DNA of 64,000 nt from Prostheceraeus crozeri (Eukaryota; Platyhelminthes; Polycladida; Euryleptidae), in the NCBI GenBank assembly GCA_907163375.1, contig CAJQUW010005700.1, positions 1 to 64,000 of the forward strand, written 5' to 3'. Position numbers and translations under genes: made by a program. Within the stretch, counting starts at the first letter, position 1. Each line of letters opens with the position of its first letter. The notes under the pieces are model-generated. The model saw only the letters and a program-made list of their open reading frames with translations, had not been told where the DNA came from and did no database searches. Shown here in pieces: positions 1 to 64,000 of this stretch.

Positions 1-2277
1 AAAGAGGGAGGGGGGAAGAAAGGGGAATGGAGAGAAAAAGGAAAAAAGGAAGGGAAGGAATAAAGGGGGTGAAGAGAAACGGGTGAGAAAAAAGAAAGAA
101 AGAGTGGAAGAACAAGGGAAGAAAGAACAAGTGGAGGAAGAAAAGAGGAAGGGGGAAAAAAAAAGGGGAAGAAGAAAGAGGGGGTGGAAGGGAAGGGAGC
201 GAAGGAACAAAAGGGGAGAGGAAAGAAAGGAAAAAGGGGGGGAAGGAGGCAGGAAGAAAAAAGAACGAGGGGGGGGGAGGACAAAATCGGAATGGGAGGA
301 GGGAAGGGAAACGAAGCGCGAGGGAGGGGGAGGGAAAAAAAAAGAAAGGGGGGGGAATGACGGAACAGAGGGGGGAGAAGGACGAAAAGGTGTGAGGAAG
401 AAGGCGGAACAGAAGAATAGGGACGAAGGAAAGAAAAGAAAGGAGAAGAAAGGGGGTGAGAGGAGGGAAGAAGGGACGGAGAGGAAAGGGCGGAGAAGGG
501 GAGGAGGGAAATAGGGGGAAATGAAGGAGGGGAAGAAGAAAGTGAGAAAAGAGAGAGAGGGGAAGGGAGAGAAGGGGTGGGGGGGGGAACAGAGGGAGAA
601 GAAAGAAGGAGGGGGGGGAAACGAGGGGGGGAAGAGGGTAAAGAAGAGGGAAGGAAAGGGGAAAGGATGGGGAGGGAGAGGTAAGCGGGGAGGGGGGAAG
701 AGTGAGAGGGGGAAGAGAAGAAAGGGGGAAAAGAGGAAAAAGAGGAGTGGAAAAAAAGTGAAGGAAGAAAGAAAGAAAAGGGGGGGAATGGAAAGGGTAA
801 AGAGAGAAAAGACAAAAAGAGGAATGGGGAGGGAGGGGGGAAGCACAAACGGGAGGAAGAAAAAAAAGGGGGGGGGGGGGGAAGAAGAAGGAGGTGGAGG
901 GAGAGATGAAAAGGAGAAGGAGGGGAAGAGAGAGGAGGGAGAAGAAGGGAAAGGGAACGCGGAAAGGAAAGGAGAAGGAAGAAGGGAAGGAAGAGGATAC
1001 GGAACGGGGAGGGGGAGAAGAAGGGAAAGGAGAAGGAGAAAGGGGTGAGGAAAAGAGATGAAAAAAGAAAAGGAGAAGGGAAACGGAGAAAAGTAGGAAA
1101 GAAAAGAAAGAGAAGGGCGGAAAGGAGGGAGAAAAAGGAAAAGGGGAGGAGGAAAAGGAAAGGGGAATAGGAGGAGGAGATGGGAGCGAGAAAAAGAAAG
1201 AAAAAGGAAAGGGAGAAAGGAGAAGAAGAAGGGAAAGAGAGGGGGAGACGAAGGCGGGGTGAGGAGAGGAATAGAGGAAAAAAGGGAAGAGGAAAGAGAA
1301 AAAAACGAAAAGGGGGGCAGAAGGGGAGACGAAGAAAGGAGGAGGAGGAGAAAGGGAAAGAGGGAGAGGAAAGAGGGAACGGAGAAGGGAAGGGAAAGGG
1401 GACGAAAAAAAGGGAGAAGGAGGGTGAGAAAAAAGGGGGAGAAGAAAGGGAAATGTGGAGGTGAACAAGGAGGAAAGAGAGGGGGCACGGGGAGAATGGG
1501 GAGGCGAGAACGAAAAGGGAAGAACGAGAGGAAGGACGAAAAGAGGAACGAAAGAAAGGGGAGAAGGGGGGGGAAAGAGAGGAAAGAAGAAGGGGGGGGA
1601 AGGAAGGGAAGAAGAAACGGAAAAAATGGAAAAAGGAAGGGAAGGGGTGGAAGAAAGAAAGGGAGAAACGTCGGAAGCCGGAGGGGAAGAGGGAAAAGGA
1701 GAGAGAAAGGGGAAGGGGGGGAACGGAAAAGAGAGGGGGGGGAGGGAAAAAGAGTGAAGTGAGGGGTTATGGAGAGGGAAGGGAGAAAAAGGTAAAGGGG
1801 AAGAAAAAAAGGGAGAAGGGAGAAAAGGAGAGAAGGAGGAGGAAGAAAGAGAGAAAGAGAGGAGAGAAAGGAAGAGGAGAGAGCGGGAAGGAGAGAGGGG
1901 AGGAAGAGAAAGGAGAGGAGAAAAGAAGAGGAGGGGAGAGAGGAGAAGAAAAAAGAGGGAGAGGAAGGGAAGAGGAGGGAGAAGAAGAAAGAAAGAAAGG
2001 GAGAGAAAGAGAAGGAAGAAACCAAGAGAGAGGAAGAGAAAGGAAAACAGAGAAGAAGAAGAAGAAGAAGAGAGGAAGAGAAGAGAGAGAAGAGAAAAGG
2101 GAGAGGAGAGGAAAGAAAGAAGAGATGAGAGGGGGAAGAGAAGAGGATGGAGAAGATGGAGAAATGAAAGGAGAAGAGGGAGGAAGAGGAGAAAAGAGGA
2201 GAGAGAAGGAGAGAAAGAGAAAGAAGAAGGAAGAGAGGGAGAAGGAGAGGGAGGAAACGAAGGAAAGAGGGAGATAA
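1..2277 (+). repeat. Polypurine (GA-rich) low-complexity tract
   Basis: For almost 2.3 kb the plus strand is nearly all A and G, with only scattered C or T; the tract stops abruptly at about 2276 where normal mixed sequence begins. It starts before the window. Long open frames appear on both strands only because stop codons need T (plus strand) or are suppressed by the all-pyrimidine complement; their translations are just K/R/E/G or S/L/F/P and are not proteins. The part after about 1760 is even purer than the first part. Mirror-symmetric purine tracts of this kind can form triplex (H-DNA) and stall polymerases. Confidence 0.95.
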
Positions 2278-5200
2278 ATTCGCATTGATTAAAACAAAGA
2301 TTATTCAAATTGAAAATCATTGTTGGTGAGCATGTTTAATGATTTGAAAGCTGATATGCATTGTCATAAAATTCATCGATGTATCATTATTGAAACCATA
2401 AAATACGCAATTATAAATATCTTAAAAACTTGCATTGATGATTCATGCATAAATCCGGTTGAACATTGATGACAAATTCGCATTGATAAAATAAGGATTA
2501 TTCTTTTCAATTCTTACAGTATTCCCGGGTTGAAATAAACCGAGATAATTTTATCTAATATATGACTGATGGTGACAAAATTTTACAAATATTAGATAAT
2601 TGTTTTATAAAACAATCAAATACTGCATATTTGATATTTTTTAATAATTTTTGATACATCTTTGACAATTCGATTTGACAAATATTATCATAATCACCTA
2701 AATGTTCATTTCTGAAACATTTTACAAATATTTATAAATTAATTTGTTGATGTAACAAAAATATTCCTGCATATTTATGTAATTGATAGCATTAAAACAG
2801 TGCAGTAAGCTGACTTCTGAACTGATGTGTTTAGCTACATGATAACAATGTTTACGTCAAATGATTGAAAAATCACAACTTTTTTATCACTAGCCAGCAG
2901 CTGGTGTCAAAACGGAACCGAATCTCCAAGACAAACACGTGAACAATGGGAATTGAACTTGAACAGTTGTAACTTGCACTAGCGAAGTCGATGAACATGC
3001 AGTTTGATTTCACAGACAAGCACAATAGCAGCACCCATATTCCCCATACTTCATTAATAATTGCAGCTCTACATTAATATGAGCGTTTGTTTTCTTCCTT
3101 GCCGCCTTCAGTCGAGGACTTCTGTAGAATACGATCGAGTGACGTCATAACAACATCAATCTTTGCCTTACACGTAGGATCATTGCTTTATAGAGTGACT
3201 GCGCGCAACGCATAGAGTGCGCGTGCCCTCAACGTTGCCTCAACGTCCATGGCGCGCACATGACTTACTTTGCGTTTCCTTTAACAATGCGTGACCTCAC
3301 TCTGGCCATACTGCTGCGCTCGTTTCGATGTGACGCTCCTCACTCGAACAGAAGGGCTGTGAATTGTAAAGCTTTCACTGGATGTGCCAACGACTTTTCA
3401 TGCTGATTCTTTACATTGGCAAACTATGGTTTTTCGTGAAATCTTCTTCGAACTAAAGGAAGTATGATAGAAGATGTGTGAATATCGAATACCTGTGTGA
3501 CTCAATTTCTGCCGATTCTATCAAGTTTACGTGCTGGAGGGCCTCGTAAAAGAAGGTAAATGACGATCACTCAAGTAATTATTAGCCAAGTTATTATTCC
3601 ATGAAGTGCGAGTTAAATTGTATATTAGCTGTAAGCGTACACCTTCATGGTCTCCTTTTTGAAATAATGTCTTGAGGAATTGAAAAAAATTTAACATTTT
3701 AGACCTACCGGTTGCTAAAGTTTTTGATTTAAAAACAATCAATATTTTTCTGAAATTCAGTAGGAAGTTCAAGCGTCGCATCATTTTCAGGCGTGATCAT
3801 TTTTATGCTGTGCTTCAATTGAGTGGTTCCATTTCTTTTTCTCACTTCGCTGGACTTACCGGGTTTCATTCGGGGACAATAGATATTGGAGGAATGTGAC
3901 ACGGCTGTTTTAGACCGGGTTAGGAATTCAAAAAACAGCTTATGTCTTACTCCTTGTTCATCCGTAGATGTAGTGCGTAACTAGGTTTACAGCATCAAGG
4001 TTTCAGGTAGTATCAGGCAAGGAAACTAAGTAGGCCAATTGATAGAGGGTAACATTATAAATTGGAAATTAGTAAGCAATTTCTGCAATTTTTAAGTGTC
4101 ATGCTAAAATCATGAATCTTATGAAATTGCAAAACATGATATTATAATATACTATAAAATGAACCAACACATGAGGTCTTGAAATGAAACCTTATTTTCT
4201 CAAACCACTGAAACGAAATTTAATGCGCACATTCTGCGTCATGACTCAAAATAATTCAGAACAAAAACAAAGCAACGCCACTGTGCTCGGTTTATACAGC
4301 CATGTTTGAGACGAATAGTAGGTGGTAATAAATCTTGCTTTTTCTAGATGAGGCTGCATGAATCCAAATGGTCCCATCCCTGATTAAGAAATAGGGCTCA
4401 AGCTAGCTAGCATTAGACGGCTTGACAAAATGGACCTCATTTGTGATTTAGCTGGTTATAAAAGTAAATCGTCTAATTTTCATAACGACTGATATGTCAG
4501 AGCTTCCGAATTGTTTTGTAATCCTGGATATTTTATGGCAAATGATATTGATCGTCAGTCGCGGGTATATAATACTGAGTCTAATTGTGAAGTACTTATG
4601 TTGCATTCTTAATATTTTTTTGAATGTGTTTGCAGCTAATACATTATTATAATTATGTCTGCTTCTATTTGTTGAATTAGGGGTTATTAGAGGGCTATAT
4701 GGGTTATTCGGGCTATAAAGGGTCTACTTCGAGGTCGTAATTGTGTACCTGGGTTTATACTTCCTACTTATTGTCAAGATGAAATGTATTTTGAACCAGT
4801 CACTCAGTAATGTGGATTGTGCCATGTACCACGTTAAGTCATCATGTAATTTGTGTCACAATATATGGGTTCTCTGACAATCATGGTACTACCGGTATCT
4901 ACTTAGTTTTGGGGAGGAGTGTACAGTCACAGCCCACTGTTTGACCTGGATTATCATCACCTCGCTAGAATTCAATAATAATCAATAACATTGATACAGT
5001 AATGTGTAATACAATAACTGAATTCAGCAATATTTTGATGAAAACATTTTAAACATATTTCATCACTCAAAAATTTTAAATTGATAAGATTTCAATACTC
5101 GCTTTGAACCAGCCCTTGCTCCAAACTATGAATTCACTGTCACATATTCAACCAGTATTTAACAGAATTCTGTGGTGACTATTTGTACCGACAAACATTT

Positions 5201-6893
5201 TAATTGTCTATTTAATTGCTTTTACTTTGACTACAACCAATTAAGTCTTCTATATGAAATCCTCGCACGAACGACTTACAGTCGTTGGCAGCTCAGAAAC
5301 TAATTTATGACGAAGTTATCTTAAGGATCACTTATCAAAAGTAGCGGGCACTATAACAATCTTGGGTCTTCATATGCGTCTCTAAAATTAGTTTATACAA
5401 CTAAGAAGTATCTCAGTCATAGTGAATTTATTGGTCATTCTTATTTGCAAATGATTGTAGAATTTGAATTTAAAAATTAAATACCATGACTGCAGCCCTT
5501 CAAAAATTGATATTGATAGAGAGCATGCAACTTCGCATAACAGGATAAAAATCTTTAAGCGGATACGCGTTTCCGTCGGGGAGGAGTCGTCCCTTGAAAG
5601 GCTATAATGAATTTTTTTAATATTTCTATTTAGGGCCCCACGGAATTATAGAGGATTCTCGTGTTAGGGCCCTTCAAAAGTTGATTTTTTGTCAGAGCCC
5701 CTAACTGCCCGTTCACATCCCCGCATATATAGGTAATGTACGTTTATGTAGGCCGACCAATTAATTGCAATAATTTTATCCAAAAATCAAATGGATTGTC
5801 AGCTTAATTTTCGTCAATTGATTAAATTAATTAATTGCACCTATGTAGCAAATCCCTAGCAATTATTTGAAATTAATTTTTCATTGCCCCTGTTTATCAG
5901 TGATGTTTGCGCTCGGTGAAGGTTTCTTTCTTGAAGACCATTATTTATCAGGGTGCAGTCAGAAGTCAGGTAACATCTAAATCTGCTTGTCGTCGGTAAA
6001 AGGATAAAGGAGCTTAGCGGACGATAACTGATTTATTGTCTTGGATATCTTTCATATCACCTGTTTTTTCAAGTGAAATCAAAAATATGTAAGCCGTCAA
6101 GTTTTGGCGGTTCGTCCAAGTAAATCGGATGAAAACGTCTTTGTGTGAAATTTGCTGAGCTTGCAGCTGCTGTTCCACAGTTGCCCTCCATCCAGTGCTG
6201 GTACGGAGCGAGTATTCAGCTTATACGCACCGACACATACAAAACTGAGAAACCGTCTTTCACACCCCGTGTTGTGAAGATTGTAACAGTTCACTTAGCT
6301 CTATAGATGATGACATTGACTTGATTGTGAACGAGGTGAAGGAATGTTGTAATGATTGGGGTAATCATCTTGTTCAAAAGCCTACTCATTTGCTTTTATA
6401 GGCCCATAAGTAAGAAGATGATGCAAATTTGTGTAGAGATGTAATTAAGAGTTTGTTATGTTTAGACTTTTGCACTAGCAGATTTATTTTTTTAATTGTT
6501 TTCTGATTTTCGTTAAATACACACGTATGTACAGTTTTCAACAGATATCCTGATATTATTTACATGTAGGCCCAGTTCTTCTTTTTATATTTGTGCCTTC
6601 CTTCTGTACCAGATGAGAATATCTGTCAATTTCAGACTGATCAAACCAAAATATATTTGCGTAGCGAGTACATGTGCATGTATTCCAAATTCATGGCATT
6701 ATCAAAACTTGACATGACTATACTACCGTATGTCGGTGACCTTGAACAGTCCGGTTAATATCAAATGATTTTTAACTGAGCAATGCTAACTAATTCAAAT
6801 ATGCCATATCAAAAGGTCGGTTGATAATTTCGTTACCGGTATATATAGAACTATCTTAATCTGTATATAATTGCACGTAATATTAAATGGCAG
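2278..6893. other. Gene-poor AT-rich stretch
   Basis: No protein family, RNA gene or transposon end was recognised here. Open frames are short and compositionally random. A phrase resembling ATTCGCATTGAT occurs at about 2279 and again at about 2477, suggesting a small degenerate duplication. A CG-richer island lies at 3120-3365 and is listed separately. Confidence 0.5.
3120..3365. promoter_or_regulatory. CpG-richer island with a CRE palindrome
   Basis: About 250 bp stand out from the AT-rich surroundings by a high density of CG dinucleotides (GCGCGC at two places). The block contains the full CRE palindrome TGACGTCA at 3140-3147. This could be an unmethylated promoter or 5' exon of a host gene, but no start codon with a convincing downstream frame was found, so the role is inference from composition only. 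Confidence 0.25.
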
Positions 6894-6901
6894 ATCTATA
6901 G

Positions 6902-9358
6902 CAGTGGTCGGGCCAGCTGCGAAAATTTTGCGAAAATGTTTAAAAAAATGAACTTGCTGCGAAAAAAATTGACTTGGTCCTGCGAAAAATTGAACCTTGT
7001 AATTCTTACATTTAAATGAACCTATGTTGTCTTATAGAATAAACACTGGTCTACAGGATGGAAAAGGCAAACTAATAACAACTAATTAGCATGTTATTCA
7101 TTACGTTATCATTTAGTTAAAGCTTCATTCATATTATTCACAGCGTCTTCACATCTTGTAACAGGTTCAGTAAAATAAAAGAATTGCAGCAGTAGTTCCG
7201 AGCATCTACTGAGTTACTGTGGATGTTGTAACCGCATACGAAGCTGTCAAAGCCATGTTTAAGAAGTTGCCGATAGTTCTATAGAAGAATGATAACCGAC
7301 TTGATTTCAAATAATTTTTCAATTGATGTATAGACAAAACAAATAAAATTCAAATTAATATGAGTATTGTTGTCGGATATATGCATTGAAATTCATTTTG
7401 TACACTCGCTCGATGCCTGAAATTCTGAACGCAACTGGAGTCATTTGAAGCGCTCCACACTTCCTATACGATTTACTCATATTTTTGATATTCAGCTAAC
7501 GATGCAACGGCTCTGATGGATGCAGAAAACACAATGTCTAGCCTTGTGTTATCAGTTGCATTGCCATTAAGTTGTCCAAAGTATCCTCGAACAGCTGTGG
7601 TTTTTAAGATCACCCGAAAAGATCAAATCAAGCGATGAGTGATGTTAAATGAATGTACTCTCATCTACAAACGGTTCTTACCTTCCATTCAGAAAATTTG
7701 AAAGCGCAATCTAAAGACGTGGATGCTGCAAAAAATGTACCCCATTTTATACCAGATAGGCAGAAAATTTCATAGCTGACCCTGGAAAATAGACTGTTAT
7801 GGAATTTTCTCTTAAATGAATCAAAGTCCATAAAAATGAAATGTCCGAATCTCGAGACATCTGTTTTGGATCAACAGTGTGTGAGCGTTGACCTAGCTGC
7901 CGACAATCAGTTCTGCCCATAGAAATAAACTGTTTATCTGAAGTTAACAATTTTATCTTTTTAGTTGTCTGTTTATTGTTGTCAATTTCTATGGTTCTGC
8001 CACACGTTGCCAACCACAGACAGTCTTCGTAAAAAAGTGTCGTTGGCCAAGCGGCATTCCAAGGCTTGTTTTAAAGAACAAGAGGACAGATCACCATCAA
8101 AAAAAGTGGAAAAAGTTACAGCAAAAAAAGGAAAATAATTTTGTGACAATAAATTCGATGCTTCAGAGCACTAAGAGATAAAGATAGAGGCATCGGACAA
8201 AAAAGAAACACACGAGGGAAGGAAAACATTAATATGATGTAGAACTATCGAGCCGGAGTTGATAATACTGCAGGAAAGCACATTTTTGTTCTGCTTCGAA
8301 TTAGATTCATTGGCACACAAGTTTTCGGTCTAAGACCTTCGTCTGTTGCAGAAATAGTGTGATCATCAGATTATTGCGACTACCAATTATTCCTGCAATT
8401 TCTGCAAACAGATGCAAAACTTTGTTGCTTGTGCAGTCGCCGCCACTGATCGACTTCAGTTCCTCCAGGAGCCTGGAAATTTGGGGTGGACCTATACCCT
8501 CAAGCTCGATGCATTCCGAGACGGAGAGAATTGATGGGAAATATCAGTGCAATATTAATGGAAAACCAAGCAAGACAGCAGCGTGAGGAGCAGGAGGAGT
8601 CAATGGAAAGAGAACATCATACTTGATCATACTCAGAGACATCATGCTCAATGTTTTCATGTATATGATTGTTGCATCTTTACAATTTAAGATTGCTGAA
8701 TTTCTGCATGATCCACTTTTTCTCTTTCGATCCGTAATTATTACTTGTTTTCTTTTGATGAAAACTTCTGCTTTCTGTCAATTGCTGATTGGTTTATTTC
8801 CTTTTGTTGTGACCTTCCTGTCAGCGCCTGTTATCAACTGGAACGGATCATGTCTTAAATGACATGTAATAACAAGAATTTTTGTTGTAAAATTTTTGAT
8901 GGTGTTTAGTTGTAAGGTTAGTGACTTTTGACTATATTTGCTACATGCACATGTATGTATTAGCTGATAAGATGGATTCGGTAACAAAATGCCAGTTTTA
9001 TAATTTAGGTAGTTAAGTATCAACAAAATGGCTCCTAAGAAACAGTAGATGGCAGTAGTAGCAAGTTTCTGAAATCAGATATTTGCGAAAAATCTTTTGT
9101 GAGTCATCACTGACGGAACGTAGTTACTTTCGAAAAATCTGGCTTATTACAAGAAAGCACTTAGTTGCGGAGATTGCACAAGACATTTTGAAAAATCAGT
9201 TTGTCCCGACAGATATTGGGCGTTGGTCAAGTTTTGATAAGAGCGGTGTTTTACTCTTCATAATCATGAAATATGATACTGTAATTTGCTGGTATTAGTA
9301 GGCTGCGAAAATTTTGTAGAGCTGCGAAAAAATGGAAAAATCTCTGGACCGACCACTG
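6902..9358. mobile_element. hAT-like DNA transposon, decayed
   Basis: The element begins CAGTGGTCGGGCCAG and its other end is the reverse complement of CAGTGGTCGGTCCAG, so the terminal inverted repeats match over about 14 bp with one mismatch. Directly outside, both ends carry ATCTATAG (6894-6901 and 9359-9366), an 8-bp target duplication. Termini starting CAGTG plus an 8-bp duplication are the hallmark of the hAT superfamily. The 2.46-kb interior has no intact transposase. A lysine-rich open frame ending at 8138 on the plus strand may be a remnant of one, but I could not match it to the hAT catalytic or dimerisation domains. Subterminal GCTGCGAAAA phrases recur near both ends. Confidence 0.8.
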
Positions 9359-9366
9359 ATCTATAG

Positions 9367-11796
9367 ATAAAAGTGAAAAACTTAAGTGCATGTATTTTTT
9401 TCATTGGAATTTTTGATTTAATTGTGTAATAGTTGTTCTGTAAATGTAAAACGATTATGTTGATCAGTCTGTACTTAATCCCTTCTTTGTAGATGGTTGT
9501 TTTTCCCATTACACGGATTCTCTCAATTGCATTGGATGTTTGGGCTTTTCTGCAGCTCATTTAAAGTGGTCCCGTTATTCCTGGTAAGTTGCAATTATTA
9601 TGATCATTTAACAGGCATTTTTGTGTGGATTGACGTTGAAGGTGGTCGTTTTCCCCGTATACACATGTTCTTCCAATTCCATTGAAAGTCATAATTGGTG
9701 CTTCTGAGTTTGGCAGCTCATTCTCTACTTGTATATTAAAGTATGTATTTTAAAAGAGGAACCATTTTCAAAATTTGTGGCTGTTTGAAAATGGGATTAG
9801 GTCATTCTCTTTTCTCTGCAGCTCAGAAATTCTAAGTCGTTACATGACTTTCATCATTTAGTGTACGATGTAGATAATATAAAAGGAGTTTATCGAATAT
9901 TGATAGATATAAAGCACGTGATTACATAATGAACTAGAAATAAGAATGGAAATAAATGATCACTTTAAGTAATCGAAAATTGCCGATGCTGTTGAAAATA
10001 TATTCCCAAACTTTCGTCTGTCTCAGACCGCGTCGGGGACGACGAAAATTTGAGAATATATTTTCAACTCAAACAGCATCGGCTATTTATGCGGAACAAT
10101 TAAATGATTATTTGAAAATGAGATTCTATTCATCTACAATTTGGTCATCTTAAATCCATAAAGAATGTGTCTAATGATCCGCGCGTGTCCCGAAATTTGA
10201 AAGCGACAAGTGTGAATTTTTGGAAAACCTGGTATACAGTTGCTATCATGTATTCATAAAAGGTGACTTAATCAGTAAAAGTCAACCATCAAATGTCAAT
10301 TTTGAGTAAGTCCCTACCCCTCCTATTTGACGTCAATTGCAAGCAGCCCCTACAATGTTTTTAAAATAACATGTAATTTTTGTTTCTTTGCAGGTGGTTA
10401 ATGCTCGTGGTGATCTCCACATTTGATGCTTTACTTCCTTTGTCCTCTATAACTTTCGGTACTCGCTGCTGATCACTGCGTCAATGTGTGCAATTGGATT
10501 GATTATCTATGGTTGATCTTTCAATATTTCGTGCGAATTGTATGGGATGAATACTGTGAAATAATCTTTTTGTTTTTGGAATCCATTGAGTTTATGCATG
10601 TCATACTTGTGTGTCAGAATCTTCGACATCAAACGTAGTTATCATTTTATTACTATACATATATGGCCCCTTGAAGTGTCAGTGGCTGTTTATGATGCCA
10701 AATTATACCGATGACTTACTGATAATCATTACATCAATCGTGTATATGCATTTTTCAAGTCTTGCGATGTCCTAACGTTATGTCACCATGATTATCGTGA
10801 ATGCTTCGTGAATTTGTCGTCTATGAATGTATTGCATTTCATATATATTAGACCCAGTATAGCATGGATTATACAGTGAGATTATATCAACTTCATAATA
10901 CACGCATGTGTCTTAGTGTATTCATCATTTCCGTGTGTAATTCCAGTTCATAGAATCCTAGAAGCCAGCTAACAGGTCTCTTAAAGGCGAATTAGATGTA
11001 ATTTTTCTGTTGGATACTGAATTTAATTCTGTTTTTAATCAAGTTATAAATTTTGTTAGAGTAAACCCCAGAACTTTGAATTGGCTGCTGCAGCTGTGCC
11101 TGTGATAAAAGTATGTAAAACAATTCAATTTTAATTTTTTGAATTGACTCTTTGAAGGTTTGTTCTGTTTTTTCTTTCATGCAATTTAATTTAGCTTTTA
11201 TTATCCAATTTCAGAAGAATCTCAATGTTTGTAAAGAGAAAGACTAGCGAACAAGTTTGTTATATGAAGTGAACTTTTTTCGTTGTGTTTTTTAGCCTCC
11301 ATGTTTACACTGATTGTTTTTTTGTTATAGATAAAATCTATTCATACCATAATGAGCTATGTATTATTTCCTTAATATGTGAATTTCAGGTAGTTCTAGC
11401 ATGCAAATCAGATATGATTTACCATGCAATTGATGAAAACGTAGTGGCGCGTCAGGTTGGTGAAATTCATTTTTTGAACCGCATGATCGATCCAGAAATG
11501 AATTGAATAGAAATATATGTGAAGAACCCATTTGTGATTACGAACACCCCAGTCGGCAAGTGCAACTTGAATCATTGCATATTTCTAACACGAACTGGTC
11601 TATTCCACACTCAGTTGGAGAATTCAATTCTGTATCGATCGTGCTGTTTAAAAGCGCACTTCACCTTCCTGGGGACCATGGTCAACTTCATCAAGTGCAT
11701 CGTAAAATCATGCATGATTTTTTTGAGCAATATCAATTGTCACATTGATAAATCATTGATACGTAATGGATCATGGATAATATTCATGCATGGGAA
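9367..11796. other. Anonymous AT-rich stretch
   Basis: No gene or complete transposon was recognised. The only structure seen is the hairpin at 9982-10083, listed separately. Confidence 0.5.
9982..10083. repeat. Short inverted repeat (hairpin)
   Basis: GCCGATGCTGTT at the left and AACAGCATCGGC at the right are exact complements, and pairing continues inward through GAAAATATATTC on the left and GAATATATTTTC on the right with a few unpaired bases. The loop region is CG-richer. It looks like a small foldback element or the fused ends of a deleted transposon; no target duplication was recognised. Confidence 0.7.
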
Positions 11797-11935
11797 TGCA
11801 TGAATCATGCATTCTCATGCATGAATCATGCATTCTCATGCATGAATCATGCATTCTCATGCATGAATCATGCATTCCCATGCATGAATCATGCATTCCC
11901 ATGCATGAATAATGCATTCCCATGCATGATTGATT
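11797..11935. repeat. 21-bp tandem repeat built on TCATGCATGA
   Basis: About six to seven copies of a 21-bp unit containing ATGAATCATGCATTC follow one another; the phrase ATGAATCATG recurs every 21 bases from about 11800 to 11905. The first copies carry TTCTC and the later ones TTCCC between the cores. The core TCATGCATGA is self-complementary, so the array can extrude cruciforms. The seven-residue repeat seen in one minus-strand frame is a by-product. Confidence 0.9.
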
Positions 11936-11989
11936 TCTGATACATGCATGAAATCATCCATAAATATCCATGGACGGGCGACTAGGGAT

Positions 11990-12797
11990 ATGATAAGTTT
12001 CAAGAATATTCGTTCAAGTTTCTCTAAAAAAATTGTTGAAGATATGAGAACCGTAATACAGCAATTAATGCAGTAGGGCCTACTATCAATTTGGAAGAAA
12101 AAATATTCAGATGAAGACTGATGGGGTGTTGATGAACACTCAACTCCCTCTGTAGAATTCATAACTATTAACAAATTCAGTGAGAATCCGAATATTACAC
12201 TGAGGAATTGGATATTAATAAGGCTCATTCATGTCAACAACGTTCTTCGAGCTATTCACGAGGATGAAACTATTTAATATGGATCTACATGTATGTATTG
12301 CAAATAATTAACAGAGGGTAATAGATCCAAGTGGAATCGATCATCGGATGTCTGTCAATGTCAGATGTTGTCAATCTGCATTGTATAACATGCGTAATAT
12401 ATGTTGTTTGTTAATTTTTATTTGCTTGAGCCAACTTTTTATCAAATTTTCTGATAATTCATATTTATTTTTTCTGTTGTATCATGTAATTTCTTACCGC
12501 AAAATTACATTTACACGTTCTATTATTACCAATTGCTTGGCAATCGCGTCTGGCTTGACCGGGGCCGGTGCATGTGGGCACAGCAACGATATACATGTAC
12601 AACCCAGGCTTTGTACTTATTACAAAGACACAATCTGCATGATCAAAAGTGAAGACGCGGTTCATTTTTCTGTTCAGAAAAGTCATTTGGTCATGTATTT
12701 GGTGAATTGTAAGTAAACCTCACTCTGCTTTTATCTAAGAATGAAGCAATTGGTTTTCATTTGTGCCATAGATGATTTGTGCTATTCCTATATAACA
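11990..12797 (+). repeat. Host repeat R1, left portion
   Basis: This stretch is clearly similar, in inverted orientation, to 48450-49025 (copy R2), and about 200 bp of it (roughly 12557-12740) is similar to the inverted copy R3 at 47216-47490. R1 is interrupted first by a MITE at 12798 and then, after the short piece 13575-13621, by the 33-kb Polinton-derived element; it resumes at 46892. Reading R1 across both insertions against R2 gives co-linear similarity, which is how the insertion sites were verified. No convincing coding frame is conserved among copies. Confidence 0.8.
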
Positions 12798-13574
12798 CCC
12801 TGTGGGAACGCATCTTGCTAATATCAACAGATTATCTGGCGAGGTAGCGATTTTGTGGATAATTTTTTTTAAAGGTTCATTTTCGTGTAAAAACTATCTC
12901 CGCATGTGAAAATGGTCATCATTTATCCAAAAACATGTGTAAAATTAAAAAATGACAGGTGGCGAAAAAGTTGCTATAATTGGTTGGTAGATATTTGTTT
13001 ACTAATGCGAGCTGATTTTTCGCCAACCGGCGAAATCGTGGATATTGTAGCAACTAATTAGTGGTAAGTAGTAATGTTCGTATATTACCTTCACATGAAA
13101 ATGTATTGTGTTCTCAGTCTGATCTGATAAAAAGGGATCTTAATTTAATTCACGAAGGTTTAAACTAAAAAAAGTATTTATCTTCCATAAATGTCGCAGT
13201 AAATACTATGATATTATTCAAATATTTGTCATTGTTGTAAATTATTGAATGTCAAGAGATGTTATGAAATTTGATATATGCGGATTCTCTTTATTCTTAT
13301 CATTATCAAAGAATGATAGTCTGCACTTATTTCTTAGATAGATTAGCCATATGTGGGGGATAGTGAGGAGGTGAGGGAGAAAATAGAGCCTCGGCTGTAG
13401 AGGCGGATTACTAAAGAAAATAAGAGAGAAAGTCAAAAGTAAAGGGGGTCATATAGAGCGCGAATTGTCGCCGGCGAACTTCGCCAGCGAATATCCCGCA
13501 AATATGACTGAACTTTAGCACGATATTCTGCAGCTGACATTCGCCAGTTTTTCGCAAGATTCGTTCCCACAGGG
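12798..13574. mobile_element. MITE with CCCTGTGGGAACG terminal repeats
   Basis: The two ends are CCCTGTGGGAACG and its exact complement CGTTCCCACAGGG, and similarity extends to about 21 bp with one mismatch (the next bases are cATCTTGC and aATCTTGC). Both paralogous copies of the host repeat (about 47228-47250 and 48443-48470) lack it and read straight through TATATAACATGCGCTC when oriented alike, giving the unoccupied site. Comparison shows only CA duplicated (12796-12797 and 13575-13576). The 777-bp interior has GGCGAA-type phrases near both ends and no transposase. Superfamily is uncertain because the duplication is only 2 bp and is not TA. Confidence 0.8.
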
Positions 13575-13615
13575 CATGCGCTCTTCAGATTTAATAATCA
13601 ACTGACATAAAATAA

Positions 13616-13621
13616 TGCAAT
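13616..13621. other. Target-site duplication, left (TGCAAT)
   Basis: TGCAAT stands immediately before the first base of the 33-kb element and is repeated immediately after its last base at 46886-46891. The unoccupied paralogous site at 48406-48411 has one copy only (as ATTGCA, inverted). Polinton integrases make 6-bp duplications. Confidence 0.92.
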
Positions 13622-14540
13622 AGTAGTAAGTAAAACTCCACTTCTGGACCGCGCAAGATGGCCGCCGTCGCTGACGTCCCCCCTCCCCCCTCTGGAACGG
13701 CAGAGTGTCGTGGTCGGCCGCCGTGGTGCTTCGAGTCTGACTCCCCCCCCCTCTGGAACGCCAGAGTGTCGTGGTGGTCTTGGGCTACCGCCAGGATTTG
13801 TCTTGATGCTATAGTGTGTGATGTTTTTCGTGCTGAATGTTGGGTTGTAAAATGGGCTGTAGCTTCAAAACGAAGCATCGGATTGGAAAACGGATTTCAG
13901 ATTTGGAATCAGCGTGAAATTCTCTATCTGTATGGTGAGTTTCAAGGCAATCGGCGAGAAAAAATTTTCAACATTTTTCGAAAAAACGACAGAGTTAGAA
14001 TTTGGGACGTTTTGGTGTGTAGCGCCCAAACGAACCATCGGATGTGAAAACGGAGGCCAGATTCGGATTCAGCGTGAAATTCTGCATCGGTATGGTGAAT
14101 TTGAACGCAATCGGAGAGAAAAAATTTTCGCTGACGTCCCCCCCCCCTCGGGAGAGCTCGCTTCGATCTTGGCTTCTAGTGGACGGATTTTGTCGTGCCA
14201 TAGCTCGTTTGAAAGCTAAGAGTGAGACAAATTCAGTGAAACAAACGGCTTGTTCATATCTGTCTTCGTTTAGATGTGAGACGCCATTTAAGATTTTGGG
14301 ACATTGGCGAAAAACGACAGAGTTAGAATTTGGGACGTTTTGGGCTGTAGCGCCCCAACGAAGCATCGGATTGGAAAACGGATTTCAGATTTGGAATCAG
14401 CGTGAAATTCTCTATCTGTATGGTGAGTTTCAAGTCAATCGGAGAGAAAAATTTTCAACATTTTTCGAAAAAACGACAGAATTTTGCGATGGCTGCCTAC
14501 TGTAGAGCCAAAAAGAAGCATCGGATGGGAAAACGGAGGT
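13622..14540 (+). repeat. Left terminal repeat with internal subrepeats
   Basis: The terminal 370 bp match the right end in inverted orientation. Just inside the end lie GC-rich blocks with two copies of CCTCTGGAACG and runs of C. A unit of about 157 bp follows, marked by CATCGGAT at about 13878, 14036, 14363 and 14520, the middle spacing being a double unit that also contains a second copy of the GCTGACGTCCCCCC block. The right arm has lost 481 bp here, consistent with recombination between these subrepeats. Open frames in this region on both strands come from the repeats and are not genes. Confidence 0.85.
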
Positions 14541-15455
14541 CAGATTCGGATTCAGCGTCAAATTCTACATGGAAATGATGTATTTCCAGCTCAATCGGAG
14601 CACTAGAACCGGAGATAGACGGGTTTTGAGTGTTTGGATGATGGGTATTACGTCATCAGCTGATCGCCACACACTATATAAGCTGGGAACCGACAGAGAC
14701 TTGTCATTCAGACGAGAGATTGTCAACGGTAAGTCGTCTCTCTGAGCTCCGATGATAGCATCGGACATTCCAAATTCCGGGTTTCTGTAAGAAACCGACT
14801 TAGAAAATTTCATTGCTGATATCAGCTAAGGCGTCAGACTTAGAGGTTCGCCAGGAGATGGCCTTCGTCTCCAGGCCATAAAAGACTCCAAAACTTTAAA
14901 GGCTTGTAACTTTGCTTCTACAAGTCCGTTTGACTTGATTCAAAAAAGGTTCGGTCGCTATTGACCTGCCCTAAGTGACAGATTACTTATAAAATTTCAT
15001 AAGTAGTGCTAAAAAGTTGAAAAATTTAAATTCACTAGTTTTGGAGGTTTTCTGGGGTTTTCGACCCTGCTGAAGTCAATGAAAGCATTTTTAATGATGT
15101 CTGAGCCAGTCTTTTCATGGTATAAGCGGCTTTTCACTGAAAGCGAGCAAGACACGGAGAGTTTTGCTGTAATATTCCACTGACAGGGTGTTCCTTCGGG
15201 ACAGCGGACGATGCCGTAGTGATAAGTGTGGCAAGGGAGTGTGTCATAGTTTAGACCGTAACCGCTGGGACAACTCATGTCTCATGTTGGGCATTTGACA
15301 CAGTTCTCAACGTAGCACTTTGAACGCCAATCGGTTGAGTCTTAGCTATCTTGTCATGGGTGGCCTCTAAACATCTCCATTGCAAAACGCTGGTGAATCA
15401 GGCTCTCTACGGCTTGCTATCAAGCTGCTCAAAGTCTGTCAACCTCTTACCAACT
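14541..15455 (-). pseudogene. Outermost arm region with decayed reading frames (left)
   Basis: Minus-strand open frames at 14565-14813 (82 codons) and 15009-15278 (89 codons) recur in the right arm at 46175-46423 and 45710-45979, but since whole arms are nearly identical this is not evidence of coding. The 15009-15278 frame is the more protein-like: it opens MSCPSGYGLN and has Cys spaced like a small cysteine-rich extracellular module, and in the same frame just upstream, past a stop, further Cys residues follow the same style. I read it as the tail of a broken cysteine-rich gene. No family can be assigned; the remainder shows many stops. Confidence 0.35.
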
Positions 15456-15973
15456 CTACAGGTTTTCATGTCTGGCGAATACTATCATTAAGTTGAATCT
15501 GCTATCAGTCAACTTGAACGTTGCAAATGAAGTTCGGTGTAATACTTCCTTTCGACGGGCGTTCCTGTAAAGGGCGGCGGTGAAACCCGTAGCTATGTAT
15601 ACCGCAAGGGACATTCGGTAATGGTCAATCTTGTTAAACCTCTCTGCATCATGTTTGCAAGTGATTGCCTCTGTCTCAACGTAGTATGCATTCGCGCCAG
15701 GGCGACATTTAGCCAGCTGTCGAAGGTTGCCTTATAAACTATCCATTGCATACGTTATGAGAACCATGAGTTCTACCTGTCTCTATCAATGAGATGAATT
15801 GATGAATGGAATGAAATGGGAGGACACTCAAGCGCCACACGCAACATAACACACTTCTCTCTTCCGTAGTCTAACAAGCTCTTTACACATGGATCGCAGT
15901 CGTTTGCTATCCCTGTATCAGAAGTGTAAGCTATCTTATATTTATTTAACACTATTTCATCTACCATCATCAC
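15456..15973 (-). pseudogene. Decayed unidentified gene Y, left arm
   Basis: An open frame starts at 15973 (MMMVDEIVLNKY) and ends after 66 residues; past one or two breaks another stop-free stretch of about 90 residues follows down to a stop at 15456, containing CRPGANAYYVETEAITC and a region rich in Tyr, Arg and Lys. Composition looks like real coding sequence interrupted by frameshifts, running outward from the divergent promoter region. I do not recognise the family. In the right arm the 5' end is missing because of the 449-bp deletion. Function unknown; a Polinton accessory gene or a captured host gene are both possible. Confidence 0.4.
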
Positions 15974-16117
15974 CCATATGAAATGTTATAAGATTTACAA
16001 GTTAAACTAAGCGTGCTACTATTTCCAAATGAAAAAGTATACATGGTTAAATCATCCACTGAAGCCCCATTCAAGTAAGTCAGTATGAAAGCAAAGATAA
16101 TACGAAATAAAAATTTA

Positions 16118-16572
16118 TTATGACATGTATTTCAAAAGGTCTTCATCGTCAATATCGTCCCAGAGTCTGCCTTCACACAGATCACAAAAACAGTTCACTT
16201 GCTTCAATCGTTCTTCTACCGCGAGCCTCCCTTTGTCGATGTACTCCCACTCCGCCATAGTTCGTGGCTGGGAGTTAGGGGTGTACCATCCCATAATTGA
16301 TGGAGGAATTTGGTGCTGGTGATCTCCATCACATCATCAGTATCGTACTGCAGATACTTCCATCGTATGCCTGTTAGGTCGGGACACTCCTTCTCACATA
16401 CACTCTCCTCTTCGTCATCCGCTGGTAATGACAACTTTCTAATGTTGTCGAGTCGGTATAATTTCTCCACCTTCCCCTTCGTTGGAGCGTTTGGTGCAAC
16501 GAGCGCCTTTGGCGATGAGCATGGAGAAGAGAACTCCAATTTGTGTTCGATGTTTTTGGAGGGCTTGTCATG
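16118..16572 (-). pseudogene. Decayed unidentified gene X with acidic CxxC tail (left arm)
   Basis: On the minus strand, directly behind the divergent promoter, an open frame (also readable from an upstream ATG at 16632) carries KLYRLDNIRKLSLPADDEEE and runs to a tryptophan-rich stretch. The likely C-terminal part is in another frame: it includes WYTPNSQPRTMAEWEYIDKG, a CFCDLCEG cluster and a strongly acidic end (WDDIDDEDLLKYMS), and stops at 16118-16120, followed by TAATAAA. The two halves overlap near 16320-16345, so one frameshift breaks the gene. The ATG at 16571 starts a third frame, so the true start is uncertain. Not recognised; the CxxC pattern hints at a metal-binding site. Right-arm copy has only the N-terminal half. 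Confidence 0.45.
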
Positions 16573-16860
16573 TTGACTGTGAATAATGACTTTGAAATGT
16601 TTTCTAATTCTTAAGTATAAACAAGCAACCAATCAGAATGAACAGCCAATGAATGATGAATATGAAAGTATATATGCAAAGTGACATTCGTGTCATTTCA
16701 CTCTGTCTTTGAGACGTATAAGTGAAGTGTTCTCTAGCGAATTCTATATTTGAGGCGTACAAGTGAACTGCTCTCTCGTGAATTCCAAATTTGAGACGTA
16801 TTATTTGAGTGAAGTCTCTATCTTGTTGAAGTATCAACCTTAAACTTGATTTCGTTGAAA
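16573..16860. promoter_or_regulatory. Divergent promoter region with three imperfect repeats (left arm)
   Basis: This gap separates gene X (minus) from the polymerase gene (plus). It contains a TATA-like AAGTATATATGC near 16670 and then three imperfect copies of a 41-44-bp motif starting TTTGAGACGTATAAGTGAAG at about 16707, 16750 and 16791, with CTCTAGCGAATTC or CTCTCGTGAATTCC in the first two. Position and repeated motif suggest binding sites of an element-encoded or host regulator. The mirror copy is at 44577-44864. Confidence 0.5.
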
Positions 16861-17033
16861 TGGTAAGTTGAAAATTTCTTCACTCATCTCCCTCAAACGT
16901 GTGGCTAATAGCATCTTCCTCAATTTCAGGCATCAACTTCATCACCAACGCCCTCCCTTCTCGAGGAAAGTTTAGAGTTGTTGAGTCAAAGTAGGTTGTA
17001 ACAATACACTGAGACTTAAACAGAGATGACAGA

Positions 17034-20000
17034 ATGATTTCTCTTTCAGGTGATGTGAGTTCCAGCTCAGGACTCTCGCGACAAGGCAACGAGTGGGAAT
17101 GTGCCGACTGCGGACATATGTTTACAAGGAAGCACAGTCTCCTTCGACACATCAAACAACGTGTGTGTCAACGCAAAGCGGCATCAATCTCCGGAGGTGA
17201 AGTTGATTCTGACTATGACATCTCCTTTCCTTGCGATTTGTGCCCTCTTTCTTTTGATAGTCACTTTCAGCGATCTTCGCACAGACTTCAACACACACAT
17301 GCAAATGATCACTACACCAACGGTACCTCTACCATCTCCCTCATTAATGTTTCACATAATAATTTAGTACGCGACTACTGCATGGAGTCCAATACTCAAA
17401 TAGTAGATTTTCCTGAGTGGCTCCTTCAAAATTCTAACATTATCGAAGCGCTCTTCAACAATTTAGACAATTTTAGAATGAAGGCGCTCATCTACCTTAA
17501 ACTAAAATATATTAAAATAGATTTTCAAACGGGTCAAGTGACGGAGAGAATACAGTTTCATGTTCCTTCCTCTTCCGCAACCGAAGTTGTAGACTGCGAG
17601 TCTTGGCTAAATTTTCACATTCAATGTTTAAAATCAAATGTAGATAAATTCAATCAGCGCGACAGCGCTCTCATTTTTGATGGTGTGGACTCAGCCATAT
17701 TCAAAATTTCCCTATTAGAAAGTCATGCAGCTCGAGGCACATTTAAACTACCAAAAACGTTGTATAATAAGAAAGCTGTCATCAATGTCGATTGTAAATC
17801 ACAGTGTTTCAAATATGCAGTCCTATCCATCCTTCACTATAATGATATCAACGCGCATCGAGATCGCACCTATAGCTATAGACAGTGGGAGGATGAACTA
17901 GATAGACTTTGAAGGTTGTGATAGTGACAACATGAAAATCAAAGATGTAGAAACGTTCGAAAAACATAATCAGATTAAAATTGTCGTTCACGTGTGGGAG
18001 AAGGGGTTGAAGGGTGCCCGCTATAATTCACGTTCAACTTGTTATGAACGTGTAGTCAACCTCTTATTAGTAAAACAAGATGATAGCGAGGAATGGCACT
18101 ACTGTGGTATTCCCAAAATCTCTCGCTGTACACTCACTTGGGGCACTCTAAAAGAGGTGAACATTTTGTATGCGACCGCTGCATCCGCTCCTTTTGGAGT
18201 AAAGATAAATTTGAAACTCACTATGAATGGTGCAAGCGAGGTAAATTACAAATGGAACGCATGCCCAAAGATAAAATATTTTCACATAGGGATAATGGTG
18301 ACGAATTAAGTCCCCTGCGTATCATTTACGCAGACATAGAATGCTACATTGATGATATCATCCACAAACCAGCAGCCATATCCTGCTATGAAGTATGGCA
18401 TGACCACTTTAGGAATAGACAAAACAAAATGCATACTTGGCAAGGTGAAGATTGTATTTCAAAATTTCTAGAATTTCTCGATAAAGCTGCTAAATTTCAA
18501 CAATCATATGATTCACAATTGCAGCGTAAGTCACTACATATGTCAGATGAAGACAAACAGAAATTTGAAAGTTGCACATCGTGCCCTAAATGTCATAAAA
18601 CGTTTGATGACGATAAAATTAAGAAAGTGCGTGATCATGATCACATCACTGGTAAATTTAGAAACGCACTCTGCTCCAAATGTAACTTTTCACTTAGGTT
18701 GAGACGTCGTGTACTACCCGTCATTTTTCATAACTTTAAGGGCTATGACAGTCATATGCTCATAAAAGGAGGGTTGAGCCAGATGAAATCGTGGCAGCTC
18801 AATGTTATAGCACAAACGAGAGAAAAATTCATGGCAATGACAGCAAAAGTACCAGTAGATAAAACTAAAGAAAATAAGACAGTCTTCTTCGAAATAAAAT
18901 TTTTAGATTCATTTCAATTCATGTCAGCGTCACTAGCTTCTCTCGTTCGAAATCTCAAGTTTCTTCCCCATAGTCAAACTTTGAAGAAACACTATCCAAA
19001 CTTAACGGATGACATGATCACTCGCAAAGGAGTCTTTCCCTATGCGTATTTTAGCTCAATGTCTAAACTAAATGAAACAACCCTTCCTTCCATTGACAAA
19101 TTCAAAAACGATTTGACGGGTGAAGATTGTCCAGTAGAGGACTATGAACATGCTCAAGAGGCATGGTTAAAATTTAATTGTAAAACGTTTGGCGATTATA
19201 TGATCACTTACTTGGAATTAGATGTCATTTTGCTGGCTGATGTCTTTCAGGAATTTCGACGAGTGGCATTAGAAGAAGATAAGTTAGATCCCGTCCACTT
19301 TGTCAGTCTGCCAGCCATGTCATTTAAGTCTGCTTTTAAAATGACTGGTGAGACCATTCATCTCTTACAAGATCCAGAGATGTATAATTTATTTGAGCGA
19401 GGAATTCGCGGTGGTCTCACATTTGTAAATAAACATAGGTTAAAATCTGAAACAGTAGGTGATGATCATATCCACCTAAAGTACTATGACCAAAATAATT
19501 TATATGGCAGTTCACTGTCTAAACCACTACCTCATTCCGAGTTTAGTTGGTTAAAACAAGATGAGCTTGAGTATTACTCCAACCCTTCAAGCATACTGAA
19601 GATTCCAGATGAAGGTGATTGGGGATATTATTTTGAAGTGGATTTGATTTATCCAAATAGTATTAAAAATAAAACTGCTGATTTCCCACTCGCACCTGAA
19701 TCTGGTGAAGTGACTGAAGATATGTTTTCACCATTCATGTCACAATTTCATAATAACTTAACAGAGTGTGGACAGCCAAGGTACAAACCATGCCGCAAAC
19801 TTTTACTCACCCAATATGATAAGTAAAAAATTATCTCGTACACTTCTGCATACTAAAATTCTATTTAGAAATGGGCATGCTTCTAAAGTCAGTTCACCGC
19901 ATTATCAAATTTAGACAGAAAGCCTTCCTCAAACCCTACATAGATAGTAACAGTCAAAAACGTGCACTAGCCCAAAATAATTTTGAAAAAGATTTTTATA

Positions 20001-20839
20001 AATATAAGAATAATAGTCTTTTCGGAAAGACCATGGAGGATGTTAGAAAACGCATAAACTACAAACTAGTCACTGATGATCAAAAATATCACAAATTGAC
20101 CTCATCACCTCTTTTCATTGATAGAGACATTATCGATGAGGATCTTGTAGGTGTTAAAATGATAAAATCTGAAGTTGAGTTGTGCAAGCCCATCTATATT
20201 GGCCAAGCTGTACTAGATTACTCTAAGCTTGAAATGTACCAACTCTTTTATAAAATGCTAAAACCATGTCCTCTCGTAAAAGAGGTTCGTTTGTTGGGTG
20301 GTGATACAGATAGTTTCTTCTTAGGTATTACCACTCAAAAAGATTTAAATTTTAATGAAGTAGCTAAGTCATTAGAAAAATATTTCAACACATCTAACTA
20401 CAATCCCGCTCATCCACTCTTTTCCATACAGAATAAAGCCAAACTTGGTTGTTTTAAGGATGAAACAGCAGGAAAGGAAATAGATGAAATGATTCTCCTC
20501 CGCCCTAAAATGTATTCCATGAAATTAAAAGAATGTGCAGATAGCATTAAGCGTGCTAAAGGAATATCAAAATCAATTGTCCAAAACATGAAACATCGGT
20601 CCTATAAGAAGGCCTATAAAAATAAAAATATAACGTTTGTCAATATCACAATCTTAAAATCTCAAGTTCATACTGTGAAAACGTACACATTTAAGAAACG
20701 AGCGCTTTCTGCATGGGAGGATAAGAGGTGTTGGATAGGACATAACACATCTCTTCCACATGGACATCCTGATACAAACATACCTCCACCCAAAAGAATA
20801 AAACTCACGCTACCACATTCAGGAGATGTATTGACATAA
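17034..20839 (+). pseudogene. Polinton-type DNA polymerase B, left-arm copy (broken)
   Basis: Protein-primed family B DNA polymerase with proofreading exonuclease, of the Pfam DNA_pol_B_2 type found in Polintons and many invertebrate genomes. Seen here: N-terminal C2H2-like fingers (CADCGHMF...H...C and CDLCPLSF...H...H) and the family's KKAVINVDCKSQC region at 17034-17912. A segment of about 200 bp then reads only in the +1 frame (to about 18110). The main part 18093-19826 has a third finger, exonuclease motif I (DIE), a recombination-endonuclease-VII-like insert (CPKC, HDHITGK, CSKCN), exonuclease motifs II and III, and polymerase motif A (YDQNNLYG). After a 2-bp insertion and stop at about 19823, motif B (NNSLFGK), motif C (GGDTDSFF) and the ALSAWEDKRCW tail lie in 19871-20839. 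The frame change near 17900 and its reversal near 18110 also occur in the right arm; the break at 19823 is private to this copy. Probably non-functional. Confidence 0.9.
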
Positions 20840-20989
20840 TCAACTTTAACTCAGTATTTTGATGTTGCTTTTTGTAGATATACATGGTTGTTTTATGTAT
20901 CGCATGAGATCGTTTCTTCCTTGTGAATATATGCCTACAGTTAGCCCATTCCCCCTATATCTGTGAAAAGACTTTTTCATACGCATATT

Positions 20990-21003
20990 TTTATTTCAAT
21001 AAA
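20990..21003. terminator. Back-to-back polyadenylation signals of convergent genes (left arm)
   Basis: AATAAA lies on the plus strand at 20998-21003, downstream of the polymerase stop, and on the minus strand (TTTATT) at 20990-20995, downstream of the small convergent ORF that ends at 21019. Both genes thus share a very compact 3' region, as in viral genomes. The same arrangement recurs in both right-arm copies. Confidence 0.6.
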
Positions 21004-21018
21004 CATATCACAATGACT

Positions 21019-21307
21019 TCACTTTGTTTTCCGAAACACTAAAGTTACGAGGGATTTAGTATCTTTCACATGGATGCACTCTTGTAAACCATTGGTAATT
21101 TTGATAGAAATAGAGGGTATAGTTTGTTTGACGACGGGGTGATAGAAAATAGATTCAAACATCTCGACTATTCCATATGAAGCGTCTTTATCATGAATGA
21201 AATCACGTAAAATGTATTCTTTTTTCTCACCAACAGAAATAGGTAGAATCAAATCACTTTGGGGCGATCATATCTTTTTCAAATGACTGTGGAACATTGA
21301 TTTCCAT
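21019..21307 (-). pseudogene. Small convergent ORF (about 95 codons, frameshifted), left arm
   Basis: A minus-strand ATG at 21305-21307 opens MEINVPQSFEKDMIAPK and hits a stop; one frame over, a 76-residue stop-free stretch (ILPISVGEKKEYILRDFI...VTLVFRKTK) runs to 21019. All three copies in the element have the same break, so either it predates the duplications or the real product starts differently. The predicted product is a small mixed alpha/beta-like protein with no signal peptide or membrane segment. I do not recognise it; it lies between the polymerase 3' end and the satellite and reads away from the satellite. Confidence 0.45.
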
Positions 21308-21344
21308 GATATAGATTTAAACAGTTAGATTCGATGACGAACAA

Positions 21345-23075
21345 GATTTACTAGTTTGCAAGTTAAACTAAGCGTTCTATTATTTGTAAATGAAAGATAT
21401 AGTTTCAACAGTTTACAGATTACAAAATAAAGTTTCAATAGTGTTTATGTTAAAAATAAAGTTTAAGCTGTTTGTGTGTTAGAAATAGAATAGTTTCAAC
21501 AGTTTGTCGATTAAAAATAAAGTTTCAACAGTGTGTACGTTAGAAATAAAGTTTCATCTGTTTGTAAAATGAGATTGTAGGATTTACTAGTTTGCAAGTT
21601 AGACTAAGCGTTCTACTATTTGTAAACGAAAGATATAGTTTCAACAGTTTACAGATTAAAAATAAAGTTTCAACAGTGTGTACGTTAGAAATAAAGTTTT
21701 AGGCGTTTGTGCGTTAGAAATAAAATAAAGTTTCAACCGTTTACAAGTTAAAAATGAAGTCTCAATAGTGTGTATGTTAAGAATAAAGTTCTATCTGTTT
21801 ATATGTTAGAAATAAAACTGAAGCTTCACCAGTTTACAAGTTAAGAATAAAGTTTTATCTGCTTGTATGTCAGAATGAAATAAAGTTTCACCACCTTAAA
21901 AATAAAGTTTCAATAATGTGTACGTTAGAAACAAAGTTTCAATAGTTTACAAGTTAAGAATAAAGTTTCAATAGTGTGTATGTTAGAAATAAAGTTCTAT
22001 CTGTTTATATGTTAGAAATAAAATGAAGTTTCACCAGTTTACAAGTTAAGAATAAATTTTATCTGCTTGTATGTTAGAAATGAAATAAAGTTTCACCAGT
22101 TTACAAGTTAAAAATAAAGTTTCAGTAGTGTGTACGTTAGAAATAAAGTTTCAATAGTGTGTATGTTAAGAATAAAGTTTTATCTGTTTGTATGTTAGAA
22201 ATAAAACAAAGTTTCAACCGTTTACAAGTTAAAAATAAAGTTTCAATAGTGTGTATGTTAAGAATAAAGTTCTATCTGTTTGTATGTTAGAAATAAAATG
22301 AAGTTTCATCAGTTTACAAGTTAAAAATGAAGTTTTATCTGTTTGTATGTTAGAAATAAAACAAAGTTTCAACCGTTAACAAGTTAAAAATAAAGTTTCA
22401 ATAGTTTGCAAGTTAAAACTAATGTTTCAATAGTGCGTATGTTAAGAATAAAGTTTTATCTGTTTGTATGTTAGAAATAGAATGAAGCTTCACCAGTTTA
22501 CAAGTTAAGAATAAAGTTTTATCAGCTTGTATGTTAGAAATAAAATGAAGTTTCAACAGTTTACAAATTAAAAATAAAGTTTCAATAGTGTGTACGTTAG
22601 AAATAAAGTTTCAACCGTTTACAAGTTAAAAATAAAGTTTCAACAGTGTCTACGTTAGAAATAAAGTTTATCTGTTTGTAAAGTACGATCGTAGGATTTA
22701 CTAGTTTGCAAGTTAGACTCAGCATTCTACTAGTTGTAAATGAAAAATATCGTTTCAACAGTTTACAGATTAAAATAAAGTTTCAATAGTGTGTATGATG
22801 GAAATAAAGTTTAAGCGCTTTGTGCGTTAGAAATAAAGTTTCAGCCGTTTACAAGTAAAAAATAAAGTTTCAACAGTGTGTACGTTAGAAATAAAGTTTT
22901 AGCTGTTTATATTTTAGAAACAAAATAAAGTTTCAACAGTTTACAAGTTGAAAAATAAAGTTTCAACAGTGTGTACGTTAGAAATAAATGAAAGTAAGAA
23001 CTTCATCGTATGAGTATTCAAAGCATGTTTTGTAAATCAAATGTGTGTAGTCCTGACATGATAGAATCGCGTTAG
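21345..23075 (+). repeat. AT-rich satellite, left arm (AATAAAGTTTC repeats)
   Basis: Imperfect tandem units of 28-40 bp, each built as GTTAGAAATAAAGTTTCAACAG or a variant with ACAAGTTAAAAATAAAG. The block GCAAGTTAGACTAAGCGTTCTA appears three times (about 21357, 21592, 22706), marking a larger repeat. Nearly every unit contains AATAAA on the strand transcribed by the left polymerase gene. At 22987-23074 a non-satellite segment (AATGAAAGTAAGAACTTCAT...) duplicates the palindrome shoulder. Confidence 0.93.
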
Positions 23076-23581
23076 AAATAAAGTTTCAGCCGTTTACAAG
23101 TTAAAAATAGAGTTTGAACAGTGTGTACGTTAGAAATAAAGTTTTAGCTTTTTATATGTTAGAAACAAAATAAAGTTTCAACAGTTTTACAAGTTGAAAA
23201 ATAAAGTTTCAACAGTGTGTACGTTAGAAATAAATGAAAGTAAGAACTTCATCGTATAAGTATTCAAAGCATGTTTTGTAAATCAAATGTGTGTAGTCCT
23301 GACATGATAGAATCAAGCTTGACAAACGCGTTTGTCAAGTTCATTTGATTCTATCATGTCAGGACTACACACATTTGATTTACAAAACATGCTTTGAATA
23401 CTTATACGATGAAGTTATTACTTTCATTTATTTCTAACGTACACACTGTTGAAACTTTATTTTTCAACTTGTAAAACTGTTGAAACTTTATTTTGTTTCT
23501 AACATATAAAAAGCTAAAACTTTATTTCTAACGTACACACTGTTCAAACTCTATTTTTAACTTGTAAACGGTTGAAACTTT
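23076..23581. repeat. Central palindrome of the element
   Basis: Two arms of about 252 bp face each other with no spacer; the centre is the CG step of GACAAACGCGTTTGTC at 23321-23336, between bases 23328 and 23329. Pairing extends through the segment containing CTGACATGATAGAATC and into satellite units on both sides, with only scattered mismatches (for example TCAAGCTTGAC against GTCAAGTTCATTTGA). Beyond 23076 and 23581 the two sides are still satellite but no longer in register. This is the fold axis of the inverted dimer. Confidence 0.88.
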
Positions 23582-26500
23582 ATTTCTAACGTACACACTA
23601 TTGAAACTTTGTTTTTAATTTGTAAACTGTTGAAACTTCATTTTATTTCTAACATACAAGCTGATAAAACTTTATTCTTAACTTGTAAACTGGTGAAGCT
23701 TCATTCTATTTCTAACATACAAACAGATAAAACTTTATTCTTAACATACGCACTATTGAAATATTAGTTTTAACTTGCAAACTATTGAAACTTTATTTTT
23801 AACTTGTTAACGGTTGAAACTTTGTTTTATTTCTAACATACAAACAGATAAAACTTCATTTTTAACTTGTAAACTGATGAAACTTCATTTTATTTCTAAC
23901 ATACAAACAGATAGAACTTTATTCTTAACATACACACTACTGAAACTTTATTTTTAACTTGTAAACGGTTGAAACTTTGTTTTATTTCTAACATACAAAC
24001 AGATAAAACTTCATTTTTAACTTGTAAACTGATGAAACTTCATTTTATTTCTAACATACAAACAGATAGAACTTTATTCTTAACATACACACTACTGAAA
24101 CTTTATTTTTAACTTGTAAACGGTTGAAACTTTGTTTTATTTCTAACATACAAACAGATAAAACTTCATTTTTAACTTGTAAACTGATGAAACTTCATTT
24201 TATTTCTAACATACAAACAGATAGAACTTTATTCTTAACATACACACTACTGAAACTTTATTTTTAACTTGTAAACGGTTGAAACTTTGTTTTATTTCTA
24301 ACATACAAACAGATAAAACTTCATTTTTAACTTGTAAACTGATGAAACTTCATTTTATTTCTAACATACAAACAGATAGAACTTTATTCTTAACATACAC
24401 ACTACTGAAACTTTATTTTTAACTTGTAAACGGTTGAAACTTTGTTTTATTTCTAACATACAAACAGATAAAACTTTATTCTTAACATACACACTATTGA
24501 AACTTTATTTCTAACGTACACACTATTGAAACTTTATTTTTAACTTGTAAACTGGTGAAACTTTATTTCATTTCTAACATACAAGCAGATAAAATTTATT
24601 CTTAACTTGTAAACTGGTGAAACTTCATTTTATTTCTAACATATAAACAGATAGAACTTTATTTCTAACATACACACTATTGAAACTTTATTCTTAACTT
24701 GTAAACTGGTGAAGCTTCATTCTATTTCTAACATACAAACAGATAAAACTTTATTCTTAACATACGCACTATTGAAACATTAGTTTTAACTTGCAAACTA
24801 TTGAAACTTTATTTTTAACTTGTTAACGGTTGAAACTTTGTTTTATTTCTAACATACAAACAGATAAAACTTCATTTTTAACTTGTAAACTGATGAAACT
24901 TCATTTTATTTCTAACATACAAACAGATAGAACTTTATTCTTAACATACACACTACTGAAACTTTATTTTTAACTTGTAAACGGTTGAAACTTTGTTTTA
25001 TTTCTAACATACAAACAGATAAAACTTCATTTTTAACTTGTAAACTGATGAAACTTCATTTTATTTCTAACATACAAACAGATAGAACTTTATTCTTAAC
25101 ATACACACTACTGAAACTTTATTTTTAACTTGTAAACGGTTGAAACTTTGTTTTATTTCTAACATACAAACAGATAAAACTTCATTTTTAACTTGTAAAC
25201 TGATGAAACTTCATTTTATTTCTAACATACAAACAGATAGAACTTTATTCTTAACATACACACTTTTGAAACTTTATTTTTAACTTGTAAACGGTTGAAA
25301 CTTTGTTTTATTTCTAACATACAAACAGATAAAACTTCATTTTTAACTTGTAAACTGATGAAACTTCATTTTATTCCTAACATACAAACAGATAGAACTT
25401 TATTCTTAACATACACACTACTGAAACTTTATTTTTAACTTGTAAACGGTTGAAACTTTGTTTTATTTCTAACATACAAACAGATAAAACTTCATTTTTA
25501 ACTTGTTGTAAACTGATGAAACTTCATTTTATTTCTAACATACAAACAGATAGAACTTTATTCTTAACATACACACTACTGAAACTTTATTTTTAACTTG
25601 TAAACGGTTGAAACTTTGTTTTATTTCTAACATACAAACAGATAAAACTTCATTTTTAACTTGTTGTAAACTGATGAAACTTCATTTTATTTCTAACATA
25701 CAAACAGATAGAACTTTATTCTTAACATACACACTACTGAAACTTTATTTTTAACTTGTAAACGGTTGAAACTTTGTTTTATTTCTAACATACAAACAGA
25801 TAAAACTTCATTTTTAACTTGTAAACTGATGAAACTTCATTTTATTTCTAACATACAAACAGATAGAACTTTATTCTTAACATACACACTACTGAAACTT
25901 TATTTTTAACTTGTAAACGGTTGAAACTTTGTTTTATTTCTAACATACAAACAGATAAAACTTCATTTTTAACTTGTAAACTGATGAAACTTCATTTTAT
26001 TTCTAACATACAAACAGATAGAACTTTATTCTTAACATACACACTACTGAAACTTTATTTTTAACTTGTAAACGGTTGAAACTTTGTTTTATTTCTAACA
26101 TACAAACAGATAAAACTTCATTTTTAACTTGTAAACTGATGAAACTTCATTTTATTTCTAACATACAAACAGATAGAACTTTATTCTTAACATACACACT
26201 ACAGAAACTTTATTTTTAATTTGTAAACTGTTGAAACTTCATTTTATTTCTAACATACAAGCTGATAAAACTTTATTCTTAACTTGTAAACTGGTGAAGC
26301 TTCATTCTATTTCTAACATACAAACAGATAAAACTTTATTCTTAACATACGCACTATTGAAACATTAGTTTTAACTTGCAAACTATTGAAACTTTATTTT
26401 TAACTTGTTAACGGTTGAAACTTTGTTTTATTTCTAACATACAAACAGATAAAACTTCATTTTTAACTTGTAAACTGATGAAACTTCATTTTATTTCTAA

Positions 26501-29500
26501 CATACAAACAGATAGAACTTTATTCTTAACATACACACTACTGAAACTTTATTTTTAACTTGTAAACTGTTGAAACTTTGTTTTATTTCTAACATACAAA
26601 CAGATAAAACTTCATTTTTAACTTGTAAACTGATGAAACTTCATTTTATTTCTAACATACAAACAGATAGAACTTTATTCTTAACATACACACTACTGAA
26701 ACTTTATTTTTAACTTGTTAACGGTTGAAACTTTGTTTTATTTCTAACATACAAACAGATAAAACTTCATTTTTAACTTGTAAACTGATGAAACTTCATT
26801 TTATTTCTAACATACAAACAGATAGAACTTTATTCTTAACATACACACTACTGAAACTTTATTTTTAACTTGTAAACGGTTGAAACTTTGTTTTATTTCT
26901 AACATACAAACAGATAAAACTTCATTTTTAACTTGTAAACTGATGAAACTTCATTTTATTTCTAACATACAAACAGATAGAACTTTATTCTTAACATACA
27001 CACTACTGAAACTTTATTTTTAACTTGTAAACGGTTGAAACTTTGTTTTATTTCTAACATACAAACAGATAAAACTTCATTTTTAACTTGTAAACTGATG
27101 AAACTTCATTTTATTTCTAACATACAAACAGATAGAACTTTATTCTTAACATACACACTACTGAAACTTTATTTTTAACTTGTAAACGGTTGAAACTTTG
27201 TTTTATTTCTAACATACAAACAGATAAAACTTCATTTTTAACTTGTAAACTGATGAAACTTCATTTTATTTCTAACATACAAACAGATAGAACTTTATTC
27301 TTAACATACACACTACTGAAACTTTATTTTTAACTTGTAAACGGTTGAAACTTTGTTTTATTTCTAACATACAAACAGATAAAACTTTATTCTTAACATA
27401 CACACTATTGAAACTTTATTTCTAACGTACACACTATTGAAACTTTATTTTTAACTTGTAAACTGGTGAAACTTTATTTCATTTCTAACATACAAGCAGA
27501 TAAAATTTATTCTTAACTTGTAAACTGGTGAAACTTCATTTTATTTCTAACATATAAACAGATAGAACTTTATTTCTAACATACACACTATTAAAACTTT
27601 ATTCTTAACTTGTAAACTGATGAAGCTTCATTCTATTTCTAACATACAAACAGATAAAACTTTATTCTTAACATACGCACTATTGAAACATTAGTTTTAA
27701 CTTGCAAACTATTGAAACTTTATTTTTAACTTGTTAACGGTTGAAACTTTGTTTTATTTCTAACATACAAACAGATAAAACTTCATTTTTAACTTGTAAA
27801 CTGATGAAACTTCATTTTATTTCTAACATACAAACAGATAGAACTTTATTCTTAACATACACACTACTGAAACTTTATTTTTAACTTGTAAACGGTTGAA
27901 ACTTTGTTTTATTTCTAACATACAAACAGATAAAACTTCATTTTTAACTTGTAAACTGATGAAACTTCATTTTATTTCTAACATACAAACAGATAGAACT
28001 TTATTCTTAACATACACACTACTGAAACTTTATTTTTAACTTGTAAACGGTTGAAACTTTGTTTTATTTCTAACATACAAACAGATAAAACTTCATTTTT
28101 AACTTGTAAACTGATGAAACTTCATTTTATTTCTAACATACAAACAGATAGAACTTTATTCTTAACATACACACTACTGAAACTTTATTTTTAACTTGTA
28201 AACGGTTGAAACTTTGTTTTATTTCTAACATACAAACAGATAAAACTTCATTTTTAACTTGTAAACTGATGAAACTTCATTTTATTTCTAACATACAAAC
28301 AGATAGAACTTTATTCTTAACATACACACTACTGAAACTTTATTTTTAACTTGTAAACGGTTGAAACTTTGTTTTATTTCTAACATACAAACAGATAAAA
28401 CTTCATTTTTAACTTGTAAACTGATGAAACTTCATTTTATTTCTAACATACAAACAGATAGAACTTTATTCTTAACATACACACTACTGAAACTTTATTT
28501 TTAACTTGTAAACGGTTGAAACTTTGTTTTATTTCTAACATACAAACAGATAAAACTTCATTTTTAACTTGTAAACTGATGAAACTTCATTTTATTTCTA
28601 ACATACAAACAGATAGAACTTTATTCTTAACATACACACTACTGAAACTTTATTTTTAACTTGTAAACGGTTGAAACTTTGTTTTATTTCTAACATACAA
28701 ACAGATAAAACTTCATTTTTAACTTGTTGTAAACTGATGAAACTTCATTTTATTTCTAACATACAAACAGATAGAACTTTATTCTTAACATACACACTAC
28801 TGAAACTTTATTTTTAACTTGTAAACGGTTGAAACTTTGTTTTATTTCTAACATACAAACAGATAAAACTTCATTTTTAACTTGTAAACTGATGAAACTT
28901 CATTTTATTTCTAACATACAAACAGATAGAACTTTATTCTTAACATACACACTACTGAAACTTTATTTTTAACTTGTAAACGGTTGAAACTTTGTTTTAT
29001 TTCTAACATACAAACAGATAAAACTTCATTTTTAACTTGTAAACTGATGAAACTTCATTTTATTTCTAACATACAAACAGATAGAACTTTATTCTTAACA
29101 TACACACTACTGAAACTTTATTTTTAACTTGTAAACGGTTGAAACTTTGTTTTATTTCTAACATACAAACAGATAAAACTTCATTTTTAACTTGTAAACT
29201 GATGAAACTTCATTTTATTTCTAACATACAAACAGATAGAACTTTATTCTTAACATACACACTACTGAAACTTTATTTTTAATTTGTAAACTGTTGAAAC
29301 TTCATTTTATTTCTAACATACAAGCTGATAAAATTTTATTCTTAACTTGTAAACTGGTGAAGCTTCATTCTATTTCTAACATACAAACAGATAAAACTTT
29401 ATTCTTAACATACGCACTATTGAAACATTAGTTTTAACTTGCAAACTATTGAAACTTTATTTTTAACTTGTTAACGGTTGAAACTTTGTTTTATTTCTAA

Positions 29501-32500
29501 CATACAAACAGATAAAACTTCATTTTTAACTTGTAAACTGATGAAACTTCATTTTATTTCTAACATACAAACAGATAGAACTTTATTCTTAACATACACA
29601 CTACTGAAACTTTATTTTTAACTTGTAAACGGTTGAAACTTTGTTTTATTTCTAACATACAAACAGATAAAACTTCATTTTTAACTTGTAAACTGATGAA
29701 ACTTCATTTTATTTCTAACATACAAACAGATAGAACTTTATTCTTAACATACACACTACTGAAACTTTATTTTTAACTTGTAAACGGTTGAAACTTTGTT
29801 TTATTTCTAACATACAAACAGATAAAACTTCATTTTTAACTTGTAAACTGATGAAACTTCATTTTATTTCTAACATACAAACAGATAGAACTTTATTCTT
29901 AACATACACACTACTGAAACTTTATTTTTAACTTGTAAACGGTTGAAACTTTGTTTTATTTCTAACATACAAACAGATAAAGCTTCATTTTTAACTTGTA
30001 AACTGATGAAACTTCATTTTATTTCTAACATACAAACAGATAGAACTTTATTCTTAACATACACACTACTGAAACTTTATTTTTAACTTGTAAACGGTTG
30101 AAACTTTGTTTTATTTCTAACATACAAACAGATAAAACTTCATTTTTAACTTGTAAACTGATGAAACTTCATTTTATTTCTAACATACAAACAGATAGAA
30201 CTTTATTCTTAACATACACACTACTGAAACTTTATTTTTAACTTGTAAACGGTTGAAACTTTGTTTTATTTCTAACATACAAACAGATAAAACTTCATTT
30301 TTAACTTGTAAACTGATGAAACTTCATTTTATTTCTAACATACAAACAGATAGAACTTTATTCTTAACATACACACTACTGAAACTTCATTTTTAACTTG
30401 TAAACGGTTGAAACTTTGTTTTATTTCTAACATACAAACAGATAAAACTTCATTTTTAACTTGTAAACTGATGAAACTTCATTTTATTTCTAACATACAA
30501 ACAGATAGAACTTTATTCTTAACATACACACTACTGAAACTTTATTTTTAACTTGTTAACGGTTGAAACTTTGTTTTATTTCTAACATACAAACAGATAA
30601 AACTTCATTTTTAACTTGTAAACTGATGAAACTTCATTTTATTTCTAACATACAAACAGATAGAACTTTATTCTTAACATACACACTACTGAAACTTTAT
30701 TTTTAACTTGTAAACGGTTGAAACTTTGTTTTATTTCTAACATACAAACAGATAAAACTTCATTTTTAACTTGTAAACTGATGAAACTTCATTTTATTTC
30801 TAACATACAAACAGATAGAACTTTATTCTTAACATACACACTACTGAAACTTTATTTTTAACTTGTAAACGGTTGAAACTTTGTTTTATTTCTAACATAC
30901 AAACAGATAAAACTTCATTTTTAACTTGTAAACTGATGAAACTTCATTTTATTTCTAACATACAAACAGATAGAACTTTATTCTTAACATACACACTACT
31001 GAAACTTTATTTTTAACTTGTAAACGGTTGAAACTTTGTTTTATTTCTAACATACAAACAGATAAAACTTCATTTTTAACTTGTAAACTGATGAAACTTC
31101 ATTTTATTTCTAACATACAAACAGATAGAACTTTATTCTTAACATACACACTACTGAAACTTTATTTTTAACTTGTAAACGGTTGAAACTTTGTTTTATT
31201 TCTAACATACAAACAGATAAAACTTCATTTTTAACTTGTAAACTGATGAAACTTCATTTTATTTCTAACATACAAACAGATAGAACTTTATTCTTAACAT
31301 ACACACTACTGAAACTTTATTTTTAACTTGTAAACGGTTGAAACTTTGTTTTATTTCTAACATACAAACAGATAAAACTTCATTTTTAACTTGTAAACTG
31401 ATGAAACTTCATTTTATTTCTAACATACAAACAGATAGAACTTTATTCTTAACATACACACTACTGAAACTTTATTTTTAATTTGTAAACTGTTGAAACT
31501 TCATTTTATTTCTAACATACAAGCTGATAAAACTTTATTCTTAACTTGTAAACTGGTGAAGCTTCATTCTATTTCTAACATACAAACAGATAAAACTTTA
31601 TTCTTAACATACGCACTATTGAAACATTAGTTTTAACTTGCAAACTATTGAAACTTCATTTTTAACTTGTTAACGGTTGAAACTTTTTTTTATTTCTAAC
31701 ATACAAACAGATAAAACTTCATTTTTAACTTGTAAACTGATGAAACTTCATTTTATTTCTAACATACAAACAGATAGAACTTTATTCTTAACATACACAC
31801 TACTGAAACTTTATTTTTAACTTGTAAACGGTTGAAACTTTGTTTTATTTCTAACATACAAACAGATAAAACTTCATTTTTAACTTGTAAACTGATGAAA
31901 CTTCATTTTATTTCTAACATACAAACAGATAGAACTTTATTCTTAACATACACACTACTGAAACTTTATTTTTAACTTGTAAACGGTTGAAACTTTGTTT
32001 TATTTCTAACATACAAACAGATAAAACTTCATTTTTAACTTGTAAACTGATGAAACTTCATTTTATTTCTAACATACAAACAGATAGAACTTTATTCTTA
32101 ACATACACACTACTGAAACTTTATTTTTAACTTGTAAACGGTTGAAACTTTGTTTTATTTCTAACATACAAACAGATAAAACTTCATTTTTAACTTGTAA
32201 ACTGATGAAACTTCATTTTATTTCTAACATACAAACAGATAGAACTTTATTCTTAACATACACACTACTGAAACTTTATTTTTAACTTGTAAACGGTTGA
32301 AACTTTGTTTTATTTCTAACATACAAACAGATAAAACTTCATTTTTAACTTGTAAACTGATGAAACTTCATTTTATTTCTAACATACAAACAGATAGAAC
32401 TTTATTCTTAACATACACACTACTGAAACTTTATTTTTAACTTGTAAACGGTTGAAACTTTGTTTTATTTCTAACATACAAACAGATAAAGCTTCATTTT

Positions 32501-35500
32501 TAACTTGTAAACTGATGAAACTTCATTTTATTTCTAACATACAAACAGATAGAACTTTATTCTTAACATACACACTACTGAAACTTTATTTTTAACTTGT
32601 AAACGGTTGAAACTTTGTTTTATTTCTAACATACAAACAGATAAAACTTCATTTTTAACTTGTAAACTGATGAAACTTCATTTTATTTCTAACATACAAA
32701 CAGATAGAACTTTATTCTTAACATACGCACTACTGAAACTTTATTTTTAACTTGTAAACGGTTGAAACTTTGTTTTATTTCTAACATACAAACAGATAAA
32801 ACTTCATTTTTAACTTGTAAACTGATGAAACTTCATTTTATTTCTAACATACAAACAGATAGAACTTTATTCTTAACATACACACTACTGAAACTTTATT
32901 TTTAACTTGTAAACGGTTGAAACTTTGTTTTATTTCTAACATACAAACAGATAAAACTTCATTTTTAACTTGTAAACTGATGAAACTTCATTTTATTTCT
33001 AACATACAAACAGATAGAACTTTATTCTTAACATACACACTACTGAAACTTTATTTTTAACTTGTTAACGGTTGAAACTTTGTTTTATTTCTAACATACA
33101 AACAGATAAAACTTCATTTTTAACTTGTAAACTGATGAAACTTCATTTTATTTCTAACATACAAACAGATAGAACTTTATTCTTAACATACACACTACTG
33201 AAACTTTATTTTTAACTTGTAAACGGTTGAAACTTTGTTTTATTTCTAACATACAAACAGATAAAACTTCATTTTTAACTTGTAAACTGATGAAACTTCA
33301 TTTTATTTCTAACATACAAACAGATAGAACTTTATTCTTAACATACACACTACTGAAACTTTATTTTTAACTTGTAAACGGTTGAAACTTTGTTTTATTT
33401 CTAACATACAAACAGATAAAACTTCATTTTTAACTTGTAAACTGATGAAACTTCATTTTATTTCTAACATACAAACAGATAGAACTTTATTCTTAACATA
33501 CACACTACTGAAACTTTATTTTTAACTTGTAAACGGTTGAAACTTTGTTTTATTTCTAACATACAAACAGATAAAACTTCATTTTTAACTTGTAAACTGA
33601 TGAAACTTCATTTTATTTCTAACATACAAACAGATAGAACTTTATTCTTAACATACACACTACTGAAACTTTATTTTTAATTTGTAAACTGTTGAAACTT
33701 CATTTTATTTCTAACATACAAGCTGATAAAACTTTATTCTTAACTTGTAAACTGGTGAAGCTTCATTCTATTTCTAACATACAAACAGATAAAACTTTAT
33801 TCTTAACATACGCACTATTGAATCATTAGTTTTAACTTGCAAACTATTGAAACTTAATTTTTAACTTGTTAACGGTTGAAACTTTGTTTTATTTCTAACA
33901 TACAAACAGATAAAACTTCATTTTTAACTTGTAAACTGATGAAACTTCATTTTATTTCTAACATACAAACAGATAGAACTTTATTCTTAACATACACACT
34001 ACTGAAACTTTATTTTTAACTTGTAAACGGTTGAAACTTTGTTTTATTTCTAACATACAAACAGATAAAACTTCATTTTTAACTTGTAAACTGATGAAAC
34101 TTCATTTTATTTCTAACATACAAACAGATAGAACTTTATTCTTAACATACACACTACTGAAACTTTATTTTTAACTTGTAAACGGTTGAAACTTTGTTTT
34201 ATTTCTAACATACAAACAGATAAAACTTCATTTTTAACTTGTAAACTGATGAAACTTCATTTTATTTCTAACATACAAACAGATAGAACTTTATTCTTAA
34301 CATACACACTACTGAAACTTTATTTTTAACTTGTAAACGGTTGAAACTTTGTTTTATTTCTAACATACAAACAGATAAAACTTCATTTTTAACTTGTAAA
34401 CTCATGAAACTTCATTTTATTTCTAACATACAAACAGATAGAACTTTATTCTTAACATACACACTACTGAAACTTTATTTTTAACTTGTAAACGGTTGAA
34501 ACTTTGTTTTATTTCTAACATACAAACAGATAAAACTTCATTTTTAACTTGTAAACTGATGAAACTTCATTTTATTTCTAACATACAAACAGATAGAACT
34601 TTATTCTTAACATACACACTACTGAAACTTTATTTTTAATTTGTAAACTGTTGAAACTTTGTTTTATTTCTAACATACAAGCTGATAAAACTTTATTCTT
34701 AACTTGTAAACTGGTGAAGCTTCATTCTATTTCTAACATACAAACAGATAAAACTTTATTCTTAACATACGCACTATTGAAACATTAGTTTTAACTTGCA
34801 AACTATTGAAACTTCATTTTTAACTTGTTAACGGTTGAAACTTTGTTTTATTTCTAACATACAAACAGATAAAACTTCATTTTTAACTTGTAAACTGATG
34901 AAACTTTGTTTTATTTCTAACATACAAACAGATAGAACTTTATTCTTAACATACACACTATTGAAACTTTATTTCTAACGTACACACTATTGAAACTTTA
35001 TTTTTAACTTGTAAACTGGTGAAACTTTATTTCATTTCTAACATACAAGCAGATAAAATTTATTCTTAACTTGTAAACTGGTGAAACTTCATTTTATTTC
35101 TAACATATAAACAGATAGAACGTTATTTCTAACATACACACTATTGAAACTTTATTCTTAACTTGTAAACTATTGAAACTTTGTTTCTAACGTACAAATT
35201 ATTGAAACTTTATTTTTAAGGTGGTGAAACTTTATTTCATTCTGACATACAAGCAGATAAAACTTTATTCTTAACTTGTAAACTGGTGAAGCTTCAGTTT
35301 TATTTCTAACATATAAACAGATAGAACTTTATTCTTAACATACACACTATTGAAACTTCATTTTTAACTTGTAAACGGTTTGAAACTTTATTTTATTTCT
35401 AACGCACAAACGCCTAAAACTTTATTTCTAACGTACACACTGTTGAAACTTTATTTTTAATCTGTAAACTGTTGAAACTATATCTTTCGTTTACAAATAG

Positions 35501-35765
35501 TAGAACGCTTAGTCTAACTTGCAAACTAGTAAATCCTACAATCTCATTTTACAAACAGATGAAACTTTATTTCTAACGTACACACTGTTGAAACTTTATT
35601 TTTAATCGACAAACTGTTGAAACTATTCTATTTCTAACACACAAACAGCTTAAACTTTATTTTTAACATAAACACTATTGAAACTTTATTTTGTAATCTG
35701 TAAACTGTTGAAACTATATCTTTCATTTACAAATAATAGAACGCTTAGTTTAACTTGCAAACTAG
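23582..35765 (-). repeat. Higher-order satellite, right arm (155-bp unit)
   Basis: About 12.2 kb of tandem repeat. The commonest unit is 155 bp made of five sub-blocks (29, 35, 28, 35 and 28 bp), for example TGAAACTTTATTTTTAAC, TTTGTTTTATTTCTAACATA and AGAACTTTATTCTTAACATA as block starts; three consecutive unit starts are at 23941, 24096 and 24251. Units are nearly identical. At intervals a different block containing CATTAGTTTTAACTTGCAAA is inserted: its TAG is at 23765, 24781, 26366, 27692, 29429, 31628, 33827 and 34786. Two successive spacings are exactly 2,199 bp, showing a higher-order unit. The array is the inverted counterpart of the left-arm satellite, greatly expanded; AATAAA lies on the minus strand, the strand of the right-arm polymerases. 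Confidence 0.95.
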
Positions 35766-38727
35766 TAAATCTTGTTCGTCATCGAATCTAACTGTTTAAA
35801 TCTTCATCATGGAAATCAATGTTCCACAGTCATTTGAAAAAGATATGATCGCCCCAAAGTGATTTGATTCTACCTATTTCTGTTGGTGAGAAAAAAGAAT
35901 ACATTTTACGTGATTTCATTCATGATAAAGACGCTTCATATGGAATAGTCGAGATGTTTGAATCTATTTTCTATCACCCCGTCGTCAAACAAACTATACC
36001 CTCTATTTCTATCAAAATTACCAATGGTTTACAAGAGTGCATCCATGTGAAAGATACTAAATCCCTCGTAACTTTAGTGTTTCGGAAAACAAAGTGATGT
36101 CATTGTGATATGTTTATTGAAATAAAAATATGCGAATGAAAAAGTCTTTTCACAGATATAGGGGGAATTGGCTAACTGTAGGCATATATTCACAAGGAAG
36201 AAACGATCTCATGCGATACATAAAACAACCATGTATATCTACAAAAAGCAACATCAAAATACTGAGTTAAAGTTGATTATGTCAATACATCTCCTGAATG
36301 TGGTAGCGTGAGTTTTATTCTTTTGGGTGGAGGTATGTTTGTATCAGGATGTCCATGTGGAAGAGATGTGTTATGTCCTATCCAACACCTCTTATCCTCC
36401 CATGCAGAAAGCGCTCGTTTCTTAAATGTGTACGTTTTCACAGTATGAACTTGTGATTTTAAGATTGTCATATTGACAAACGTTATATTTTTATTTTTAT
36501 AGGCCTTCTTATAGGACCGATGTTTCATGTTTTGGACAATTGATTTTGATATTCCTTTAGCACGCTTAATACTATCTGCACATTCTTTTAATTTCATGGA
36601 ATACATTTTAGGGCGGAGGAGAATCATTTCATCTATTTCCTTTCCTGCTGTTTCATCCTTAAAACAACCAAGTTTGGCTTTATTCTGTATGGAAAAGAGT
36701 GGATGAGCGGGATTGTAGTTAGATGTGTTGAAATATTTTTCTAATGACTTAGCTACTTCATTAAAATTTAAATCTTTTTGAGTGGTAATACCTAAGAAGA
36801 AACTATCTGTATCACCACCCAACAAACGAACCTCTTTTACGAGAGGACATGGTTTTAGCATTTTATAAAAGAGTTGGTACATTTCAAGCTTAGAGTAATC
36901 TAGTACAGCTTGGCCAAAATAGATGGGCTTGCACAACTCAACTTCAGATTTTATCATTTTAACACCTACAAGATCCTCATCGATAATGTCTCTATCAATG
37001 AAAAGAGGTGATGAGGTCAATTTGTGATATTTTTGATCATCAGTGACTAGTTTGTAGTTTATGCGTTTTCTAACATCCTCCATGGTCTTTCCGAAAAGAC
37101 TATTATTCTTATATTTATAAAAATCTGTTTCAAAATTATTTTGGGCTAGTGCACGTTTTTGACTGTTACTATCTATGTAGGGTTTGAGGAAGGCTTTCTG
37201 TCTAAATTTGATAATGCGGTGAACTGACTTTAGAAGCATGCCCATTTCTAAATAGAATTTTAGTATGCAGAAGTGTACGAGATAATTTTTCTTATCATAT
37301 TGGGTGAGTAAAAGTTTGCGGCATGGTTTGTACCTTGGCTGTCCACACTCTGTTAAGTTATTATGAAATTGTGACATGAATGGTGAAAACATATCTTCAG
37401 TCACTTCACCAGATTCAGGTGCGAGTGGGAAATCAGCAGTTTTATTTTTAATACTATTTGGATAAATCAAATCCACTTCAAAATAATATCCCCAATCACC
37501 TTCATCTGGAATCTTCAGTATGCTTGAAGGGTTGGAGTAATACTCAAGCTCATCTTGTTTTAACCAACTAAACTCGGAATGAGGTAGTGGTTTAGACAGT
37601 GAACTGCCATATAAATTATTTTGGTCATAGTACTTTAGGTCGATATGATCATCACCTACTGTTTTAGATTTTAACCTATGTTTATTTACAAATGTGAGAC
37701 CACCGCGAATTCCTCGCTCAAATAAATTATACATCTCTGGATCTTGTAAGAGATGAATGGTCTCACCAGTCATTTTAAAAGCAGACTTAAATGACATGGC
37801 TGGCAGACTGACAAAGTGGACGGGATCTAACTTATCTTCTTCTAATGCCACTCGTCGAAATTCCTGAAAGACATCAGCCAGCAAAATGACATCTAATTCC
37901 AAGTAAGTGATCATATAATCGCCAAAAGTTTTACAATTAAATTTTAACCATGCCTCTTGAGCATGTTCATAGTCCTCTACTGGACAATCTTCACCCGTCA
38001 AATCGTTTTTGAATTTGTCAATGGAAGGAAGGGTTGTTTCATTTAGTTTAGACATTGAGCTAAAATACACATAGGGAAAGACTCCTTTGCGAGTGATCAT
38101 GTCATCCGTTAAGTTTGGATAGTGTTTCTTCAAAGTTTGACTATGGGGAAGAAACTTGAGATTTCGAACGAGAGAAGCTAGTGACGCTGACATGAATTGA
38201 AATGAATCTAAAAATTTTATTTCGAAGAAGACTGTCTTATTTTCTTTAGTTTTATCTACTGGTACTTTTGCTGTCATTGCCATGAATTTTTCTCTCGTTT
38301 GTGCTATAACATTGAGCTGCCACGATTTCATCTGGCTCAACCCTCCTTTTATGAGCATATGACTGTCATAGCCCTTAAAGTTATGAAAAATGACGGGTAG
38401 TACACGACGTCTCAACCTAAGTGAAAAGTTACATTTGGAGCAGAGTGCGTTTCTAAATTTACCAGTGATGTGATCATGATCACGCACTTTCTTAATTTTA
38501 TCGTCATCAAACGTTTTATGACATTTAGGGCACGATGTGCAACTTTCAAATTTCTGTTTGTCTTCATCTGACATATGTAGTGACTTACGCTGCAATTGTG
38601 AATCATATGATCGTTGAAATTTAGCAGCTTTATCGAGAAATTCTAGAAATTTTGAAATACAATCTTCACCTTGCCAAGTATGCATTTTGTTTTGTCTATT
38701 CCTAAAGTGGTCATGCCATACTTCATG
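34558..38727. repeat. Tandemly duplicated segment (inner copy, about 4.2 kb)
   Basis: The segment from the satellite at about 34558 through the small ORF and most of the polymerase to 38727 is repeated directly at 38728-43051. The offset is 4,169 bp in the satellite part and 4,323 bp in the coding part, a difference of one satellite unit. At 38727 polymerase sequence (CCATACTTCAT) joins satellite (GATGAAACTTC) with essentially no homology. Only a few base differences separate the copies (for example AAGTGATGTC versus AAGTGAAGTC), so the duplication is very recent, or a misassembly. Confidence 0.8.
35809..36097 (+). pseudogene. Small convergent ORF, inner right-arm copy
   Basis: Copy of the small ORF described in the left arm: ATG at 35809-35811, stop TGA at 35860-35862, then the 76-residue stretch one frame over to 36097. 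The protein is identical to the left-arm copy, including the break. Confidence 0.45.
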
Positions 38728-38757
38728 ATGAAACTTCATTTTATTTCTAACATACAA
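36277..38757 (-). pseudogene. DNA polymerase B, inner right-arm copy, N-terminally truncated
   Basis: The reading frame is open for 826 codons and contains the endonuclease-VII-like insert, exonuclease motifs II and III, polymerase motifs A, B and C and the C-terminal ALSAWEDKRCW region. It lacks the zinc fingers and exonuclease motif I because the duplication breakpoint at 38727 fuses residue EVWHDHF to satellite. The apparent first residues (MYVRNKMKFHH) are translated satellite, not polymerase. Without motif I (DxE) and the upstream domains the product would lack proofreading and has no promoter of its own apart from whatever the satellite supplies. One residue differs from the outer copy (KFQRSY versus KFQQSY). 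Confidence 0.88.
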
Positions 38758-40090
38758 ACAGATAGAACTTTATTCTTAACATACACACTACTGAAACTTT
38801 ATTTTTAATTTGTAAACTGTTGAAACTTTGTTTTATTTCTAACATACAAGCTGATAAAACTTTATTCTTAACTTGTAAACTGGTGAAGCTTCATTCTATT
38901 TCTAACATACAAACAGATAAAACTTTATTCTTAACATACGCACTATTGAAACATTAGTTTTAACTTGCAAACTATTGAAACTTTATTTTTAACTTGTTAA
39001 CGGTTGAAACTTTGTTTTATTTCTAACATACAAACAGATAAAACTTCATTTTTAACTTGTAAACTGATGAAACTTCATTTTATTTCTAACATACAAACAG
39101 ATAGAACTTTATTCTTAACATACACACTACTGAAACTTTATTTTTAACTTGTAAACGGTTGAAACTTTGTTTTATTTCTAACATACAAACAGATAAAACT
39201 TCATTTTTAACTTGTAAACTGATGAAACTTCATTTTATTTCTAACATACAAACAGATAGAACTTTATTCTTAACATACACACTATTGAAACTTTATTTCT
39301 AACGTACACACTATTGAAACTTTATTTTTAACTTGTAAACTGGTGAAACTTTATTTCATTTCTAACATACAAGCAAATAAAATTTATTCTTAACTTGTAA
39401 ACTGGTGAAACTTCATTTTATTTCTAACATATAAACAGATAGAACTTTATTTCTAACATACACACTATTGAAACTTTATTCTTAACTTGTAAACTATTGA
39501 AACTTTGTTTCTAACGTACACATTATTGAAACTTTATTTTTAAGGTGGTGAAACTTTATTTCATTCTGACATACAAGCAGATAAAACTTTATTCTTAACT
39601 TGTAAACTGGTGAAGCTTCAGTTTTATTTCTAACATATAAACAGATAGAACTTTATTCTTAACATACACACTATTGAAACTTCATTTTTAACTTGTAAAC
39701 GGTTGAAACTTTATTTTATTTCTAACGCACAAACGCCTAAAACTTTATTTCTAACGTACACACTGTTGAAACTTTATTTTTAATCTGTAAACTGTTGAAA
39801 CTATATCTTTCGTTTACAAATAGTAGAACGCTTAGTCTAACTTGCAAACTAGTAAATCCTACAATCTCATTTTACAAACAGATGAAACTTTATTTCTAAC
39901 GTACACACTGTTGAAACTTTATTTTTAATCGACAAACTGTTGAAACTATTCTATTTCTAACACACAAACAGCTTAAACTTTATTTTTAACATAAACACTA
40001 TTGAAACTTTATTTTGTAATCTGTAAACTGTTGAAACTATATCTTTCATTTACAAATAATAGAACGCTTAGTTTAACTTGCAAACTAGTA
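38728..40090 (-). repeat. AT-rich satellite between the two right-arm polymerases
   Basis: Same satellite family as the main array, beginning at the fusion with polymerase sequence and including one CATTAGTTTTAAC block (TAG at 38955). The distal part, from about 39660, mirrors the left-arm satellite edge, with the GCTTAGTCTAACTTGCAAACTA block. Confidence 0.92.
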
Positions 40091-40131
40091 AATCTTGTTC
40101 GTCATCGAATCTAACTGTTTAAATCTTCATC

Positions 40132-40420
40132 ATGGAAATCAATGTTCCACAGTCATTTGAAAAAGATATGATCGCCCCAAAGTGATTTGATTCTACCTAT
40201 TTCTGTTGGTGAGAAAAAAGAATACATTTTATGTGATTTCATTCATGATAAAGACGCTTCATATGGAATAGTCGAGATGTTTGAATCTATTTTCTATCAC
40301 CCCGTCGTCAAACAAACTATACCCTCTATTTCTATCAAAATTACCAATGGTTTACAAGAGTGCATCCATGTGAAAGATACTAAATCCCTCGTAACTTTAG
40401 TGTTTCGGAAAACAAAGTGA
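40132..40420 (+). pseudogene. Small convergent ORF, outer right-arm copy
   Basis: Third copy of the small ORF: ATG at 40132, the same early stop, and the same stop-free stretch in the neighbouring frame to 40420. One residue differs from the other copies (EYILCDFI instead of EYILRDFI). It converges on the outer polymerase gene, with AATAAA signals in the gap. Confidence 0.45.
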
Positions 40421-40599
40421 AGTCATTGTGATATGTTTATTGAAATAAAAATATGCGAATGAAAAAGTCTTTTCACAGATATAGGGGGAATTGGCTAACT
40501 GTAGGCATATATTCACAAGGAAGAAACGATCTCATGCGATACATAAAACAACCATGTATATCTACAAAAAGCAACATCAAAATACTGAGTTAAAGTTGA

Positions 40600-43344
40600 T
40601 TATGTCAATACATCTCCTGAATGTGGTAGCGTGAGTTTTATTCTTTTGGGTGGAGGTATGTTTGTATCAGGATGTCCATGTGGAAGAGATGTGTTATGTC
40701 CTATCCAACACCTCTTATCCTCCCATGCAGAAAGCGCTCGTTTCTTAAATGTGTACGTTTTCACAGTATGAACTTGTGATTTTAAGATTGTCATATTGAC
40801 AAACGTTATATTTTTATTTTTATAGGCCTTCTTATAGGACCGATGTTTCATGTTTTGGACAATTGATTTTGATATTCCTTTAGCACGCTTAATACTGTCT
40901 GCACATTCTTTTAATTTCATGGAATACATTTTAGGGCGGAGGAGAATCATTTCATCTATTTCCTTTCCTGCTGTTTCATCCTTAAAACAACCAAGTTTGG
41001 CTTTATTCTGTATGGAAAAGAGTGGATGAGCGGGATTGTAGTTAGATGTGTTGAAATATTTTTCTAATGACTTAGCTACTTCATTAAAATTTAAATCTTT
41101 TTGAGTGGTAATACCTAAGAAGAAACTATCTGTATCACCACCCAACAAACGAACCTCTTTTACGAGAGGACATGGTTTTAGCATTTTATAAAAGAGTTGG
41201 TACATTTCAAGCTTAGAGTAATCTAGTACAGCTTGGCCAAAATAGATGGGCTTGCACAACTCAACTTCAGATTTTATCATTTTAACACCTACAAGATCCT
41301 CATCGATAATGTCTCTATCAATGAAAAGAGGTGATGAGGTCAATTTGTGATATTTTTGATCATCAGTGACTAGTTTGTAGTTTATGCGTTTTCTAACATC
41401 CTCCATGGTCTTTCCGAAAAGACTATTATTCTTATATTTATAAAAATCTGTTTCAAAATTATTTTGGGCTAGTGCACGTTTTTGACTGTTACTATCTATG
41501 TAGGGTTTGAGGAAGGCTTTCTGTCTAAATTTGATAATGCGGTGAACTGACTTTAGAAGCATGCCCATTTCTAAATAGAATTTTAGTATGCAGAAGTGTA
41601 CGAGATAATTTTTCTTATCATATTGGGTGAGTAAAAGTTTGCGGCATGGTTTGTACCTTGGCTGTCCACACTCTGTTAAGTTATTATGAAATTGTGACAT
41701 GAATGGTGAAAACATATCTTCAGTCACTTCACCAGATTCAGGTGCGAGTGGGAAATCAGCAGTTTTATTTTTAATACTATTTGGATAAATCAAATCCACT
41801 TCAAAATAATATCCCCAATCACCTTCATCTGGAATCTTCAGTATGCTTGAAGGGTTGGAGTAATACTCAAGCTCATCTTGTTTTAACCAACTAAACTCGG
41901 AATGAGGTAGTGGTTTAGACAGTGAACTGCCATATAAATTATTTTGGTCATAGTACTTTAGGTCGATATGATCATCACCTACTGTTTTAGATTTTAACCT
42001 ATGTTTATTTACAAATGTGAGACCACCGCGAATTCCTCGCTCAAATAAATTATACATCTCTGGATCTTGTAAGAGATGAATGGTCTCACCAGTCATTTTA
42101 AAAGCAGACTTAAATGACATGGCTGGCAGACTGACAAAGTGGACGGGATCTAACTTATCTTCTTCTAATGCCACTCGTCGAAATTCCTGAAAGACATCAG
42201 CCAGCAAAATGACATCTAATTCCAAGTAAGTGATCATATAATCGCCAAAAGTTTTACAATTAAATTTTAACCATGCCTCTTGAGCATGTTCATAGTCCTC
42301 TACTGGACAATCTTCACCCGTCAAATCGTTTTTGAATTTGTCAATGGAAGGAAGGGTTGTTTCATTTAGTTTAGACATTGAGCTAAAATACACATAGGGA
42401 AAGACTCCTTTGCGAGTGATCATGTCATCCGTTAAGTTTGGATAGTGTTTCTTCAAAGTTTGACTATGGGGAAGAAACTTGAGATTTCGAACGAGAGAAG
42501 CTAGTGACGCTGACATGAATTGAAATGAATCTAAAAATTTTATTTCGAAGAAGACTGTCTTATTTTCTTTAGTTTTATCTACTGGTACTTTTGCTGTCAT
42601 TGCCATGAATTTTTCTCTCGTTTGTGCTATAACATTGAGCTGCCACGATTTCATCTGGCTCAACCCTCCTTTTATGAGCATATGACTGTCATAGCCCTTA
42701 AAGTTATGAAAAATGACGGGTAGTACACGACGTCTCAACCTAAGTGAAAAGTTACATTTGGAGCAGAGTGCGTTTCTAAATTTACCAGTGATGTGATCAT
42801 GATCACGCACTTTCTTAATTTTATCGTCATCAAACGTTTTATGACATTTAGGGCACGATGTGCAACTTTCAAATTTCTGTTTGTCTTCATCTGACATATG
42901 TAGTGACTTACGCTGCAATTGTGAATCATATGATTGTTGAAATTTAGCAGCTTTATCGAGAAATTCTAGAAATTTTGAAATACAATCTTCACCTTGCCAA
43001 GTATGCATTTTGTTTTGTCTATTCCTAAAGTGGTCATGCCATACTTCATAGCAGGATATGGCTGCTGGTTTGTGGATGATATCATCAATGTAGCATTCTA
43101 TGTCTGCGTAAATGATACGCAGGGGACTTAATTCGTCACCATTATCCCTATGTGAAAATATTTTATCTTTGGGCATGCGTTCCATTTGTAATTTACCTCG
43201 CTTGCACCATTCATAGTGAGTTTCAAATTTATCTTTACTCCAAAAGGAGCGGATGCAGCGGTCGCATACAAAATGTTCACCTCTTTTAGAGTGCCCCAAG
43301 TGAGTGTACAGCGAGAGATTTTGGGAATACCACAGTAGTGCCAT
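40600..43344 (-). CDS. Polinton-type DNA polymerase B, outer right-arm copy (best preserved)
   Basis: An uninterrupted 914-codon frame. Domains by residue: C2HC finger about 27-47 (CDRC...H...C); exonuclease motif I at 81-83 (DIE); endonuclease-VII-like zinc module 161-197 (CPKC, DHDHITG, CSKCN); exonuclease motif II about 213-220 (HNFKGYDS); motif III about 373-385 (YLELDVILLADVF); polymerase motif A 465-472 (YDQNNLYG, Asp466); motif B 638-645 (KNNSLFGK); motif C 735-741 (GGDTDSF, Asp737 and Asp739); C-terminal ALSAWEDKRCW. All catalytic residues that I can check are present. It makes DNA in the nucleus or in a virus-like replication centre, probably primed by a terminal protein. The first Met here is internal: the true N-terminus lies in 43525-44403 and a bridging piece in another frame, so whether a complete protein can be made is doubtful. 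Confidence 0.85.
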   Translation of the reverse strand: MALLWYSQNLSLYTHLGHSKRGEHFVCDRCIRSFWSKDKFETHYEWCKRGKLQMERMPKDKIFSHRDNGDELSPLRIIYADIECYIDDIIHKPAAISCYEVWHDHFRNRQNKMHTWQGEDCISKFLEFLDKAAKFQQSYDSQLQRKSLHMSDEDKQKFESCTSCPKCHKTFDDDKIKKVRDHDHITGKFRNALCSKCNFSLRLRRRVLPVIFHNFKGYDSHMLIKGGLSQMKSWQLNVIAQTREKFMAMTAKVPVDKTKENKTVFFEIKFLDSFQFMSASLASLVRNLKFLPHSQTLKKHYPNLTDDMITRKGVFPYVYFSSMSKLNETTLPSIDKFKNDLTGEDCPVEDYEHAQEAWLKFNCKTFGDYMITYLELDVILLADVFQEFRRVALEEDKLDPVHFVSLPAMSFKSAFKMTGETIHLLQDPEMYNLFERGIRGGLTFVNKHRLKSKTVGDDHIDLKYYDQNNLYGSSLSKPLPHSEFSWLKQDELEYYSNPSSILKIPDEGDWGYYFEVDLIYPNSIKNKTADFPLAPESGEVTEDMFSPFMSQFHNNLTECGQPRYKPCRKLLLTQYDKKNYLVHFCILKFYLEMGMLLKSVHRIIKFRQKAFLKPYIDSNSQKRALAQNNFETDFYKYKNNSLFGKTMEDVRKRINYKLVTDDQKYHKLTSSPLFIDRDIIDEDLVGVKMIKSEVELCKPIYFGQAVLDYSKLEMYQLFYKMLKPCPLVKEVRLLGGDTDSFFLGITTQKDLNFNEVAKSLEKYFNTSNYNPAHPLFSIQNKAKLGCFKDETAGKEIDEMILLRPKMYSMKLKECADSIKRAKGISKSIVQNMKHRSYKKAYKNKNITFVNMTILKSQVHTVKTYTFKKRALSAWEDKRCWIGHNTSLPHGHPDTNIPPPKRIKLTLPHSGDVLT

Positions 43345-43524
43345 TCCTCGCTATCATCTTGTTTTACTAATAAGAGGTTGACTACACGTTCATAACAAGT
43401 TGAACGTGAATTATAGCGGGCACCCTTCAACCCCTTCTCCCACACGTGAACGACAATTTTAATCTGATTATGTTTTTCGAACGTTTCTACATCTTTGATT
43501 TTCATGTTGTCACTATCACAACCT

Positions 43525-44403
43525 TCAAAGTCTATCTAGTTCATCCTCCCACTGTCTATAGCTATAGGTGCGATCTCGATGCGCGTTGATATCATTATAG
43601 TGAAGGATGGATAGGACTGCATATTTGAAACACTGTGATTTACAATCGACATTGATGACAGCTTTCTTATTATACAACGTTTTTGGTAGTTTAAATGTGC
43701 CTCGAGCTGCATGACTTTCTAATAGGGAAATTTTGAATATGGCTGAGTCCACACCATCAAAAATGAGAGCGCTGTCGCGCTGATTGAATTTATCTACATT
43801 TGATTTTAAACATTGAATGTGAAAATTTAGCCAAGACTCGCAGTCTACAACTTCGGTTGCGGAAGAGGAAGGAACATGAAACTGTATTCTCTCCGTCACT
43901 TGACCCGTTTGAAAATCTATTTTAATATATTTTAGTTTAAGGTAGATGAGCGCCTTCATTCTAAAATTGTCTAAATTGTTGAAGAGCGCTTCGATAATGT
44001 TAGAATTTTGAAGGAGCCACTCAGGAAAATCTACTATTTGAGTATTGGACTCCATGCAGTAGTCGCGTACTAAATTATTATGTGAAACATTAATGAGGGA
44101 GATGGTAGAGGTACCTTTGGTGTAGTGATCATTTGCATGTGTGTGTTGAAGTCTGTGCGAAGATCGCTGAAAGTGACTATCAAAAGAAAGAGGGCACAAA
44201 TCGCAAGGAAAGGAGATGTCATAGTCAGAATCAACTTCACCTCCGGAGATTGATGCCGCTTTGCGTTGACACACACGTTGTTTGATGTGTCGAAGGAGAC
44301 TGTGCTTCCTTGTAAACATATGTCCGCAGTCGGCACATTCCCACTCGTTGCCTTGTCGCGAGAGTCCTGAGCTGGAACTCACATCACCTGAAAGAGAAAT
44401 CAT
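43525..44403 (-). pseudogene. N-terminal zinc-finger part of the outer right-arm polymerase
   Basis: A 292-codon frame with two C2H2-like fingers (CADCGHMF and CDLCPLSF) followed by an acidic and hydrophobic region ending in the family-typical KKAVINVDCKSQC and YSYRQWEDELD. It stops at 43525, and the next ~200 bp continue the protein only in another frame (43128-43505 open frame) before the main 914-codon frame takes over near 43330. The identical arrangement in the left arm (one residue different, HYTKGTS versus HYTNGTS) shows that the frame changes are older than the inversion or have been copied by conversion. Confidence 0.8.
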
Positions 44404-44576
44404 TCTGTCATCTCTGTTTAAGTCTCAGTGTATTGTTACAACCTACTTTGACTCAACAACTCTAAACTTTCCTCGAGTAGGGAGGGCGTTGGTGATGAAG
44501 TTGATGCCTGAAATTGAGGAAGATGCTATTAGCCACACGTTTGAGGGAGATGAGTGAAGAAATTTTCAACTTACCA

Positions 44577-44864
44577 TTTCAACGAAATCAAGTTTAAGGT
44601 TGATACTTCAACAAGATAGAGACTTCACTCAAATAATACGTCTCAAATTTGGAATTCACGAGAGAGCAGTTCACTTGTACGCCTCAAATATAGAATTCGC
44701 TAGAGAACACTTCACTTATACGTCTCAAAGACAGAGTGAAATGACACGAATGTCACTTTGCATATATACTTTCATATTCATCATTCATTGGCTGTTCATT
44801 CTGATTGGTTGCTTGTTTATACTTAAGAATTAGAAAACATTTCAAAGTCATTATTCACAGTCAA
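44577..44864. promoter_or_regulatory. Divergent promoter region, right arm
   Basis: Mirror copy of 16573-16860: three imperfect copies of the motif with ACTTCACTTATACGTCTCAAA and a TATA-like GCATATATACTT. It lies between the polymerase gene (minus) and the gene X remnant (plus). Confidence 0.5.
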
Positions 44865-45215
44865 CATGACAAGCCCTCTAAAAACATCGAACACAAATTG
44901 GAGTTCTCTTCTCCATGCTCATCGCCAAAGGCGCTCGTTGCACCAAACGCTCCAACGAAGGGGAAGGTGGAGAAATTATACCGACTCGACAACATTAGAA
45001 AGTTGTCATTACCAGCGGATGACGAAGAGGAGAGTGTATGTGAGAAGGAGTGTCCCGACCTAACAGGCATACGATGGATAGCAATCGACTGCGATCCATG
45101 TGTAAAGAGCTTGTTAGACTACGGAAGAGAGAAGTGTGTTATGTTGCGTGTGGCGCGTGAGTGTCCTCCCATTTCATTCCATTCATCAATTCATCTCATT
45201 GATAGAGACAGGTAG
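44865..45215 (+). pseudogene. Gene X / gene Y deletion fusion, right arm
   Basis: The N-terminal half of gene X (KLYRLDNIRKLSLPADDEEE) runs to CGATGG at about 45076, where 449 bp present in the left arm are missing. It then continues in frame into the 5' part of gene Y (DCDPCVKSLLDYGREKC) and stops at 45215. The junction bases are shared by both sides (GGATA), so it looks like a microhomology-mediated deletion. The fusion frame is a by-product. Confidence 0.6.
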
Positions 45216-46174
45216 AACTCATGGTTCTCATAACGTATGCAATGGATAGTTTATAAGGCAACCTTCGACAGCTGGCTAAATGTCGCCCTGGCGCGAATGC
45301 ATACTACGTTGAGACAGAGGCAATCACTTGCAAACATGATGCAGAGAGGTTTAACAAGATTGACCATTACCGAATGTCCCTTGCGGTATACATAGCTACG
45401 GGTTTCACCGCCGCCCTTTACAGGAACGCCCGTCGAAAGGAAGTATTACACCGAACTTCATTTGCAACGTTCAAGTTGACTGATAGCAGATTCAACTTAA
45501 TGATAGTATTCGCCAGACATGAAAACCTGTAGAGTTGGTAAGAGGTTGACAGACTTTGAGCAGCTTGATAGCAAGCCGTAGAGAGCCTGATTCACCAGCG
45601 TTTTGCAATGGAGATGTTTAGAGGCCACCCATGACAAGATAGCTAAGACTCAACCGATTGGCGTTCAAAGTGCTACGTTGAGAACTGTGTCAAATGCCCA
45701 ACATGAGACATGAGTTGTCCCAGCGGTTACGGTCTAAACTATGACACACTCCCTTGCCACACTTATCACTACGGCATCGTCCGCCGTCCCGAAGGAACAC
45801 CCTGTCAGTGGAATATTACAGCAAAACTCTCCGTGTCTTGCTCGCTTTCAGTGAAAAGCCGCTTATACCATGAAAAGACTGGCTCAGACATCATTAAAAA
45901 TGCTTTCATTGACTTCAGCAGGGTCGAAAACCCCAGAAAACCTCCAAAACTAGTGAATTTAAATTTTTCAACTTTTTAGCACTACTTATGAAATTTTATA
46001 AGTAATCTGTCACTTAGGGCAGGTCAATAGCGACCGAACCTTTTTTGAATCAAGTCAAACGGACTTGTAGAAGCAAAGTTACAAGCCTTTAAAGTTTTGG
46101 AGTCTTTTATGGCCTGGAGACGAAGGCCATCTCCTGGCGAACCTCTAAGTCTGACGCCTTAGCTGATATCAGCA
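45216..46174 (+). pseudogene. Decayed gene Y remainder and cysteine-rich remnant, right arm
   Basis: Mirror of left 14814-15772. The second open stretch of gene Y (CRPGANAYYVETEAITC) runs to a stop at 45530-45532; the cysteine-rich frame is at 45710-45979, with GIVRRPEG here against GIVRCPEG on the left. The 46175-46423 frame follows. No recognised family. Confidence 0.35.
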
Positions 46175-46423
46175 ATGAAATTTTCTAAGTCGGTTTCTTA
46201 CAGAAACCCGGAATTTGGAATGTCCGATGCTATCATCGGAGCTCAGAGAGACGACTTACCGTTGACAATCTCTCGTCTGAATGACAAGTCTCTGTCGGTT
46301 CCCAGCTTATATAGTGTGTGGCGATCAGCTGATGACGTAATACCCATCATCCAAACACTCAAAACCCGTCTATCTCCGGTTCTAGTGCTCCGATTGAGCT
46401 GGAAATACATCATTTCCATGTAG

Positions 46424-46885
46424 AATTTGACGCTGAATCCGAATCTGACCTCCGTTTTCCCATCCGATGCTTCTTTTTGGCTCTACAGTAGGCAGCCATC
46501 GCAAAATTCTAACTCGTTTTTTCGAAAAATGTTGAAAATTTTTTCTCGCCGATTGCCTTGAAACTCACCATACAGATAGAAAATTTCACGCTGATTCCAA
46601 ATCTGAAATCCGTTTTCCAATCCGATGCTTCGTTTGGGCGCTACAGCCCATTTTACAACCCAACATTCAGCACGAAAAACATCACACACTATAGCCTCAA
46701 GACAAATCCTGGCGGTAGCCCAAGACCACCACGACACTCTGGCGTTCCAGAGGGGGGGAGTCAGACTCGAAGCACCACGGCGGCCGACCACGACACTTTG
46801 CCGTTCCAGAGGGGGGAGGGGGAGGGGGGACGTCAGCGACGGCGGCCATCTTGCGCGGTCCAGAAGTGGAGTTTTACTTACTACT
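46424..46885 (-). repeat. Right terminal repeat
   Basis: Inverted copy of the left terminal region but 481 bp shorter: it keeps the outermost 370 bp or so and the innermost subrepeat, and lacks the region corresponding to about 13990-14475 on the left. It ends ...GGAGTTTTACTTACTACT. The two GC-rich CCAGAGGGGGG blocks are retained. Confidence 0.87.
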
Positions 46886-46891
46886 TGCAAT
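46886..46891. other. Target-site duplication, right (TGCAAT)
   Basis: TGCAAT follows the last base of the element, matching the copy at 13616-13621. Confidence 0.92.
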
Positions 46892-47210
46892 GAAGTCTAA
46901 TTGAAAGAATTGTATCAACAGGATGCTCTTATTTACAACTGCGTTTTGCAAAACATCTGAAAAAGTAGAGTAGGCCTATTATTTATTGCAATTTGGGCGC
47001 TGTATTTAGACATATATAAAAATTTCTTGATTTATTATTAAAATGCGTATTAGTTCTCTAATTAATAAAAAGAGACAATGAAAAGGAATCTTTGTTGCTC
47101 GCTTACAAATATTTTCAAATTCATGCAATATCAGCTGATTCACTGGTTTCGTTGCACAGAAGGTAAAAACACGTCTATTTCCTATCTAGCCTTTATAATA
47201 TTAAATATCT
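46892..47210 (+). repeat. Host repeat R1, right portion
   Basis: Continuation of R1 beyond the 33-kb insertion. It is similar, inverted, to 48058-48405 of copy R2, for example TTTGCAAAACATCTGAAAAA here against TTTTTCAGATGTTTTGCAAA there, and GTAAAAACACGTCTA near its end. Confidence 0.8.
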
Positions 47211-47215
47211 TTGTA

Positions 47216-47490
47216 GTTGATTCTTAAATCTTAAGAGCGCATGTTATATAGGAATAATACAAATGAAAACCAATTGTTTCATTTTTAGATGAAAGCAGAG
47301 TGAAGTTCACCTGCAATTCACCAGATAGGCCTACATGACTAAATGACTTCTCTGATTAGAATAATGAACCACGTCTTTACTTGTGATCATGCAGCCGGAT
47401 TGCTTCTTTGTAATAAGTCCGCTACCTGGCTGTGGTTGTACATGCATATCGTTGCTGTGACCACGTGCACCGGCCCCGCGACTTTGCAAT
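47216..47490 (-). repeat. Host repeat R3, partial inverted copy
   Basis: Reads on the minus strand like R1 about 12557-12797 joined to 13575-13600: it contains GGTGCACGTGGTCACAGCAA (against GGTGCATGTGGGCACAGCAA in R1) and TATATAACATGCGCTCTTAA without the MITE. It therefore documents the pre-insertion state of the MITE site. The plus-strand continuation to 48057 shows nothing recognised. Confidence 0.75.
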
Positions 47491-48057
47491 AGTATAACGT
47501 GTATGTAAGGACGACGATCGAAATTGTTGTGGCACAATCTCCACCGGGTCGTCTGAAGTTCATCAGCAATGAATATGCCGATTACAGTAAAAAGTATGCC
47601 AAACCAACGCGAAGACTTCGCAATCGTGGTTATCGTTTAGGTGAAAAATTATTATAGATTAGGCTCGTCGTTGTTCTTTTCATCTAGTTTTTTGTACTTT
47701 GAGATCCTGTGCTTTGCATGTAAATAGCACTATCATCCTCAGTTGCAATCACTGCAATGTTGACTATGACAGTGAAGATGTGTATAGTGGCTTCAAAATG
47801 AGACCTTAATTTGTGAATTTCTGCTGGATAATTAGAAAGCTATGCTACATTGAAATTCAGTCTTAAGCCGCACCCTGTAGCAATCAGAGTGATTGACTTT
47901 TGAATTCTGGTTGAAATTTGAATTTGAGCATGCAAATTAGCTAGGCCTAGGCTATTTGTGGAAATAGTCTATATTCATTTTGAAATAAAAATATGATTTA
48001 GAGCCAAAGATATAATTATAATAATTATCATATATAATTTATATAATTTATATAATT
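47491..48057. other. Anonymous AT-rich sequence between repeat copies
   Basis: Nothing recognised except a run of ATAATTATATAATTT near 48010-48060. Confidence 0.5.
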
Positions 48058-49025
48058 ATCATGAAGGGCTAGATAGACGTGTTTTTACCTTCTGTGCAAC
48101 GAAGCCAGAGAAAATCAGCTGATATTACATGAATTTGAAAATATTTGTAAGCGAGCAACAAATATTCCTTTTCATTGTCTCTTTTTAGTAATTAGAGAAC
48201 TAAAACGCATTTTAATAATATTTTTATGATGTTATTTAATTACATTTAATGACATTAATTTAATGACATTTTTATGTATGTCTAAAAGCAATGTCCAAAT
48301 TGCAACAAATAATAGTCTAACATTCTACTTTTTCAGATGTTTTGCAAAATACCAGTTGTAAATAAGTTAAGGGCACTGCTGATTCAATTATTTCAAATAG
48401 ACTTTATTGCATTATCTTATGTCAGCTGATTATTAGATCTGAAGAGCGCATGTTATATAGGAATAATACAAATAAAAACCAAACGCGATCGTCAAGCGTG
48501 GCAAAAATCTAACGTCTGCATGTAATTTTGTGGTAAGAAATTACATGATGCAACAGAAAAAATAAATATGAAATATCAGAAAATTTGATATAAAATTGGC
48601 TTTTATGCAAATAAAAGAAAACAACATACACCAACATGTATGCAATGCACATTGACAACATCTGTGACATTGACAGACATGCGATGATCAATTCCAGTTG
48701 GCCCCAAAATGTCCTCTGTTAATTATTTGCAATACATAGATCCATATTTTAGTTTCAGCCTGGTGAATAACTCGAAGAGCGTTCTTGACATGGGTGAGCC
48801 TCATTAATAACCATATTCTTCAGTGTGATATTCGGATTCTCAGTCATGAATTCTACAGAGGGAGTTGAGTATTTATCAATTTATAACCCATCAGTCTTTA
48901 CGTGAATACTTTTTCTTCCACTTGGATTGATTACTGCATTGAATTGCTGTATTACCGCTTCTCAACTTCAACAATTTTTTCAGATAAACTGCTGAACGAA
49001 TATTCTTGGAACTTGCCATACAACA
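48058..49025 (-). repeat. Host repeat R2, inverted copy retaining the empty insertion site
   Basis: Read on the minus strand it is co-linear with R1 left portion, then the 13575-13621 piece, then R1 right portion, with neither the MITE nor the Polinton-derived element. It also lacks the roughly 200-bp block 12557-12740 of R1. By eye it differs from R1 at perhaps one base in five to seven, much more than the two Polinton arms differ from each other, so the R duplication is far older than the inversion. Confidence 0.8.
48406..48411. other. Unoccupied paralogous target site (ATTGCA)
   Basis: Within R2 a single ATTGCA (TGCAAT inverted) is flanked by AATAGACTTT, matching the right flank of the element, and TTATCTTATGTCAGCTGATT, matching the left flank. 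This is the pre-insertion form of the 13616/46886 site. Confidence 0.85.
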
Positions 49026-51530
49026 TCAGTGAATTAGGCTTAACATCATGTGCCATTTCTAAGGCTCTTTGTCTCATCGCACATCGCACAGCCGACAAAA
49101 CAGCAATTTCCCTCTATTGCCGTAATGCTTTTTTTGCCACGATAAGGACCGCACTAAAATGGGTTCAAATTTAGACATCCACTTCTCATCTAGGCCTTTT
49201 AAACAATTAAATATTCTTTAGAACATAAGCTTAGTAAGGATATATGGGTAGAGTGTCGACTCAAAAAAAGTACCTATATAAAGTGAAAATTTTTATATTA
49301 AAATATTCAGTTTTTGGCGGAGATTACGTTCCCGCTGTTCCAAAAATTATTTGAGCAGTTTTAAAAAAGTCAAAATTTTGCCAATTTATATACTACCCAG
49401 ATGACGTCCCTATAAAAGAAGCATGAAACAAGTTGGATATCAAAAGGAATGAATATTTGCCAATAAGCATCCTAACTAAGCGGAAGTAATGCTGATGAGC
49501 AAGGGAGTTTCATGATCCGTATTGTAACGGAAGTCTTCATGAAAAAATCGCGATATTATTCGCACTTTCTCGGCTGAAATTTCAAGTTTTTAATTCAATT
49601 TTCATCGGCATGATTTTGTGATTTACTAAATTCATCTTTCATTTCTTGAATCTGTATAGCGATGTCGACCCATTTACATCTTTCAAAGTTAATTGAAATC
49701 ATTGTCTTGATTCTGTTATTTTGCTCTGCAAGTGGCAGGTTGCCTGTGATAGGATCACGCGTAAGAAAATACTCTTAAAGTTGACCATGAAAGTAGTAGG
49801 AACCACTGTTGGAAAAGTCGGAATTGGAATTAATTCCATTCTTTTTCGGAATTGGAATTGGAATTGACGATATTTAAATCTATACTGGAATTGGAATTGA
49901 CCTTGATAAACCTCAATTCCACTTTTTCGATAGACCTGTGATAAATCTATTTGTACAAACATTGAAATCACAGTAGGCCTACTCGGCCGATGTGGTAACT
50001 GCACGCAGAGCTTATTGTTGAATAAAGGGTGTTAATTGTGACTTCGGTGGGCCTACAGCCCCCGGACAATGTTATTTCAACGATTAAGCAAACAATGAAA
50101 AGACAATCATCTTTGTTCAATCTGTTATCTAGTTATTTATCAAGCAAGATAATTAATCAAAATAAAGCAATTGTTGAATTTAGTTCTTGATAGGATAAGC
50201 ACACAAATTGGAGATCTACTTAATTGTTGTACACACGAAAAGCAATTGGCTTGGAAAGAGGAAAATTAACGCTGCATTAAAGGGCAGCAACCCAGCAAAT
50301 CACAATATAGACAGTGTCAACAAATTATACTAATATGATTTAATTAAAATGGCAATTACATGAAATATTATTCAACTTCCAATCACAACAATTAACAATA
50401 TTAATTTTCAAGACTATAGTTATATAGATACGATACTCAACGATAAAAGAAAAACTTTAAACTTACAGTTCACTTCTTTAATGTTGAATTCACTTCAATT
50501 CGATCGGACTCACTTATTCCAAAACAATGTCATAAATATCAGTGTCACTTATACAGTCAATCTTCCATCGCGCTCGCTGATGTGTTGCCGCATACGCTGT
50601 TGTGTTGTTGTTCGCTGGCAGGTAGTTGTTGTTGTTACTTCTGTAGTTAAGTTACACCGCGAGAACCCGGAGTTCTTCTAACAGCTACTGGAGATGTCGT
50701 ATGTGTTGTTGTTGGTAGTTGTTGTTGTTGTGTCAATTTCTCATCGTTTCTAATTAATACAAATTTTTGAGACTTGACGATAAATCCACTTTCTTTTGAA
50801 AATTGAAAGAGTTTCCTTTAATCTCTGCTCGTTAGCTTTCGACCCGACCACATTTCGTTCTTATCACGGAATTTTTAATCTCATTTTTTTAACATAGACC
50901 GTTAATCAAATTTCATGATATCATTTTTATCGTCGTTTTTTCTTTCATCAACAATCACGCTATTCGCACACTGAATTTCCTTCTTCTGTCAATTTATTAG
51001 TCGATTTATTCGCATCTCATCTCTCTCTCAGCGTTTGATTCTTTGCTGACTGTTATCTCTCTTTTCTTTTTTTCGTGAGATACGATACGAGTATTGAATA
51101 TCTCGTTTACGAAACGAAAATGGCGTAGGCTGACCGGTTACATATATGAATGTACACAAGAAAGATGAACTATGAACCTGAGAACGAACATAGGAACGAC
51201 GCAGGGAACAGAACACAGGAACAACGAGGATAGGATAAGGGCACATGGGTTAAATTGAAACGAATAAACGTTAGATACATTAAGATAAGACACCTTACGC
51301 GACATGCAATTATCGGAATCGAATCTTATTATGGAATTGGAACTGAATTGTTTCGACTGGAATTGGAATTGAAATTTCTGCTCTGGAAATAGAATTAAAA
51401 TAATTTCAGTGGAATTTATGGTAGGATTTTATCGAATTTCTAATTTAACAAACATTAAATCTCCAAGTCTGTCATGACACTCAGAATCTGTAAAATGCAA
51501 TAATTCCTTCTGCATTGCAATCATGATCAC
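49026..51530. other. Anonymous stretch with GGAATT and GTT low-complexity clusters
   Basis: No gene recognised. GGAATT repeats, many as GGAATTGGAATTG, cluster at about 49812-49925 and again at 51325-51420. GTTGTT microsatellite-like runs lie at about 50600-50735. The open frame over the GGAATT cluster is an artefact of the repeat. Confidence 0.5.
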
Positions 51531-52160
51531 TCAATTCCGTGGCAATTTCTTCAAAACTGCAAAAAATTTGCTTATCTCACACTTGCGAACAATTTTGCCA
51601 ATTATATCCCCCTCGAGTTCATTTAATAAAATCGAAACATGTGCACACATTGTGGATTTAATAAATGCGGAGTTACCTACTCTAAGATTTAGAATAATAA
51701 TTTTATTTTGGTTCGTTTTAATTTTCAAATGTTGATGAAAGATCTGTAACACAATTTTTGACATTCCGTTGATGAGGCGCACGTCGGCGTTGTGGGGGAG
51801 TATGACCGCCCTCGGTGTTAATAAATTATTTATCATATAATCTGTGGTATAAACTCCATTCATGGCGATATCCAGCTTGTTTTTCTCTGCAGTAATTGAA
51901 AGACTCTTAGGTTTAATTTCATTACAGAAATTGTCACAGCATGTGCCGCAATTAGTAAGACCATTTAACCTGAGAATCATAGCACGAATGCCAATTAAAT
52001 CGCAATAGCTGGTATAAATTCCGTTATGATATCTCAATTGCTTCTCCACATTCGATCAATTCTAATGGGACTATGAAAGTTCTGGAAATTTTATCGCTGG
52101 CATCCCCAGTCTTCGGTGATGAAGGATAGTCATTAAGGATCAGCGATTCACATAGATTAT
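51531..52160 (-). pseudogene. Decayed unidentified reading frame
   Basis: A 172-codon minus-strand frame (start 52049, stop 51531) has balanced, protein-like composition, with a CGTCCDNFCNEIKPKSL stretch and a hydrophobic-patterned second half. Immediately upstream, in another frame, about 45 residues are also protein-like (SSPKTGDASDKISRTF and VPLELIECGEAIEIS) and run into the first frame at about 52040. Together they look like one gene of more than 210 codons broken by a frameshift. No family recognised; transposon or viral remnant and host pseudogene are both possible. No introns or terminal repeats were located around it. Confidence 0.35.
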
Positions 52161-54189
52161 CATTTCATGTTTTGCCTGGCAAGCACCCTAGATAAACTGC
52201 AAAGTTTTATAATAATTACATGTACCTAGTATAGTGGTGCGCATGATGTCAAAGTTATGCCTATTAACCACCCAGATTTCCTGCCAAGTTCTGTAATACC
52301 TGCCGGGCACTTTCGCTGATAAATCCTGTTTATTTTTTTCTATCTATTTTGGAGGTACTATAGATGTCTTGAGACGATCACGATCAAATGATAAATCTTT
52401 AGAAACTCAGCAATCCGTCGATTTTATTTTCTGCTGCATAAAAATGAAAACCATGCTGGCAGGACAGTGTATTTCACATTTTTACATTTCTCGAAAGACA
52501 AAATACAAAAATAGCGACAGAGTGTTCAGAGGAAAACTGCTGATGAAATATCACTTTTGTTTGTAAACAAAAACTGATTATCTGCAAAAGACAGACATCA
52601 AAAAATATTGTTCATGGAGATAAAAACGAGCATTTTTACAGACATTTTCAAGACAAAAGCAATCAAAAATACAGAAAAAGAGAAGGTATTGTATTGCCAA
52701 TGCAAATTGCAGAAAATTAACAAGCGCTATAGATCACTAAAATCTCTACAATGCGCCGCAGTACAATACATACAACCATGATATGTGCAAAAATGGCTCC
52801 GATCCAAACACGATCGCCCAACTGATATACCGAGTTACTTCAAGCACGTTTGAAGACTATAAATATGTTTATCGCAAATTTTTCCGATGAGCACTTGACA
52901 ATTCCACGGATGTAAAACAGAATCATGGACTTATGATGCATAAGGACACTACACGAGAATTACAGCATATTGGTCTGGTTTGACTACTCTTTGTTGGCTA
53001 CTTATCTATGGAAATCCTCTCGTCCCTATCGAGATATCTACTCTAATTATCCTTTTTGATTACATCTGTTGAAATTTGATGGAGTTTCTATGAGGAATCT
53101 CTTAGCAATCATAATTCAATTTCACAGTATGTTACAATGAAAAGTAATTTGACATGGATTGACATGATGTTATTTGTTTGCTATATGGCTTGCATACATC
53201 AATAAACATTCATGATGACATCGTTCCAGGAACTCATTTTTCCTAACGAAGAAGCGAAATTTGACTGAAGACTAAAATCTCACTTTGGATCGTATGTGAT
53301 CATAGAAATCAATTTCACTTGAATGTCTAAGTCTGTCTAAACCACGTTTCGGTAGTTGAGGCGCACAATTCGAAGCGGGGGTATCAGATCCATCTCTGTG
53401 CACATGGTAATGAATGTCCCTCCTTGGGAATTGAACGGCGAGGACATATTCATACTTTAGAAGAATTGTTGCGGCGCTTAAATTTCGAATGCTCTATCTG
53501 TGCTTATTTTCGTTGATTCTTTTCACTTGTAGACCGACTGGGCTTGATATTTGTTCAACCACTTATTCGTGAAAATGTGCATGATGACAAATATACGACT
53601 ATCATCATCACAGTATTATGCATGTGAGTTTGCAACCAGCTGTAAGTTACTAATTCATGTTGTGTCCTAAACATCAGTCATGATAATAAATCTTTACAAA
53701 TTTCGCCTTTCTATTAGAGATAACAGTGAGAAAACTGAAAAATTGAGTTTCATATGAATTTGTAATGATTGGTAGTAGGAGGAGCTCCATTATCCCAATA
53801 AACAGCTTAATAGAAAACGAACGCTTCATTATGGTAATACACATGCCTAATGCAACTTTGAGTTGCAATATCACAAATTCAGTTATCGAGATGAAAGGAA
53901 TTTTAAATAATTTTACATTCAGTTTCATTTCGTTGCAAGTCTAAAACAGTACATGTAAGCAGTTATAAAAATAAATCTTTTACAATGCTTGCGAACATTT
54001 GTAGAATTACGAGTACATAACAGCAAAAGATACGAAAAAACAGCAATCGAATTTGTTTGATTGAATACAATGCGATAGACAACATGGCGCATACTGAAAT
54101 GGTAAAAGAAGAAAAGAAAAAAGAGATGAAATAGGATATAGGAAAAGAACCAAAATGTAGGCACTATGGTGAAACAACAGATCATTGGG
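52161..54189. other. Anonymous stretch downstream of the kinesin gene
   Basis: No gene or repeat recognised. Part of it nearest 54190 must be the 3' untranslated region of the kinesin; I could not fix its polyadenylation site. Confidence 0.45.
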
Positions 54190-54318
54190 CTATTTCTTGC
54201 TAACATTTGCTTTAGCTTGACCTAATGCGACTTGTCGCGCATTCGAACCAAACTGTAGAGTACTGATTGTCTCCTGAGCATTGCTAGCGTCGGATCGCAC
54301 ATTGACGAATAGACAAGC
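54190..54318 (-). CDS. Kinesin, last coding exon (C-terminal end of motor)
   Basis: Minus strand, following an acceptor TTTTATTTCAG. The exon encodes 42 residues and a TAG stop. It starts ACLFVNVRSD, carries the end of the kinesin motor core (ETISTLQFGSNARQVALG) and finishes QAKANVSKK. The motor therefore sits at the very C-terminus, as in kinesin-14 (minus-end-directed, spindle or organelle transport). The phase joins exactly to the exon at 57085-57180. The exon is too fragmented for simple frame tracking but its match to the conserved beta8/alpha6 end of kinesin motors is clear. The gene is interrupted by introns of 2,766 and 3,968 bp filled with mobile elements. Which kinesin-14 subgroup is uncertain. 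Confidence 0.9.
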   Translation of the reverse strand, partial: ACLFVNVRSDASNAQETISTLQFGSNARQVALGQAKANVSKK

Positions 54319-57084
54319 CTGAAATAAAAGGTGTATTTCTTAGTTTTTCCAAACATGCAGCTGAAACATTCAGCTTTAAAAATAATTATCAATCTAAAGA
54401 TATACAATGTTGCATGCATCATGTGATTGAGCTTGTACAATACAATCATTCTATAGCTGTGGCATATGTTTCGCTTAAGATGAATTTTTACGAATTTTGT
54501 AATAAATTCGTTAAAATAATAAAAGATAAAAATTCGTAATATTGCCACTCATGCTAAAGTTGATGTGTAATCAATTGTTATGCATGTCATATTTTCTAAT
54601 ATACATTACTCGGATCAAAACCAGTTTATGCGACAATGTTGCTATTAAAATATCAGTCTGCGATATCGGTAAAGAAGTCATTAGCTTCATTTTTAGATAC
54701 AGATATGTTAGAATGCTTGCATGCTCCTGAAGTACGATATCCCAGTAGAAAAATTGTATAACCAGATAGAAAAAAGTGCATGCTACAGCCAAGAAGAAAG
54801 GTTGTGCGTTGTCTTTGGCCTAGAAGATCTGAAATCGGATAAACGATTATGTGAAGATGTAGGATTAGCAATGTAGGCATTCGTGGTGCACTCAGCATCT
54901 AACCGATAGAAGTCATCACATGTGGCACTGTCTAAGGTGCTGTGGTCACATTTGATGGTGCCCATGTAAACATAATAATAGTAACACTTCATCTTATTGT
55001 AATGGTGCCGCACATAGGGTTGTACAATAGAGATGACAATAAAATGTACGTTAAGCTAATTGTCAGTCGATGTTACTAATGTGACTAATTGCCATCTTAA
55101 TGCTTAAATCATACTAATAGATTCAAACGTTGAGAGGTCACTTATTCAATAAAATTCTAAATGTCTCTCTTTTGTCCAAATATTTTCAGCATGCTTGGCA
55201 TCTACATGAACGCACGGTGCTCGAGTAGACCTACGTAGTCCGACACCATCTTATGTTAATTTAACAGATGGAAAATAACTGCGCGTCTTGGTGGATTTGA
55301 ACTACCGACCTATGGCACTCTAGGCCACCGCTATACCTACTGAGCTATAGACGGGCGACAGTGTGACACAGGTCCTCAATTGAAGAATCTGCGTAATCTT
55401 ATCTTAAGGGCGTTCATATTTACCTTCCATTTATTCATAAAAATCTTCATATTTCAAAAAATAGTTTCTTACAGGAAGTACCATTATAAAGGATATGAAT
55501 GCGTTGATCGTTTGCATCAATTATTTATCACTTATCAACGAATTTGTCTACAGTGCAGTTGCTATGTCTCAGAGAGAATTCAAGGCCGAAAAATAACGTC
55601 ACACCTAAAAAGAACATGGTCCCAAAAGTGTTGCTTCAGCATGTGTTTGAATTATTGGGGGGGGGGGGGCAGGGGAGGGTAAATCGCTGTAGTTCATAGG
55701 AGATAGAGGAGATTTCCATCGTGAGGAGGATTGAGTCGTGAAATCTCGATCGTTCAGTGTTTTCATGGTGGAAAAAATAAAGCACAGAGGAAGAGGTTTG
55801 AGGAGGAGGGAAGGCGTGAGTTGTGAGATGTGGAAAGCTGGAGGCGAATCAATTCAGTGCGATGAGCGGGAAGATAGAAATATAAGCCCATAAAAGCGAT
55901 GGAAACCAATCTGTGGTGAATTCTATGATCGACAGGGAGCCACCATGTGATCATGACATGATATCTGGAAAACTTAAGCTGGACTGACGGAGGTGAATGA
56001 CAGTCTGAAGACAATTACTAGTCATTTTGGGGATGCATACACATTAGGTATCACTAATTAATAGCAGTCTAGACTAAAGGTCCAGAATTTTTGTTGGACG
56101 CGGCACGGTCTCTGTGTTAACAGCCCCATAGGTTTATTAAGTTTCTGAACGAAAATTCTGAAGCGTGAGGACGCGTCCGGTGTGAATGCACCATTAGGCC
56201 CCACCTGCGGATACATCGATTCAAGTCGGTCGAGCAGTCTAACTCATCCATATTTTACTTAGATCTGGGGAATACCAAATTGCCGAAATAACGAAGTGAA
56301 TGTATTTTGATACGCTTTGTATTATTTATATAAGAAATGTACAAGAAGCAGATTAGACCAATCATATTTCTTCTAAAAGGGTCATTGTTCGATCAGCCAA
56401 TGACTCATCGATTCGTGTGTCTTATCGGGGAATCTTGCATTGTTAGGTTTTGGTCGGTGCACTGAGTTTTGAGACTTGTGCCATTACAGAGAAATTGCAT
56501 AAACGTGCACGCATTGTAATTTGACGCAAAAAATTGTAAAGTGATACATCTGACTTTATTAATGTGCGCTTGAATGGCCATATTTTTTTCAAATGTAAGA
56601 TGTGAAACATCTCTTGCATTGATATTGCAAGTCATAAGAGAAGAAGCCGAGTATTGATTCCATTTTGTAGAACAGCAAGGAGACATTGTTTTGCTGTGCT
56701 ATCAACTTCTACGAGTATCCTTATCGGATTGGCTGATCTTGCGACCACACTTGTCTGAATTCCTTGTATACATTGCTTTTGATTTCCATTTCAAGGATAA
56801 TAATATATTGTATTCTATAGGCCATTAAAAGCTGCATGAATATTATAAGTTTAATATGCTTTAGATTTGTCCGAAATGGAAACAAAAGTTATGAATTCTC
56901 TCGATAAATATTTGCTGACCAAAGAAACAGTATATTGCCTTAAAATCTGAGAAGGTCTTTGGCGTCGAGCGCCTTCTCTCGGCCGATGTACAGTGGTGTT
57001 TAATATAAAAGAAGCAGATGCTTTTTAAATATTGAAGTGAATATTTTTTCATTCGAGGAAAGACACCGCATCAGAGTCTCTTAC
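54319..57084 (-). other. Kinesin intron (penultimate to last exon)
   Basis: Donor GTAAGAG after 57085 and acceptor TTTCAG before 54318. It contains a tRNA-like sequence (55283-55354) and a 13-base poly-G run at about 55658. Other open frames in it are not supported. Confidence 0.8.
55283..55354 (-). repeat. tRNA-like sequence (pseudo-tRNA or SINE head)
   Basis: On the minus strand 72 nt fold into a cloverleaf: TAGCTCAGTAGGTA as A-box/D arm, a fully paired anticodon stem (GTGGC/GCCAT) with loop CTAGAGT, and TTCAAAT as T loop. Acceptor pairing holds at 5 of 7 positions, and single mismatches lie in the D and T stems. The loop would give anticodon AGA, but the short variable arm does not fit tRNA-Ser, and the ends mismatch, so this is a degenerate copy or the head of a SINE rather than a working tRNA gene. 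Confidence 0.5.
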
Positions 57085-57180
57085 CTTCGCATCTCCTCCA
57101 AGACTTGGTTGTAGAATGTGGGTGAGTTTACTATTTCGATAAGGGATGTGGAGCTGATTCGTTCGAAGAGCAGTGAAAAC
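57085..57180 (-). CDS. Kinesin, penultimate coding exon
   Basis: A 96-bp minus-strand exon between acceptor TATTTGTAG and donor GTAAGAG, encoding exactly 32 residues in phase 0. It reads [20 protein letters not shown] and continues with [12 protein letters not shown]. This is the alpha4-alpha5 region of the kinesin motor with the invariant YRNSKLT motif that contacts the microtubule. It continues the exon at 61149-61335 (ending SLGQ) and precedes the one at 54190-54318 (starting ACLF). No frame breaks. Confidence 0.93.
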
Positions 57181-57624
57181 CTACAAATATAAAGTTTCTT
57201 AAATTGTACGTGTGTTATGAAAATATCATTTTTCAAACTACAACTTCATTTATGAACGCATATTGTCATATTATACTTCAATTCCGATACATGAATAGAA
57301 GCTCTTTACCGCCAATGATACTGCCTTACAGAAATACTAAAACATGAATTTCTTTGTCAATTGAATTCCAGATATTTTTTCACGAATGAAATTTCCGCAT
57401 AGCATATAGAAGCCTGCACTGAAATCTGCTTATTTTCTTGAAGAGTGAATATAATGCAGTACTATTTACAATTTTTTTACTTTAATGGCTTGTTGAATAT
57501 CATCAACAACATATGATGCACAGTATGTCTTTGAAGAATTCTTCATCACTGCGAATATTACTATCTATGATCTAGTACATCAAATTTCTGTTTTACTAGT
57601 CATTCATAACAGGTAACATAAAGT

Positions 57625-58011
57625 TTCATAGTGAATCTCACTTCCGTTTGTGTCGTCTCCCCAACAAAAGATTAGCTGCTAAAAATATGTACAGTCTGTT
57701 CGCTAAAAAATATTTACAAGTCCGAGCTTTCGTGAGCAGACTCGCATTGTCAAGGTTTGGCGGGAGTGAGGGCACGTTCAACGTCTGGTATTTCATGTTT
57801 CGGTTGAGTGCTGGTATTTGCTGGTCTCAACCGAAAACATGAAATAACCAGAAGTTGAACGTGTCCTCACTCCTGCCAAACCTTGACAATGCGAGACGGC
57901 TCGCGAAAGCTCTGACTTATAAATATTTTTTAACAAGCAGACTGTACATATTTTTAGCAGCTAATCTTTTCTTGGGGAGACGACACAAACAGAAGTGAGA
58001 TTCACTATGAA
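57625..58011. mobile_element. Foldback element (387-bp near-palindrome)
   Basis: TTCATAGTGAATCTCACTTC at the left pairs with GAAGTGAGATTCACTATGAA at the right, and complementarity continues through arms of about 185 bp with few mismatches (GACAATGCGAG..., AAACCTTGACA...). The short centre is GAGTGCTGGTATTTGCTGG. It has the form of a foldback MITE. No target duplication was clear, so the family is unknown. Confidence 0.85.
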
Positions 58012-58811
58012 TTTAAATAACCTCCAGTCAGCTGCCATCAACTAACATAAAAGTTAACAAAATTATTGCAGCAGCATTATGGCTACGTGTTGTATTCAAG
58101 TAGTTGAAAAGAAAGCTGTTTATAAAAAGTCATTCCAAATTACATTAAGACATCAAAGTAATCATTTTTTTACTTATCAATAAATGCTTATATAGAAACA
58201 AAATTATTCAAAACTCAATCGTCTATCATTCACATCAATTTAATTACCTCCAAGTGTGCATAACCCTAATCGACGAATTGATTTTGAATATTTTTATAAT
58301 ATCTTTTCTGGTAGTGGTGAAGAGAGGTTATGATGTTTGATATGAAGTGTCTGCAGAAGTCCATTCCTGGTCATAGGAATAAACAAGTAAGTTTTTCTGA
58401 GTCCTTTCAATGTGCACGGCTCTGTGAATATGATGCGCGTGCGGGTTCAGATACTTCAACCATCCTTTCTCTCGATAAATTTGAATCTATGTTTCACATT
58501 AACCAACTTCTAACACCAGATTTGATAATATTCTGAATAATATCCGAGTAATAAGCATATTCATTTCAGATATTTGAGAATTTAGTAACCGATTGAAGCA
58601 ATGACAACTATGTAATCATTTTTGCAGCATTGACAGCAATATAAATCAATTTAAACTGAAGATGATAAAATATTGAGCACATTGATCCCTCGAAGAAGAT
58701 AAAAATGAATCGATCGCAAATTCAATCTCGCAACACTTTTGTACTATATTGCAAGCTACATGTGGCTTGCTCAAGTGCAAATGGGTTGTTTTCAGAAGCA
58801 GCAAGCTTTTA

Positions 58812-59694
58812 CGAGGGGTGATTGAAAAGTTCGCGGCCTGATATAGAAAAAAGCATATTTCGCATACGAGACATATTTATTTTTCGACATAATCGCCCCT
58901 ACAATCAACGCACTTAGCCCAACGGTGCCGCAATGCGCGGATCCCTTGCTGATAGAAGTCGAGCATTCCATTGTTTCGATTGTTCTTTCGACTCTGGCTG
59001 ATAGTGGTGAACCCAAGTCTCATCCATCGTAATGAACCGGTCCATGAAATTTTCAGGATCTCTTACGAACAGCGCCAGGTTGTCCCTTGAGATGAGAAAG
59101 CGGGCTCGTTTGTTCTCTGGTGTGAGCAGTCGTGGCACCCATCGAGCGGAAACTTTGTTCATGCCAAGTTCATGATGGATGATGTTATGGACACGCTCTT
59201 GTGAAATCTTCAGTTCGAAGACAATCTTTCGCTCGGTTGTACGGCGATCATCAAGAATAATCTTTTGAACATGATCGTTCACATCTTCTGTGCTCACTGT
59301 CACTGGTCTTCCATAACGGGGATCATCTTCCAAGCTCTCTCTTCCTTGCTTGAATTCTGAAGCCCACTTCTTGACTGTGGTGTAGGACAGAGCTTTCTCA
59401 CCAAGTGTTCCAACCATATCATCATGAATCTCCTTTGGTGTGAGTCCTTTCAAGCTGAGATAACGAATGACAGCTCGATTTGAAACGTGATCCATCTTAC
59501 GCAACACTTATCTGACTAACTGACTGATAAGTTAGTAACTGAAGTTAAGTAGCTGTGGTTTACCAACAGTTCACCGGATCGACTGATCACTCGTCATGCG
59601 CCGTCAGCACATTCCATTGTATCAATCCACATGTGCATAATGGCCTGGCTTTAAGCTTTCTATGTCACGCCGCGAACTTATCAATCACCCCTCG
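58812..59694 (-). mobile_element. mariner element, internally deleted
   Basis: Ends are CGAGGGGTGATTGAAAAGTT and the complement of CGAGGGGTGATTGATAAGTT, with TA on both sides (58810-58811 and 59695-59696), the diagnostic mariner duplication. At 883 bp it is about 400 bp shorter than a complete mariner (about 1.3 kb). It carries the broken transposase listed separately. Confidence 0.93.
58877..59507 (-). pseudogene. mariner transposase, deletion derivative
   Basis: The frame from 59507 encodes the N-terminal helix-turn-helix DNA-binding domain (RAVIRYLSLKGLTPKEIHDD; KWASEFKQGRESLEDDPR), the second helix-turn-helix (ISQERVHNIIHHELGM) and the first catalytic aspartate block (TMDETWVHHYQPESKEQSKQW). 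Immediately after this, at about 58966, the frame jumps: the remaining bases encode, one frame over, the conserved C-terminal end (LDFYQQGIRALRHRWAKC, stop at 58877-58879). The middle of the DD34D catalytic domain, with the second and third aspartates, is deleted, so the protein cannot transpose anything. Confidence 0.93.
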
Positions 59695-59750
59695 TATTGT
59701 GATCGAAATTTTATCGCGAGCGTAAGGGGTTTTTTCGCTCACAATGTATA

Positions 59751-59852
59751 GTTATTAGGTATGAATTTGCGGGCAGCAATGATAGAATTCCAAGGGCGCG
59801 TATCGCACGCGGAATTCTATCATTGCTGCCCTGCAAATTCATACCTAATAAC
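59751..59852. repeat. Hairpin with GGGCAGCAATG motif
   Basis: GTTATTAGGTATGAATTTGC at the left and GCAAATTCATACCTAATAAC at the right are exact complements; arms of about 42 bp match with a single extra T, around a CG-rich loop of 19 bp. Further copies of GGGCAGCAATG occur at about 60016 and 60065, the latter again in a small inverted repeat (TTGACATTGCTGCCCGG), and GTTCAAGATCTATG is repeated at 59870-59905, with its complement near 60110. The cluster 59715-60140 therefore looks like nested remains of one foldback family. Confidence 0.8.
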
Positions 59853-60207
59853 GGTATTGTTACATCTCTGTGTTCAAGATCTATGTTGTTCAAGATCTAT
59901 GTTCAAGATCGATATTCAAGATGCATCAATATCATACCGTATTTCTATGCATATATGTTCATATATAGTTTCATATCCAGGTGTTTTGAGAGTTCCATGG
60001 TCAAATAAAATTTGCGGGCAGCAATGCAGTTTTTCCTTCGTATGTCAAGCCATTGAAATTTAGCGGGCAGCAATGATAATTTGACATTGCTGCCCGGAAA
60101 TTCATGTAGATATCTTGAACATAGGATGTAACAATAGCAACTGCCTCCAGGCGACCTCTAAGAATCAGTTTTGAAATTCAATGCCTCAGGCTTTCACATG
60201 TTCTATG

Positions 60208-60313
60208 CTCCTTGCTCCTGGTATCACCATGAAAAAGGGCTTGACGGCTAGGAACCCAGTCCTCGAACAGGTGACGTGGTGAAAATAACCAAGACCAGCG
60301 AAGCACACTCTCC
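60208..60313 (-). repeat. SINE-like repeat, inverted copy A
   Basis: Read on the minus strand it matches 60469-60579 (copy B): GGAGAGTGTGCTTCGCTGGT against GGAGGGTGTGCTTCGTTGGT, then a GGGTTC box, then TTTTTCATGGTGATACCAGG against TTTTTCATGGTGGTGCCAGG. About 155 bp separate the two. Confidence 0.65.
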
Positions 60314-60468
60314 ACAATTTTGTCAGGAGCAAGCAAAGTTTTCCGTGTGCAATCTTCCTGGTTTGTTATTTGATAAATTGGTTGATATTTTTTAATAAAA
60401 CTTTTTTCAACCAGAAAGATTACGCCATAATGAGCGCGAATAGCCATGTTTTCTTCTGACACGACCGT

Positions 60469-60579
60469 GGAGGGTGTGCTTCGTTGGTCTTACTGATTTT
60501 CACGCATCGTTAGCAGTTCGAAGATTGGGTTCGATTCCCAGCTTGCAAGCCATTTTTCATGGTGGTGCCAGGAGCAAGG
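60469..60579 (+). repeat. SINE-like repeat, copy B with a tRNA T-arm
   Basis: Contains TTGGGTTCGATTCCCAG at about 60516-60532, a perfect tRNA T-arm/B-box, followed by the non-tRNA body shared with copy A. A clear A-box was not found, so the tRNA origin is likely but incomplete. Confidence 0.6.
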
Positions 60580-61148
60580 TGCATTGAAATATCATTTCGA
60601 CCTCGTGGGATAAGCGATGAGATTAAAAAAAATTGAGTGGCATTTGAGATGCATCCATGACAGACGTTTATCATAGAAACAAGATCACCCTTTGAAAATA
60701 CTCGTTTGTTTAGACAATTACTTCTCAACAGGCGCATTCTTGAATTGTGTTCATGTACAGTGAGCATACAAATATTGTCAGAAGTGCTTGGAAATGGTTG
60801 GAAATGCTTCAAATTCAAAATGCAATTCATGAGCAGTTGACATTCAAAAGTAGAATCGAGGCAAGTGCAATAATCGAGGGCTCTGCACAAGACGAACACA
60901 TGATGAGGTGAACCGAAAGTCTAGCAGAACGAAAATTATGATTATTTTGATTCATTGATGAAATGAAGGATTCGTTCGATTCGGTCGGACTCGTTCAGGC
61001 GGATTCGAATGCGTTCAGGCGGTACGAAATGTGATTAAATTTTCTTCGTAAATACACTAGCTACTGTAACACATTTTCAAGGGACTCATTTTTCAAGGTG
61101 TCGTGGGTGAGCACCGAAATTTATTGCAGCTTAAATCACAGAATGTAC

Positions 61149-61335
61149 CTGTCCAAGAGAGGTGAGTGATTTGTTGATGAATGCAGCTTCAGTTAATCTT
61201 GCTCCTTCAGCATCGGTTTTCGACACCCTCTCAGAACCCGCAAGATCGCACAGGGTTAGCTGACCCTTGGACACTGTGCCGGACACCTTGTCAGTACCAA
61301 TGACGTTGAGAATAACAAGGAGATGAGAGCGAGAA
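61149..61335 (-). CDS. Kinesin motor exon with switch I and switch II
   Basis: A 187-bp minus-strand exon between acceptor CATGATTTCAG and donor GTACATTC. It encodes the split codon plus 62 residues: SSRSHLL (switch I), LTLCDLAGSERVSKT (switch II, DLAGSE) and LTEAAFINKSLTSLGQ. These loops sense the gamma-phosphate and coordinate Mg and the switch salt bridge, and all key residues are intact. It joins in phase to 57085-57180. The preceding exon should lie beyond 61336, probably past the Harbinger element and outside the window. The upstream sequence read as MVFLSIKFLSHDF is intron. Confidence 0.95.
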
Positions 61336-61811
61336 CTGAAATCATGAGATAAAAATTTTATTGAAAGAAATACCAATTAATAAGTGCACATATATAAAGT
61401 AAAAAACATCAATAAACAACAGGGGTGGGGTCGGTAATAATACGCAGAACATTCGGTGAATGCCCATCAAGGAATTTTTTTTATACTGTATTTTTACAAA
61501 GTACTTTTTCCGAAAAAAACTGCAATATCCATCGCTACTGCCCTGACTAGTGGTAGATGTTTCATGAAACACACCTGGGGCCGATTTTATCAAACTACAG
61601 TAACTGTAATTTACAGTTTTACAGTCACAGAGTTACAGTTGCAGTTTACAGATCTGTAAGAATGCATTTTATCAAAAAAATTGTCAAACTGTAAGCTGTA
61701 TTCTGTGACGAGGTACTGTAAACTATGATCTTCACGTGACATGTATAGAAGCTATAAGAAGCTCGGCGAGCTTGTTGCTTTGTTTCTTGTCCAGCTGTCA
61801 GCGTGATTATT

Positions 61812-62497
61812 ATGTTAACTGTCCCACAAAAGACTTTATTTCTGACGGAATTAAATAAGCACAAAGCCGTTTTGCAGAGTTTTGCAAATTTCAATCTGCT
61901 AGTGACGGTAAGAAGAAGAAGGACGATGTTTGGAAAGAAATCCATCTTTTATTACAAGCCAACGGATTTGCGGGCTCCTTGGATCAACTTCGGGACCAAG
62001 AGTTCCGGAATCTGCGTCGTTCAACAATGCGCAAAATCGACAAGAGAGCCATGAGATCCGGAGCTGGCAACGAAGCATGTGCGAAGCTCAGTGAGATAGA
62101 TGACTTGCTGCTTGCTTTTATTGGTAAAGACTCGCCAGTCGTCGTAGCCATTCCATCCAATGAGTCGGTTTGCGGACCTTCATCGGCGGAAGTCGATGCG
62201 ATGGAGGAAGCGGCGGAGAGTACCAGTAGACCTGTGAGTTTTTTGGAGAATTTGTCGCAAGCAGGTTATGAGGAGGAGCAAGAAGATGAAAGCAAACATC
62301 GTGAACACCATCGTCCCGGAATGAAGAGATCGCGTAAACAAGAGAAAGTGGATAAGGATCAGCTGATATGTGAGAATTTAAGGAAGCAGAACAAGAAACT
62401 GGACATGGAATACAAGAAATTGAGGTTGGAAGTCTGTCTCCTGAAAGATGATTGTCGCCAGCGTAACCTTACAATCGACTTTTCTGATAGTGACTGA
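61812..62497 (+). pseudogene. Harbinger Myb/SANT-like protein, frameshifted
   Basis: The first frame, from ATG 61812, gives FLTELNKHKAVLQSFANFN; near 61911, in ACGGTAAGAAG, one base is missing and the domain continues in the frame of DDVWKEIHLLLQANGF and then LRDQEFRNLRRSTMRKIDKR. This is the trihelix/Myb-like DNA-binding domain that helps PIF/Harbinger transposases enter the nucleus and bind the ends. The C-terminal part is acidic, has a basic patch (KRSRKQEKVDK) and ends in a heptad-patterned coiled coil (LRKQNKKLDMEYKKLRLEV). An alternative reading is an intron starting at GTAAGA, but no matching acceptor is evident. Confidence 0.8.
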
Positions 62498-62880
62498 AGG
62501 GCATAGTAGTAACAAATGGTTTCTTTCAACTACCGTAATAAATTGTTTTGAAAATCGACTTATCTTTTTTAAATTTAAGCTGAGTAATTCTCTATAGGTA
62601 CTATCTGGGCTTCATAATAATGGAAAGATCTTATGATGGCCTTATTTTCGGGAGGCTTAAAATATTTGAAGATGAAAGCCAAATCGTAAATATAATTTAA
62701 TTTACGGCAGCAAACGGGAGATTGTTGATCATAGCCATATCGTTTACCGATTTGTGAAAAACTTCCTTTTATTGTCATATTGCCAGGCAGTATATTGTTA
62801 TAAAATGAGTAAAAGAAAACACAAAAATACCCAAATGAGTAGTAAACCCGTAAATATAACTTTTATTCAACAAAGACAAT

Positions 62881-63931
62881 TTATTCAAAAAAAGCAATTA
62901 ATTGTTGTCTCCGGTCTAAGTTTTCCACCTCATTTTCACTATCACTATCAGCTTCCGATGTTGATTCATTATTGACTTCGCTCAGTGAAATACTGTCATC
63001 ACTTTGAATATCTTCTTCAGTTTCAACATAATCTTCTCGCTCCACCTCGAGGCAAAGATTGTGTAATACAAAAACCGCTTTGATTAACTCACATGCATTA
63101 TTTTGTTCCTTTTAGCCGGATATTGCGTAAAATTGGAAACCGGTTCTTCATTATACCGAAAGTTCTCTCGATAATTGAGCGAGTAGATTTATGCGCATCA
63201 TTGAATGAATCTTGAGCACCAACTACATGGCCTTGGAGAGGCGGCATAAACCAATCATTACAAGCGTAAATTGAATCCCCAAGAATAACGGCTCCAGGAA
63301 ATGGCCTCCAACCATTGCTTTCGAAGGTAAGAAATAAGGACGATCGCCTCATTACTCTTGCATCATTGACAGATCAAGGCCAGCGGGCACTGAGGTAAAA
63401 TACTTCGTGATGAGGCCCGCAAACAGTCATTACATTAAGTGAATGGCCTTTCTTATGTCTATCAACATACTGATGTTCAAATATACTGGGTGCTGTAATT
63501 GGAATAAGTGTGCCATCCACCACACCGCATACACATGGCATGCCTCCAGCTTGAAAAAAATCAATCGATAAAGTTTGTGGGTTATTTGACCGCCATTTCA
63601 CTGTTTCTTCAAACAGCTCAAGGACGATAGCGTCAACAACTCGTTTAACCATTTGGCACATACTCAATTCCGACGGACCATGTGCATCTCTCAAAACATG
63701 ATAGACTGAGTTGGTGGTGAAATATCTTATCACACAAAGAAGTTGCTGGCGAGCACTAATCGCTTCACTCCGTTCAGTTGATGGCTCCAAATACTTTTTG
63801 AGACGTTTTAGGAGAAACTCAAATGTAGCTGGTTGCAATCGAAACCGCTGCTTCCAGTCATCATCTTTCTTGAAAAGACTACGATCATGAAAGATGCGTG
63901 TTTTACGCCGACCTCTATTTAACCCTTGCAT
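62881..63931 (-). pseudogene. Harbinger DDE transposase, one nonsense mutation and one frameshift
   Basis: From ATG 63931 the frame encodes an N-terminal helical region (FRLQPATFEFLLKRLKKYL) and the first catalytic Asp in CVCGVVDGTLIPIT. After RWP a TGA at 63374-63376 replaces the usual Gly codon, and the same frame resumes with SVNDARVMR, the second catalytic Asp in AVILGDSIYAC and the Glu in SIIERTFGIMKNRFPIL. At about 63095 a +1 shift leads to the conserved LHN block (AVFVLHNLCLE) and an acidic tail ending at 62881. All three catalytic residues survive, so the element died recently. Confidence 0.9.
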
Positions 63932-64000
63932 GTCGATAACCGGATCAAAACCGTCGAAATCCTTCGAAGGGCTGTCACTTAAAGGCTACAGACTGGCACA

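What the first reader, a model, noticed from the sequence alone, without database searches (positions are those of the whole stretch)
13622..46885. A 33-kb Polinton derivative that is a giant inverted dimer carrying little but DNA polymerase
Seen: AG...CT inverted ends, 6-bp duplication TGCAAT, two mirror-image arms each with an inward-pointing PolB, a spacer-free palindrome in the middle. Known: ordinary Polintons are 15-25 kb with one PolB plus integrase, ATPase, protease and capsid genes. Not seen here: any of those other genes. Inference: the element was formed by joining two copies of one Polinton end, as expected from template switching or hairpin resolution in protein-primed replication, and the dimer was then integrated by an integrase supplied in trans, because the duplication flanks the dimer as a whole. 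A polymerase-plus-terminal-repeat replicon of this shape recalls how bidnaviruses are thought to have taken a Polinton polymerase.
Basis: partly seen in the sequence, partly recalled or inferred. Interest (0 to 1): 0.92.

Follow-up and report, generated by a model that had tools for sequence, protein, structure and literature searches.

The report
Polinton with two mirror-image polymerase ends

Summary
13,622-46,885 is one insertion: ends AGTAGT...ACTACT, perfect 6-bp duplication TGCAAT, and a paralogous empty site with a single TGCAAT in the same window. The ends match the commonest Maverick/Polinton end motif. Two mirror arms (29 substitutions in 6,841 aligned bases outside the minisatellite) meet at a zero-spacer palindrome centred at 23,328/23,329. 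Each arm has a small gene, a PolB gene and a short ORF. The PolB fold is protein-primed (phi29-like); its closest viral matches are densovirus-, adintovirus- and bidnavirus-labelled PolBs. None of 50 ORFs scanned hit an integrase, ATPase, protease or capsid family.

The right half holds a 12.3-kb minisatellite and a 4.3-kb tandem duplication with a third PolB fragment. Both arms share two PolB frame breaks; a 97% relative lacks one of them. The duplication around the whole does not show that a dimer integrated.

I favour in-place formation: a dead Polinton broke, its far end primed on the near end's repeat and copied that arm to its broken tip. A dimer formed before integration stays possible. 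Other copies could not be sought: the host-genome search did not complete. Verdict: real, a new variant of a known kind.

The parts
13616..13621 (.). left target-site duplication TGCAAT
   Evidence: single copy in empty-site paralog
46886..46891 (.). right target-site duplication TGCAAT
13622..15918 (+). left outer arm: terminal inverted repeat starting AGTAGT, no recognised gene; has a 485-bp stretch (13,990-14,474) absent on the right
16121..16632 (-). small gene (145 and 149 aa in two relatives), frame broken in left arm
   Evidence: 138-aa ORF 16216-16632 hits P0121 (95% over 59% of the query) and P0122 (67% over 61%); tblastn in two frames
17034..20839 (+). left-arm PolB gene in four frame pieces (292, 125, 577, 322 aa)
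21022..21267 (-). short ORF convergent with PolB, conserved in relative P0123 (93 aa, 86%)
21393..23241 (+). left minisatellite array, units of about 29 bp
   Evidence: 18 forward, 0 reverse exact core words from 21,393 to 23,330
23242..23419 (.). zero-spacer palindrome, axis 23,328/23,329, 22-bp perfect core 23,318-23,339
23420..35715 (-). expanded minisatellite, 12,296 bp, 155-bp and 465-bp higher-order units, opposite orientation
35716..38726 (-). third, truncated arm fragment with PolB 3' part; with 34,404-35,715 it is the extra unit of a 4.3-kb tandem duplication
38727..40038 (-). right-arm minisatellite
40172..40417 (+). right-arm copy of the short convergent ORF
40600..44403 (-). right-arm PolB gene: 914-aa ORF (40600-43344), 125-aa ORF (43128-43505), 292-aa ORF (43525-44403) in separate frames
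   Evidence: fold
44805..45215 (+). right-arm small gene, 3' end lost with a 449-bp segment present at 15,910-16,358 on the left
45069..46885 (-). right outer arm, ends ACTACT
48073..48452 (-). paralogous empty insertion site in the host flank

Best explanation
This is an integrated Polinton (Maverick) derivative in which the PolB end occurs twice, head to head around a zero-spacer palindrome, and the second copy was likely made in place when a broken, probably already dead element was repaired by copying the surviving arm. Inferred steps: (1) an ordinary element with PolB near one end integrated and made the TGCAAT duplication. (2) Its PolB frame broke. (3) A double-strand break removed most of the other half but left its terminal repeat attached to the right flank. 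(4) That repeat annealed to the inverted repeat of the left arm and primed synthesis inward to the arm's broken tip. (5) The new end was joined to the tip it had just copied, which leaves no spacer. (6) Later, the central minisatellite of the right half expanded, a 4.3-kb piece duplicated in tandem, and both arms kept decaying.
Against: No single test separates in-place copying from dimer formation before integration: both give a zero-spacer axis and an outer TSD. The outer/inner difference rests on few sites and on a GC-rich, repeat-bearing stretch. P0001 starts where the window's second PolB piece starts, which suggests that its N-terminal part is also separate; if so, copies with a broken PolB may have spread in trans, which weakens the argument that the element was stationary when it duplicated. 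The original right half is gone, so its gene content is unknown.
Confidence: 0.48

Rival explanations
1. The dimer formed before integration: a linear Polinton DNA that had lost one end was replicated, its two sister broken ends were fused (or a hairpin end was opened), and the symmetrical molecule with two valid ends was integrated by an integrase supplied in trans.
For: TSD and intact AGTAGT/ACTACT ends flank the whole; zero-spacer axis fits fusion of sister ends; duplicated-end defective genomes are known in other protein-primed linear DNAs such as adenovirus (recalled; no paper on this was among those listed).
Against: Both arms share two PolB frame breaks, so replication as well as integration would need help in trans. 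Outer ends look more diverged than inner arms (weak). No second dimer is known; the host genome could not be searched.
Confidence: 0.33
2. This Polinton lineage normally has terminal repeats of about 9.7 kb that contain PolB, and only the unique middle has been lost or replaced by minisatellite.
For: The arms behave as terminal repeats and are over 99.5% alike outside the minisatellite (29 substitutions in 6,841 aligned bases).
Against: Intact vertebrate Mavericks have TIRs of 46-1,447 bp. The zero-spacer axis leaves no room for a former unique middle.
Confidence: 0.09
3. The mirror structure is an assembly or read artefact (fold-back read, false duplication).
For: Fold-back reads give zero-spacer palindromes (recalled). 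The third fragment differs from the right arm by only 4 of 3,011 bases, which could be a second haplotype joined in tandem.
Against: The two outer flanks are different and are the correct two sides of one empty site; a fold-back read would repeat the left flank. The arms differ by 29 substitutions and 5 indels, including 485 and 449 bp. The artefact remains a real option only for the third fragment and the array length.
Confidence: 0.05
4. Two separate Polinton insertions, each truncated, lie head to head by chance.
For: Two arms with a PolB each.
Against: One TSD for the pair, the same two frame breaks in both, 0.32% divergence of the inner arms, and an exact mirror axis.
Confidence: 0.02

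Closest known systems
Vertebrate Mavericks/Polintons (PMC8097293)
   Same: 5'-(AGT)2//(ACT)2-3' ends, perfect 6-bp TSD, terminal inverted repeats, protein-primed PolB module pointing inward
   Different: 33 kb against 12.7-24.6 kb; mirror arms of 9.7 kb against TIRs of at most 1,447 bp; PolB at both ends; no integrase, ATPase, protease or capsid gene recognised; central minisatellite
Adintoviruses (definition as in PMC11071296, passages seen)
   Same: PolB fold (A0A8D9PE63, E 4.4e-51); N-terminal piece matches a C2H2 protein of Drosophila-associated adintovirus 2 (E 1.4e-9, TM 0.40 by query length)
   Different: no hexon or integrase recognised
Bidnaviruses (PMC4061559, passages and one section seen)
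   Same: PolB of polintovirus type with an N-terminal domain; fold matches to a bidensovirus and a bidnavirus-like PolB (ranks 8 and 10) and to densovirus-labelled ones (ranks 1, 2, 6; rank 1 bears the name structural protein)
   Different: no SF3 helicase or parvovirus-type capsid family hit; integrated and palindromic; ends AGTAGT, not GTGTGTGT
Inverted dimers from origin-dependent inverted-repeat amplification (PMC4689423, passages seen) and breakage-replication/fusion (PMC12807874, abstract seen)
   Same: inverted copies arise by replication of a DNA end or of hairpin-closed DNA, followed by joining
   Different: host-chromosome events in yeast or human cells, not bounded by transposon ends with a TSD
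Adenovirus defective genomes with duplicated ends (recalled; no paper listed)
   Same: one end of a protein-primed linear DNA present twice in mirror image
   Different: episomal viral DNA, not an integrated element

Membership tests
Polinton/Maverick | end motif (AGT)2//(ACT)2 or (AG)3//(CT)3 | tested here: met
   AGTAGT...ACTACT against PMC8097293
Polinton/Maverick | perfect 6-bp target-site duplication | tested here: met
   TGCAAT twice; single in the empty site
Polinton/Maverick | protein-primed family B polymerase | tested here: met
Polinton/Maverick | retroviral-type integrase | tested here: not met
   no integrase family among Pfam hits (E <= 1) of 50 ORFs of the element, which include the 35 stop-free left-arm ORFs of 50 aa or more outside PolB, one of them as its start-codon part; a 12.7-bit DDE_Tnp_1_3 hit (E 0.13, cut-off 27) at 16377-16610 is noise. 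Of 69 ORFs in and beside the minisatellite only 4 were scanned; much decayed pieces could be missed
Polinton/Maverick | ATPase, protease, major and minor capsid genes | tested here: not met
   same scans
Polinton/Maverick | two different gene modules, PolB in one and integrase in the other | tested here: not met
   PolB module at both ends
Adintovirus | PolB with N-terminal OTU-like domain | tested here: inconclusive
   the N-terminal part is split by a frame break; the 292-aa piece was modelled alone and its best viral match is an adintovirus C2H2 protein; the solved-structure look did not settle it
Adintovirus | hexon and integrase | tested here: not met
Bidnavirus | polintovirus-type PolB | tested here: met
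   fold match to bidensovirus and bidnavirus-like PolBs, ranks 8 and 10 (E 2.6e-34, 2.5e-32)
Bidnavirus | SF3 helicase and parvovirus-type capsid protein | tested here: not met

The most novel reading that the evidence does not exclude
A PolB-plus-ends inverted dimer is a mobile form in its own right: a Polinton satellite, comparable to a defective-interfering genome, that lost every recognised gene but its polymerase module, gained a second copy of the replication and integration ends, and spreads by using other Polintons' enzymes; such a molecule would be a plausible way by which a polymerase with ready-made ends could pass into viruses of the bidnavirus type.
Probability: 0.14. Interest if true: 0.85.

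Novelty: new variant of a known kind. Interest (0 to 1): 0.52.

Why it matters
Polintons are linear, protein-primed, virus-like elements. A clean case, with TSD, empty site and both ends intact, in which one end has replaced the other in mirror image gives a concrete product for repair or replication models of such elements, and a source of giant palindromes and satellite arrays in genomes. If the same axis turns up at other sites, it would be a moving satellite of Polintons and would make the idea that viruses inherit a polymerase together with its ends directly testable.

Tried and rejected

Paper searches: ten; among the titles and abstract beginnings shown (the lists are capped) none describes a Polinton inverted dimer. 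I saw passages of PMC11071296, PMC12721341, PMC6431247, PMC4028283 and PMC4689423, passages and one section each of PMC4061559 and PMC8097293, and the abstract and outline of PMC12807874. The library holds open-licence papers only.

Full report
What is there. The stretch 13,622-46,885 is a single insertion of 33,264 bp. Its ends read AGTAGT...ACTACT, the first 68 bases are identical at both ends, and TGCAAT stands on both sides. The window itself contains an older, inverted duplicate of the host flank (pieces 78-82% identical, one 48-base piece 94%). In that duplicate, 48,073-48,452, the sequence runs unbroken across the insertion point with a single TGCAAT. The limits and the 6-bp duplication are therefore established, not guessed. 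The end motif (AGT)2//(ACT)2 is the commonest type in vertebrate Mavericks/Polintons, whose intact copies have 6-bp duplications (PMC8097293, passages and one section seen).

Anatomy. The left arm is 13,622-23,328. Going inward it has an outer stretch without recognised genes, a small gene on the minus strand, PolB pointing inward, a short convergent ORF, and a minisatellite of about 29-bp units. At 23,328/23,329 the sequence turns round with no spacer: a palindrome of 95% identity over 23,242-23,419, with a perfect 22-bp core; beyond it, on both sides, comes minisatellite in opposite orientation. The core alone is within reach of chance; the palindrome and the arms are not. The right half repeats the left arm in mirror image: 9,043 of 9,707 left-arm bases are covered, while the 9 other segment pairs gave no such match. 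Two further features make it longer. The minisatellite spans 12,296 bp with 155- and 465-bp higher-order units. A 4.3-kb piece (34,404-38,726) is a tandem duplicate of 38,727-43,049, which adds a third, truncated PolB.

State of decay. In both arms the PolB gene is in pieces with the same two frame breaks near the N-terminal part; the left arm has one more. Unbroken relatives exist (for example P0004 and P0006), and P0001, 97% identical, reads through the second break. Outside the minisatellite the arms differ by 29 substitutions in 6,841 aligned bases and by five indels, the largest 485 and 449 bp. The third fragment agrees with the right arm at 15 of 19 variable columns, so it is a later duplicate of the right arm, or possibly a second haplotype joined by the assembler.

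How it most likely arose. Two routes fit the anatomy. In the first, which I prefer (0.48), an integrated and already broken Polinton suffered a break; the terminal repeat left on the right flank annealed to the repeat of the left arm and copied it to its broken tip, and copy and tip were joined. That keeps the original duplication, explains the zero spacer, and needs no living PolB. In the second (0.33), the dimer formed in linear DNA and was integrated by a foreign integrase. Evidence for the first is modest: shared breaks, and outer ends that differ more than inner arms (6 of 366 against 21 of 6,472; P 0.003 raw, 0.042 with a cluster counted once, 0.13 without it). Against it, P0001 seems to share the first break, so broken copies may have moved in trans. 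The decisive comparison, other copies in the host genome, could not be made: the genome search was busy on nine tries.

What it is and is not. It meets the end, duplication and polymerase features of Polintons and fails the integrase, capsid and two-module features, so it is a defective Polinton derivative, not a complete Polinton, adintovirus or bidnavirus. In ten paper searches (listed under Tried and rejected) no title or abstract beginning shown describes a Polinton of this form, within an open-licence library and capped lists. I rate it a new variant of a known kind: surprising in shape, well bounded, probably dead.

Noticed in passing
window 11989-12764, 13575-13621, 46886-47478, 48073-49020: The host flank is an old, rearranged inverted duplication (pieces 78-82% identical, one short piece 94%) that preserves the empty insertion site.
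   Followed up: partly
window 1-2288: About 2.3 kb of almost pure purine (GA-rich) sequence; GC skew and AT skew near 0.9 in 1-2000.
   Followed up: no
window 58914-59507 (-): Mariner-like transposase piece (HTH_48, E 1.2e-8).
   Followed up: partly
window 63098-63985 (-): Two pieces of a DDE_Tnp_4 (Harbinger-like, name recalled) transposase (E 1.4e-13, and 1.3e-4 below the curated cut-off).
   Followed up: partly
window 57625-58011, 59751-59852, 60201-60588, 9977-10088: Long self-inverted (hairpin) repeats, 68-89% identical to their own reverse complement, possibly small inverted-repeat elements.
   Followed up: no
window 55282-55354 (-): Rfam tRNA match, 42.5 bits.
   Followed up: no
window 13853-14116 and 14341-14600: The outer arm holds its own diverged direct repeats (85%); the right arm seems to have only one such copy, so the 485-bp difference may be recombination between them.
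   Followed up: partly
window 15994-16041 and 21355-21401: A 48-base stretch resembling the edge of the minisatellite (85%) also lies on the other side of the gene block, within the segment missing from the right arm.
   Followed up: no
window 40600-43344 (-), residues about 141-199: This polymerase family carries an Endonuclease VII-like domain between the first two exonuclease motifs: all 23 aligned members hit it; its role is unknown to me.
   Followed up: partly
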